Shown here piece by piece: positions 1-64,000 of a stretch of DNA of 64,000 bases. The stretch's first letter is position 1; every line of letters begins with the position of its first letter. The DNA is from Xanthostigma xanthostigma (taxonomy: Eukaryota; Arthropoda; Insecta; Raphidioptera; Raphidiidae), in the NCBI GenBank assembly GCA_963575645.1, contig OY754473.1:6882001-6946000 (forward strand), read 5' to 3'. Under the pieces are notes generated by a model that ran no database searches, was not told the DNA's origin, and saw only the letters and a list, made by a program, of their open reading frames with translations. A program made the translations under genes and the position numbers.

Positions 1-197
1 CTGCGCATTCAATCCATATGAAGCTTTTTATACAGACTGATTCCTAAAAACCGTCGCAAACCAAAACTTTGTTATTTATTATTCTATTAAAAAAAATAAT
101 AATAAACGAAATAGTTCTAGAAACAGCACAAAAAGACTGATTTTTTTTCAACGTTAACTTTAATATAAAGCGACACTACTTCTTCCATTTTAAATGG

Positions 198-201
<4 letters not shown>

Positions 202-269
<68 letters not shown>
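202..269. repeat. (TA)n microsatellite
   Basis: An uninterrupted alternating TA tract of about 68 bases. Open frames that cross it on both strands encode only an IYIYIY run and are artefacts. Confidence 0.97.
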
Positions 270-277
<8 letters not shown>

Positions 278-1914
278 GGTTTGATATAATATTTTTTTCT
301 GGATACAAATTTTCGTGTTATATTCGTTCGAAAAAAATAATAAAATATGTAGGATTTCTTGCTCCATGGACCACGGCCCCCACAGAGCTTGTTACTTGCT
401 GTATTCAGAAAAAAATTCTCAAATTGGACTAAATAAAAAAATATATATATACAGAATGATTCAAAGACAATAATTTGAATAAATTGTTCACCCCTGTATC
501 TCCGTAACGATTGAGAATAGGACCCATGTTTATAAGAACTTTTATGTTTATTTTGGGTCCCCAAAGACGTACCTAGCATATTTACATTTTCTCTTGAATC
601 AGCCTGTATTTATGGGCATTTAAAATTGTGGCATGTTTGTAGTATCTTCTAGATTGATTTCGTTTATTTTTGTATGTGTTTTATTGATTAAAAAACGGAT
701 TTACGGCCTGAAACGTTTTTTAGGCAACACTCCGTATATAAACAATTGAACGTTATTGATATACAATTGATCATGATGTTCTTTTGTTAACAGTTGAATG
801 GTGGTCATCTTCATTTAACAAACGATGAGTAGCATTACAATTAATCCATGAAGGACAGCCATAACTGCGTTTTCAATACGTGAATATAAAAAGCTAAAGT
901 GGTAAAGCAACGTGGTTTATGTCCATAAATTGGTTCATATCATCTAGTTCTGTTGTTTTTTTAAATTTTTTTCGTGCCATCCCCTCCTCCCCCCGAGCAA
1001 GAAAAATAAATGTACCTACTCTCTCGCAGCCTACTACCTCAATTTCTAGTAGTAAATTCTAAAATCTATTAAATGATTGTTTATACTTTATAGTTTATAG
1101 TATTGGGTGAACAATCCTTCATGTAAAATTTCAAGTTTCTAAGTTAACCTGTTAGGTTTTGACTATAAAAATATTTTTTTTTATCTTTTTATTGCAGGGA
1201 GTCAGAAATTTGAATTTTTTACAGGATTGTGAGGTCGTAGATGTTATTGTTTGGTTTGGATTGTAAACCAGCTTTAAGCTGAATTCACGCCTTTTGATAA
1301 AACTTTTTTTTTTCATCAATAAAGACATTATTATTATTATTATTAATTTTTAGTCGCTCTTTAGAAAAAGACAGATAGACGGACAACAAAAAGATCGTAT
1401 GGGCTATGTGCAGGTAGGCGGAGTTACAAATTTTTCGATGCGAGCGTTTGTGGTGAGCACTAGGGGAAACTTCAAGCTCAAATTTTCCGTATGTCAGTGA
1501 GCAATGTTTATTAAAAGTGAAAATAGTTATAATTTTATGAAGAAAACAGGAAAACTAAGCGATCTGGAAATGCTTGTTGTGTTCCGGGCTGTTGCACTGA
1601 TGGCGATTTAAGTAAAATAAAGACCATTGGCGCCCTAATTTGACATTCCGCTGTCAGTGTAAACAAATTAACATCAGTTTTTCTTATATTTTCTTATTTT
1701 TGACACATCATGGCCAACTAAAGTTTTTGACTTAGAAACATGTCGCGATTTCCATAAAAAGTGAGTTCAATAATTCTCTATTACCCACCAGCGGCGCTAG
1801 TAGGCTTCGTGCACACAGCCTATAAGAGATTAGTTTTTTTTTTTAATTCTGAGATATATACGAAACCCTAAACAGATTAAGTGCTTTTGTTTTGTAGTCT
1901 TAGAATTACATATA

Positions 1915-2534
1915 CAGTAAACCCTCGTTAACACGAACACGGTTAACACGAATTTCGGTTTAACGCGAACAAAAATTTGCTCTCGACAATGGTCACATAA
2001 GCTTTAATGTAATTATATTCGGTTAACACGAACCCTCGTTAATACGAACTTCGAACAACTTTTTCGTCCCTTCACGGTTAATTATCGGATAATACGAACT
2101 ACAAAAATTCTCAAATCATATATTTTGATCATTTTGGTCAATGAATATACAATACAACTAAAAGAAAAGATTCGCTTAAGGGATTACAAAAGTAATTAAC
2201 TCACATTCTAAAAATAGACAAAGGACTGAGAGATTAAAAATTCATTCGAAATCCTATAAATAGAAACATACCTCAAAATTTTTCCCCTCTTATTTATTGA
2301 AATGTATTTTGTAAACAAATAAAAACAAACTTTCAAACTCAGATAATATTTAAGAACAATTAATGTTATTAGATAATTTATAATAAATAATTATTCAATG
2401 TTTACTTAAAATAAATCATGATTTGACACTTAAAAAATGACTGTATTTTATGCCATACTCGGTTTACACGAACTCCCACATAACACGAACTTTTTGCCTG
2501 ATTTTTACGAGTTCGTGTTAACGAGGTTTTACTG
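1915..2534. mobile_element. Tc1/mariner (pogo-like) non-autonomous element
   Basis: The left end reads CAGTAAACCCTCGTTAACAC and the right end is its imperfect reverse complement, finishing ...CGAGGTTTTACTG. Each end is flanked by TA (1913-1914 and 2535-2536), the target site expected of Tc1/mariner-type transposons. The interior repeats the words 'ACACGAAC' and 'TACGAAC' at both ends (about 1930-2100 and 2460-2520), which look like subterminal binding-site arrays. There is no transposase frame, so this is a deletion derivative. Confidence 0.75.
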
Positions 2535-4161
2535 TATTTTGTATAAGAGACACCCAAATTGTTTTTGATATTCCAAAAAAATAAAAATATAATTAAAAAC
2601 ATTGTATATTTATTAACAAATAGGCAATATTATAATTATTGTCATTTTAAACAATGCTCTGTATTTTTTACGCTTTCTAACTAATTAATATATTATTAGT
2701 AAACTAGCTTTTACCCGCGGTCTTACATGGGTTAGTCGGTTTTTTGACTGTAACAAAGTTGTGTTTTTACCTATATTATGTAAAATTGAGATCCCATAGC
2801 ATAACATTATTGAAGTAATATTAAAAAACAAAAATTTTTGTTTTGCGTTAAATTTCAACATCACTAAAAAAATCAAGGTTTTTAAGTAGATTATAATTAA
2901 ATCAACTATAAAACCATAGTTGTGTATTTCGTAATTTAGGTACATTTAAAATAAGTACAAGATAAGAAAATCACAATAGACACATAACTAAGATATGAGT
3001 CATAAGTAAAATAGTCAGAGTTGAGGAATTTTTGAATCATATTACAATTAAAAAGCAGGTAAATAAAAACAATAAAGGTATATTTTAGAAGAAACAAGAT
3101 TTATGTGAGGTTGACGATCCTTGAAAAAAATGTACATTTGGATTTGTGCATGAAAATTGTCTGCAATTTTGTAATGTAGGTAAAATTTTAGAAAAAAATT
3201 GAGTATCTAGGTAATTTTAACCAAGCAGATAATAAAATATCAACTTTCGATTATTTTTTCTGAAAATTTCTTCGTTAATACCTTAGCCAAAACTAGCTGT
3301 ACCTACAGAAAGAGGTACCTAGATCAGGGTTAAGTGAATAATTTAACCAACAATATTAAGAGTTCATAAACCATGCTATAAAAATATAAAACCTGTACAA
3401 CTTACTTTGCTTTTGACCTCTACCCTTGATATATCAATGATATGTCTAGTTGCTATTTTGTTTTTCGACATTTTAATTCTAAACTTTCAAGTTAACAAAA
3501 ATGGAATGTAGGTATGTTTTTACTACATTAAACACATTAAAAATTGCAAAATAAAAACTTCTTCATTATAGCTACAATAAATTATAGCTATATCTCTAAA
3601 AAAACTGTTGTTGAACGATTTAAAAACAATAATTTTTAATAAAATTTAAAAATAAAATAAAATATTTATTAATCACATTACATTTTTCAATATGACTGAA
3701 GTATGCAACACTTCACAACACGACGGGCTGACGTCATTTTCAGACACCTGTTCTGGTAGACGTTATACCTGTAATTTGTACAAATATTTTTTTACCTGAC
3801 ATAAAAATTATGTAAATACGTTGTGCATTTATTAAAATACATTTCAAATTATTTTTAGCGGCATGGATTAGGTTTTTCTACGCTATAATAAATATAATTT
3901 ATTTAAAAAGCATTTGCTATACTCCTCGAATGATCCATGTAGCTTGTTTATTTATTTTTCTGTAGTTGGCTGTTGTGTTTGCAGCACTGACGTGACGCTC
4001 TGACCTCCATGGCCGCGCAATGACTTTGACAGTAAAATTCATAACCAAATATACCCAAGAAATGCTTGCATAATATATTACGATATATACATTTATGTAA
4101 CATGTACAAATTATTTTAGATACTAAATTTTTCTTTTTTTTAATATATCACAAGTAGAAAT

Positions 4162-4566
4162 ATGGTGCAAGCAGATAATTATGATCAAGAAACACACAAT
4201 CCATGTCTAAAGGTGTGTATTTTTCTAACCTTACGTGCAATAATTATATTTTTAACTATCATCGTAAAAACTTCTTATTTTAAGGAACACAAAATCAGCC
4301 TTAAATGCTTAAATGATAATGATTATGACAAAGAAAAATGCGAAGTACATTTCTTGAATTATCGGACCTGTAAAGATTTTTGGGTGTGTAAATTATATGA
4401 ACAGCTCGTGTTTACTTTATTTATCTGAAATATTGCTTTTTAGAATACTGTCCGACTGTCCCGAAAAAGAAATGGAATATATCCAAATATACCACCCGTC
4501 GAAGAAAGAGACAAAATAAAAAATGATTATAAGTTAACGGGAAAAATACCTGACTGGTCGAAATAA
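4162..4566 (+). CDS. CHCHD7: CHCHD7/COX23-like twin CX9C mitochondrial protein
   Basis: Exons are 4162-4212, 4285-4383 and 4444-4566, joined across introns of 72 and 60 bases with GT..AG ends (donors gtgtgt, acceptors ttttaag and tttttag). The protein is 90 aa. It starts MVQADNYDQETHNPC and has the twin cysteine pattern C-x9-C (residues 15 and 25), ten residues, then C-x9-C (36 and 46). This is followed by FW and a basic RKRNG segment, as in animal CHCHD7. Intron 1 is a multiple of three with no stop, so a naive reading runs straight through it and loses the first cysteine pair spacing and the true C-terminus. Known family role: a small intermembrane-space protein oxidised by the MIA40 relay, linked to cytochrome oxidase assembly in yeast (Cox23). 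It is unrelated in function to the receptor array and is probably the edge marker of the cluster. Confidence 0.88.
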
Positions 4567-4700
4567 TTATTAAATTAGCTGTTTTCCACAGAAAATTGAT
4601 TAAAATGAAAAATGGTTTACGTCAGTGTTCGATTTAAAAAAAATATTCTCTGTACATTCTATAATGGCCTGAGTTAAAATGTAAAGCTATAAATATCAAA

Positions 4701-4706
4701 AATAAA
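4701..4706 (+). terminator. Candidate polyadenylation signal of CHCHD7
   Basis: An AATAAA hexamer lies 135 bases after the CHCHD7 stop codon, in AT-rich sequence and just before a repeat that starts at 4741. The distance is plausible for a short 3' UTR, but nothing here proves use. Confidence 0.45.
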
Positions 4707-4740
4707 AATGTGTATTAATAGGATTGTATTTTAAAGTTTT

Positions 4741-5398
4741 TGACGTGATAACGTCTTATAAATTGATGAATCACCAATCTTATAAATTGATAAAACACCG
4801 GCTGCATGCACGAAAAAGTGTAACGTTCCTAAATCCTAACGTTCGTAACGCGTAACGTTCCGCCTGACCCTGTGCGTGCTTTTTGCTAATTTCTCGCTCA
4901 ATTTAAATCAGATCGGTTTGAAACCAGTCTTAAACGAAAGAGGAGAACATTTTACATAGATTTCGTATAACAGAATTTGCCTAAACAGTTTTTTTATACA
5001 AATTTATATAGAAAAATAGCTGTATAAATGCAATGTTGTCTAATGCATGGCGCGACGCGGTCGGTCGTCTTTGTTTGCCGTACATGGAAATTAGAAGATA
5101 ACGTATGTCTTGTCTTAACATGAAAACGGCTGCATTTCTAATGTTTAATTCAATTTTTTGACATTAGTATTTTGTGAAATGCAACGCCTTCTAAGTTAAG
5201 TATTGGAATAACTAATTATTATTAGAACATAATACTTTGACAGTTGCAAACGTCACTTTTGACATTTCTTATCATTCCGACACCAAGGATAAGCGGATTG
5301 AAACCAAATTTTGGGAGGTTTAGGTTATGTATTACGGAATACGTTATCACGTAAAACTATCGTCCGTAAACCGACTTTACAGACAACCAATTTTTTTA
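4741..5398 (+). mobile_element. Repeat family 'TGACGTGATAACGT', copy 1
   Basis: One end reads TGACGTGATAACGTCTTATA. The other contains the inverse word ACGTTATCACGT and continues through CGGACGATAG-type sequence (on the reverse strand) to a T-rich terminus. Related copies lie at 43735-44158, 45809-46500 and, inverted, 49762-50422. Copy 1 and the inverted copy match closely over their whole length, including a GC-rich interior with repeated 'TAACGTTC'. There is no protein-coding capacity. I cannot assign a superfamily with confidence. Confidence 0.7.
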
Positions 5399-6580
5399 AT
5401 TTGAACATCTGTGCCCGTAATATATTTATTAATTCATATTTAATATTATTGTTCCTCTTATTTGTTTTAAATATGACTAACCGCTGCCCGCGACTTTACA
5501 TTAAGATTGAGATGAAACACGGCAGCGCCAACAGTAGTCGGGCCTTCGGCTCCACCGTATTAGTTTTGCCTCACGCGGCTGCTCCACGCTTAGCAGCGAC
5601 AACAGTAGTGGAGACTTTGACTCCATCTTGTTCCGCGGGGCTGTGGAGCCTTTAAATGAATAAAATTATCTTCGTGGTAATTTGGCTGCTCGAGTTCCGT
5701 CCAATACCTGTGAAAAAGGAATCTTTTTCTCAGGTATACACACGAGTTTCGTCCAGGGGCCAATGGCCTGCGCTCAAAATTCCGTCCGCTATGTCACATG
5801 CCATTTTACATACTTTGAAATCCATGAATATTGAATAGTAAACAACTGATAAAAGAGATTTGGGCAACTACAAAATGTACTGGAAAGAAGTATTGAAGGA
5901 GTTGCGGAATTTCATTTTATCTATATCTAACTGACTTGAATGTGTCAATTCTATTAGAATAGAATGATATTTATTGTCCCACGAAATATAAATATAAAAT
6001 AATAATACAATTTGATCAAAACTGTTTCTAGACAGAAAATAAAAATAACAATTATTTTCCCAATATTGTGGAACTAGATCCATCTGAAGGTAGAAAGACC
6101 TAGGCGATCTATGATTTATCCATATACTTTTATTCTATACTGAGCATAGGAATAAAATCGCAATCGAACTATTAGGGTGCAAACATATACTTCTGTCTTT
6201 TTTTACGTCGTAAGGACCGATGTATCCAGGAGGGCAAAACAAGCTTAAGACATTTCTAATTTGCTCCCTCCTGGGCCAAAAGCTAGATACGCCCATGTTA
6301 ACGTCATAGAAAAAGACAAAGTTTTTGAAACAGAGATACTTTATTCAGATTGAATGCAAGTACATCAACCAATCCTATCATCAGAGAAATCAGGGAATTA
6401 CATCGAAGAAAGAGACGCAGATATATTTTCGATACGCTTTGGTGCGTTCACTCACCGCACATTAGGGTAGATAGGCAATGATTCATATAGTTAATTAATA
6501 GATATATGATATACCCCCTTCAGATATTTATCTGAAGTCGATGGACACTCAAGAGTTGAACCAAAATCAATGTCCTTTAG
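5399..6580. other. Spacer between CHCHD7 and the first receptor gene
   Basis: There is no supportable gene. Positions 5480-5780 are noticeably more GC-rich than the surroundings, with repeated 'GCAGCG(C/A)CAACAGTAGT'-like words, and are probably a repeat fragment. From about 6112 on the sequence is a repeat shared with the intron of gene B (next entry). Confidence 0.5.
6112..6480. repeat. Interspersed repeat shared with intron 2 of gene B
   Basis: The block from 'ATATACTTTTATTCTATACT' through 'GCAAACATATACTTCTGTCT' and on to a segment ending near 'CAATGATTCATATAG' recurs in the same order at 12808-13200. A partial copy of its first half lies at 12603-12800. Here it sits about 100 bases beyond the stop codon of gene A. 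It may be part of a retroelement terminus; no coding frame is present. Confidence 0.75.
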
Positions 6581-9440
6581 CTATTGCTTCCATTGTAACA
6601 AAACAATAAGGTATGTTGTAATGCTGGCTAACATAGTACATAGAAAAGTTGAGTCGATTTTGAAAAAGCCATGCGCATTGATAGTCAAATCCTTGCGACA
6701 AATTTGTTGAGAGAACAACTCCAGTAAACGTCTCGATTGCTCAGTGAAACTCAAAGGCAACTTGTTAAGCAACCTGTCCGATATAATTGCCGTTACACGC
6801 CCTTCCTGGCAAACTGAATGACATTTCACTGATAAAATGTACATTGTTATCTAAAAAAATAATTTATTTGTACAATACGCGCAGCGAATCTAAAAGGCTC
6901 GGAAGTTAGATGCGGATGCGGGCTTGCGCTTGTAAAGTCTGTTGAAAAACTATAACAAACTCGCAACTCAACAAAACTAAAATAACAATAACAACTTGGC
7001 AATAGCGTACTCGACTGTACTTTAAAGCAGGAAAGAGACAAGTGACAAAGGCAACGAGCGATCACGGCCAATCACCGACGAGCGCACGTTACCGTGCAGG
7101 TATCTGGGAGGTGGTGGGTGTCTCAACGGCTCTAAAATGTGCCCTTGCGACGCTGTTTGTGACTAACTTTCGAACCTTTTAGATCCGTGGCGCGTATTGT
7201 ACCCAAATAAACTCTATATAGCGACACTCAAGGGACTGTGCACTTTGTGGCGTTATTGAGAGTTGTCGTCAAACGGAGAGAAGAATATTGCGCATATTAA
7301 TAAACCTTGTTCGTCAACACACAAAGATTTTCTTTTACTCGCCATGTTCACAGTTTGCAAGTTTGTAAGAATATGATAACTTATCGATAAGCAGCTGAAA
7401 GATAATTCCAACAAACAAAAGAACGAATTTCTTAGAATCTTCGGTACGCATGATGCCGACAACAAAGCGACAAAATAACAAACAAGTACTGTTTATTGCT
7501 TAATGATGACGTATTGTTGTCGTTATTTAGAGCGGGTGTGTCGTTATTTAGAGTGTATCAACTAGAGTTAAGTAATTTCGACGTTTTAAGGAGTTCGTCG
7601 TTATGTCGAGTGACGTTAAATGGAGTTTACACTGTAATTAAATAAATTCTTTTGTTATCCTCACCCCGTCGAATATCGACGGGCCGAGTACAGCTGATTA
7701 TAAAGTCCCTTACCAATACGTAGCATGACCAGGCCGCAGACACGGATAAAAAACGAAACATAAAGCTTGTATTATAGATGTGACTGTCGTTGAGTTGTTC
7801 GTAGGCGATAAATTGCAATGGCGTAACAATATTCATTAAAACTGTCAAAGAAACTTGAATGACCACTAACAATATGTCGAGACCAAATATTGAGTTAACC
7901 AAACCTAACGTATTGCACAGCATATCGTGAGAATCCATTATTGTTTGCACTAAAAGTTACATATAAGTAAAATTACCAATACTAATTGTAGTTTTTGCAG
8001 CATTGTGATGATAACCATTTGTAGTGATAATGGACTCAGCAGCCGATTCACTTGTTTTTTTTTTGTTAAAATAAAAAAAAAAAAACAGTTGTGTGGTTTT
8101 AAGAAACCACGACGCAAGTGAAACTTTTATTTGATTGTAGGCGTTGGATTGTAGACACTTATCCATCACGATTAATTATAAACAACAATATTCACATGAA
8201 TACACGAATAAAAACATGTAAACACTGTACAGCACTTGCCCGCATGACAGACTGACTATGTGTTATACATACATACTACACGGTCAGCTGATGCTAACCA
8301 TGGGCGCCGCCATATTGGCCTTGGCTGCTCTACCGAGCACCTACTCCGAACGCCTTTCACTTTACCCCTACTCCGCGACCGCCTGTAATGCGACATGCAA
8401 CAGACGGCCAGAAAAATTCGGGGCGATAAAATAAAAGTTTCACTTTAAAAAGTTGCATAATTAATCGAAAAAATATTCACATAGAACGAATTATTAATAA
8501 GTAAAACTGTAAAAGTTTTTGTAAGTAACTAGGAGGCATTGGTGCCGCCAAGTGAGTAGTGACGGGAGTGATGTGCCGACCAGCGACTCTACTCGCACCA
8601 TCCTGTAGCAGAGAAACGCAACCATTTTCTGCGCGGTGTTTAATATCATTCGTAGTACGTCAGGCAAAATCTCGGAAAGCTATATTTGACATCACATTAT
8701 TTTGGTCTAAACTCCCGCCCATAAAAGTGTAAAGAATCAAAATACTTACATGTTATTCGATCTGTATTGAAACCATAATTGCTTCGGCTCACAAACAAAG
8801 AATTAACTTTTACTGTGGATTGCTTAAACTTTTCTTCTAAAACATTGTTAACAGTTTCAAATCTGAATTGGACTTCGTTCAAAATATTGACTAACTGAAA
8901 TGTAACAATTGTCGAATAAAGCTGTGGTCCTATTTCGAAAAAATTGTATTGCCCGCCACGGATACCAACTTCGCTGTACCAAAGATAACTGCTAACCAAA
9001 CAAATGAAAACGTGACAAAAGACAACAATTATCAATTGAACAGTAACTTTTCTCATTTGTTTTTTGTAATATTTCTGTCGATTAACATTAATTTTTTTAT
9101 CTATACGGTCAATGTTTGATCTGACTTCGGCCATTTTGTTGCTATTCAAAATGGACAACAGTATTTCCAAATTAATGAATAAGTAATTCGAAATTAATAT
9201 TACATGATCCCATGCCGTGGATATAAGTCCAGTATCTTTTGTATCGTGCTTTAAGTCTTCGGAAAAATTCTTGTAAATAAAACCGGCAACAATAGAGTAA
9301 GAAATTAATATGAAAATTTTATATGCGATTTGAAGTTTGGTAACGTTCATTAATTGCTTCTTTTCGTTGTAATCCAAATGAGACAATCCCAGCATAAAAA
9401 GAAGCATTTTTAACGGTTTAAATGCATCGACGATTACCAT
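6581..9440 (-). CDS. Gustatory receptor gene A (Gr family, 7tm_7)
   Basis: Coding exons in transcript order are 9440-8750, 7949-7714 and 6850-6581, giving 398 aa. The start is placed at 9440, because an in-frame Met 12 codons upstream has no counterpart in paralogues and this Met puts GLSHL at residues 18-22, as in the others. Donors are GTAAGT and GTAAGG; acceptors are TTTTAG and TTTTTAG. Hydrophobic segments lie near residues 36-57, 78-100, 133-155, 175-195, 248-272, 297-320 and 375-395, the seven expected. The loop motif NSNKMAEVR follows segment 2. The C-terminus is TTYLIVLLQWKQ, matching the Gr signature TYhhhhhQF except for a final W. Known family role: insect Grs are ligand-gated cation channels in taste and other chemosensory neurons; the ligand is unknown. 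Both introns hold repeats (7208-7634, 8086-8432). The closest relatives by eye are F and G. Confidence 0.87.
7208..7634. mobile_element. Tc1/mariner-like MITE, 'AAACTCTATATAGCGACACT' family, copy 1
   Basis: It lies in intron 2 of gene A. The left end reads AAACTCTATATAGCGACACT and the right end is an imperfect inverse ending GGAGTTTACACTG. A fuller copy is at 16651-17098 and a reversed one at 31986-32290; all share the internal word 'AACAAACAAGTACTG' or a close variant. No transposase frame is present. Confidence 0.7.
8086..8432 (-). repeat. Interspersed repeat in intron 1 of gene A
   Basis: Read on the minus strand this matches 33497-33857 on the plus strand, from 'AAGTGAAACTTTTATT' through 'CAGTCTGTCATGCGGGCAAG' to 'AAAACCACACAACTG' and a T run. 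The frame that starts MMDKCLQSNAY at 8169 is part of this repeat and not a receptor exon. Confidence 0.85.
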
Positions 9441-11317
9441 TCTAAAAATATTTATTGTTTCTGCCACTGGAACCAAAATAATTTCTATTTTAAGCGACCT
9501 GGTTCGGCTTTGCCTGAATTGCCACTGTTTTATCGTCGACTAACGTTGCAAAATTGGTCTCCACGAAAAGCGTATTTTATTTTAACGCGATAATATATAG
9601 CCTATGTCCTCCTGAAAATTCATTCTAAATATTGGTGAACAAATTTTCGAAATCGGATGAGTAGTTTCGGAGATTACCTCCTACATCCAAACTTACAAAC
9701 TTTACCTCTTTATAAAATATTGGAGCAGATAAAATGGTTTCAGTTATTTTTGGGGCAAATGTTTCCAACCAATTTAGAAATAACTGGTTTTCTAGCATCG
9801 TTAACTATTGTTCTCAGATTTAATGTGTCTGGTTTCTGCAATCTTTCAATTTTCAAATAACTATTTTTTTTCAGTTTTAGCCACAGTTAATTTTAAAATA
9901 AAATATCTGTTGTTTACAGCAATGTTTATTTTTGGGTTGAGATATCTATGGCTTATTTATGCAACTGGTTTTTCTAACGCACAATATTATTATTGAATAG
10001 AATGTTAGTAATTTTTTGTTATATAGTTTGTTTTTGTTTTTCCTTTTTTTAATGAAGTATTACATATGTTTTGTTACAACTGTTAAGTTTTGAAGTAAAT
10101 TATTATACAGGTTGATTAAAAAGTAACGCATAAAATTTGTTACCTATATTTATGTCGAAAATCCTCGGACAGATTAAGTTTTAAATTGTCATTTAATGAC
10201 ATAAATAATTCGTTTCTAATGTTTCTATACCGCTTAGAGGTGGCGGAGGGGGGTCAAATAATATTTTTTTATCCTCTATGCAACAATGAAACAGTGGAAT
10301 TTCTTTTCGCCACAGAGCGGAATATAAACGAGTTATTTATGCCCAAAGATGACAATTTAAAAATACAAATTGGTCTCTCCGTGGATTTTTTACATAAATC
10401 GACGACATAAATATAACGAATTGTATTTTTTATTTTGCACTCGCACTGTATAGAAAATAGGTGACCAAAATTCTCAACTGATGTAATGAAATAAAAACAA
10501 ATTTTTTACATTTTATTGAAATTAAATCATATATTGCAAAAATATATTTTTGATTAACTTTAGTGATAATTACGGAAAATTATGATTTTTTAATAAAATA
10601 ATAGTATATTGTGCGACTAGTGAGAGAAGGAGAAGATTCCATGAGCGTGAAATTTGCCGCACGAGCGTAACGAGTGCGGTAACACGTGAGAGGAATATTC
10701 TCCTTCGATCAATAGTCGCACTAATACTTTATTCAACTAGCACGAGTAATAATATGTAATCGAGGCCCTGATAAAAGAGGGAGAAATAATAAATCACTTC
10801 ATTGATTGACGTACCCACCGCCCTCGATGCACACAAGATGGCCCTGACTTTCGCTGAATTGCGATGCTGTTTTCATATATACAATTCGCTACAGCGTTCC
10901 TGTTGGTCCAGAAACTGTGCAGTAATATATTACAGTACAGTTTCGGCTCATTATTCGCACTCTACGCGTCAACATGAAGTAATTTATTATTTCTCGCGAA
11001 TTTAGCAGGGCCCCGAAATTATATATTACTCACGCGTGTTGAATAAAAACATTTTAATAAATTAACATTAAAATTATTGGTCATAAATTAATACATTACA
11101 TAAAGAAACAGTAATGGTGTCATAATTATAGGTACACCTAATTAGTTTTTTTTTAATATTTCACTGATGCTTAAATTACTTATTATAATAAGTACAAGTC
11201 GATTGGTATGACAATTCTATATGATTGATTATGATTGCGAAAGTACTCTTTTAATATTTATTACTCCTCCAAGTGCCTCAAACCGGTTTATTTAATACTA
11301 GTCTTTACCCGCGGCTT
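9441..11317. other. Spacer between genes A and B, retroelement relics
   Basis: Positions 9481-9740 are a decayed non-LTR retroelement tail, containing 'GGTTCGGCTTTGCCTGAATT' and 'GGTCTCCACGAAAAGCG', with a better copy on the minus strand at 35540-35760. Positions 10600-11050 are a repeat that recurs inverted at 61139-61655. I see no receptor exon or other gene in the remaining AT-rich sequence. Confidence 0.6.
10600..11050 (+). repeat. Interspersed repeat, copy 1 (inverted copy at 61139-61655)
   Basis: The block runs from 'AGTATATTGTGCGACTAGTG' through 'TCATTGATTGACGTACCCAC' to 'ACTCACGCGTGTTGAATAAA'. The whole order recurs reverse-complemented in intron 1 of gene K and in its flanks. It contains internal inverted words around the 'TTCTCCTTC...GAAGGAGAA' arms at 10627-10710. 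Confidence 0.75.
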
Positions 11318-11598
11318 CTAATAGCAATGGGCGAATGAGGGAATTTTAGGACATTAGGATAAGGTAGGCAAATTTTGAGCATAGGAGTTTGACAGGCAGT
11401 CGGCCATGGCCTTGAATAAGGAACCATCTCGATATTAATCTGGAATTATTGAGGGAAACCTCAACAAGATGGCCGGTACATGAATTACCGTTTCTCGGCG
11501 AGAGGCAGCAGGAAAAAGTCGCAGCCACATCTGCCCCTGCCGGGATTCGAATCCGGTACCTCCCGAATGCGAGTCTAGTGCTCTCACCACTACCCCGA
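11318..11598 (-). mobile_element. tRNA-derived SINE, copy 1, in the 3' UTR of gene B
   Basis: On the minus strand the head contains TAGTGGTGAGAGCACTAGAC and a perfect pol III B box (GGATTCGAATCC), followed by 'AGATGTGGCTG' and 'TCTCGCCGAGAAACGGTAAT'. It is closely similar to the SINE at 48108-48503 but shorter at the tail. It starts about 12 bases after the stop codon of gene B, in the same orientation, so any B transcript must include it. An AATAAA on the minus strand at 11292-11287 lies just beyond it. Confidence 0.85.
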
Positions 11599-11609
11599 AT
11601 AATCGAAAG

Positions 11610-14600
11610 CTAGTTGTTCCATTGTAGGAGCACAATAAGGTAAGTCGTTATTGTGATTAACAATGAACTAATGAGACTTCGGTCTATTCTGAAAAATCCA
11701 TAAGCCGATATATGTAGATCTCTATGAGATATTTGATTCGAAAACAACTTCAAATACTTCCTGATTGACTTGTCGCTATATTCGGGCATTTCGCAAAGTA
11801 TTTGATCAGTCACTATCATTGTTTGTTTAGCTTCTGAGCAGACCGAATAGCAATTAATTGACAAAATATATATGTTGATCTGAAATAATAACAACTTTAT
11901 AACTAATTTTATTCAACTCATGCGCGCTATTCATGTTTTATCATGCCTAAAAACCGAACCCTAAATAGCCATTTACCGACTGGTGACAATTACTTGTCAT
12001 AACTCAATGAAAATTCCTACTAGCTCGGCCATTGTGGAGTAATGAAAATAAACGTAACTATTTTCTGAGTCGTAACGAAATAGTAGGTAACAAGTAACAA
12101 CAACTCCGTTGTTACCCATTGAGGCTAAAATTGAGAGGCCGAATGTTTTCGACATGGAGTTTATTCATAACCGGCTAACCTCAAACCTCAAACATTGAAT
12201 CGTGCTGTTTGGTGCTGTTAGTATTGACAGTTTTTTTTATAAAGAAATATAAATAGATATTTACAACATCTTATTAATAACAATAAATAAAACATGAATA
12301 ACGCGCAATTGTTGAATAAAATTATGGGCGTAACTTGTAGGCTAAGTCATGACCTGTCAGCGCGATGAATGACTTAGACTACTAGTTACGCCAATAACTA
12401 ATAACGCCATTTATTCAACATTAGAATCAATCTGATTTACATTATGGATCTATTCAATTCGATTTTTGCTCGAGAAAACCCGGATCGACCAATTATCACA
12501 AAGCTATGCACACGAGGCTTGTTTTGCCGCTAGATTTCTAACGTGCTGTGGCGCTGAATTTCATGTTGGCTTTTATGCATTCGCTTCCCATATTGAAGCC
12601 ATATACTTTTATTCTATAGTGAGCAATCGAACCATTAGGGTGCAAACATATACTTCTGTCTTTTTTTAAGCTGTAAGCACTGGCGTATCCAGGAGGACAA
12701 AACAAGCACGAGGGACCGGCTTAAGAAATTTCTAATTTGCCCCCTCCTGAGCCAAAAGTTAGGTACGCCCATGTTAACGTCATAGAAAAAGACAAAGTAT
12801 GCAAGTACATCATATACTTTTATTCTGTTACTGAGCATAGGAATAAAATTGCAATCGAACCATAAGGGTGCAAACATATACTTCTGTCTTTTTTACGCCG
12901 CAAGCACTGGCGTATCCAGGAGGGCAAAACAAGCACGGGGGACCCGGCTTAAGAAATTTCCAATTCGCCCCCTCCTGGGCCAAAAGCTGGGTACGCCCAT
13001 GTTAACGTCATAGAAGAAGGCAAAGTCTTTGAAACAGAGATGCTTTATTCAGATTGATTGCAAGTACATCAACCGATCCTATCATCGGAGAAATCAGGGA
13101 ATTACATCGAAGAAAGAAACGCAGATATATTTTCGATACGCTTTGTTGCCTTCACTCACCGCACATTGAGTAGATAGACAATGATTCATATAGTAATTAT
13201 TATGTACCTTTGCAGATGATGGGTTTAGCGCGCAATGACAGTTCGAATGTTAACAAAAGAAAACCAGATATTCGTTTACTCCAATCAGCATTGTTTTGTA
13301 TCATTAGTTACCATAGAGATAAGGAACTGTTCTCTGTATGTGAATTGCAGACGCTTTCACGGCTCACTCACGTACTCTAGTCTATAATATCTCTATGGTC
13401 TTTATGTACGTACTTCCGAGCTGTATAGTCCGCAATTCTTGGCGGACCGCCTTGATTTATTTTTTTTGAATATTTTTATTGTCTCAAACACACACTGTGG
13501 CGTTTTTCCGTATCGCTCACGTGACCAGATACTGTTTTCTGATTGGTACTTGCTCAAAACCAGCAGACAATCAAGCTGCGGTTCTAATTTTAAAATACAT
13601 CTCAGTGTCCACGCGCGCTATACTGCATAGTGATGTCATTTCCATCTTCATAGCCAGCGCGCCAGTCAGCGCAAATCCCAGCGGCAAAACCGACCGCATG
13701 TGCACCGGTCTTAAGCTATATCAAATCCGTTCAGTAGTTCTTGCGAAGGGGAATTTTCTATCAAGTGTTGATTTATATAAAAGACTGTACTCACCAGTAA
13801 ATGTAGCGCCCAGGAACCCGTCACCCCGAATAAATTAATGGACATTCCATCTTCAATAAATTTTGGTTTTTCATTTGAATTGAGAATGTAGAGAAGCGGC
13901 GAAAAAACAAGTGACAGTACGGTAACGGACATATTTACCAATATTACCAAAATGGTTACTCCGAATACGGAATTTACCATTTCGACGGCTGCGCATAAAT
14001 GGTTGTGGCTTTTAATTATTGTTTGCACTGAAAATAAGACATGCTCGTGTGAGATCGGAGTTATTCGATAAACAGCCATTATGGACTGTCCCGTCAATTT
14101 AAAATTTTATATAACCCTGCGCCGTTTTCATTTCAGACTAAAATAAAGTTATACAGTAACTCGATAAGTCAAAAACCTCCAAAACTAGAAGAAAATGTTT
14201 TGTTCCCTTCTCTTTAAGCCCCAAAACCCCCGTAACTCGAAATCTCAACCCTCTATAGGTCCCTACAAGTCATTTCGGTACATACCTATTTTCCCTCGGC
14301 ATAACTCGAAAAAATAAATTGGACCTCAGTATCTCGAGCATAGCAAACAACAATCTTTCATAAGTCTAAAACTCTATAACTCGAATTTTTTGACGTTTCC
14401 CCTGAAGTTCGACTTCAGAGATTTTACTGTACATGGTAAGTATTAGGTATGAAGAAAATAACAATTTTATGTGAGTTTGAAATTACTTGTTTATACAGGG
14501 TGTCCCACGACATGACTGCCATAGCCTGTGTTGCTGGGGTGATTTCAAGTCAAAAATATCTAATGAATATATACCCCGAACGCTGTCCTAACTGAGCTAG

Positions 14601-15944
14601 AAGCATTTGAAATTTTAGATAAGTAAGCCCACTAATGCAGGTATTAGGTTCGGCTGTTGGTTTTGTTATTATTAAAAAGACCAGGTGGCTGTGAATCACC
14701 ATTAGTATTTATTCGTGCTGATCCTGAGACACTTCGCAGAGCTATACCACTTCAATTCTAAGAAGAGCTAGACTATGTATACAGCAACTGGGTGGACATT
14801 TTGAGCAACTAATTCAATAAAGCGATTTCTTTTTAAATAGTTTTTAAATTAGTAGGGAATTCTTACTACTACTTATATAAAATTTCAAATGCTTCTAGCT
14901 CAGTTAGGATAGCGTTCCGGGTATAATATGTTTATTAGACAATTTTTACTTGAAATCACCCCAGCAACACAGTCCCAGGCTATGTTGTGAGACACTCTGT
15001 ATACAGTGAATTTCATTGTTTTTTTTTTTGTTTCAGATCTGGCCATCTTTGAAATATCGATAGTTTTCTAATCAACAATCAGGTATTTAAAATTTGTGTT
15101 ATTACATACTTTTTATTTTATTATAAATGCACCAATAAATATAAAAAAAAACTTGCCGTGGATTCATCAGAAGCTAAGATATATTCTTCCTGTTCAATTT
15201 TTAAAATTTAGCCAAAAAACGAATGATGGATCAATTTTTAACCAGGAATGTAGTTCTATACTTACGAGAAATGCGTTCTTCATTTATATCTCTATTTTCG
15301 GGTAGCATAAATACGTCATCGGTTGTTTGATATCTTTTTTCCAATACGTCATTTATCGATTTGAATCTATACTTCACTTGATTCAAAATATCTCCTAACT
15401 GGATCATTGTTAATAGCGCAATAGTTTGCGAAAAATTGTCATGAATGTAATATTGCCAATAGTCGCCTGTTTTATTTAAATGTTTCTCAAAAACGCCGAA
15501 CCAAATCCAGTAGTCCACGATATTTATTAACAATTGACAAGCGAGAACAAATGTTATTCGAAACATAACATTGATGTTTCGTGATTTATAATAATTAGTT
15601 ACGTTTAAATTCAACATTTTATCAACTCGAGTGAGGTTAAAAACGATAGCGACCATTTTGTTGCTTTTCAAGATTGATAAACAAATGACTGCAATCGGTA
15701 AACTTACGTCCGAAAACAGCAGTAATTTATCAAAAAATTCTGCCATCGAATGTAAGTAAATTTTATTTGCGAAAGCCGTCAACATGCCAAATATTATAAT
15801 ACAAAAAATAGCAACCAATTTGTAGAACATCTGACATTTGTTAATTTTTTCAAAGCCATTTTCAGATGATATATTGAAATGAGATATCCCGACTATGCAA
15901 AATAATATATGTAAAGGTTTGCAGACTAACTCTGCAGACGCCAT
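11610..15944 (-). CDS. Gustatory receptor gene B
   Basis: Exons are 15944-15266, 14027-13795 and 11879-11610, giving 393 aa. Splice ends are donor GTAAGTATAG after TTTCTC, acceptor TTATTTTCAG, donor GTGAGTACAG and acceptor TTATTTCAG. The start at 15944 (MASAELVCKP, context CAAAATGG) aligns GISHFN with the GLS(H/Y)F motif of the other ten. The exon 1 loop carries KSNKMVAIV. Exon 2 starts VQTIIKSH. Exon 3 has NIYILSINCYSVCSEA and ends TTYLIVLLQWNN. Intron 1 contains two TA-flanked inverted-repeat elements (14154-14429, 14496-14999). Intron 2 (1.9 kb) contains the 11905-12425 and 12603-13200 repeats. The frame is intact. B is more divergent from the rest than A, F and G are from one another. Confidence 0.87.
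11905..12425 (-). repeat. Interspersed repeat, copy 1 (copy 2 at 54640-55130)
   Basis: The words 'AACATGAATAACGCG', 'TGACAATTACTTGTCAT' and 'CAATACTAACAGCACC' (the last on the reverse strand) occur in the same order in both copies, in opposite orientation. Both copies lie in intron 2 of a receptor gene (B and J). The ends carry short inverted words around 'ATTCAACA' and a 'GCGTAAC..' core. No coding capacity. Confidence 0.75.
12603..13200. repeat. Tandemly repeated copies of the 6112-6480 repeat
   Basis: The first half of the unit ('ATATACTTTTATTCTAT...' to 'GCCCATGTTAACGTCATAG') occurs twice in a row, starting near 12603 and 12810. The second copy continues into the complete 3' half ending near 13200. 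The phrase 'CGTATCCAGGAGG' is present in both. Confidence 0.8.
14154..14429. mobile_element. TA-flanked short inverted-repeat element (MITE)
   Basis: The ends read CAGTAACTCGATAAGTC and ...CTTCAGAGATTTTACTG, with TA on each side (14152-14153, 14430-14431). The interior repeats 'AACTCGAA' several times, in the same style as the 'AACACGAAC' words in the element at 1915-2534, so the two may belong to one wider pogo-like group. Confidence 0.6.
14496..14999. mobile_element. MITE with long inverted repeats, TA target site
   Basis: The left arm starts CAGGGTGTCCCACGACATGA and continues through GTTGCTGGGGTGATTTCAAG. The right arm carries the reverse complement, CTTGAAATCACCCCAGCAAC, and ends ...GAGACACTCTG. 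The arms are about 140 bases and also share 'AAATGCTTCTAGCTCAGTTA'. TA flanks both sides. It lies in intron 1 of gene B. Confidence 0.8.
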
Positions 15945-16650
15945 TTTGAATGATTCTGTTTTGTTGTATTAGATTTTGTTTTGAATTTGTTCTTTTCACT
16001 TAAAAAATCACTTCGTGGTTTGATACTTAAACGTGTTTTCTACAATAAATTAAAAAATCATTGTTTCTCGAAAATCGTTTCTTATTATTCGTGTTATTTA
16101 ACAATAAACAATTTCAGGCAACGTTCGTTTGTTTCACTTTTTAATTGCATAAAAGCTCACTGTTTATGATTAAAAAAGGTAAAATTTTATTAAGAGATAA
16201 AAGAGATAAAATCACCCTCAAAACTATATTAACAGAAATATTCCATTAAACCAAACCAATTAGAGTATTAAAGGATTAATGACTTGAGTAGAAAATATTT
16301 TCAAAAAAAAAATATTTTAACGTCACAGAATACGAACCAAAATTGTATTGCCATTTTACAGCGATTACATTTTTGAAAAAAATATTTTCCAGTTAATTTT
16401 ACAGAACTTGTCGCAAATTTTTACACAGGAACATTTTTCAAACACTTTTTTCTTATTACGAATAATAAATTGAAAACAAAATGGTTATAAAAAACAAGAC
16501 AATGATGACGCAATTAAATTTGTTTTTTTATTCAGTGCAGTGAAGTGTGAAAAATGTAATAAGTTAAAATTTTAGAGTAGGTGTGGTCAACAATTATAAA
16601 TAAAATAGTTTCAAAACATTTGAAATTTGACAAAAAACTTTTGAAATAAT

Positions 16651-17098
16651 AGTGTAAACTCTATATAGCGACACTCAAGGGACTGTGCACTTTGTGGCGT
16701 TATTGAGAGTTGTCGTTAAACGGAGAGAAGAAATAATCCATTAATATTTTTTTACTACAATATGTATTTACTCATAATATATAAAATTTACAATTGACCA
16801 GCAAACATTCATACGATCACAAATTACAGCTGAGCTAAACATATGAAAGATAATCCCAACAAACAAAAGAACGAATTTCATAGAATCTTCAGTACGCATG
16901 ATGCCGACAACAAAGCAACAAAATAACAAACAAGTACTGATTATTGCTTAATGACGACGCATTGTTGTCGTCATTTAGAGCGGGTGTGTCGTTATTTAGA
17001 GTGAATCATTCTATGAGCAACAAGGTAATACAATTAGAGTTATAAATAATTTCGACGTTTTAAGGAGTTTGTCGCTATATAGAGGGACGTTTACACTG
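16651..17098. mobile_element. Tc1/mariner-like MITE, 'AAACTCTATATAGCGACACT' family, copy 2
   Basis: This is the most complete copy in the window. The left end AGTGTAAACTCTATATAGCG is mirrored on the right by CGCTATATAGAGGGACGTTT followed by ACACT. Its internal sequence follows the copy in gene A intron 2. Confidence 0.75.
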
Positions 17099-17841
17099 TA
17101 TTTTCAACATTTTGACTGGCTAGCCATGTAAAGAGGAAGTTTTTTAAATTTCGAATGTTTACAAGAAATGACAGTGAAAATTACGGAAATCCTTTCTTTT
17201 TTAGAAAACTAAACATTATTTTATCTATATCCGCGGGTAAACATATCGACTTACCATGCAAGGCTTTTTATGAAACAGTCAAAATCACTATAAGAAGAAC
17301 GACTTATGAGGTGTCGTTTGAAAGCCAAAAAAGTCTTGATTAAGTATTGTTTAAAATTTCTAATGAGCGTTTGTTAGTTTACTAGATATCAATTAAAAAA
17401 AAACATCGGAAATGTGTATATTTTTTCGAAAAACGTTGAAAACTCCGCGACCAATAAAACGCGTATCTACTAAATGATAGCCACACGTGTGAAATGTGTT
17501 AAAAGTATTGATCATATATTTAAATTATGTGTACCCTAAATCCCCCCTCTACCCCATAAATTATGCCATACCCACTAATAAATGTAATTAAGTTAAATTT
17601 CAATAATTGAATGAAATAATAGAATTACCATTTTATTAATTAATTTATTCTTTATCTAACTGTTAGAAAAAAATTGCATTACATTAATCTTTGTAAAACT
17701 AATTACAATAAATAAATATTTTTTAGCATAATATAAATAGTTTATATTATTAAAGTTAAAAAAAATGATCAGTTATTGAGGACTGCTGACTACTATGAAA
17801 TAACAGTGGTCAACGTAGTCAATTTAACTTTACTTATATGC

Positions 17842-18236
17842 AGGTGACCGGTAATTGCTCGTATTCCCCTCGGGAGAAGAAACTATGACTAATTTGGAAT
17901 GATTTAACCTCTATCACTTGTGGATCGGAAATGCGTCATTTTAGAGAAAATCTACTTCCAGAATTTTTATTTTATTTTTTTTAATTTATTGTAAAATATA
18001 ACAGTTTCGTGGTTTTTAGCTTTAGAAATGTTGGCCAATTAGTAAGCTATCAGATCATGGAAGAATTCAGGCCAGAAAGTGAAAATATTTCATTTGTAAC
18101 TCCCAAAATTCGGATTTTTGTAAAAAGATATCCGAAGTTGATTTTCTCGTAAATTACGCATTTCCGTACAAGTGATAGATACAAATTAGTCATAGTTTCT
18201 TCTCTCGAGAGGAATACGAGCAATTACCGGTCACCT
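17842..18236. mobile_element. Inverted-repeat element (MITE)
   Basis: The left arm 'AGGTGACCGGTAATTGCTCG' is mirrored by 'CGAGCAATTACCGGTCACCT' at the right end. The similarity continues inward through 'ACTATGACTAATTTG' and 'TCACTTGT' to arms of about 130 bases. The element is wholly intergenic. Confidence 0.8.
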
Positions 18237-18385
18237 CAACATTAGCATGTCGGTGATACGAAGTCATAAGATTTTCCCCTTCTGAAAATAAGTTTCATTT
18301 CAAAAATCTGGCAAAAAAACCGAGCTTGTAGTTCTTGATTTATGTGAAGGCAAATACAATAAATAACTATTGAAATTCACAAAAA

Positions 18386-21072
18386 TTAATCCTTCCATTG
18401 CAACAACACAATCAGGTATGTGACGATATTTGTCAGAATACAAGGGACCAGACTAAGGTCGATTTTAAAAATCCCACAGGCCGTGATCTCCACGTCTCTA
18501 TAATGCACTTGGGTGGCAAACGATTCCAAAGATTTCTTCAACGAAGCTTCCGAGACCTCAGTCAACTCACAAGTTATTTGCTGTGATATTATTGCTGTCG
18601 AAGCTGCCTCAGAAGACACGGAATAGCAACAAAATGAAAAGAAGAACATATGAATCTAAAAACAAGTTTTTGTTATATTATCATTATCTTGAAACTGTCT
18701 GGAGAATAATAGTGTTGCCGTGCTCCCTTTTGGGACGATAATGTGTTCCATAGAATGTTCCAGACCACGCTAACAACAATAATGGAAAGCAGGTAAAAAC
18801 CCGACTTTCATAGAATTTCCTGGAGAAGGCAAAGCATGTCAAGAAACGTTGAGATGCTTCTAGAATATTCTACAGGCGGGGCACGAAGCTATAAAATGCG
18901 AGCGGAGTGGTTGGCGAGTCAGTCAGTACGGCGCGTTAACAGCAAGTGGCAAACGTACGGTGAATTACAGATAGCTGTGTGACATAAATCGTTCAGTGTC
19001 AGACCGAGGTAGCTGCTAAGATAGAAGATAAATGAGTGCAATTATATAAATCTGGTTCTACATAAATAGCTTCTTTGTTGTAAATAGTCGTGTGAATATA
19101 GTTAATAGACAAGTGCGAATAAGTGTACTAGATAAAATTCAGTGTGACCGTGAGTCAAAGAGGAGCGAGATTTCACCAATTGTCCCCCCTGTGTATCCGC
19201 GCCTGAATCATTAGTAACTACTCCAAAAAATGTTGATAATGATCGATTCTCCGAAATAAATCAGACTGATAATTTATTATTATTAATAGATTCGTACCAT
19301 CACATATAAACACCATCCAAATAATACAAGTGTCATATAAATATTGTTTTTTTCATCCATAATGCCTATTGGTGTATAAACGTACACGAGTACAGTCAGT
19401 GACATTTGTATAATCACTAATAAAATGTTGACGCCAAACGCAGAGTTAACTAAATCAACAGTATCGCATAATTTGCTGTGAGATTGCATCAAAGTTTGAA
19501 CTGAAAAAAACATTAATTATATACAGTGTGGTCACTTAAGTGTGCAACATAATATGGGAAAATTTTTAATTAAATGCACAACCAAAATACAAATATTGCC
19601 AAAAGTTGGTGCATGTCCGATAATCTAGGTGCTCTTAGAATTGTTGAAACTCAAGCAGCATACAGGGTGGGTCAAAAAATATAAAAATTGTACAAAAGTA
19701 GAGTGCCCTTATTTCAAAAAATTCAGCGAAATGTTATAAGAAAAAGTTGTTTAGAATTAAAAGTTATCCCCAAATACCAAAACATGGCCTTCTAAGAAAA
19801 AAATTTCTTTTTTTTGAAAAAGCAAAATTATAATTTTTTTGAAAATTTTTTTTTATACTTACCTTAAACACACTAATAAATTATTCAAAATCAAATCAAT
19901 TTCGCATAACTTTGTTCAAATTCAGGCATATTTGTAAAATTAACTTAGATTTTTAATTTTTTATGGAATCACCAACCTTATAAACTCATAAACTTGAAAA
20001 TTGTGGCGTAAGGGGAGTAGCTCTCAATCTCCTGTCCTCATATATGACTAATAGAACACAATGCGTCAAAATTGGAGATACCTATTCAGAATGGGAGCAA
20101 ATAGTGAAAGGCGTCCCTCAAGGTAGTGTGCTGGGCCCTACTCTATTTATTATCTTTATTAATGATTTACCAGACGCTATAAAACAAACAACTTTGCTAT
20201 TTGCTGACGATACAGCAGTCATATGTGAGGGAGGAGATGGGGATCTACTCCTTAAAAACATTGAAAATTGCATATCAACACTAAATGAGTGGTTCAGTAA
20301 AAATGGTCTGAAATTAAACATGGAGAAAACTGAAATTATTAAATTTGGAAACTATTTCATCATGCCTGCGCCAGATCAATTAGTGGTGAAGAAGCAAGTA
20401 AAATTTTTAGGTCTTGAAATAGACGATCAGCTTAACTGGAAAAGTCAAATTGATAAAATATCTGCTAAATTATATAAATGCATATATCTTATAAGATATT
20501 TAAAAGACAAATTAAATCCAGAAATACTTATTAATGTTTATTATGCTCATTTTCAGTCTATAATGAGATATGGTCTAATATTTTGGGGCAACTCTGTAAG
20601 CATTAAGAAAATTTTAATAATACAAAAATTATGTGTTCAAATCATGGCAGGCGCTGCTCCTCGAGAACATTGCCGCCCTCTTTTCAAAAAATTAAACATC
20701 CTTACGATTATTGACCTTTTTATTCTAGAATGCTCTAATTTTGTCAGATTAAATCCTGCTCTTTTCAAATCAAACAATATAATACATAGGCACAACACTA
20801 GAAATAAAACATCCACTCTGAAAAACGATCAACATCATCTGCAAGTGACGAGTCGTGGAGCACGCAATGCCATGATTCGAATACATAATAATCTGCCACA
20901 GAATGTTAAAAATATAATATGAGCAAAAAATCCCTTTTTAAAAAGGAAATAAATAAATTTTTATTGCAAAACAACTTTTATAATTTAAATGAATTTTTTA
21001 ATAAATAATGTTGTAATACATTTTATTGTTGACGCCATTAATGTGTTCTAAAAAATACTCTCTAATAAAGTG

Positions 21073-21116
<44 letters not shown>

Positions 21117-22313
21117 GTTTGTTGCAACGATATTAAACACCCTGTATGCTGTTTGAGTTTCAACAACTCTAAGAGCACCTAAAATGATTATCGGACATGC
21201 ACCAACTTTTGGCAATATTTGTATTTTGGTTCTGCATTTAATTAAAAATTTTCCCATATATGTTGCACACTTAAGTAACCACACTGTATATTATCGTAAG
21301 TCAATAGGTCCGAATAAATAGGATAGTTTTGAAAATTGATGGAAATGTTTATTTAGCCGTCTTATTTAACTGCTGAAAAAAATCCAAAAAAAACTGGAGA
21401 AGGGGATTCGTCTGATCCAGATCAATTGCACTCCCCTGGCGAAACGATTTTCCTACTCTTTCCCCTCAGCTGTCGGTTGAAGGCGGAGAAGGGGAAGCGT
21501 TTCACTTTCCGTCTGGTACAGGTCAATTTGCCCCCCTAACACGCTCAAAAAATGTTTCACTTCAATAACGTCACGAGACGGTTTTTCTAGTTGAGGAAAA
21601 AAAGTGTAGGTTTTTAAGTTCTTACCTGAAATGTTTTGTTCTTTGAAAGATTTATTGTTGAGCCAAATCATTTTCACTTTCGATTGTTCGTATTTATTTG
21701 TCAATATTTTATTGATTAATTTATATCTAAATTCAATTTCATTCAATATACTGTCAAGTTGAATTAAAAACAGTGTTGAAAAAAGAAACAAACTATTTTC
21801 AGGAATGTAGAACATTGCGATTTGTATTGCCCCATTCCGTCCATAATTCATAATCCAACTGTGGAAATCTATTCCGTTTAATAAAATAGGACATATTACG
21901 ATCAGGATTAGTTGAAAGATCACTTTGATCTGTCGCTTTTTATAATATGGATCAGGATTAACATTCAAAGCCTTATCAATACCGTCGATAAGTTGCCGTA
22001 TTTCAATTATTTTATGACTGTTTTTGATTGACAACAGTACTTTTGAAACTGATGCAAAAACATTTGAAAATAACAAGATTTTATCGAAAAATTCGTTGAC
22101 TGATTCGTATTCGGACATAGCTTGTAAGAAATTGTAAATACCCCGATTGGCCCATATGCCTATGATCAAAATATAGCACAAAACAATAATTTTATAAAAC
22201 AGTTGACATTTGGTATGCTTCTTGGGTTTATTGTCACCAGACAAACTGAAATAGGACAGTCCAGTTAAAGTGATTGCAAATTGGAAAAGTGCGTTTTTCT
22301 CTAGGAAAATCAT
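18386..22313 (-). CDS. Gustatory receptor gene C
   Basis: Exons are 22313-21626, 19500-19298 and 18655-18386, giving 386 aa. The donor after exon 1 is GTAAGAAC (ATTTCAG before it). Exon 2 is the shortest of the array (203 nt) because the loop between segments 5 and 6 is reduced (VYTPIGIMDEKNNI). Its donor, GTACGA, is weaker than in the other genes, which is the least certain junction here. Exon 3 reads IHMFFFSFCCYSVSSEAAS and ends VTYLIVLLQWKD. The start MIFLEKNALF resembles D and E (MIFIE). Intron 1 (2.1 kb) is mostly one inverted-repeat element holding a LINE fragment. Intron 2 holds a heat-shock-type promoter block on the opposite strand. Exon 1 would read open for about 170 bases past the donor, but that extension has no paralogue match. 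Confidence 0.85.
18743..18925 (+). promoter_or_regulatory. Heat-shock-type promoter block (HSEs + TATA + initiator)
   Basis: The canonical heat-shock element TTCTAGAATATTC lies at 18858-18870. A near-canonical GAATGTTCCAGA is at 18753-18764, and imperfect GAA/TTC arrays lie at 18807-18827. CTATAAAA is at 18889-18896, followed about 25-30 bases later by GTCAGTCAGTA (18918-18928), which matches the arthropod TCAGT initiator. The spacing is that of a strong inducible core promoter. It is on the + strand, inside intron 2 of minus-strand gene C. Downstream to about 19260 I see no protein frame. Two readings remain: the U3/R part of a solo LTR with built-in heat-shock elements (it could start near TGTTGCC at 18713, but I found no matching target duplication), or a displaced hsp 5' end. 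Confidence 0.6.
19298..19500 (-). other. Exon 2 of gene C (reduced loop)
   Basis: Listed separately because it decides the C model. It begins after TTTTTTTCAG with VQTLMQSHSKLCDTVDLVNS and contains FGVNILLVIIQMSLTVLVYVY (segment 5). It ends CLYVM before GTACGA, in phase 0. It is 30-48 nt shorter than exon 2 of most paralogues. Confidence 0.75.
19524..21286. mobile_element. TA-flanked inverted-repeat element interrupted by a LINE
   Basis: The left arm begins CAGTGTGGTCACTTAAGTGT and extends to about 19670. The right arm is the reverse complement, from about 21138 to ACTTAAGTAACCACACTG at 21286. TA flanks both ends (19522-19523, 21287-21288). Arms are about 150 bases and share 'GCCAAAAGTTGGTGCATGTC'. 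The middle is occupied by the LINE fragment below, in an orientation opposite to the host gene C. Confidence 0.82.
19984..21116 (+). mobile_element. 5'-truncated LINE (non-LTR retrotransposon) with RT fragment
   Basis: The frame opens after a stop at 19981 and reads THKLENCGVRGVALNLLSSY, the typical segment before the RT core. This is followed by VKGVPQGSVLGPTLF and the catalytic FADDTA box. It continues through HFQSIMRYGLIFWGNS and HRHNTRNK and stops at 20920-20922, so the C-terminal half of the reverse transcriptase is uninterrupted. The 5' part (endonuclease and first RT blocks) is missing. The 3' end is a TTA microsatellite tail at 21072-21116. The clade is uncertain (jockey/CR1-like by motif style). 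It cannot be autonomous as it stands. Confidence 0.9.
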
Positions 22314-22973
22314 CTTTCAAAAAATATTGTATTTAAAAAAACAAAACTAAGTTTTATGTCCACAGAAAACGGAAAAGGTTTTGTTTGCCCCTTTGTTTGA
22401 TTTATTTTCAAAATAATTCGGAAAATCTTTATTCATGAACGTCTCAAAGTAAATATTTTTTCAAAAATGATAATTTCAAATCAGTCGTAAGAAAAAACTT
22501 CTTTATAAACTTTCAACAATTACTGAAATATAACTATGTCTGATTCCAACAATGACTCAACAAACAATAGTAGATATTTTAACAATTAAGTTTATTGACT
22601 AATGCAACATTTATATAAATTATTAATTAATCTAACCCAATCAACATTAAAATATATGGTTACTTAGTATAATTAAGAATCAATATCAATTAATTAATAA
22701 TAATTTTAACGTCAAAACATAATTTTCAAGTTAATCGTAATTTTCCAGTAATTTTAATATGGCATTTTAATTGAAACTCTAAAATCTGAGAAACATCGAA
22801 CGATTCGTTGAAGCGTAATAATTTTATTAAGGTGCTGTGCTGTTTTTGACGTCAGTCATTGAAATTGTTGGCATTTGGATGCCTAATTTTAAAACTCTTG
22901 ACGTCAGACAGCGGTGAGTGACGTCACAGTTCGTTTTAATAGCACATCAACTATAAAATAAAATACGTACATA
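22314..22973. other. 5' flank of gene C
   Basis: AT-rich sequence without a supportable gene. I see no clear TATA/initiator pair and no known repeat until the TA-flanked element that starts at 22974. Confidence 0.5.
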
Positions 22974-23548
22974 CAGTATGCAAACACGTAAGGTGCACAT
23001 AGGGAAATTAACATTGGGAAAAAATAACTGGATCAGAGCGAGCCTTGAAATCTTGTTTTTCAATTTGACAGATAATATTCTTTTGCAAAATGAATGTGTA
23101 TATACTACCGAAGAAAATATTCAAATGATTACAACATAATCGGACTTTTTTTATTAATGGGACATTAAATTCCCAAAAATACTTAAATATGGTGCGAGAT
23201 CAATTATCTCCGCCTATTCGTGTTGAACCTAAAGACGTTGGGTCACTGATTTACCAACGCGCATTCGTCATACCAGTCAGACAATTTTTGAATGAAATGT
23301 TTCCAAACAGATGGAGTTGTTTTTTTGTTTTATTTTTGTACAAACAATTTAAAATAATGATTTATAAGAGCTTTTTATTATTAAAAAAGCCAAGTAAAAT
23401 AAATATAAATCAAAATAAAATAGAAATCCTCAAGATTACCGCGATAATTCAATAGAAATAACAATTAATGCAGTCATGGCTAACTCTGATCCAAGTATTT
23501 TTTCCCAATGCTAATTTCCCTATGTGCACCTTACGTGTTTACACACTG
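22974..23548 (+). mobile_element. Deleted mariner/Tc-type transposon with transposase relic
   Basis: The ends read CAGTATGCAAACACGTAAGG and ...CCTTACGTGTTTACACACTG, with TA on both sides (22972-22973, 23549-23550). The arms extend inward through 'GCACATAGGGAAATTA' for roughly 80 bases. A frame from 23189 includes IPVRQFLNEMFPNRW. This resembles the segment before the last catalytic block of mariner/Tc-like transposases, after which the frame runs into unrelated sequence. It is an internally deleted, inactive copy. Confidence 0.78.
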
Positions 23549-23663
23549 TACCTAATATGCGCTTCAATAGATCTTGCGATGTTTTTCAAGTTTTGGCGTT
23601 TTATATTAAAAAATATATATAACCGTTAATAAATATAAAAAAAAGCTTTTCACAAGTTTATGT

Positions 23664-25806
23664 TTACTTCCACTGAAGAAATACAATTAAAAAACTCGCC
23701 ACCGTTTGCAAAATAGACGGTATTAAAGCTAAGTCGATAGTAAAAAACCCATGCGCAGTCAAAAATATATCTTCGTGATGCACTTGTGAAGAGAAACATT
23801 CCAAAGCTTTTCTTGTAATAGTTTCCGGCACATCGGACATTTCACGGACTATTTCATCCAGTATCGTTTTTGTCGAGCTTATTTCAGAGTAAACCGAACA
23901 AGAATTGAACGACAACATGTAGATTTCAATCTGAAACAAAATGTTTTAGATTCAATAAAACCACACGGTACAGTGGTTTCGTTCTGACGAAAACAAATTC
24001 TTCTTTTTTAATTGAGGCACACTTTATTGGGCGTAACGAAATGTGAAACACCCCAATTCGCCACTCACTGGAGAGGGGAGATTATCGATCGCCTCACTCC
24101 TTCCGAAGTTAATAAGGCTGCATTGAATCCTCATTTCTCCCGACCCGATGTTGGCCGATGTCGAACGATATTGGAAGAAGAGCAAACACCAAGATTATAA
24201 AAGGAAATCCGTCTTCCTTTTCCAACGTAGACGTAAATCTTAGTGTGTTTACTTTTCTTCCAATATCGTTCGACATCGGCCAACATCGGATCGGGAGAAA
24301 CGAAGATCCAATACAGCAACTTCTTAAGGAGTGGGGCGAACGACAATGTCTCCTCTCTCCAACCTGAGTGACGAATAGAGGCGTTGCACATTTCGTTACG
24401 CCCCCGTTTCTTGACACGTGAACTTCGACATCGGTCAACATCGGATCGGGAGAAACGAAGATCCAATGCAGCAACTTCTTAAGGAGTGGGGCGATCGACA
24501 ATGTCTCCTCTCTCCAGCCTGAGTGACAAATAGAGGCGTTGCACATTTTGTTACGCCCCCGTTTCTTGACACGTGAACTTGCCAATTAAATCAGGGTATA
24601 CTTACGAGTAAGAATAAAGTCCAGCAAGCCGATAAAAGCAAGAAATTGAAGGCGAATCCGGATTCTTGATAATTTTCTTTTCGCAGATCGTTGTCCGTCA
24701 ATTGATGGATCGGTGAATATACGTAGACCAAGATGATCAGTTGGACTTGTACAACCACGAGTAATAGATTGCAGCCAAATACTGCGTTGATCAGTTTGAG
24801 AGTTTCGCATAGTTTATGGTGGAGTCTCATTAAAGTTTTTACTGAAAGAAATGTAAATCGTTATTTCCGACGTGAATACGTCTTTAAAATTGGAACAGCG
24901 CTCGTCTAAATGATTTCAAAGTTAAATGCAACTTCTAAACGAGTAAACAAACCTGAAATGACCTTCGGACTGAGTGCAAACAAACAATGAGTGCGAGTGA
25001 GTGGGGTCTAACATCAGATTGGGTCAAAACAAACATACAGACAATAATTGTTGAATGACAGACAAAAATTTTGGAAAGACTTTTTCTCACTTAAAAAAAA
25101 TATACAACTTACTTGAAATCGAGTTCTGATTTTCTCGTTTTGGCTTAACGTGGAGAGTAGCTCCCATTTCCGAGGGATTATATTGTTCCAAAATATTATT
25201 CAAAGACTTAAACCTGACTTTTATTTCATGTAATATAATTACGAACTCAATTACGACCACTATTGAAAATAAGTGAGGATACATTTCAAAACAATAATAC
25301 ATTGTAGCGACCACAGCGACTTCCCAATTGTTGATCATTTTAACCCAAACTAAGTATTGTATGACATTTACCACGATTCCACAAAAAAGTACACCCATCA
25401 ATATTATACATATCTTCTTTCGCAGTTTTTCGTAAAATTTTTCGAAATTTGTATTTAAACTCGTATCTACTTCTTTAATGTTTATTCTAATATCCACCAT
25501 TTTGTTGCTGTTGAAATATGACAGATATATTTCAATAATGGCAAAGCTAACATTTGCAACAATTGTACATTTATCTAAGAATCGAGGCACGCCCATTGTT
25601 TCACTGAAATTGTTGTAAATAATTTTGTCCACGCTTTTATAAATTAAAACACCAGAAAAAAAAACGAAAATTATTGAAATTATTTTATATGCAATTTTTT
25701 GTTTGCTCACTTTGGTAACCTCTTTGCCTGAAATTAAACTGAAATGAGACAGCCCCGATATATCCAGCAATATTCGGAAAAGTGTACTTTCTTCTATGAA
25801 AATCAT
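23664..25806 (-). CDS. Gustatory receptor gene D
   Basis: Exons are 25806-25113, 24841-24606 and 23930-23664, giving 398 aa. Splice ends are donor GTAAGTTG, acceptor TTCTTTCAG, donor GTAAGTATAC and acceptor TTTGTTTCAG. It starts MIFIEESTLFRILLDISGLS. The segment 2 loop reads NSNKMVDIRINI. Exon 2 reads IKTLMRLHHKLCETLKLINA, nearly the same as gene E. The C-terminus is ASFLIVFLQWK, so TY of the family motif is replaced by SF, and exon 3 is one codon shorter than in most paralogues. D and E are diverging inverted duplicates whose start codons face each other across 2.8 kb. Intron 2 carries tandem repeat units that are also present in E. Confidence 0.88.
24020..24585 (-). repeat. Tandem/inverted repeat units in intron 2 of gene D
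   Basis: Two direct units with a period of about 155 bases (landmark GTTACGCCCCCGTTTCTTGA at 24395 and 24550) are preceded by an inverted partial unit whose landmark GGGCGTAACGAAATGTG is near 24032. A further inverted pair is built on 'CTTCCAATATCGTTCGACAT' at about 24255. Several open frames here (for example 24109-24585) are translations of the repeat and not genes. Read in gene sense, the units resemble the tandem units in intron 2 of gene E. Confidence 0.8.
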
Positions 25807-25900
25807 TTTGCCTTCAAATTAGAAGATATAGAAACGAATGTATTGTTTTAACTGTTTGATATAGCGAAAGTAAATGAAAGCGTTTTAAAAATATTGGGTA
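25807..25900 (-). promoter_or_regulatory. Proximal 5' region of gene D, conserved with gene E
   Basis: Read on the minus strand, the block TTTACTTTCGCTATATCAAA followed by CAGTTAAAACAATA lies about 40-75 bases before the ATG. The matching position of gene E has TTCACTTTCGTTATAACAAA then GAGTTGAAGCAATA. Conservation outside the coding sequence between inverted duplicates makes this a candidate promoter or leader, though it could simply be young duplicated DNA. Confidence 0.4.
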
Positions 25901-26098
25901 GATATTTATTAATCAATCAAGTTTACTAGGTACTAATTCACTATCATGAAACATTACTTTACAAGAATTTATTAAAGAGCAATAATACAAGCAACATGCG
26001 TTACGACGCACATGTTATTAATTTTGTTTTATTGCTTTTTTATGGCTAAAAATAACAAATACAAAACTTAGGTCGCAGTGCCAAACCCTGCCGACAAT

Positions 26099-26542
26099 TA
26101 GGGTTGCCAGATTGGGAAAACAAAATTTCTGGACAATATTCTAAAATATCCGAACCAAAGGATTTTAGGCTGGACAAAATAAAAATCTGCATTAATCAAC
26201 CGAAACACGACATATAATTAAGTAATATGTACTTACTTAGGTATTATTGTTATAAGAAAAACGAAGCTTAATCTAACAGTCAATGGTATCTTTCAAGTCA
26301 CTTTTTTGCCACATATGTTTACATAGTATTTCCCTTAGCCGCCTTTATCATTTTAGAACCTTTGTCTGTATTTAGAAAAGATTTAAAATTAGTACAGTTT
26401 TCTTTAAAGTTTAATCGAATTATTAGCTCTGGCGGTGCATGTTTTTTATTTTTAGCTGGACATTTTGCCTAAAACCGGGACACTGGACAACGTGTAAAAT
26501 TGCTGGACAATCCAGCCACGTCCCGCCAATCTGGTAACCCTA
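26099..26542. mobile_element. Inverted-repeat element (TAGGGTTGCCAGATTGG ends)
   Basis: The left end TAGGGTTGCCAGATTGG is mirrored by CCAATCTGGTAACCCTA at the right. 'TGGACAAT' and its inverse recur just inside both ends. There is no clear target duplication and no coding frame, so the superfamily is not assigned. Confidence 0.7.
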
Positions 26543-27546
26543 CCGAGGACAATATAGTGTATTTGCTAGAACAGACAGTGTAGCTTTATTATGTGAACTT
26601 AACTTTCTTATTTTTATACAAAATAAAAAAATTTAACCTCTTAATACACCTCTTAAAAAATGCTTTTTTTAATTTCAATATTTGTTCTGTTTCATCAATT
26701 CATCATCTGAATCAACATACAGCCTCCAGTAAGTATATAATTCTCTGCCCGCAAACAAGTTGTTTAAATCCGGCCCTTATCGAGCCCATTTGATTAAAAT
26801 TTTAGTAGCATTTTTTAATTGACAAAAGTTAAATTTCAATTGTGAATAAATTCCGAGACTTTTTTCCCGTGTTTTTGGGCCCTAAAACCATTTAACAACC
26901 CCTAAATAAACCCTTTAAAATGATCCGGTTAAGACCATTTTAAATAGGCTTCGTGCCGTGATGGATTTCAATGTACCAAATTTCGTTTAAATCAATTGAC
27001 TCTTTCGAAAGTTATTGCCCGTACATATGTAAACAAACGTTTCTAAAATTGGTGCCATATTGTTCAGGAAAAATTTTATGTGGACCCCTGGGTCCCGCCA
27101 TCCGATCGACGCCAATAATGAATACGCCATGCGGCAAATACACAAAAAAACATGTACAAACAGTTGCGTTATCTAATTATGCCTATAGGCAAGTCCATTA
27201 GCGACGAATATTTTTTTATCACACTAAAAACATAAATGTGAAAAAAATGCCCAAGTTTGATACAAAGAAGAGCTTTGCTGGAAATAAGAAGTGGGATCTT
27301 AGAAGGTGGCAAATTTTCGAGCACACGAGCCATAAAAACTCGTATCTTTTTGTTGCAGTGAGCCAAAAGCTTGAATTTTTTACAGGACTTTGAAGTTATA
27401 TAGACCTTAGTATTTGATATTGATTTAAACTTGATATCTCTATCCGTACCTCAAAAGAGGGTTTTGACGGACAGACGGACGGACAATAAAATGATCTTTT
27501 ATAAGGATAACTCAGATCTTTTTTCGGACGGAAGTAACGTGTTTAC

Positions 27547-28083
27547 TAGTGATGTGCCGGATATCCGTATCCGAGGGACAAGAAAGATCCGTATCCGTAT
27601 TCCGTTAGTTTTTGGCGGATCTTTTATTAATTATTATTATTAATAATTTTCAATTCCTAGATGAAATTTTATATATATAGGTAATAGGTATAGGTGATTA
27701 GGTAATAATGAGAAACTGTTAAATTCCATTCAGATTATTTTTTATTTTTTAAAATCGTATTTGGCACCTTTATATTGCAAACATTTATCGTATGAGTACC
27801 AATAGTACATAACTGAAAGGTACTAAAAAACTATCTTTATAATGAGATATTGCACATCGATCTTTGGAAAGAGACAATCTGTTATAAGAGTTAACTCTTA
27901 AAGAGGTCAATAACTTTTTCCCATAACAGATAGTCTCTTTCCAAAGGTCGATGTGTAATATTTACCGCCGCGTACTCTAAGAAAGTTTAGATCCGTATCC
28001 GTATCCGCGGAACTTGAAACCAAATATCCGTATTCAGATCCGTATCCGCGGATATACATTTTTAACGATCCGGCACATCACTA
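27547..28083. mobile_element. hAT-like non-autonomous element, 8-bp target duplication
   Basis: The terminal inverted repeats TAGTGATGTGCCGGAT / ATCCGGCACATCACTA are flanked by perfect GTGTTTAC duplications (27539-27546 and 28084-28091), the 8-bp size of hAT transposons. Subterminal arrays of 'ATCCGTATCCG' words lie at both ends. A central palindrome around 27860-27950 pairs 'TTTGGAAAGAGACAATCTGT' with its complement. A second copy is at 36412-36931. No transposase frame. Confidence 0.9.
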
Positions 28084-28529
28084 GTGTTTACGCAGTTTTC
28101 GCTGTTTAACGGCATCGACTGACAGATGGCGGCATCAACTATCTTGAACGAAAGGTGAAACACAGCTACCAACGCAAACCGATATAAGCATCGCCAACTT
28201 AGTTTAATTTACGAGTGATTTAATTTGTTCGAAAAAGGTGAGAGTCGTAAAAACAAATTAAAAGAAGTTTCACTTCTATTGCGCGTGAAGGTTACACGCA
28301 TTCATGTTTTTTTTTTTAACTCTGAGGTAGACTGAAAATTAAAAAAAAAATAACAAACAAATATTAGAGTAGATACAATTAATATAGTATTGATATCGTC
28401 ATTAGGAGCAGATACAAACAAATGATGAGTTTTGTCGTCTCTGCAACGGACCTGGCTTTTTAATAAATTAAGCCAAAATAATTACTTAATTATGAAACTT
28501 AATTAACAGTAAATTAGTAAATAGACAAA

Positions 28530-28620
28530 TTTATTGATTGATAATATCGTCAGTCTTTTCACTTTCGTTATAACAAAGAGTTGAAGCAATATAGTTTTTC
28601 TGAGCTAATTTCCAGTCAAA
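28530..28620 (+). promoter_or_regulatory. Proximal 5' region of gene E, conserved with gene D
   Basis: TTCACTTTCGTTATAACAAA lies about 40-65 bases before the ATG and aligns with the equivalent position of gene D. There is no obvious TATA box; the AT-rich context makes such calls unreliable. Confidence 0.4.
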
Positions 28621-31600
28621 ATGATTTTTATAGAACAAAGTGAAACTTTGCGAATACTTTTAGAGATAACGGGACTCTCTCACTTCAGTTTAAAATCAGA
28701 AAAAAAGGTTACCAAAGTGACCAAATTACAAATTGCATATAAAATAATTTTGGTAATTTTTATATTTTGTTCTGGTATAAAAATTTTCGACAACGTGGAA
28801 AAATTTGTTTATTCAAATTTTGACGGGGGATGTATGAACATATCAAAAGTTTTGGATAAATTTACAGTTATTGTAAATAACTGCATCGCCATTTTAGAAA
28901 TATATGCATCATATTACTACAGCAACAAAATGGAGGATATTAGAACAAACATTGAAGAAGTAGATAAATTTTTAAATATAAGTTTTGATAAATTCTACGA
29001 AAAACGACGAAAAAGGATTTACATTACGTTGGCGCTTTGGGTTTTTTGCGAAGTTGTGTTGAGTTTAGAACAGTTCTTACTTTTCGTCAAAATTTTCAAC
29101 GGCTGGGAAGCCGCCGCGATCGGTACAATGTCTTATTTTTTCGAAATGTATCCTAAATTATTTTCAACATTGGTTGTTATTGAATACATAAATATTTTAA
29201 ATGAAATGATAATCAGGTTTAAGTCATTGAACAATATTTTGGAACATTATGAGCCATCGGAAATAGGAATTGCTCTCTGCGTAAAGCCGAAACAAGGAAA
29301 ATGGAATTTTAGTACTAGTGAGTTTATTATGGTTTTTCAAGTAAATAAAATTGTCGACCAATTTTTCTCAGACCGAACGATATATTGACAAAAAATGATA
29401 AAATTACAAATCAATATAACACAAGATGACGTCTGAGAAAAATTGGTCGACAATTTTATTTATTTGAAGAGTTCTATTCAGACGTTAATCAAAGATTTGA
29501 ATTTTTATTATGGTTTTGTTATATAAAATTTAAAAAATCCTGTGCGCCTATACCGATTTCCTTCAACCGCGCTTAAAAGTTATACGCCCACTTTTTTTCA
29601 TAATATGAATTATTTCTGAATTTATTTGTATTTATCCCTGGAACGATCTGACCATGACTGCCATGAAGATTGAAGATTTTCGTATGCGGCACACACGATT
29701 GAAGTTAACTTCTTATCGATTCAGAACGACTTTTTCTATAAATATGTAAAATATCAAACAAAACAGAGCGAATATATTTTTCCAAAAATTTCCAATTTTG
29801 AAAGAAGGGTCCCCCCTTATTACTTTTTCCGTTTTTAGAAAAACTCAAAAATCTGTGACATATTGTTCATAAACGACTTACAACTGAGGTTATTCTTATA
29901 GAAAAAATCGCGCTGAATCGATTCCAACCACTCCCGTCTCGGTATCTTTAGTCGTCTAGAAGCTACAGCGTTTTAAAATTTTTCTCTAATAATATCTCCG
30001 AAACTAAAAGTGATACAGGGTTGCGGATGGTCGGAATCTATTCAGCTTGACTTTTTCTAAAGTTCGGTTAATTTGAAACAGGTCAAAAATCGTTTGGAGT
30101 CTTAAAAAGTTGTATATTTGCAAAACGCATGAAAACATGAAACGGTTTACGATATTTGGTAAAATATATAAAAATTTCCGATATCTTTAATATTGACGTG
30201 TCTTATAGAAAAAAGCACGCTGAATCGACTAGGCCTAAGCACAAAGTCGTATCTCGATTAGTTTAGACGCTATTATTTGTGTCGAATTTTCGGTCTGTAT
30301 GTTTGTTTTGAATGACACTGTTTTCATAGTTCTAACTTGATCGAATCTAATGTAAGAGCCAACCCACTTACTCGCACTCATTGTTTCATCGCACTCAGTC
30401 CGAAGGTCATTTCAACGAACATCCTTTGTTTACTTGTTTAGAAATTGCTTTTAACTTTGAAATCATAAGACGAGCGCTGTTCCGATTTTAAAGTCGTATT
30501 CACGTCGAAAATAACGATTAACATTTCTTTCAGTAAAAACTTTAATGAGACTCCATCATAAACTATGCGAAACTCTCAGATTGATCAACGCAGTTTTTGG
30601 CTGCGACTTAGTACTCGTGGTTGTACAAGCCCAACTGATCATTTTGGTCTACGTTTATTCGCCGATACATTATTTGACAGATGAACATCTACAAAAAGTA
30701 GCCCAAGAATACGAAGTTGGTCACAATTTATTGACTGTATGTATCAGTTGGACTCTGTATTTGCTTGTAAGTACATCCTGATTTAGAGAACTTGTTCGAA
30801 AATTGTAGGCAGTGATTAATACTTATAGTTAAAATAAGTGGCACAGTTTTTATCCATGAGAAGCGTATATGCTTTTCATTGCTTTGTTGCTCCAATAAAC
30901 TGATTAGTATATCTGAGTGTTAGTAGCTTCCTACAATGTCCGAACTTAAATGGAAATTGGAAGCGTAACAAAATGTGAAACGTCCAATGCTTATATTCAC
31001 CGCTCATTGCGTCAGTGATATCGATCGTCCCACTCTTTACAAAGCAAAGAGCTGTTTCAGTTTTTGTTACGATTTTCCTCTTATGTCTGAACTGAAATAG
31101 AAATGTAAGCGTAACAAAATGTGAAACGCCCAGTGCCTATACTCGCCGCTCATTGAGTCAGTGATATCAATCGTCCCACTCTTTACAAAGCAAAAAGCTA
31201 TTTCAGTTTTCGTTACGATTTTTCTCCTATATCTGAACTGAAATGGAAGCGTAACGAAATGTGTAACGGCCAATGCCTATACTCGCCGCTCATTGAGTCA
31301 GTGATCTCGATTGTCCCATTCTTTACGAAGCAAACTGCGTTAAACCACGAACTGTTTCAGTTTTTGTTACGTTTTGTCATATAACAAAGTAAAATAAAGT
31401 TCTTAAAAAAATGTACATTTTATTTCAGATTCAGATCTACACGTTATCATTCATTTCTTGTTCGGTTTACGCGGAAGTAAACTCGACAAAAACGATACTA
31501 GATCAAATAATTCGAGAATTATCAGACGTGCCAGAAACTATTAAAAGAAAAGCTTTCGAATTTTTTTCAGCACAAGTTCACCACGAAGATGTATTTCTGA

Positions 31601-31695
31601 CTGCTCATGGATTTTTTACTATCAATTTAACTTTGGTACCGTCGATTTTGCAGACAGTAATGAGTTTTTTGGTTGTATTTCTCCAGTGGAAGTAA
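28621..31695 (+). CDS. Gustatory receptor gene E (the only + strand receptor)
   Basis: Exons are 28621-29317, 30534-30766 and 31429-31695, giving 398 aa. Splice ends are donor GTGAGTTT, acceptor TTCTTTCAG, donor GTAAGTACAT and acceptor TTTATTTCAG. The start MIFIEQSETLRILLEITGLS and exon 2 IKTLMRLHHKLCETLRLINA pair it with gene D. The segment 2 loop reads YSNKMEDIRTNI. The C-terminus is MSFLVVFLQWK, again SF in place of TY. Intron 1 starts with a palindrome only about 20 bases after the donor. The last 160 bases before exon 2 are still alignable with gene D ('CGCACTCAGTCCGAAGGTCA', orientation-matched). The frame is intact. Confidence 0.88.
29339..29468. repeat. Palindrome next to the exon 1 donor of gene E
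   Basis: The arms are 'AATAAAATTGTCGACCAATT' and 'AATTGGTCGACAATTTTATT', each about 35 bases and separated by about 60. The same end words occur at 43585 and 44185, where they bound a larger insertion. Confidence 0.8.
30940..31376 (+). repeat. Three tandem units in intron 2 of gene E
   Basis: The landmark AAGCGTAAC(A/G)AAATGTG occurs at 30961, 31107 and 31247, giving periods of 146 and 140 bases. Each unit continues through 'CGCTCATTG(A/C)GTCAGTGAT' and 'TCCCA(C/T)TCTTTAC' to 'GTTTCAGTTTT(T/C)GTTACG'. Units of the same kind lie in intron 2 of gene D. Confidence 0.85.
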
Positions 31696-31985
31696 AAATA
31701 CAATTTTCATTATTCTGTTTCTTGAAATTGCGGGGGACTAATCGTTCTACCACCCCCAGCACACGGTACTGTGTTCTTTTAAATAGCACTCTGTAATATT
31801 CAGAAAATTTTCTAATTTTAAAATTATTCCCTTTATTTAAATATTGATAATAATAATAATAATAATCTTTATAAGTACCAGATTAAAGCACCTGTTTGAA
31901 AAAACTGAGGTCAAAACTAAAGAAATAACCGCTTAATTAATATATCAGTTCACTGGTGTTCTGTACTTGGAAATTACTTCTATAA

Positions 31986-32290
31986 TAAACTCCATTTAAC
32001 GTCACTCGATATAACGACAAACTCCTTAAAACGTCGAAATTACTTAAATCTAGTTGGTTTAACTTGTCGCTCATACAAATGATACACTCTAAATAACGAC
32101 CCACTCACTCTAAATAACGACAACAATACGTCATCATTAAGCAATAAACAGTGCTTGTTTGTTATCTTGTTGCTTTGTTGTTGGCACCATGCGTACCGAA
32201 GATCCTAAGAAATTCGTTCTTTTGTTTGTTGGGATTATCTTTTATATGTTTAGCTCAGCTGTAATGTTTGTTGGTCAGTTGTAAATTTTA
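31986..32290 (-). mobile_element. MITE 'AAACTCTATATAGCGACACT' family, partial copy 3
   Basis: It begins 'AACTCCATTTAACGTCACTC' (the inverse of the right end of copy 1) and carries the conserved 'CTAAATAACGACAACAATAC' and 'AAGAAATTCGTTCTTTTGTT' words. The other terminus is missing where the following retroelement-like segment begins. Confidence 0.65.
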
Positions 32291-32708
32291 TATATTACTA
32301 GCGGTCCCGTCCGGTTTCACCCGAGTGTAAACACACGAATGGGGAAAGGAGGGACATGAGTACGCACATTAATCTTAGTTTACCGAGATGAATGCTGTGT
32401 CCAAATTTCATGATGATCGGAGTTACCGTTCAAAAGTTTTTGTCGATAAAAAGCAGTATTTATACTTTTTTTAAGTGATACATTTTTTTTAAATCAATAA
32501 TTACTGTAATTAATAGAATATAATAAATAATTAATTGAAAACACTGTTGGAAAATTATTTTTATATAGGTACCTATAGTTGTAACAGTTTTCAAATGAGC
32601 TATTAATTAGATTTATTTAATTTTAATTAGTCGTAATAAAATTTTGAAAAATTGAAATGTAAGCCTTAGAAGTAAGCAATGTAGAAAATAAAAAAAATAA
32701 AAATATAT

Positions 32709-32781
32709 TCGCCGACGGGGGGCTTGAACCCAAGATCCTGGCATTAAGAGTCTTACGCACTACCGACTGAGCTATCCGGGC
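32709..32781 (-). pseudogene. tRNA-Lys(CUU)-like sequence inside a repeat
   Basis: On the minus strand it starts GCCCGGATAGCTCAGTCGGT (good A box). It has CTCTTAA at the anticodon loop (anticodon CTT) and GGGTTCAAGCC as the B box, in the right order and length for a 73-nt tRNA. The acceptor and anticodon stems contain several mismatches, and the sequence sits within a retroelement-like repeat. It is more likely a tRNA-derived repeat part or pseudogene than a working tRNA gene. Confidence 0.6.
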
Positions 32782-33106
32782 TTGTGAATGTGAGGTGCTA
32801 ATATTGCAATATTTAGTTAAGGCATTTCACCTGATAATATTTGTAAGACGGATTAATTTTGAGATACATCTTGCAACATTTTTCATTGATGTTACGCTCC
32901 AATTGGTCATAGCGTTATATTATATAGCCTATAGCCTTCCTCGATAAATGGGCTGTCCAACGAAAAAAATGTTTTTCAATTCGAACCAGTAGTTTCTGAG
33001 ATTAGCGCGTTCAACCAAACAAACAAACAAACTCTTCAGCTTTATATATTAGTATAGATTATAATATTATCTTACATCAAGTATTGTAAAGATTCATTTA
33101 TGTATA

Positions 33107-35494
33107 TTATTGCTTCCATTGCAAGAATACAACAAGATATGCTGCTATGCTGGCAAACATTGAACTCAACAAAGTTGAATCGATTTTGAAGAAACCGTGG
33201 GCAGTTATTGCCAACTCCCTCTGAACAACTTGTTGCGACAGCAGCTCCAGCAATTTCCGCGTCGTCTTGTCGAAGCTCGTGGGCAGTTCGTACAGAAGTC
33301 GGTTAGCGACTGTGGAGGTCAGTTTTGCTTCTGAACAAACGGCTTGGCAACTCATCGATAGAACGTATATTTTCATCTGAAAAATTATTTTCATTTTGAG
33401 TCAATTTTAAAGTGTCACTTAAATATATTGATTAGAATTTGTGTGCAAAATTTAATTAAATAATCACTAATTAATAAGTCGGTTGTAAATTTTTTAAAGT
33501 GAAACTTTTATTCTATCGCCTTGAATTTTTCTGGCCGTCTGTTGCATGTCGCATTACAGGCGGCCGCGGAGTAGGGGTAAAGTAAAAGGCGTTCGGAGTA
33601 GGCGCTCGGTAGAGCAACCAAGGCCAATATGGCGGCGCCCATGGTTAGCATCAGCTGACCGTGTAGTATGCATAACACATAGTCAGTCTGTCATGCGGGC
33701 AAGTGCTGTACAGTGTTTACATGTTTTTATTCGTGTATTCATGTGAATATTGTTGTTTATAATTAATCGTGATGGATAAGTGTCTACAATCCAACGCCTA
33801 CAAGCCAATAAAAGTTTCACTTGCGTCGTGGTTTCTTAAAACCACACAACTGTTTTTTTTTTTTAACTTCCCGCTATAAAAAAAAATTCAGCCAATTGGG
33901 CGACCGCGGCTGGTCAGTGATTTTTTCATCGTGAAGTTATTTATTCCCCAACTCTACAGACGACCGCCGCCGAATCAAATGCACAAATAATTAATTTTGA
34001 CCTAAATTACTACCAGCATTGTGGAATTGGTTTGGTAATAGTTAAAAAAATAATACCAGCTCTAAAATTGTCCAAAATATGCATGATATTAAAGTATAAA
34101 TTATCCAGTAATCATTCCCATAATATGGAGTGTCTAGTGAAAACATTATTGGTGAAACAGTATATTTAATGAGCATAAAGCCGCTTTGCACTGTGCAGAA
34201 AAATATTTCGACTCCAAAAATTGAGTTGATCATATCAACTGCGTCGCTTAGTGTATCGTGTAATTTCATCATTGTTGGCACTGAAAAAAAAGTTTTAAAT
34301 ATCTTAACAGGAACCCGCACAAACCTCATGTGATTTGGTTCTCGGTTACTTTGATCGAAAGTGGTTTTATTTTATAGTTTAAAAGGTCACTAAGAAAAAG
34401 TGTCCATGGGCGCATAACCTAATAAAAACCAATAGATTTCTAGCTACAGATATGTTTAGCGAGATTTTAGATATGTAGAGATATCCATTGAATTCACAAA
34501 CATGTTCCATGTTCAACTTTTGTGCTTTTTTTAGAAATAGAAAAATTGTCGAAAACTAGGTAATGTTTGAAGGTGTCACCCTGTATAAAATAATAATGTC
34601 ATACTCGGATTCAGCGCACTCGAAAACATATTTCTAGAGCTTAGGATTTATTAAGATTGTGAATTCAATGGATATCTCTATATCTAAAATCTCGCTTAAC
34701 TTGGTTTTTAGGCTATGACCTTTGAACTTTTTTCGATCAATTTAACCCAGAACCAAATCCCATAAGGTTTGTGCGTGATCCTTTGTGAATTGTGATTCAA
34801 AATACATCAAAACATTCTTACTTGAAATATGTCCTTTGCTAATAATTTCGTTATTTGAACTAACAAAATTATTCCTCATTGTTGTGAATTTGAATGTTTC
34901 TTGTAAAACATTGTTGAACTTTTCAAATCGCCATTTTATTTCATGTACTGTAATTGTTACATGCAAAATTTTTATTGTTGGATAGATTACACTCCAGTTT
35001 TTAAAAAAATAAGTTATGCCCTCAAAAAAGTTAGATCGCAGTATATAGCTGGAGTGATCAGCTATAACGATTATATGAAATGTCGTTATTATAAATATAA
35101 TTTGAAAAGTTACCGATCGTTTTTTATAATCACTTTCATTCAAATTTAGTATTTTATCTGCATGATCGATTTTGTTTCTCAGATCCGCCATTTTGTTGCC
35201 ACTGAAAACGCTCGATAGTATTTCTAAAATAATAATACAAATGTCGATTGCAAATGCGATTTTATGAAACGTAAGTGATCTTTTATATAAGTCGCCATTT
35301 TTTGCATGTTCTGCTCTAGCAAACGATTTGAATACAATATCACTAAAAATTATGACGCAAAATATTATAAATATTTTATAAATAATTTGAATTATTGTGA
35401 CTTTGGTTATTTTATTGCCTTTTGCCACACTTATGTGCGACATTCCCAGTATTTTTATAAATATTTGTAGAAGTTTATTAACAAATAACGCCAT
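33107..35494 (-). CDS. Gustatory receptor gene F
   Basis: Exons are 35494-34822, 34280-34057 and 33376-33107, giving 388 aa. Splice ends are donor GTAAGAATG, acceptor TTTTTTTCAG, donor GTATTA (weak) and acceptor ATTTTTCAG. It starts MALFVNKLLQIFIKILGMSH. The segment 2 loop reads SGNKMADLRNKI. Exon 2 departs from the others at its start: MPTMMKLHDTLSDAVDMINS lacks the LC pair. The C-terminus is IAAYLVVFLQWKQ, with AY for TY. Intron 1 is only 541 bases and almost all of it is one foldback element (34309-34785). Intron 2 contains the 33497-33857 repeat. The weak second donor and the unusual exon 2 make this the first place to look for reduced function, but no stop or frameshift is present. Confidence 0.84.
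33497..33857 (+). repeat. Interspersed repeat in intron 2 of gene F
   Basis: This is the plus-strand partner of 8086-8432, sharing 'AAGTGAAACTTTTATTCTAT', 'CATGGTTAGCATCAGCTGAC' and 'TGATGGATAAGTGTCTACAA'. Both copies sit in introns of related receptor genes but in different introns (intron 1 of A, intron 2 of F), so they are independent insertions. Confidence 0.85.
34309..34785. mobile_element. Foldback element filling intron 1 of gene F
   Basis: The left end AGGAACCCGCACAAAC is mirrored near 34775 by GTTTGTGCGTGATCCTTT. Inner inverse words include 'GGTCACTAAG', 'CTAAAATCTCGC' and 'GGATATCTCTA'. A central 'GTGTCACCCTGTATAAAATA' marks the loop side. Related elements are at 61807-62275 (gene K) and 45567-46762 (gene H, interrupted). 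Confidence 0.8.
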
Positions 35495-37119
35495 TTAGAA
35501 ATCTTGTAAAACTTTAGTTTCACTTGCAAACTTAGGTAATATATATTATAAAGAGGTAAAGTTTATAAGTTAGGCTTGTGAACTACTCAACCGATTTCAA
35601 AATTTCTTTCACCAATATTAAGAATGGACCTCCAGGGTGGACATAGGCTAATATATTATCGCGTTTAAATAAAAGCGCTTTTCGTGGAGACCAATTTTGC
35701 AACGTAAATCGACGAAAAAACGATACAAATTCGGGCAAAGCCGGACCGGGCCGTTAGTTATGAATAAATTTGTAATTTAATCAGACGGACAAAAATTCTG
35801 AAAATGGTAAAATCGACTGTAGTCTATGAACTTACAAATACAGACAAAGTTACGATTTTATGAATTTTTACTAATCGAATATATTAAACTTTATTGTTAA
35901 TTTCTTATAATATTGTGATAATTATAAGCTATTTTTTAACAAACAAAATAACGCTTATATAAATTCACGCGTGCACAAAGCGTTTCAAAAAGGCAATGAA
36001 CGAAAATATTATGTTATTAAGTTTAGAGGTAAACAAATATTCATTATTACTTAAGTAATTACGTACATCGAGTGAATAGAACTTTCTAGATTAAGTATTT
36101 TATGTTTATAAGTTGTCCAATGTAAGAAATCAATATAAATAAATAAAATATTTTAAGAGGAGAGTAGAGTGTATAGGGATCAAAATGAGGGGTGTTTTTA
36201 CACGCTTTATATTAGCTTCACCTGTTTGTATGTATGTAAACAGGCTTATGTTGTAACCGACTTCTTTGGGCTTGATTTTGACCCACTTTAAATGAACAGA
36301 TTTAATTTAATCTTTATAGACTTATCAAGAACCGGTGACGATACAATAATTTGATAAGTTTATCTCATTATCCTGATCAGGATTGTCAGAATTAAATAAT
36401 TATGTTTGTATTAGTGATGTGCCGGATATCCGTATCCGCGGATATCCGAGGGAGAAGAAAGATCCGTATCCGTTAGTTTTTTTGCGGATCTTTTACCTTA
36501 TTAATTTTCAATTCATAGATGAAATTTTATATATATAGGTGATTATAGGTAATAATGAAAACCTGTTAAATTCGATTCAGATTATTTTTTATTTTTTAAA
36601 ATCGTATTTGGCACCTTTATATTGCAAACATTTATCGTAGTGAGTACCATACCAATAGTACATAACTCAAAGGTACTAAATCAACAATCTTTTTAATGAG
36701 ATATTGCACATCGATCTTTGGAAAGAGACAATCTGTTATGAGAGTTAACTCTTAAAGAGGTCAAAAACTTTTTCCCATAACAGATAGTCTCTTTCCAAAG
36801 GTCAGTGTGCAATATTTACCGCCACGTACTCTAAGAAAGTTAAGATCCGTATCCGCGGATCTTGAAACCAAAAATCCGTATTCAGATCCGTATCCGCGGA
36901 TATACATTTTTAACGATCCGGCACACCACTAGTTTGTACGTATGTTTTACAGTCATTGCAAATTGGAGGTACGAAGAACCTATCTATGACTATTAGTTAA
37001 ACCATCTTTACTCAAAAATAATCAAGCCTTTTATAGCACATCGAACTAAAAAGTGAAAAATAGTTCTTAATATAAGCATAAAATTATAATGAACAAAAAA
37101 TGCTTCTAAAAAATAAAGA
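35495..37119. other. Spacer between genes F and G
   Basis: Holds a minus-strand non-LTR retroelement tail at 35540-35760 ('GCAAAGCCGGACCGGGCC' and 'GGTGGACATAGGCTAATATA' on the + strand) and a hAT-like element at 36412-36931. The remainder is AT-rich with no supportable gene. Confidence 0.6.
36412..36931. mobile_element. hAT-like non-autonomous element, second copy
   Basis: Ends are TAGTGATGTGCCGGAT and ATCCGGCACACCACTA. The flanks are GTTTGTAT (36404-36411) and GTTTGTAC (36932-36939), a target duplication with one later change. The interior, including the 'GGAAAGAGACAATCTGTTAT' palindrome, follows the copy at 27547-28083 closely. Confidence 0.87.
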
Positions 37120-40100
37120 TTAATGCTTCCATTGCAGCAAAACTATAAGATACGTCGTTAGGCTTCCCAACATAGAGCTCAACAAAGTTGAATCGACTTT
37201 GTAAAAACCATGAGCCGTGATGGCTATATCTCTGTGAGCAACTTGTTGCGAGAATAACTCGAGCAACTTTCTGGATTGTTCGTCGAAATTCATAGGCAAC
37301 TTGTAAAGCAACATGTCTGATACCACTGCGGTCGATTTAGCTTCGGAACAAACTGCTTGACAATTTATTGATAGATAGTAGATTTCGCTCTGAAAGGAAA
37401 TTCGAGCAAGTATTAAGTAATGAGAATTATTCTGTAATTTTGCATTTGGCGTCACTGAAGGGGGTCGTCCTCAGTCCCACATATCAAGATTTTATGATTT
37501 TGAACAGCGAATATTATCCCTAATAACCAGAGTGCCCGTCGGCAAAAATTTTATTGATACATACTCTCCCCAAACTTTGTATATGGCTTCATTAGGCCTA
37601 GTCTGACACCTATTTCCTCTATGACTTTTCTTGATTTTGGGGCATCTTCCCTCTAAATTTTCCGAAAGATGTCGTTTTGACGACATGTAAAAATTTATAG
37701 ATACTATTTGTTTTTTTAATTGGATAGCTTAAAAACTTCAACCAAAATGCTAAAATAATGTTCTCTGACAAATAATAGGAGCCATTTAAAATGTCTGACA
37801 CCTCGAATATGTCGACCATATTCGAGGTGTCAGACATTTTAAATGGTTCATGTTATTTGTCAGAGAACATCATTTTAGCGTTTTGGTTGAAGTTTTTAAG
37901 CTATCCAATTAAAAAAACAAACAGTATCTATAAATTTTTACATGTCGTCAAAACGACATCTTTCGGAAAGTTTAGAGGAAAAACGCACCAAAATCAAGAA
38001 AAGTCATAGAGGAAATAGGTGTCAGACTATAGGCCTAATGAAGCCATATACAAAGTTTGGGGAGAGTATGTGTCAGTAAAATTTTTGCCGACGGGCACTC
38101 TGACTATAATACTTAACAATTTGAATGCCAAAAAAATAAGATCAAAAACTAAAACCCGACTACTGAAAAGTATGAAACAAGAAAATATTCTCATCTATGG
38201 ATAACCGTGGTCATATGCTACCTACTCTAACAAAACATTACATTTTAACAGTAGTAAACGATCATAGGCTCAAGGAAATAGTGCATCACGCTATACATCT
38301 AAAGGAGCCTCATATATATGAGATGGCATACGACCACGGCTATCCTCAGATGAGAATATTTTCTTGTTTCATACTTTTCAGTAGTCGGGTTTTAGTTTTT
38401 GAAATTATTTTTTATTTAAATTATTTTTTTTGTTTTCAATTTGCTCTCCTCTGGGACCAAAATTCAAAAATAAATGTAGCCTATGTTACCCGGGCCATAA
38501 TAACGAATCGATTGACACTTTATTTATCAAAATCGGACGAATAGTTTAGGCGCTACGGTGGAACATCCGTAAATACAAACATACATACATAGACTGCTAA
38601 ACTCATAACCCTTCCTTTTGGCTTCGCCGTAGTCGGGTAATAATTTATTGATAGATTATTTGGAAAGAATTCCGCGGCATAAGGATCGAAAATGAAGCAA
38701 TACTGAATTTTTTTTTTGTTAAACTTGCATTTAATACTAACGTTTCGATACGTTTTGTATCATCTTCAGAGTATCGAAACGTTAGTATTAAATGCAAGTT
38801 TAAAAAAAAAAATTTCAGTATTGCTTAATTTTCGATCCTTATGCCACGGATTTTTTTCCAAATACCTATCATTAACTTCAATGGATCACAATTACTCTAT
38901 TTATTGAATAGAGTCAATTTTCACGTAATAATTTATAGAAATAAAATAATGAAAGAAGTGGAGTAAGATATAATCACTAATATTCACAACAAAGTAAAGC
39001 TTATTTTCAATTGTTCCTCAACCAAATAAATCTCCTTCAATACATATTTTGGAACAAAACTTCTACTAACAATTCACAACAAATGTTTTCATCAGCTGGC
39101 ATCTGTCATATTCAATATTTTACATTTTCGATAACTACGCTATCAATATTGAATTTTGATAAATATGCTTAAAATCAAAATATTTAACAAAATGTCCAAA
39201 GCTTGTGATTTAACTTCATCCTGTTCATTTTGATCTTACGTAAAAATTGACTCTCATCATTTTTTTAATAAAGAGCCACAAGATGTATGTCTTCAAAAAA
39301 TGTGGGATCAAAGTCTCGTGTTGTTTGCTTACCAATAAATATAAACTGAGAATTGTTTCCAAAATCAAGAAACCTAGCGCAGGGTTGTCATCTAAATCTT
39401 CATAATCTAAGAGTTCGGTATCTTTCAAACGGGATATTGTTATGTAAACGAAATTCGACACGGTTACAGACACTTGAGTTACGGTTAATAATATGTTGAA
39501 ACCAAAAATGGAGTTAACCAATTCCACTAAGTCACAAAGCGTGTTATGGGATTCCATTAATGTTTGAACTGAAAACGAATAAATTATGTTAATTCCTGGT
39601 TTCGACGACTGAGACAAGTACACAAGCGAATTATAAAATGCTGAATTGCAGAAGCATTGTCAGAAAATCTACCTCGATCGAAAGTACATACTTTCGGCAT
39701 CAATTGTAAGGCAGAAAGTCTAACATTTTACGCATTGGTGGGATTACACGCACTGATGCGGGAAGTACGTGCGTTCGGGCGGCACTAAAAAAATCTATCA
39801 ACTGTTGTTTAGATGTCGTTTCCATAGCAACGCTATTACATTTTAGCTAATAGTCGTGAACAGCTGTCATTTGTGTTTTTACGTATAGCCTCAAAGCTAC
39901 TTGCTTGGAATTTTTTTATGCAATTAATAATAGTCAGAGTGCCCGTCGGCAAAAATTTTACTGACAAATACTCTCCCCAAACTTATAGTTTCATTAGGCC
40001 TAGTCTGACACCTATTTCCTCTATGACTTTTCTTGATTTTGGGGCGTTTTCTTTCTAAATTTTCCGAAAGATGTCGTTTTGACGACATGTAAAAATTTAT

Positions 40101-40989
40101 AGATACTGTTTGCTTTTTTAATTTGATAGCTTAAAAACTTCAACCAAAACGCTAAAATAATGTTCTCTGACAAATATCATGAACCATTTGAAATGTCTGA
40201 CACCTCGAATATGACGACATATTCGAGATGTCAGACATTTTAAAAGGTTATTATATAGTCACAGTCTAAGGTCAAATTTTCTGACAATGCGTTATGCAAT
40301 TGTCTTCATGGCAGAACTGTCTTTAACGTACCAAACATGAATTTGTGGGTGCTCATATTTCCAGCTAGTATATTTTTGAATTTTTCTTCCAAAATTGTGC
40401 TAATTATACGAAACCTGTCTTTAATTTGAAACAAAAGAATTTCAAAATAAAACATATTCATTAATATTATAAACTGAGGAAAACCCGAGAGGTATTCAGT
40501 AATTGCTTCTTCAAGTCCAAAGGCAAAATACCAAATTATAACCTCCGAAATATAGAGTCCATGTACAAATATATTATGAGAGAGCAATTGGCATGAAAAT
40601 CGGCGTCGTTGTTTTTCGTAATAATCAGCTTTATCTATACGCAAAACTTTGTCGAGTTTTTCGATTTCTTTTTTAACGGTTACCACTTTTTGACTATGAA
40701 CAATTGAAAAAATTATTCCCAAACTGGCGCAGGTAGAATCTAAAACTACTAGTACTGATATAAACACAGTACTGATTTTATATTCGGTATATTTCGGCGG
40801 AATTTCGTCCAAATCATTCAGTAAAATAAGATTCCAAATAGCAAAAAACAGGATACAAATTATTACCAACAATTTATAAACGATTTGACCTTTAGTAACT
40901 TTACAGATGTCATTATTTTTGGTTATTTTAAAGTAAGAAAGTCCAATTGCATTTAATATTATTTCAAAACCTTTGTCTAAATACACCAT
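37120..40989 (-). CDS. Gustatory receptor gene G
   Basis: Exons are 40989-40332, 39568-39333 and 37389-37120, giving 387 aa. The first donor is GTACGT after ATGTTTG, chosen because it is the only GT near the expected end that keeps phase 1; it is the least certain junction. Other splice ends are acceptor TTCGTTTTCAG, donor GTAAGCAA and acceptor TTTCCTTTCAG. The protein starts MVYLDKGFEIILNAIGLSYF. The segment 2 loop reads HSQKVVTVKKEI, so the usual NKM is changed to QKV. Exon 3 starts SEIYYLSINCQAVCSEAKST and ends TTYLIVLLQWKH. Intron 2 (1.9 kb) contains three palindromes in a row, and intron 1 contains a related arm, so exon 2 is bracketed by foldback DNA. Confidence 0.85.
37528..38103. mobile_element. 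Near-perfect 576-bp foldback element
   Basis: The arms are 37528-37811 and 37817-38103, with only five bases (TCGAC) between. The central words are CCTCGAATATG / CATATTCGAGG and the outer words AGAGTGCCCGTCGGCAAAAA / its complement. Mirror-image open frames (MSDTSNM...) appear on both strands for this reason and are not genes. One arm recurs at 39935-40247. Confidence 0.9.
38144..38400. mobile_element. Inverted-repeat element with 75-base arms
   Basis: The arm 'AACTAAAACCCGACTACTGA' onward (38144-38218) is repeated inverted at 38326-38400, with a central stretch of about 107 bases. It follows the 576-bp palindrome directly. Confidence 0.85.
38659..38863. repeat. Palindrome with about 93-base arms
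   Basis: The arms are 38659-38751 and 38771-38863, meeting around 'CGTTTTGTATCATCTTCAGA'. Key inner words are GTTTCGATAC / GTATCGAAAC and CTTGCATTTAATACTAACG / its complement. The outer ends still pair (ATTTGGAAA / TTTTCCAAAT). Confidence 0.88.
39690..39900 (+). repeat. Interspersed repeat, copy 1 (copy 2 at 63637-63860)
   Basis: 'AAGGCAGAAAGTCTAACATT', 'GGTGGGATTACACGC' and 'CAACTGTTGTTTA(G/T)ATGTCG' occur in the same order in both places. Related '(C/G)GAAAGTACGTACTTTCG' words also occur near 44632-44650 and 44808-44822. Confidence 0.75.
39935..40247. mobile_element. Single-arm copy of the 576-bp foldback element
   Basis: It follows the left arm of 37528-37811 from 'AGTGCCCGTCGGCAAAAATT' to the central CTCGAATATG. 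It then has only a short inverted segment (CATATTCGAGATGTCAGACA) before ending. It lies in intron 1 of gene G. Confidence 0.85.
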
Positions 40990-42039
40990 ATTTAAAATTT
41001 ATTTGTTATTGATTAAAGCTATATGCGTATTTTTCAAGTGTTTACAACTACAATAATAACTTCATTGATTTGTATTTACACTTTAAAAGAAAGAATTTTT
41101 CAAATCGAGTAAGCGGTTCCTGTGATTACTCGCAAGACTCAAACACTTAAACTTTTCCTTTTTTATAAAAGTGTAGTTTATTCTTTGAAAATAAAATTTA
41201 TAATAGAAATTCCAGTAACTAATTAACAGTTTTATCATCAACCATGTAATTAGCCTTGTGTACAGACGACTAGATCCAAAGATAGACAGTTTTAATAAGC
41301 TAATGACGCAATATAATTATGGTTAATAGTAATTAGGGATGAAATAAGAATTATTTTGACGACCAATCAACACTACAAAATAGCTGCTGTACTCATAGGT
41401 ACCCTGTTGACATTTGTAACAATTGTAATAATAATTAAGCGAACCCTTTAACTATCGAAATTTTTATACCCAGTGGAGATACAGTTTTTCTGTTGTTACA
41501 CTGAAAAAAACATATCGAGTATGATTATTATTTGCGTTAATGTAAAAAAATATATTTTATTCGACGTTTGCTTCCACGAACACTACTAGCGCCTCTAGCG
41601 GGCAATGGAGCGGGATTTAACCGCCTTGTTATTATTGTTTTAAACCGCGACGAGAAAAATATATAAAAACGCGTCTAACTCCTAAACCAAAGGAGGTACA
41701 GAGTTACGGGTGATCTCATTGGGTTCAGCGTGTTTTTTTCCAAAAGTACACATAATATTAACCGCATCGGAAGGCTCTTAGTGCCTCAAAAAGCCGCCGA
41801 TTTGCGAAAACATTGAAAAACTTCAATTTTTTCAATTTTTTGGAAGATATGCCTGAATTTACTTGACCTTATAGAAAAAGTGCGCTGAATCGAATGAGCA
41901 CAAGAGCAGAACTATAACTCTTCTGGTTTCTTAGTTATGAGCATTTTAAAATTTGAAAATTTCAAACTCGATTATCTCTGAAACTAGACAAGATACAGGT
42001 TGTCTAATCAATATTATCGTATCATTATTATATATTATA

Positions 42040-42908
42040 CAGGGTGAGTCAGACCACCCGTATCAGTCGTTTTTTTCGAAAACGGTTAGTCGTAGAGAGT
42101 TGTGTCAAAAATCTGTATCATAAAAGCCCTAATGAAGAATCGAATGGTGATATTTTTTCCCCCCGGAAAGGTCGGCTTCCCTGTTAGTTTGCTCCGGAAT
42201 GTTCAGAACTCCGGAATGTTAAATGGCACGATAGGTCGAAAGTGGTATTGTTGAAAAGATCTTTAAAAAATAGGCAAGTTTTGTAGGACATTTTTTTTTG
42301 TTACTGCCACCCCTGTTAAGTAATATTCGTTTGAAATTATTAAATTAACATGTAAGAAAAACAAACTTAATTTTAAAAATTGGCATTTAAAATCTAGTTA
42401 CCTAATTAAACAATGTCACAAATGTTCAAACTGTCTTCAATTTACTTCTAAACACTGTGGAGCTCTTCTAGATATGTTATGAGTACCTGGAAGTATTTTC
42501 CGACAAAAAAAAAACAATTGTAATTATTGAAAACTTATTGTGACATTGTTTAATTAGGTAACTAGATTTTAAATGCCGACTTTTTGTTATTCTGATATGT
42601 TAATTTCATAATTTCAAACGAATATTACTTAACAGGGGTGGCAGTAACAAAAAAAAATGTCCTACAAAACTTGCTTATTTTTTAAAGATCTTTTCAACAA
42701 TACCACTTTCGACCTATCGTGCCATTTAACATTCCGGAGTTCTGAACATTCCGGAGCAAACTAACAGGGAAGCCGACCTTTCCGGGGGGGAAAAATATCA
42801 CCATTAGATTCTTCATTAGGGCTTTTATAATACAGATTTTTGAGACAACTCTCTACGACTAACCGTTTTCGAAAAAAACGACTGATACGGGTGGTCTGAC
42901 TCACCCTG
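42040..42908. mobile_element. 869-bp foldback element with about 375-base arms, TA target
   Basis: The arms are 42040-42420 and 42539-42908, with near-perfect complementarity. The outer word is CAGGGTGAGTCAGACCACCC and the inner CAATGTCACA / TGTGACATTG. TA flanks both ends (42038-42039, 42909-42910). The loop is about 118 bases. There is no protein frame. Confidence 0.9.
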
Positions 42909-43734
42909 TATATTATGGCAGGAAGAAGTTTTACTTCAGTCGTGTGGTCTAAAGCACACTCGCTTTTTTTTTTGATTATTTTTTTTTACAATTTTTACAC
43001 ACTTGATCCATCCTTGACAATATTAATGTGGATTTCCGGCTACTTACTAAAATTAGGAAATTCAATTTAAGAATTTTTATAGACATAATCTACAATGTTT
43101 TTGTTTATAGTAACGAGCAAAACGAAAAACTACAAAAACATGCGCAAGCGCAGGTCAAATCTACTTGCACAACATCAATTGACTGAAAATCGAATTCAGA
43201 AAACGTTAAAAAAATGTCACTCAACATTTAAAAATTTTAAAATAGCTAAATCTGCATGTAAACTTTTAATAGACTTTATTAAAAAAAATCTAAAGTTGGT
43301 GACCTTGAACCCTAATCCGCTCTAAATGTAGGTCATGGCCCCTAGCGGTCTCTAACGCCACGAAATTAGTTAGTTGATAGGTCAAATATAACACAAAACA
43401 TTAATTTGTAGATTGTACTGCCCAATTTGCATTCGTTGCGTAATATTGATTAACCTGTCTCATATACTGGATGCAGTTTATAAATATTAAAAAAAATATT
43501 TCAAATCGGTTTAGTAGTTTAGAATCTACGTGTAACGGCCGGTACTGTTATAAATAATGTAAACAAAAATAAGAGGTCTTCAATAAATAAAATTATCGAC
43601 CAATTTTTTTGACAAATATATTAACAAAAAATATAAAAATTAATACATTGACGTTTAGGTCCGGATTTGGATCTTCTTCAGAAATATGTAATCTAAATCC
43701 GAACCGAAACGTCACTCTATTAATGTTTACATTT

Positions 43735-44158
43735 TGACGTGATAACGTCTTATAAATTGATGAAACACCGGCTGCACGCACGAAAAAGAGTAACGTTCCG
43801 CAAGCGAGAGCGCGATATAAGCGATAGTCTCTCTTTTCTCGCGTGACGTCAGAGAGTAGTGTGCGTTCAACATTTTTTTCGGCTGTTCCAGCGAAAGCTA
43901 CATCTGACAGATGGCCAGATAAATTATACGGTTTGTTAACAAATATATAATATATATACATTCTTTTAAATGTCTTTTATAATTGCTTAAAAATATGTAT
44001 TTTGCTTTGGTTGATCAAATTATTAGTCGGTAAAAATATAGTTTGACAGCTACTAAAATTTAGGTTATGTATTATTAAATATTATATTCGAGCGGAATAC
44101 GTTATCACGTAAAACTATCGTCCGTAAACCGACTTTACAGACAACCAATTTTTTTTTT
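43735..44158 (+). mobile_element. Repeat family 'TGACGTGATAACGT', copy 2
   Basis: It starts TGACGTGATAACGTCTTATA and ends in the ACGTTATCACGTAAAACTAT... segment and a T run. Its interior follows copy 3 ('CAAGCGAGAGCGC', 'TCGCGTGACGTCAGAGAGTA'), not copy 1. It is enclosed by inverted 'GACCAATTTTT / AAAAATTGGTC' words at about 43600 and 44185, suggesting insertion into another repeat. Confidence 0.7.
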
Positions 44159-44874
44159 GTTAGGTACCTAATATATTTGTTTGAAAAATTGGTCGATAAT
44201 TTTATTTATTTAAGAGTTCTAATCAGACGTAAATCAAAGTTTTGAATAATAAGAGGTTGTATATCAAAGGCGTAATGAAGGTTATGATTGCTAAACGAGT
44301 ACAAAATTGCCGTGCAATAATTTTAAAATAAACTATTTTTAGATTTTTATATATGCGGCCATTTTATTCGTAACACAAAAAATACAAAACTGTTAATAGT
44401 TGTAATTGTAACTAAAATACAATTAATACACTGTTACCAATACAAATAAATAAAATAGTATTATCACACCACGTGCTGGGCACAAAAACAAATTATTTAA
44501 ACTACTTTAATAGTATATTATCACAAGGGCCGAAAGTTGAATTTTCGCCTCGGGCATCATGCCGCGCAGGGCCGAGATTTCAACTTTTAAGGTCCGTGTG
44601 GTGTATACGATTTTTCTTCATATCCGCTCGAAAGTACGTACTTTCGTCAGCAGGGACGAAAGATTGACATTTACTCCTAGTGAGAACGGCGGGAGGAAAA
44701 AATTTCTCATGCCTATTTATACTCGTAACTAGGGTTACCGTTGTCATTTAATATAATAAATAACAGGGAGTAAATGTCAAACTTTCGTCCCTGCTATAAG
44801 GGACGAAAGTACGTACTTTCGATCGAGGTATGAAGAAAAAATGTTTTTCTTTCATTTTTACTATAAAACAGACT

Positions 44875-47645
44875 TCAATTCTTCCATTGCAACAAAACAA
44901 TCAGATACGTCGCAACGCTGGTCAACATGGAACTCAGCAAACCCGAATCGATTTTGAAAAAGCCGTGGGCAGTTATAGCTACCTCCCTGTGAGCAACCTG
45001 TTGGGAGAATAACTCCAAAAACTTTCTCGTCGTCTGGTCGTAGCTCGTAGGCAGTTCGTACAAGAGTCGATCTGCCACAGTTGAGGTCATTTTCGCTTCT
45101 GAACAAACTGACTGACAGCTTGTCGAAAGAATGTATACTTCATACTAGAAACGGAAAATCATTCTTTTGGATCTATCCAACAAAATGGACGCATTGACAA
45201 CGAATCTAAAGATATTTCGTGATTGTTGTACTCACAATTAAGAAAGATGCCCATAATGCGGATGCCGTAAAATAGTGCAACAATGAATTACGTGTATCGG
45301 AATAATAATGGCTCTCTGAGTCATCGTCTGACATGTATGCAATTGGTGGAAACACGAAGAATAAAACGGTTACCGTTATTTGAATAATTACGAGCAAAAG
45401 GTTGATACTGAAAATTGTATTTGTAAAATTTAAAGCGCTGCAGAGATTGTTGTGAACTTTCATCAAGCTTTCAACTGGAAATGAACAAATAACAATCAGT
45501 AAATCAACAATGGACATTCCTGAAACATAGAGATTTGTAAATAATAAAGAAATGTGGATGAGCAACACAAACCCTACGGGATTGAGTTCTCGGTTAAATT
45601 GCTCGAAAATAGCTTCATTTTATAGTTTAAAGGTCACTAAGAAAAAGTGTCCCTGGGGGCATAGCCTAAAAACCAATAGATTTCTAGCTACAGGTACGTT
45701 TAACCAGATATTAGATATAGAGATATCCATTGAATTCACAATCCTAAAAAATCCTAAGTTCTAGAAATATGTTTTCGAGTGCGCTAAATCCAAATATGAC
45801 ATTATTATTGACGTGATAACGTCTTATAAATTGATGAAAACACCAGCTGCACGCACGAAAAAGTGTAACGCCGTAACGTTCCGCCTGACCCTGTGCGTGC
45901 AAGCGAGAGCGCAGTATAACCGATAGAGAAGCACGATCGGCGTCGGCTTGTAGGCATTTCACTCTTCTCGCGTGACGTCAGAGAGTAGTGTGCGTTCAAC
46001 ATTTTTTTCGGCTGTTCCAGCGATAGCTACATCTGACAGATGACCTTTGTTTTATAAACCGTAGAAATTAAGACTTAAAATCAAGATATCTAATAAAAAT
46101 GTCATAAATTATCGAATTTTTAAAGCAATTTTTCAGATAATACATCGTTATTTGTTCGTTTTTGCACGGATATTTTTTGTGTCATATATAATTATTACCG
46201 ATTCATCCAAGCCAAAGTATAACTGAACGCACGATAATGGATCTGCATTTCATAACAGCAGATAAATTATACGGTTTGTTAACAAATATATAATATATAT
46301 ACATTCTTTTAAATGTCCTTTATAATTGCTTAAAAATATGTATTTTGCTTTTGTTGATCAAATTATTAGTCGGTACAAATATGGTTTGACAGCTACTAAA
46401 ATTTAGGTTATGTATTATTAAATATGATTTTCGAGCGGAATACGTTATCACGTAAAACTATCGTCTGTAAACCGACTTTACAGACAACCAATTTTTTTTT
46501 TATACAGGGTGACACCTTCCAACATTACCTAGTTTTCGACTATTTTAAGCACAAAAGTTGAACATGGAACATGTTTGTGAAATTATTCAAATATCCCTAT
46601 ATCTAAAATCTCGCTAAACATATCTGTAGCTAAAAATCTATTGGTTTTCAGGCTATACGCCCATGGACACTTTTTCTTAGTGACCTTTAAACTATAAAAT
46701 TAAGCTATTTTTGAGAAATTTAACCGAGAACCAAATCCCATAACGTTTGTGCGGGGTTCTTTAAGCTTGCCAAATGCAACTTTTAGTTACAAGCAGCGTA
46801 ACTTGCACGATCATTCTATTAACTAATAAATGTAAGTTAGATGTCGCCATCAACAAAAGTCATGTTGTAATTCAACGCAAACATCTAACACATCGTTGTC
46901 GTCGAACGTCACGACATTTGCACGTTTTTACTCCCATCCAATGGCGCCTGTTGATGTTTCACATCATAAATAAACGTGTCGTTCTTTCATACAACTTACT
47001 TGAAATATTACTTTCTCTGCGATCGTTTCTTGCTTTCGAGCTTCCAAATTTCTCATCTAAAATTTTATTGATCGTTTCAAATCTGTTATTGATTTCTTTC
47101 AGGATTGTTATAAACTGAACAATTATTAGAGTTGAGAAATATTGTATCCAAGACGCTAGAAAATCATACAGTGCCCAAAATATGTGAGTATAACAGAAAG
47201 ACATTAATGTAAATTTAAAAAAACCGATGGCATGAAACACAACTGCAAAAATCCAAAATCTGACTGTTGTTTGTTTCTGTTCTTTTTCATAATAATTATT
47301 TTTATTTAAGTCAAGGATTCGGTCTACGTCCTTAATTTGGTTTCGTAAATCGATCATTTTTGAGCTGTTGCATTTAGACAAAATTATTGCCAACACTGCA
47401 ATAACATAGTTAATAATCAATGCAGAAATATCTGTGATAAAAATTATGGTTCCTTCCTGAACGGTGTTTGTAATATATACGTTTATTGACCATAACTCAT
47501 AAGTAAGCAAGCACGCAATTAATATCATTTTATAAATCATCTGGATTTTAGTGAGCTTTTTTATTTCGCCATGTTTTGATACGCTGAAATATGATAACCC
47601 TAAAATGTTGAGTTGTGCTTGTACAGATTTATTTATAAACGCCAT
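44875..47645 (-). CDS. Gustatory receptor gene H
   Basis: Exons are 47645-47000, 45474-45236 and 45144-44875, giving 384 aa. The start at 47645 (MAFINKSVQ, context CGCCAT on the + strand) is preferred to an in-frame Met 18 codons upstream because I, J and K start at the equivalent position and all four then have a 646-nt exon 1. Splice ends are donor GTAAGTTG, acceptor ATTTCCAG, donor GTGAGTAC and acceptor GTTTCTAG. The segment 2 loop reads CNSSKMIDLRNQI. Exon 2 starts IESLMKVHNNLCSALNFTNT. Exon 3 starts YEVYILSTSCQSVCSEAKMT and ends ATYLIVLLQWKN. Intron 2 is only 91 bases, the shortest of the array. Intron 1 holds a foldback element that is itself interrupted by another repeat. Confidence 0.88.
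45567..46762. mobile_element. Foldback element in gene H intron 1, interrupted
   Basis: This is the same family as 34309-34785 and 61807-62275. The two halves, 45567-45808 and 46501-46762, join to the expected structure ('...CATTATTATT' and 'TATACAGGGTGACACC...') when the 45809-46500 insertion is removed. Confidence 0.8.
45809..46500 (+). mobile_element. Repeat family 'TGACGTGATAACGT', copy 3, nested
   Basis: It begins TTGACGTGATAACGTC and ends in CGACTTTACAGACAACCAAT plus a T run. The interior carries 'CGTGACGTCAGAGAGTAGTG', as in copy 2. It splits the foldback element above, whose uninterrupted relatives lie in genes F and K. Confidence 0.75.
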
Positions 47646-48107
47646 TTTGTAATTTTGTAATTTAAAATGAAATATTTTGTTATTATTCATATGCCGCATA
47701 AAAGAATAAAATTAGTCACTTTGAAGAAATTACAGAATAATTTTTAAAGTTAATGTTCATAAACTAATTTACAGCCTAACAAGATTTTGAAAAAATCATT
47801 GACATTAACACAAAAGGTACTTATTTGTGAAAAAAGTTGTGAATAATTTTCAATAATTTTTAGATAATGGTTTAAATAATCTACGTCCTCTGTGAACTTC
47901 GAACTTATTATTTAGTACTGTTAATTTTTGCTAGTAAAATCGATCAAAGAAAACAAAACAAAAAATAATTATTTTAAGTGCTTTTGTCTCAAGAAACGAC
48001 CAAAAAAATCTAATAAATTTAAGTGATTATAATATATTAATTCAATATTGAATAGATAAGAAAAATAAAATATGTAAACAATAATAACAGGTAGTGTATT
48101 AAAGGCA

Positions 48108-48503
48108 CCGAGGGGGGTGGCGTAGTGGTGAGAGCACTAGACTCGCATTCGGGAGGTACCGGGTTCGAATCCCGGCGGGGACAGATGTGGCTGGGACTTT
48201 TTCCCACTGCCTCTCGCCGAGAAACGGTAATTCCTGTATCTTGTTGAGGTTTTCCATGGTTTCCCTCAATAATTCCAGATAAATATCGAGATGGTTCCTT
48301 ATTCAAGGCCATGGCCGATTACCTGTCAAACTCCTACCTGCCTACCTTATCCTAATTTCCTAAAAATTCCTTCATTCGCCCATTGCTATTAATTAAGTTG
48401 AAGATTAAAAATTGTAGAAAATAGTAATGGTGCGAATGGCGTCTGTTATGAAATAAAGTCGAGAAACGGACGTTAAACGCATTATTAGTATTATTATTAT
48501 TAT
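48108..48503 (+). mobile_element. Full-length tRNA-derived SINE with 15-bp target duplication
   Basis: The head has an A-box-like TGGCGTAGTGG (48118-48128) and B box GGTTCGAATCC (48162-48172). A non-tRNA body follows ('CTCTCGCCGAGAAACGG', 'TCAAGGCCATGGCCGATTAC'), then an ATT-repeat tail. Perfect 15-bp duplications AGTGTATTAAAGGCA flank it (48093-48107 and 48504-48518). A second, shorter copy is at 11318-11598. Confidence 0.93.
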
Positions 48504-48727
48504 AGTGTATTAAAGGCATAATGAGGCTATGTTTGTTACACGATTGCAAATTTGCCGTGAAATAATTTTAAAATGATAAACATATTTTTTGATTTATAAA
48601 TATGTGACTTTTTTATTCGTAACACAAAAAATACAAAACTGTTAATTGTTGTAATTGTAACTAAAATACAATTAATACACTTTTACCAATACAAATAAAT
48701 AAAATCGTATTTTCACACTACTGTGCA

Positions 48728-49231
48728 TAGGGCTTCACACGAGACGAGAGTAGACGAGACTATCAAAAATCTCGTCTCGGTCTCGTCAATCCCTAGAAAA
48801 TTCAATCTCGTTCAAGTCTCGGTCTCGTCTCGTTACCAGATGTCTCGTCTCGTCTCGCTTAATTTTAAATAATGATAATATATATTATATAAACTAAATA
48901 ATAAATAATAATAAGTAGTTTTTTAAAGCTATATTTATTACGTTATTACATAGAAATATTTGAACATATACATAAATTTTTTTATTTTACACATTCAGAT
49001 TTTATATTTTGTAAAATATATAGTTTTTTATTTCGACCTTTTCTAATTTTTCCAATAAAAACTTTATAAAAAAAATTTAACGAGACCATAAACGAGACTC
49101 TCGGGTTGCACTGTATGTGGTCTCGGTATCGTCCAAAATATTTACCAAAACGTATCGTCTCGTCTCGTCTCGCTTTTCCGAGACGAGAACGAGACGAGAC
49201 GAGAAAAATCTCGCTCTCGTGTGAAGCCCTA
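48728..49231. mobile_element. hAT-like element built of TCTCG repeats, 8-bp duplication
   Basis: Ends TAGGGCTTCACACGAGA / TCTCGTGTGAAGCCCTA are flanked by perfect ACTGTGCA duplications (48720-48727, 49232-49239). Both subterminal parts are arrays of the pentamer TCTCG or CGAGA in opposite orientation, around an AT-rich middle. An open frame across it is a translation of the array. Confidence 0.9.
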
Positions 49232-49440
49232 ACTGTGCACGACAACAAATTTCATTTTTTTCTATTATACTAATGAATCAGACCAATCTAGTTAGTTCAA
49301 ACAATAGGCGTAGTTATAAATCTCGCTGGTATACTCAGATCGCGTAACTGTCCTGTAGCTTCCACCACATGTGTTCCGTATCTCCCACCATGCAAAATAC
49401 AATTTTTTCGTGTCTCCGAAAAAAAATCAAAAACTACTTT

Positions 49441-49750
49441 AGTTAAGGTAGTACGAGCACCAAGGCAATTTTAAATAAAAGGCTTGATTTTTTTATATGA
49501 AGTTGGACTATGTCTAAACCAATTCTGAAAATTTTAGGGGGTTTGCCCGACTATTTAAATAAATAAATGACTTCAAAAGTAGGTATATTTAACATTGGCT
49601 TTATGGTAAAACGGTAGATGGATGATATGTTTTCATTGATTTCTCCAAAACTAGTCGGAGAAATCAATGAAAACATATCATCCATCTACCGAAATATAAA
49701 AAAAATCAAGCCTTTTGTTTAAAGTTGCCTTGGCGCTCGTAACCTTAAAC
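49441..49750. mobile_element. Inverted-repeat element with central palindrome
   Basis: The ends 'TTAAGGTAGTACGAGCACCA' and 'TTGGCGCTCGTAACCTTAA' pair. The centre pairs 'CGGTAGATGGATGATATGTT' with its complement around 'CCAAAACTAGTCGG'. It ends a few bases before copy 4 of the 'TGACGTGATAACGT' family. Confidence 0.8.
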
Positions 49751-49761
49751 TACTTTAAAAA

Positions 49762-50422
49762 AAAAATTGGTTGTCTGTAAAGTCGGTTTACGGACGATAG
49801 TTTTACGTGATAACGTATTCCGTAATACATAACCTAAACCTCCCAAAATTTGGTTTCAATCCGCTTATCCTTGGTGTCGGAATGATACGAAATGTCAAAA
49901 GTGACGTTTGCAACTGTCAAAGTATTATGTTCTAATAATAATTAGTTATTCCAATACTTAACTTAGAAGGCGTTGCATTTCACAAAATACTAATGTCAAT
50001 AAATTGAATTAAACATTAGAAATGCAGCCGTTTTCATGTTAACACAAGACATACGTTATCTTCTAATTTCCTTGTACGGCAAACAAGACGACCGACTGCG
50101 TCGCGCCATGCATTAGACAACATTGCATTTATACAGCTATTTTTCTATATAAATTTGTATAAAAAAACTGTTTAGGCAAATTCTGTTATACGAAATCTAT
50201 GTAAAATGTTCTCCTCTTTCGTTTAAGACTGGTTTCAAACCGATCTGATTTAAATTGAGCGAGAAATTAGCAAAGAGCACGCACAGGGTCAGGCGGAACG
50301 TTACGCGTTACGCGTTACGAACGTTAGGATTTAGGAACGTTACACTTTTTCGTGCATGCAGCCGGTGTTTTATCAATTTATAAGATTGGTGATTCATCAA
50401 TTTATAAGACGTTATCACGTCA
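49762..50422 (-). mobile_element. Repeat family 'TGACGTGATAACGT', copy 4
   Basis: It is in inverted orientation and matches copy 1 (4741-5398) almost base for base over long stretches, for example 'TTTAGGCAAATTCTGTTATA' and 'GTCAGGCGGAACGTTACGCG'. It ends 40 bases before the stop codon side of gene I exon 3, so it forms the immediate 3' flank of gene I. Confidence 0.8.
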
Positions 50423-50461
50423 AAATGTTTTTCTTTCATTTTTACTTAAAGAAAAAAAACT

Positions 50462-52875
50462 TTATTTCTTCCACTGCAACAAAACAATCAGATACGTCGT
50501 AATGCTGGTGACCATGGAACTCAGCAGTCCTGAATCAATTTTGAAAAAGCCATGGGCAGTTATGGCTACCTCTCTGCGAGCAACTTGTTGCGAGAACAAC
50601 TCCAAGAACTTTCTAGTTCTCAGGTCGAAGTTCGGAGGCAGTTCGTACGAGAGTCGGTCGGACACAGTGGAGGTCATTTTTGCTTTTGAACAAACTGATT
50701 GACAACTCCTGGACAGCATGTATACTTGCCACTAGAAATAAATTAATAGATTTTTACTTAGAAAACATTCATGAAACTACAAAGCTTTGAAAATAAATTG
50801 TTGGCAAAATTGGGTTGAGGAATAATTGAAAAAATAAGCATTATCATTTTGACTAACGTTTCGAAAATTATATATTCGTTTATCGACAGCTCTTTGTTAT
50901 GCAATGAAATACGTCCCTTCAATTACGCTATATAGAATTTACACTGTATATATTTTTGATATTTGCTCTATTAAAAAAACGATTTTCACATAAAAAATTC
51001 CAGCCAATTGGGCGACGGTACCATTCCAACATTAAAAATGTTGACATTTGATTATAATAAAGAAAATAAAATTTCTGATATCGCGTGAGGTGACACGGGT
51101 AATGGCTAGTATTCAATATGATATTTACTATTCGTTGCCATGGTTACCTACATAATATGTTTCACGTCATGTAAAAATTAATCAAAGCATGCCGAACTAG
51201 TTTATTTCTGACAGATCCATAAAACAAAAGAGCGGCTGATTTTTTTTTATTTTCAAAATATTTCCGAAACTAGTTTAGAAAAAAATTTTTAATGAAACTT
51301 TCTTGAAAAAATAAATAGAATAATAAGCCGTTATGAAAAGTAGACCATTATTATATAAAAAACACCGTTATAGCAAATATTTCTTCTGTTCATGTGCCGA
51401 TTTTCCCCAAAAACAATAGGGCTCTTCATATTTGCATACCAAACATCCTCCCAAAATTTGGTTTTGATCCGCTCATCCGTTTGACCGGTATCGTGTTCAC
51501 AGACTAACAGACGGACAGAGTTTGTTCAAAAATATGTTTTATGATTCGAGAGACCTCAAAACGGAAAGATATTGTAAAACTTTTCAAAAATGATTTTTGA
51601 CCTAAACTAGTACCATTCCCCACTTGTGGGTTGGAATGGTAAAAACATGAAACACCATCAAAACAGGAGCTGGGCTTCGAGGTTAAAAACTAACTGTGCA
51701 AGTATACTTACAACTAAGAAAATAGTCCAAAATGCCGCTGAAATTTGATAGCATAACCTTGAATACAGTGTTCCAACATAAAGTATCTCTGTGTCAAAAC
51801 TATCTTTATCAGAGAGAAATGCGATAGGTGAAAACAGGTAGATTAAAATGGTCAGCGTTATTTGAATAATTATTAGCAAAATATTGACACCAAAAATGTC
51901 ATTTGCTAAATTCAAAATGTCGCAGAGGTCGTTGTGAGCTTTCATCAAAGTTTCCACTGAAAAAGAGCAAATAATTTATCAATACTTTATTTAAACCCAA
52001 TTTAATTTTTAATTCCGGACGCTAAACGGGATGTTGTGCGTTTAAGACCAATGGCGTAGATATTTTTTTTCTGGTGGGGGGTAAAGCGAAAAAAGTCAAT
52101 ATTTTTAAAGTTTTATTAAGCCCCTTTGAATACGGAACCCTGAATATATTTATTGGATTTTGAGAATGGCTGATAAACGATACACGCAGAATTTGATCCG
52201 GCCAAACCGGGTTTTTTTATTCAACTTACCTGAAATATTATCTTCTCTGCGATCATTTCTTGATTTTAAGTTTCCAAAAGGTTCATCCAAAAATTTATTA
52301 ATAATTTCGAACCTGTTATCAATTACCTTCAAGACACTTATAATTTGAAATATGATCATAACTGAAAAATATTGTACCCAAGATACTAGAGAATCGTATA
52401 GTGCCCAGGTGAGGTTCTGAGTACCCTCGTAAATAAATACAGAACTCAGAAAACAAGTGCCAAGAAATACAATAACAAAAATCCATAATTTGTTTGTTAT
52501 TTGTTTCTGTTCTTTTCCATAATAACTATTTTTATTTACGTGCAGGATTTTGTCTACATTTTTCATTTGATTTTGTAAATCGATCATTTTTGTGCTGTTG
52601 CATTTAGACAAAACTACTGCCAAAATTGCGACGACAAAGTTAATAATCATTGCAATCATATTTGTAATGTATACGAGACTGGCCGACCCAGAACTGTTCG
52701 AAATATATATATCAACCATCCATAACATATAAAGAACCAAACATATTATTACAATTATTTTATAAATGATCTGAATTTTGGTGAGTTTTTTTATTTCGTC
52801 ATGCTTTGATAAACTAAAATAGGATAATCCTAAAATGTTGAGTTGTATTTGTAAAAAATTATTCACAGTAGCCAT
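50462..52875 (-). CDS. Gustatory receptor gene I
   Basis: Exons are 52875-52230, 51956-51712 and 50731-50462, giving 386 aa. The start at 52875 (MATVNNFLQ) matches J and K; an in-frame Met nine codons upstream is not shared. Splice ends are donor GTAAGTTG after TTTCAG, acceptor TTTTTCAG, donor GTAAGTATAC and acceptor TTATTTCTAG. The segment 2 loop reads CNSTKMIDLQNQM. Exon 2 starts VETLMKAHNDLCDILNLAND. Exon 3 reads WQVYMLSRSCQSVCSKAKMT and ends TTYLIVLLQWKK. Exon 1 is very close to gene J (shared FIYEGT(Q/G)NLTWA(L/I)YDSL), whereas exon 3 has clearly more differences from J than J has from K. Confidence 0.89.
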
Positions 52876-53661
52876 TTTATACTTTGTAGAAGTAAAATTC
52901 ATACAAACATTGCACCAAAGAAGTCGTGATAGTTTGAAATTATTACAAAGAATAATTTTTTAAGTTATCGTCTATTTTTTATTACTGATTCGTTCAACAA
53001 ACAGAATTGGTAATAATCGCAATTTACAAATAATGTTTATCACTTTATTTTAATATAAATTTAAAGTTGTAACAAAGAGAAAAATTGCCCGAGGTATTGT
53101 TGGGGTATATTTTATTAAAATGAGAACAATTTATATTTTTTCAATAGTTTTATAATACTAACAAAGATTGATTGATTAAAGAATGGACTGGAATATAGGG
53201 GTCCATTATTTACGACTGATTAAAAAGCATTTTTATTATTTGAACGCAATATTATTCTTGTTGAATGGAACAAAAAAATGTATATAAGTATAATACATCA
53301 TACAAATAATAATACGTAATAAGTCAATAATTATTATATGACAAATGATTGGTCAGAAATCAGTGACGTACTATCAATTTTTAACAGTGTGCATATTGAA
53401 AATGTAAAATATATTTTTTGCACACTCCCCTAAAAAACAGTTGTTTCTCATGCCTGTATAGCTATCGTGAAATGATACATTTATAACACTAGTGCTGTAA
53501 AATTGTCGTAAAAACGATCAGAAGTGTTCTTGTTCAAAATTTAATCATCAAACATTTTGAAAATGAGCTTAAAATCAACCATTTTATGGGAGGCGCGTGC
53601 AAAAAATGAAGTAAGCATCTCGATTGTAATGATTTCGTAACTCGTGTCTTTCATTTTGACT
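52876..53661. other. Spacer between genes I and J
   Basis: Compact AT-rich spacer that is collinear with the J-K spacer from about 53160 on ('CATTATTTACGACTGATTAA' against 'CATTATTTTTGACTGATTAA'; 'TAACAGTGTGCATATTGAAA' in both). I see no gene. It must contain both the 5' region of I and the 3' end of J. Confidence 0.6.
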
Positions 53662-56600
53662 TTAATTCTTCCATTGCAACAAAACAATTAGATACGTTGC
53701 AATGCTGGTCAACATGGAACTCAGCAAACCCGAATCGATTTTGAAAAAGCCGTGGGCAGTTATAGCTACGTCCCTGTGAGCAACCTGTTGCGAGAACAAC
53801 TCCAAAAACTTTCTCGTCGTCTTGTCGTAGTTCGTAGGCAGTTCGTACAAGAGTCGATCGACCACAGTCGAAGTCATTTTCGCTTTTGAACAAACTGACT
53901 GACAACTCGTCGAAAGAATGTATACTTCCCACTGAAAATTAAATAGAAATACTTGCTTTTTATTTAGAAATAAATTACAAAACTACAAAAAAAACGTTGT
54001 GTGTTTTACACTGCACACTACAGAAGTGTAACTGCTATAATTGTAAAAAAAATGCCATCGATCGCCAGGATCCAACCCACGACATTCAGGTTACAAGGAA
54101 GCTGATCTGTCTCGCCGCCACCTTAACCTAATGTTCTACAGAGCGTCGGTCTGGCTTCAGGGAATACCAGGTCCAGTCTGGTAAGGATTTTTTCTTCTCA
54201 GTTACATGGTCTCATAGAGGCGTTTCACAATTTTCCCGGTAATGTTTTAGGTCCCAGACCGACCCTGGTTCTATAGTCAGTTTTTATAGTATAGTGCAAC
54301 GGTTCGTTACATTTTTCGATTTTACCTACCGTGTCAAAAAAGTTTTATTTCAAAAACTTTCTTTCAAAAATGAATAGAATAATAAAATACAAGTACTTAT
54401 ATCGTTGTAATAGAAAAATAACGTTATAGTACGTATTCTTTCTGAACATGTGCCGATTTTTTTCCAAAAAAATAACAGGATCTTCTTATTTACACGCCAA
54501 ACAGCCTATTGAAATTTGATATCGATCCGGTCAGCCGTTTGATAATGTATCGTGCTCACAGACAAAAATATTATTTGACCTTCAGAGACCGCTAAATGAA
54601 AAAAAATTGGACCGTTCCCCGATTGTAGACTTAGAATGGTAATAGTTATTGGCGTAACTAGTAGTCTAAGTCATTCATCACGCTGACAGGTCATGACTTA
54701 GCCTACAAGTTGCGCCCATAATTTTATTCAACAATTGCGCGTTATTCATGTTTTAATTATAATGAGATGTTGTAAATATCTATTTATTTCTTTATAAAAA
54801 AAACTGTCAATACTAACAGCACCAAACAGCACGATTCAATGTTTTGGTTTGAGGTTAGCCGGTTATGAATAAACTCCATGTCGAAAACATTCGGCCTCTC
54901 AATTTTAGTCTCAATGGGTAACAACGGAGTTGTTGTTACCTACTATTTCGTTACGACTCAGAAAATAGTTACGTTTATTTTCATTACTCCACAATGGCCG
55001 AGCTAGTAGGAATCTTCATTGAGTTATGACAAGTAATTGTCACCAGTCGGTAAATGGCTATTTAGGGTTCGGTTTTTAGGCATGATAAAACATGAATAAC
55101 GCGCATGAGTTGAATAAAATATATTTTTTGTCAACTAGTCTAGCTGTTATTCGCGGTTATTAGAGGTACTTACAACTAAGAAAAGAGTCCAACATGACGC
55201 TGCAATGAGACAGCACACAGTAAGGTGGACATTGTCTATCCCCGCGTCTGAAATATCTTCCTTGGAGATGAAGTCAAGCGGTGAAAACAGGAAGATCAAA
55301 ATTGTCAAAGTTATTTGAACAATTGCTAGCAAAAGGTTGATACTGAAAATTTCATTTGTTAAATTCAAAATGTCGCAGAGATCGTTGTGAGCTTTCATCA
55401 AAGTTTCCACTGAAAAATAATAAAAGTAATAACTAATCATTTATTTGAGCCCAAATTCATTTTTAACCCCCGACGCAAAACGGGGAGTGATGATGGTAAC
55501 TTAAAGACAGATGATCCGATTTTGATACGGTTTTGTTTTCACACGTGAGCCGTCGTAAAACACCTGGCAGTTGCGAAACACAAACTTAAACGAAATTATA
55601 ATTGCTAAATTTCGCCCTGTCATCTAACGAAATTCTAGTAACTAAATATCGCCCTGTAACTAAATTTCATCCTGTAACTAAATTTTGCCCGGTCATCTAG
55701 TTGTCGCCTGTAACAAAAGCCAAGTTATAATCCAACGCATACACAAAGTAAGCGTCACGCACTAGTAACTAAATGTCGCCCCGTTATTTAGATGTCGCCT
55801 TCAACGCACACAAACGCAACGCCGTCCCATAAAAATGTCGCGACATTTGCACGGTTTTACTCCCAACCAAACGCGCCATTAAATGTTTCGCATCAAAAAC
55901 AACGTTGTAGCATATATTTCTTCGGTGCATGAGTCGTTTTTTATCAAAAACGAAAATGCTTCTGCTATCAAAATTTGGTTTCGGTCCGTTTGACCCATTG
56001 GCTTGTAGACAAACAGACGAACAGACATTTTACAAAAATATGTTTTTTGAAGAATCGGAGGACCATAAAACGAAATAATATTTTAAAATTATGAAAAGTG
56101 AATTTTGACCTAAATGGTAAAATAATTGAGTTTGAAAATTATTGGCAAGCGGGCAAACAATACACACGAAACTTGCTCCCAGTGGCGTAGCTACCTAGGG
56201 GCTAGGCGGGGCAGTGCCCCGGGGCCCTCAAGCTTAGGGGGCCCTCAAATCCTTACCAGAAAATCTCGATCGACCTGAACTTTTGAAAATTTCTCCCATT
56301 TTCAAAATAAATATGACAGGTTGCAACCCGACTTTAATCATAGCAACTCAGTTGAGAGAAATTCGAAAGTTATACCTAGGGAATTCCCTTAAATTCTTTC
56401 TGTGGGTTGGCAGTGTTGTCAGTTTGACGGATAGCGATATGTGCGTTTTATTATTCATCGATATGCGTTTTATTGTGAATTCGAGTCAAGATTTTTTTTT
56501 TTGAGAACGGTTAAAAATTTATGCTGTATTAGGAGTAAGTAAGTTAATGACAATAAACTTTTTAGTACTGGTCAATATAGTGGTTCAATTTTACTTGATT

Positions 56601-57873
56601 TTACCACATTATTTGAGTCACTATCAATAGAAATATTTTGTCCAGAAATACTTGCAGAAGGCTGACTAAAAAATTTGTCAATTTTGGGCAATTTTTGTTT
56701 ACTATCTTCTCTTTCTTGGCGTTGTTTGCGTTTAAATGCACCACTGGGTTTCTTCTTTTTGTCCATAATTTTAGTTTTCTAAATCTATAGATTTCGGGTA
56801 CTCATTGTATAACGTGAAATATCGTGAAAAAAATGCCGGGGATTCCCCAACGACGTCTTGCAGCGTATCAATACGTTTCTCCTTCCTTTTACTTTTAACG
56901 TCGTCTTGAATCTTTTCTATTTCGTTTTATTGCCCAAATCTACACCAAGTATTAATTGTAATTTATGTTGTTACTGTTTAATATTATTATTACATACCCT
57001 GCAGTGCACGAAAAAGAGCTGATCATATCAATAAGAGCTTTATCATCGATGATAAAGTAGCTTAGCATTTTTAAAGTATTTGTATATTTAATATTTTTAC
57101 TTGATAAAACCTAACCAGTTTAGATAGCAGTGAGGCCCCATTTTTTTATTTGCCCCATGGCCCTTGGTTACCTAGCTACGCCACTGCTTGCTCCGAGCGA
57201 AGCCTGGGCTGAAAGAGCTCTCCTTACCTAAAATATTATTTTCTCTGCGATGATTTCTTGTTTTTAACATTCCAAAAGCTTCATCCAAAATTTTATTAAT
57301 AATTTCGAACCTGATATCGATGACCTTCACGATATTTATAAACTGTAATACGATTACAACTGAAAAATATTGTACCCACGATCCTAGAGAATCGTATATC
57401 GCCCAAGTGAGGTTCCCGGTACCCTCGTAAATGAATGCAGAGCTCAAAAGACAAGTCCCATGGAATGCAATTACAAGAATCCATAATCTGTTTGTTGTTT
57501 GTTTCTGTTCTTTTACATGATAATTGTTTTTGTTTACGTCAAGGATTTCGTCTACATTTTTCAGTTGGTTTTGTAAGTCGATCATTTTAGTGCTGTTATG
57601 TTTGGACAAAACTACTGCCAAATTTGCGACGACAAAGCTAATAATCAATGCAATCATATTTGTAATGTATATGAGACTGGTTAGCCTTGAACTATTCGAA
57701 GTATATGTAACAACCACCCATAATTGATAAGGAACCAAACATGTTGATATAATTATCTTATAAATGATCTGAATTTTGGTGAGATTTTTTATTTCGCTGT
57801 GGTTTGATAAACTAAAATAGGATAATGCTAAAATGTTGAGTTGTGTTTGTAAAAATTTATTAATGGCCGCCAT
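53662..57873 (-). CDS. Gustatory receptor gene J
   Basis: Exons are 57873-57228, 55409-55174 and 53931-53662, giving 383 aa. Splice ends are donor GTAAGGAG after TTTTAG, acceptor TTTTTCAG, donor GTAAGTACC and acceptor TTTTCAG. It starts MAAINKFLQTQLNILALSYF; GLSYF is ALSYF here, the only G-to-A change at that motif. The exon 1 junction reads NNILG where I and K have NISG. Exon 2 starts VETLMKAHNDLCDILNLTNE. Exon 3 ends ATYLIVLLQWKN and differs from K at one of the last 71 residues. Intron 1 contains a 1,007-bp hAT-like element starting 34 bases past the donor. Intron 2 contains a tRNA-like segment and the 54640-55130 repeat. Confidence 0.89.
54053..54124 (-). pseudogene. tRNA-like relic in intron 2 of gene J
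   Basis: The minus strand carries CCTTGTAACCTGAATGTCGT followed by GGGTTGGATCC, which resembles the anticodon arm of a Thr(UGU)-type tRNA and a pol III B box. The A-box half is not preserved. The equivalent position of gene K (60079-60150) has the same relic, so it predates the J-K duplication. Confidence 0.45.
54640..55130 (+). repeat. Interspersed repeat, copy 2 (copy 1 at 11905-12425)
   Basis: It runs from 'GGCGTAACTAGTAGTCTAAG' through 'CAATGGCCGAGCTAGTAGGA' to 'TGAATAACGCGCATGAGTTG'. It ends about 45 bases from the donor of exon 2 of gene J. Confidence 0.75.
56180..57186 (-). mobile_element. Decayed hAT-like transposon in intron 1 of gene J
   Basis: Ends CAGTGGCGTAGCTACCTAGG and ...ACCTAGCTACGCCACTG are flanked by perfect CTTGCTCC duplications (56172-56179, 57187-57194). 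A minus-strand frame at 56766-56572 starts MDKKKKPSGAFKRKQR and includes KLPKIDKFF, which resembles the N-terminus of ZMYM1-like/hAT transposases. It stops after 64 residues with no DNA-binding finger or catalytic domain. It is internally deleted and cannot be autonomous. Confidence 0.9.
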
Positions 57874-59178
57874 TTTATAATTTAAAGAAGTAATATTAGC
57901 AATGAAATGTTTTTATATTTTTTTTAAATAAGGTTTCACTCAAACAGAAAATTAATCTTGTTAGTTTGAAATTATTTTTGAAATTATCGTCAATTTTTTA
58001 TTATGATTCGTTAAAAAACAGAATTAGTATTTATCGCAATTGGCAATTAAAGTCTCCAATAAATAAATGGCACGTTTTAAATTCACTTTATTTTAATTTA
58101 TTTCAAGTTGGATCAAAGAAAAATAATGCCACGGTATTATTTGGGTATATTTTATTTAATTACTTATATTTTAATTTTTTTTTTATTATATTTTTTAAGC
58201 TACACAAATATTTCAAATTTATATTTTTGTATGGGGCTTGCCCTGTTGAAACAACAATAAACAATAAACAAAATGATAATAATTTCCATTTTTTCAATAG
58301 TTTTATGATACTAACAAAAACTAACATTGATAACATCGAGCAATTAAAGAAAACCAAATACAAATTAATCATATTAAGTGCTTTTTGTCTTAAAAATTCA
58401 TTGAAAACATAATTCGCTAAAACAAAATAATTATTCAAATCTTTAACGTCTGATTAGAACTCTTCAATAAATAAAAATAATTATGTTTACGTCTATATCT
58501 TTAACTTTAATCGTCTTTTCTTAATTATATATTCGTCCATTGAAATCACCATATTGTTTTCTATTGGTGTTAATGGATAGGAATATAGGACTACATTATT
58601 TTTGACTGATTAAAAAATGTTTTATTATTTTAATACAATATTATTCTTTTGGAGTGAAACAAACAAAAATGTGTATATAATACATTATACAAATAATATC
58701 TAATCTTTCAATAATTATTATATCTATGATAAATGATTGGTCAGAAATCAGTGACGTAGTATTAATTTTTAACTCCGAAGATTGTATAAAGATGGCCGAA
58801 ACGTCAGACAATAAAATGCAATTAAAAAACCTTCAGTATTTTCAAAATTCATTGATCCTATGCCACCAGGTTTCATCCTTTAATCTTCTATTAATTTTTA
58901 ACAGTGTGCATATTGAAAATGTAAAATATATTTTTTGCACACTCCCCTAAAAAACAGTCGTTTCTCATGCCTGTATAGCTATCTTGAAATGATACATTTA
59001 TAACACAAGTGCTGTAAAATTGCCGTAAAAACGATCAGAAGTGTTATTGTTCAAAATTTAATTGTCAAACATTTTGAAAATGAGCTTAAAATCAACCATT
59101 TTATGGGAGGCGCGTGCAAAAAATGAAGTAAGCATCTCGATTGTAATGATTTCGTAACTCGTGTCTTTCATTTTGACT
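57874..59178. other. Spacer between genes J and K
   Basis: No gene is supported. The part from about 58570 on is a copy of the I-J spacer, interrupted by an insertion at 58774-58888. The part 58280-58400 ('GTTTTATGATACTAACAAAA', 'AATCATATTAAGTGCTTTTT') recurs upstream of K at 63370-63460, so the 5' flanks of J and K are also paralogous. Confidence 0.6.
58760..58902. mobile_element. Short insertion with 14-bp direct repeats
   Basis: Perfect TATTAATTTTTAAC copies at 58760-58773 and 58889-58902 bound a 115-base insert. The corresponding I-J spacer (about 53368-53390) has the sequence uninterrupted. The insert contains 'GATGGCCGAAACGTCAGACA', in the style of retroelement 3' ends. Confidence 0.75.
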
Positions 59179-62100
59179 TTAATTCTTCCATTGCAACAAA
59201 ACAATTAGATACGTTGCAATACTGGTCAACATGGAACTCAGCAAACCCGAATCGATTTTGAAAAAGCCGTGGGCAGTTATAGCTACGTCCCTGTGAGCAA
59301 CCTGTTGGGAGAACAACTCCAAAAACTTTCTCGTCGTCTTGTCGTAGTTTGTAGGCAGTTCGTACAAGAGTCGATCTGCCACAGTTGAGGTCATTTTCGC
59401 TTTTGAACAAACTGACTGACAGCTTGTCGAAAGAATGTATACTTCCCACTAGAAATTAAATACAACTCATTTTTAACCGACTTCAACAAAAAGGAGGAGG
59501 TTCTATGTTCGTCTGTATATTTTTTTAAATTTTTTTTTATGTATGTTCACTGATTTCTCCGTCAATTATGGACCGATTTTCAATTTTTTTTTTATTCGAA
59601 AGAGTGCACCTCAGAGGTGGTCCCATCCGAACCAGGTCAAGATCTGATGGTGGAATCCGGAGAAATCGAGGGAAACTCTCAAATTTCAAAGGCACACATA
59701 ATGTTTTTTATGTATGTTCACCGATTTTTAGTGTTAGATTAACACTAAAAAGAGAAAAATAAAATATTTTTAACAAAAAAATTGAACCGACTTCACACTA
59801 AAAAGTAAAAAATAATTGCGTATTGAAATGTTTTGGAGTCGGTGTAGTTCTCGGAATAGATTTCATTTTGGCTGACACCGACTTCAAAACATTTCAATAC
59901 GCATTTATTTTTTACTTTTTAGTGTGAAGTCGGTTCAATTCTTTTGTTAAAAATATTTTATTATGTTAGCTTTTTGTTTAGACAATATTTTTGAAACTAC
60001 GAAGCTTAGAAGAAAAAAGAGATTGTGTATTTTACACTGCACACTATAGAAGTGTAACTGATATAATTATAAAAAAAATGCCATCGACCACCAGGATCAA
60101 ACCCACGACATTCAGGTTACAAGGCGGCCGGTGTGTTTTGCTGCCGCCTTAGCTTAATGTTCTACAGTGAGTTTTTATAGTATAGTGCAACGTTTTGTTA
60201 GATTTTCGATCGATTTTGCCTACCGTGTCAAAAGGAGTTTTTCTTTCAGAAATGAATAGAATAACACTTATGACAAGAATATCGTTGTAACAGAACAGTA
60301 TATTGTGCAACTAGTGCGACAATGCCGCACGAGTTGCACATACTATTTTTTATTACGAATAAAATAAAAATTCCCAGAACAAATGTTCAATTTTAAAATA
60401 CACATTTTTTGCTGTCACATTCAGTATTGGTAACTATGGTAACTCTGAATTTGCGTGCGGAAAACTATAATTTCGGTGCGACAAATAAAGTTTGCGCACG
60501 CAAATGAAAATAGCCACTTTTCAACCGTAACAGCATGCGTTAAGATACCAATTTTCTTGCATGAGTAATAAAAAAAAATATAATCTATTCTTTCTGGAGA
60601 TGTGCCGATTTTTTCAAAAAAAAAAGAGCAATCGAGCTCTTTTCACATATAGGTACGCCAAGTAACCTATCAAAATTTGATATCGTGCTCACAGATTTTT
60701 TCCGAAAAAATATTTTCTGTACGTCAGGGACCGCTAAATAGAAAAAAACTGTGAATTTTGGACTGAATAAGTACCGTTCCCACGGTAAAATAAACGTTTT
60801 TGTCGACTTATCTAGCTATAATTAGTGATTATTAGAGATACTCACAACTAAGAAGGCAGTCCAAATTGCCGCTGCAAGGAGATAACATAGCAATGAATGA
60901 TTTCCACTGACATATTCATAGACTTTTCCTGTGTCAGATGTGTCTTTCTTGGAGATGAATTCAATCGGTGAAAACAAAAAGAATAAAATTGTCAACGTTA
61001 TTTGAACAATTGCTATTAACAGGTTGACACTGAAAATTTCATTTGTTAAATTCAATATGTCGCAGAGATCGTTGTGAACTTTCATCAAAGTTTCCACTGA
61101 AAAATAACAAAAGTAATAACCAATCAATAAATAAAATTCTTTATTCAACACGCGTGAGTAATATGCAATTTCGGGGCCCTGCTAAACTCGGGAGAAATAA
61201 TAAATTACTTCATGTTGACGCGTAGAGTGCTAATAATGAGCCGTACAGTGTGATAATGAATTTTCTGGACCAATAGAAACTCAGTAGCGAGCCCAAGCGT
61301 GCAATAATGAAAAAAAAACTGCACGCAGCTTCTGGATCAATAGGAACGTGGTAGGCGGTATTGTATATATGAAAACAGCATCGCAATTCAGTGAAATTCA
61401 TAGCAATCTTGTGTGCATACACTGACGGTGGGTACGTCAATCAATGAAGTGATTTATTATTTTTCCCTCTTTTATCAGGGCCCCGATTACATATTACTCC
61501 TGCTAGTTGAATAAAGTATTATGTGCGACCATTGATCGAAGGAGAATATTCCACTCGCGTGCGTTTTACCGCACTCGCTACGCTCGTGCAGCATTTTTCA
61601 CGCTCATGGAATCTTCTCCTTCTCTCACTAGTCGCACAATATACTATTATTTGAGTCTAAATTCATTTTAAAGCCCCGACGCAAAACGAGGTGTTGTGCG
61701 TTTGACGTGGTATTTGTGTTAGGTTGGCTGATCCTGTTTTGATGCGATTGGTTTTCTTTGAAAGAGAATTTTTACGAAATGATTCTCAATTCCAAAAGTG
61801 CAAAATAAAGGACCCCGCACAAACTTTATGGGAATTGGTTCTCGGTTAAATTGATCGAAAATGGTTTTATTTTATAGTTTAAAGGTCACTATAGATTTTT
61901 AGCTACAGATATTATGTTTAGCAAGATTTTATGGTATACGATAATCATTGAATTCACAATCTAAAAAAATCCTAACCCTATAGAAAGATGTATCCGAATA
62001 CGATAGTATTATTTTATACAAGGTGACTTCTTCCAACATAATCTAGTTTTCAACAATTTTTCTATTTCTAAAAAAAAGTACAAAAGTTGAAAATGGAACA

Positions 62101-63053
62101 TGTTTGTGAATTTTATTGATATCCCTATATCTAAAATCTCGCTAAACATATCTGTAGCTAAAAATCTATTGGTTTTTAGGACACTTTTCTTAGTGACCTT
62201 TGAACTATAAAATAAAACTGTTTTCAATCAATTTAACCCAGAACCAAATCCCATAATGTTTGTGCGGGTTCCTTTAAAAAATTTTAAGTTACTTAGGCGA
62301 CAGGACCATTCCAACTCAAAAATACTAACAGTGGATGTTATAATAATAAAATTGGTTTAAAATTACTGGCAAGCAGGCAAACAAAGCACACCGCACTTGC
62401 TCCTTACCTGAAATATTATTTTCTCTGCGATAATTTCTTGTTTTTAACCTTCCAAACGCTTCGTCCAAAGTTTTATTAATAATTCCGAACCTGATATCAA
62501 TTTCTTTCAGGATAGTTATAAACTGAAATACGATAACAGCTGAAAAATATTGTACCCAAGTTGTCAGAAATTCGTATAGCGCCCAGAAGAAGTCTCCAAA
62601 ACCCACATAAACACATGAAAAACTGAAAATACCGCTCGCATGGAACAGAGCTATAAACACCCAAAGTCTGATTGTCATTTTTTTCTGTTGCTTTTCATAG
62701 AAATTGTTTTTATTTACGTCAAGAAGCTCGTCTACATAACTTATTTGGTTTTGTAGGTCGACCATTTTCGTGCTGTTGCATTTAGACAAAACTACTACCA
62801 ACATTGGGACACCAAAAGTAGTTATCAATGCAGCTATATTTATGATAAGTACGATATCGACTGACCCAGAATGTTTCGAAATTAATACATTAGTTATCCA
62901 TAACCCATAAAGAACCAAAAATATTAACATAATTATTTTATAAATTATCTGGATTTTGGTGAGTTTTTTTATTTCGTTGTATTTTGATAAACTAAAATAG
63001 GATAATCCTAGAATGTTGAGTTGTATTATTAAAGATTTATTAACGGTCGCCAT
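59179..63053 (-). CDS. Gustatory receptor gene K
   Basis: Exons are 63053-62408, 61096-60846 and 59448-59179, giving 388 aa. The start at 63053 (MATVNKSLIIQLNILGLSYF) is preferred to an upstream in-frame Met 27 codons earlier, on paralogue alignment. Splice ends are donor GTAAGGAG after TTTCAG, acceptor TTTTTCAG, donor GTGAGTATC and acceptor TTTCTAG. Exon 1 is well diverged from I and J in segments 1-3 (VLISKHSGSVDIVLIINIAA, CVYVGFGDFFWALYEF), while exon 3 is almost identical to J. Exon 2 is the longest (251 nt), with an extended loop KKDTSDTGKVYEYVSGNHS. The C-terminus is ATYLIVLLQWKN. Intron 1 carries a repeat copy (61139-61655) and a foldback element (61807-62275); intron 2 carries a palindrome. 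Confidence 0.89.
59765..59960. repeat. Palindrome in intron 2 of gene K
   Basis: The arms 'TTGAACCGACTTCACACTAA' and 'TTAGTGTGAAGTCGGTTCAA' extend inward through 'CGTATTGAAATGTTTTG' for about 80 bases each. The preceding 59475-59760 resembles a non-LTR retroelement tail ('GACTTCAACAAAAAGGAGGA'). Confidence 0.85.
60079..60150 (-). pseudogene. tRNA-like relic in intron 2 of gene K
   Basis: CCTTGTAACCTGAATGTCGT and GGGTTTGATCC are preserved as in gene J at 54053-54124. Surrounding 'TTTTACACTGCACACTA(C/T)AG' flanks are shared, which shows common descent and not separate insertion. Confidence 0.45.
61139..61655 (-). repeat. Interspersed repeat, copy 2 (copy 1 at 10600-11050)
   Basis: This is the reverse complement of the block upstream of gene B, from 'TTTATTCAACACGCGTGAGT' to 'TCTCACTAGTCGCACAATAT'. 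It lies in intron 1 of gene K, 43 bases from exon 2. Confidence 0.78.
61807..62275. mobile_element. Foldback element in intron 1 of gene K
   Basis: Ends AAAGGACCCCGCACAAAC and GTTTGTGCGGGTTCCTTT. It is uninterrupted, with centre 'ATTATTTTATACAAGGTGAC', and so provides the intact form of the family found in genes F and H. Confidence 0.82.
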
Positions 63054-64000
63054 TTTGTAATTTAAAAAAGAAAAATTTCGTAATGTAATTTTTTTTGTAA
63101 TTGTTTTAAAATAATTTTCACATAAACACTGCACTAAAGAAGAAAATGATTCCAGTCGGTTTGAAAATGATTTTTAAATTATCGTCGATTTTTTATTTCT
63201 GATTCGTTAAAAAACAGTTTTAGTATTAATCGAACTTCACAATAAAATCTCCAATAAATCAACAACACACTTTAAATCCACTTTATTTTAATATATTTCA
63301 AGTTTCAAAATGCCAAGGTATCGTTTGTGTATATTTTATTAAAATATGTAATAATTACTAATTTTTCAATAGTTTTATAATACTAACAAAAACTAACATT
63401 GAAAATATCGATTTACTAAAGGAACCCAAATACAAATTAATCATATAAAGTGCTTTTTGTCTTAAGAGAAATGACAGAATAAATAATGGCGCTTTTCATA
63501 ACATGTGTCCTAATTGATTTTCTCGTTAAAATGTTCACTCATTGAAATCACCATTTTAATATCTATAGGTGTCAATTACCAGAAATATATATGGCTACAT
63601 TATTTATGACTGATTGAAAAGTGCTTTTTTTCATACCTCGCTTGAAAGTGCCTACTTTCGGCACCAATGGTAAGGCAGAAAGTCTAACATTTACTCCTTG
63701 GTGGGATTACACGCCTAAATGCGGAAAGTGCGTACGTTCGGGCGGTCGTAATGCAACAACAACCAATCAACTGTTGTTTATATGTCGTTTCCATAGCAAC
63801 TTAATTACATTATAGCTAATAGTCGCGAACAGCTGTCATTCAAAGCTTGCTTGGAATTTATCTGTGTTTTTATGCAATTAATATGTAATTAATTAATGTA
63901 TTTAATAAGCGTGCTTACGACCGAGGTATGAAGAAAATAGTATACACCACACTGGCCGAAGGTGTGATGACTTTGCCCTGCGCTTCGCCTCAGGCATCAT
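63054..64000. other. 5' flank of gene K and repeat-rich window end
   Basis: Positions 63100-63630 are paralogous to the 5' flank of J. Near 63630 this is replaced by a repeat (63637-63860, also at 39690-39900). The last 80 bases ('ATACACCACACTGGCCGAAG', 'GCCTCAGGCATCAT') resemble 44530-44610. No gene is supported; the array may continue beyond the window. Confidence 0.6.

Follow-up and report, generated by a model that had tools for sequence, protein, structure and literature searches.

The window analysed here, a 64,000-nucleotide stretch of contig OY754473.1 of Xanthostigma xanthostigma, contains eleven three-exon genes at 6581-63053, encoding proteins of 383-398 aa, which were modelled from tblastn exon matches and splice-site enumeration. 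In order, the genes of the minus strand are g1 (398 aa, 6581..9440, exons 9440-8750, 7949-7714, 6850-6581), g2 (393 aa, 11610..15944, exons 15944-15266, 14027-13795, 11879-11610), g3 (386 aa, 18386..22313, exons 22313-21626, 19500-19298, 18655-18386, with a retroelement-like fragment within intron 1), g4 (398 aa, 23664..25806, exons 25806-25113, 24841-24606, 23930-23664), g6 (388 aa, 33107..35494, exons 35494-34822, 34280-34057, 33376-33107), g7 (387 aa, 37120..40989, exons 40989-40332, 39568-39333, 37389-37120), g8 (384 aa, 44875..47645, exons 47645-47000, 45474-45236, 45144-44875), g9 (386 aa, 50462..52875, exons 52875-52230, 51956-51712, 50731-50462), g10 (383 aa, 53662..57873, exons 57873-57228, 55409-55174, 53931-53662) and g11 (388 aa, 59179..63053, exons 63053-62408, 61096-60846, 59448-59179); g5 (398 aa, 28621..31695, exons 28621-29317, 30534-30766, 31429-31695), head-to-head with g4, is the only gene on the plus strand. 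The window is an ordinary yet well-preserved part of a larger taste-receptor cluster: it cuts through an array of 38 loci over ~215 kb, 37 of which have open models.

Gene models and family identity

The eleven gene models are real. Every coding sequence is divisible by three and free of internal stops, with introns in phase 1 and then 0, and the eleven open frames exceed chance, because a neutral simulation (substitution-only, 0.02 changes per site) left a mean of 2.45 of 11 frames open, with P ~6e-8 for all eleven. The phase order was imposed in the main run. A control that left the phases free and omitted the gene under test returned identical coordinates and phases for 11/11 genes, scoring 46 to 447 higher than with the best alternative phase; this control is only partly independent because its templates were the other genes' main-run models and the lowered donor threshold of g6 was kept. 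The donor weight was raised after weak exon-1 donors had been chosen in six genes outside the window, and a G at +5, which the donor scoring favoured and did not oblige, is present in 73 of the 74 donors of the 37 models.

The initial annotation had proposed eleven stop-free models with the same architecture, lengths and phase order, and our independent modelling recovered all of them, down to exactly the same outer ends, 6581 and 63053. Its description of the array as intact holds for the eleven frames of the window and fails beyond it, since g12, the first gene past the end (by 300 bp), has a frameshifted exon 3 next to open exons 1 and 2, and between g20 and g21 there is an orphan fragment of exon 1 that carries a frame change. 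Within the window the word is safe for ten genes, because g6 needs a poor, atypical intron-2 donor (CTG/GTATTA) and could be modelled only after the donor threshold was lowered; a splicing defect in g6 is possible. Finding no broken gene among eleven is not unusual, because at the pseudogene share given for German cockroach GRs (11.4%, in the part of PMC6175461 consulted) it would be expected ~26% of the time (hand arithmetic). Three stretches of the window, one of them picked for its reverse-transcriptase-like frame, were searched in the genome and all match repeats, with at least 39 or at least 40 other matches listed for each.

Membership of the insect gustatory receptors (7tm_7 family), also part of the initial annotation, is supported by homology: Pfam 7tm_7 (PF08395) is matched by 11/11 proteins at E<=0.01 (for g11 at 109.7 bits, the cut-off being 26.6), and two of the eleven also match Trehalose_recp. 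The best PDB profile match is Gr43a (8jm9, E 1.2e-17), followed by other chains called gustatory receptor, one of which we take to be BmGr9. When the profile was compared with solved receptors, five GR sequences gave E 1.2e-15 or better vs 0.046-0.11 for four Orco and OR sequences; the window proteins match the solved gustatory receptors best in their C-terminal half, at low similarity. Gustatory receptors carry a C-terminal motif of the type TYhhhhhQF in S7; here TY is present in 8/11 proteins and Q in 11/11, with W in place of F (QW for QF) in all eleven. The genes otherwise resemble the tandem expansions of putative bitter receptors of insects in family, size (~390 aa), tandem arrangement, conserved C-terminus and few introns, and nothing categorical sets them apart; bitter-type GRs of two beetles are described as having mostly one or two introns (PMC6720082).

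Hydropathy plots show seven peaks in ten of the proteins, distributed 4/2/1 over the exons, and eight (5/2/1) in g4. This assignment is rough: the seven of g1, g2 and g6 include an N-terminal peak at about residue 10, and the peak expected for S4 is absent there. Judging from hydropathy and homology, exon 1 would roughly encode helices S1-S4, exon 2 S5-S6, and exon 3 an intracellular stretch and the pore helix S7. In BmGr9 the pore helix is reported to be S7b and fructose to touch S5 and S6 (PMC11062906). Homology with the solved receptors makes it most likely that the encoded proteins are subunits of tetrameric cation channels gated by ligands.

Likeness of the third exons of g8, g10 and g11

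What is new here is that exon 3 of g8, g10 and g11 is silently closer than exon 1, as gene conversion predicts. Exon-3 dS is 0.09 for g8 and g11, 0.15 for g10 and g11 and 0.17 for g8 and g10, against 0.77, 0.37 and 0.81 in exon 1, and exon-2 dS among the three genes is 0.57-0.70. The likeness also has edges. The g8 tract, which is bounded by exon 3 (44871..45151, minus strand, 281 bp), is 95.4% identical to g11 and 93.2% to g10, with an ungapped identity of 14-18/30 in the adjoining 30-bp bins and 5-10/30 further out. Between g10 (53371..53948) and g11 (58888..59465), both on the minus strand, an ungapped tract of 578 bp at 96.5% identity covers exon 3 and continues ~290 bp beyond the stop codon, the first 100 bp of this flank being 100% identical; the common flank contains repeat-like pieces that have matches of 69-86% in other parts of the genome. 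When the g11 tract was searched for and 40 of 655 candidates were scored, its exon part matched g10, g8, g9 and g6 as well as a piece of g1 at 77% or more, all of them inside the window, and no conversion donor elsewhere in the genome was seen among the scored candidates.

From the silent divergence and the tract edges, we infer that gene conversion between neighbouring genes probably overwrote exon 3 of g8, g10 and g11. An identical pattern could result from unequal crossing-over. With runs tests that are modest and trees that are indecisive, the case for conversion is carried by the dS contrast, the flanking sequence and the control pairs. (i), over 229 pairs, the contrast between g8 and g11 (Fisher p=2.8e-5) is the sole one past Bonferroni, none passing in the opposite direction, and those of g8 with g10 (p=0.0014) and g10 with g11 (p=0.013) fail this correction. 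(ii), silent-site runs tests gave 0.007 for g8 and g11, 0.015 for g8 and g10, 0.65 for g10 and g11, and also 0.028 for g9 and g10. (iii), exon 1 alone rejects the best exon-3 tree (p-AU 0.022) and exons 1+2 accept it (0.487), exon 3 rejects the best exon-1 tree (0.011) and not the best exons-1+2 tree (0.062), and the tree ((g8,g11),(g9,g10)) is accepted by exon 1, exons 1+2 and exon 3 alike. Elsewhere in the array, dS is likewise low in exon 3 for g17/g18 (0.10 vs 0.32), and the order is reversed for g36/g37 (0.50 in exon 3 vs 0.19).

A more far-reaching reading would make the pore exon an exchangeable constant module, in which recurrent exon-bounded conversion maintains the compatibility of subunits (e.g. 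in mixed tetramers), sensing exons diversify by positive selection and phase-matched exons may permit splicing between neighbouring genes; we regard it as rather unlikely. It is less likely still that constraint on silent sites alone, through splicing signals or RNA structure, kept the three exons alike without conversion. Exon 3 is the slowest at the protein level, with the lowest omega in 7/7 gene sets (three of them nested), as such constraint might suggest; however, exon 3 of g9, which is free of homogenisation, differs from g8, g10 and g11 at dS 0.55, 0.49 and 0.67, and g4/g5 (0.67), g13/g14 (0.50) and g14/g15 (0.57) are no closer; of the six control pairs only g8 and g9 have a somewhat lower dS in exon 3 than in exon 1 (0.55 vs 0.71), the other five being equal or higher. 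Over the 229 pairs the silent difference fraction is 0.37 in exon 3 vs 0.35 in exons 1+2, so that exon 3 is on average not closer, and the likeness of g10 and g11 runs on past the stop codon. A simple recent duplication of g8, g10 and g11, followed by very rapid divergence of exons 1 and 2, is highly improbable: the three genes do belong to one of the most recent groups of the window, but rapid protein change is no explanation for the silent divergence of exons 1 and 2, and their introns align piecewise at 67-88% vs 93-97% for the exon 3 tracts.

Putative conversion among chemoreceptor paralogues is described in Drosophila, with one GR case flagged as uncertain and a warning that unequal constraint can mimic conversion (PMC4122928); here the likeness is centred on the pore exon, and the silent-site controls address such mimicry. 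For one sugar-receptor case, the portion of PMC2667405 consulted gives partial conversion as without evidence. No description of pore-exon homogenisation was found in the titles, abstract openings and excerpts searched, which is not proof of absence.

Divergence and selection exon by exon

The initial annotation had taken the open frames as a sign that the array is young or under strong purifying selection. For the array as a whole the first of these does not fit the divergence, since mean pS over the 55 window pairs is 0.66 for exon 1, 0.70 for exon 2 and 0.68 for exon 3, mean exon-1 identity is 31%, and among the pairs listed and in the codon trees only the g8-g11 group and g4/g5 are moderately recent. 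The second stands for exon 3 and falls for the others: M0 omega of the eleven genes (IQ-TREE), a window-wide estimate based on near-saturated silent sites, is 0.21 in exon 3 against 0.42 in exon 1 and 0.44 in exon 2, the last two rising to 0.64 and 0.69 inside the g8-g11 group. Purifying selection is thus strong only on the exon of the pore part and looser on exons 1-2. An array that is simply young, or uniformly constrained, would account for eleven open frames, but this divergence, the omega values, the class above 1 favoured in exon 2 of the g8-g11 group and the frameshift of g12 make it very hard to accept.

There is also a hint of positive selection on sites in exons 1-2. In the four sequences of the g8-g11 group, site models gave p=0.0074 for exon 2 (five tests run) and p=0.055 for exon 1. 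The signal is stronger in exon 1 of g23-g33, outside the window (p=1.5e-5, and below 0.002 in 11/11 jackknife runs), where the test may be inflated because PHI finds recombination (p=0.002 over the whole CDS, 0.044 in exon 1). The exon 2 signal of g23-g33 weakened from p 5.6e-4 to 0.028 when gap-adjacent columns were left out, and rose above 0.05 in 4/11 jackknife runs. A placement of the selected sites at extracellular loops was set aside, the three-column margin behind it having been chosen only after the sites were seen. In ant odorant receptors, selected sites are reported as commonest in transmembrane regions (PMC4549895).

A known system with exon-wise evolution is Drosophila Gr39a, described as having alternative large first exons and common small 3' exons, with conversion mentioned for some exon copies (PMC2204066). 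The two systems share variable 5' exons, a conserved 3' end and exon-wise selection; here, in contrast, each modelled gene has its own 3' exon, and the likeness of 3' exons is between genes. That the array is one complex gene of this kind, with several 5' exon sets spliced to common 3' exons, would suit the agreement of phases, the predominance of one strand and the broken exon 3 of g12 beside its open exons 1 and 2, but we find it very improbable, as each of the 37 models, in which the splicing is predicted, has a complete exon 3 and stop codon of its own, which makes intergenic splicing unnecessary, and no set of several 5' exons with one common 3' exon was found among them.

Pore exon and sensing exons in one array

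Taken as a whole, we consider it probable that the locus is a tandem 7tm_7 array of exon-partitioned evolution, with a constrained pore exon and gene conversion in g8, g10 and g11. The divergence shows that the array grew by old tandem duplications and some more recent ones. The pore exon is held by strong purifying selection, probably with neighbour-to-neighbour conversion in addition in g8, g10 and g11, and the sensing exons diverge under weaker constraint, some of their sites perhaps being positively selected. Selection on most of the genes probably keeps the reading frames open, and losses are seen in g12, in the orphan exon and possibly in g6.

A row of eleven consecutive open frames does not, then, amount to a young or evenly constrained array. 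The pore exon is kept alike, apparently in part by copying among neighbours, while the sensing exons go on changing. With sensing and pore parts on separate exons, this 38-locus array allows selection and conversion to be measured exon by exon, and if pore-exon homogenisation recurs in related species, the compatibility of gustatory receptor subunits for assembly would become testable.

Gene models and the extent of the array

The genome holding the window (C10:6882001-6946000) spans 623 Mb in 28 contigs. Stop-to-stop frames reveal a long first exon at eleven places in the window, on the minus strand at ten of them and on the plus strand at one. Tblastn exon hits and splice-site enumeration yielded eleven three-exon models (g1-g11) with outer ends at window positions 6581 and 63053 and lengths of 398, 393, 386, 398, 398, 388, 387, 384, 386, 383 and 388 aa. 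The first modeller imposed a phase 1 and then a phase 0 intron. In a free-phase rerun, each gene was tested with models of the other genes as its templates, and g6 kept a lowered donor threshold; identical coordinates and phases were best in 11/11 genes. The structures proposed in the initial annotation are thus confirmed. The open frames are not a chance outcome because a neutral simulation (substitution-only, 0.02 changes per site) left a mean of 2.45/11 frames open, with P(all 11) ~6e-8.

The genes encode gustatory receptors: (i), all eleven proteins match Pfam 7tm_7 and (ii), their joint profile retrieved five gustatory receptor sequences from the PDB at E 1.2e-17 to 1.2e-15 (Gr43a top) but matched four Orco or odorant receptor sequences much more weakly (E 0.046-0.11).

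At the donor threshold used initially, g6 (window 33107-35494) could not be modelled. Its exon 2 remains open until a stop, and GTATTA is the intron 2 donor at the homologous position. This donor is the sole exception among the 74 donors of 37 models, 73 of which carry a +5 G, a base that the donor scoring favours. g6 may be poorly spliced or at the recent onset of failure; its exon 3 dN/dS against g8 is ~0.13 (0.15/1.13), and it was therefore probably under constraint for most of its history.

With 20 kb added to the left of the window and 180 kb to the right, the array comprises 38 loci on contig C10 (C10:6,888,581 to 7,103,302; g1-g4 minus, g5 plus, g6-g33 minus, g34-g38 plus). Open three-exon models with the same phases were obtained for 37/38 loci; the phases were imposed for the 26 models beyond the window, the free-phase control covering the window genes. 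The remaining locus, g12 (C10:6946301-6949548), lies ~300 bp past the window end and has open exons 1 and 2 and an exon 3 that changes frame. An orphan exon-1 fragment between g20 and g21 (C10:6998607-6998904) also shows a frame change. The array therefore includes dead members, the nearest concealed by the window edge: the frames are open in 11/11 window genes, but the description as intact is safe for ten of these, g6 being the doubtful one, and does not extend to the full array. That none of the eleven is broken is unremarkable, since at the GR pseudogene share of 11.4% given for Blattella germanica in an excerpt of PMC6175461 the chance of 0/11 is ~0.26 by hand arithmetic (~0.16 for at most 2/39).

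Age of the duplications and transposon load

The array had been proposed to be young, or under strong purifying selection, despite a heavy transposon load. Youth of the array as a whole is contradicted by mean pS values of 0.66, 0.70 and 0.68 (exons 1, 2 and 3) over the 55 window pairs, whose mean amino-acid identities are 31, 35 and 55%: the duplications are mostly old. Among pairs with tabulated dS and in codon trees, the moderately recent ones are the four genes g8-g11 (exon 1 dS 0.28-0.81) and g4/g5 (0.59).

The transposon load is fairly described where sampled. A reverse-transcriptase-like open frame on the plus strand in g3 intron 1 (window 19984-20922), antisense to g3, belongs to a recent family, as it matches at least 40 other genomic places at 90-99% identity. 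A self-complementary repeat of ~885 bp between g7 and g8 (window ~42032-42916; 88% to its own reverse complement) has at least 39 other copies at 96-99%, and a repeat of at least 640 bp between g8 and g9 (window ~49758-50400), followed up to the query end at 50400, near the g9 stop codon, has at least 39 others at 97-99%.

Selection along the receptor

By hydropathy, exon 1 carries four peaks (g4 has five there), exon 2 carries two and exon 3 a single one. Three genes, g1, g2 and g6, lack the S4 peak that would be expected, and one of their exon-1 peaks lies at the N-terminus. In BmGr9, according to an excerpt of PMC11062906, S7b is the pore helix, and S5 and S6 are contacted by fructose. By this homology and the hydropathy layout, the pore part would lie in exon 3 and the sensing part in exons 1-2.

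Strong purifying selection is confined to exon 3: one-ratio omega across the eleven genes, rough as silent sites are near saturation, is 0.42 in exon 1, 0.44 in exon 2 and 0.21 in exon 3, and in the g8-g11 group 0.64, 0.69 and 0.23, respectively. Exon 3 is lowest in 7/7 gene sets (three nested). Within the g8-g11 group, omega=1 is clearly rejected for exon 3 at p=7e-7 and for exon 1 at p=0.002, but not for exon 2 (p=0.09).

Site models were fitted with a purpose-written test whose one-ratio likelihoods match IQ-TREE in all five alignments run. For the g8-g11 group, exon 2 favours a class above 1 (p=0.0074) and exon 1 nearly does so (p=0.055). Outside the window, g23-g33 favour such a class for exon 1 (p=1.5e-5) and also for exon 2 (p=5.6e-4), but not for exon 3 (p=1). 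With gap-adjacent columns dropped, these values become 2e-5 and 0.028 for g23-g33 exons 1 and 2, and 0.003 for g8-g11 exon 2; jackknifing g23-g33 exon 1 kept p below 0.002 in 11/11 runs. Recombination, which can inflate such tests, is detected by PHI in g23-g33 (whole CDS p=0.002; exons 1, 2 and 3, 0.044, 0.092 and 0.62). Twelve sites, called before gap removal, have a posterior >0.9; 7/12 lie strictly inside extracellular loops predicted from hydropathy, with the N-terminus presumably inside, and 11/12 in or within three columns of them, a margin picked afterwards. In ant odorant receptors, positively selected sites are commonest in transmembrane regions, as stated in an excerpt of PMC4549895. 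Together the site models hint at positive selection in exons 1-2.

Exon 3 likeness among g8, g10 and g11

Exon 3 dS is far below exon 1 dS in g8/g11 (0.09 vs 0.77), g10/g11 (0.15 vs 0.37) and g8/g10 (0.17 vs 0.81). An ungapped 578-bp tract (96.5%) common to g10 and g11 takes in exon 3 and extends ~290 bp past the stop codon. This 3' flank is identical over its first 100 bp, and identity drops abruptly past the tract. The 281-bp g8/g11 tract (95.4%) is exon 3 plus 7 and 4 additional bases, its flanks falling to 5-10 of 30 past the adjoining bins. Among the genomic matches listed, the exon part of the g11 tract is nearest to g10 (97%), g8 (96%, exon only) and g9 (85%), then g6 and part of g1 (both 77%); the flank part has short 69-86% matches elsewhere, as would an old repeat.

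Constraint on silent sites could also keep exon 3 alike, but is unlikely because exon 3 dS reaches 0.49-0.67 between g9 and g8, g10 or g11 and in g4/g5, g13/g14 and g14/g15, and because silent differences are equally frequent in exon 3 and exons 1+2 over the 229/666 gene pairs with enough shared codons. After correction over these 229 pairs, g8/g11 alone is significant.

A comparison over every variable site in g8-g11, in which selection and conversion give the same signal, shows greater likeness in exon 3 than in exons 1+2 for g8/g11 (p 2.5e-9), g8/g10 (1.9e-7) and g10/g11 (3.3e-6), and smaller likeness for g9/g10 (1.7e-6) and g9/g11 (2.8e-5). Silent-site runs tests gave 0.007, 0.015 and 0.65 for g8/g11, g8/g10 and g10/g11. 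The best tree of exon 3 is rejected by exon 1 alone (0.022) and accepted by exons 1+2 (0.487), and one tree is accepted by all partitions. From these comparisons, the exon 3 likeness is best read as probable gene conversion, or crossing-over of equal outcome, a reading drawn from few pairs. Separately, g17/g18 (C10:6982390-6989313, beyond the window) also has a low dS for exon 3 (0.10 vs 0.32 for exon 1), though the contrast does not survive correction.

Thus, what was initially observed is confirmed, and the interpretation put on it has partial support. The array belongs to a known kind, and what makes it worth following is the contrast between exons, together with the likely conversion tracts.
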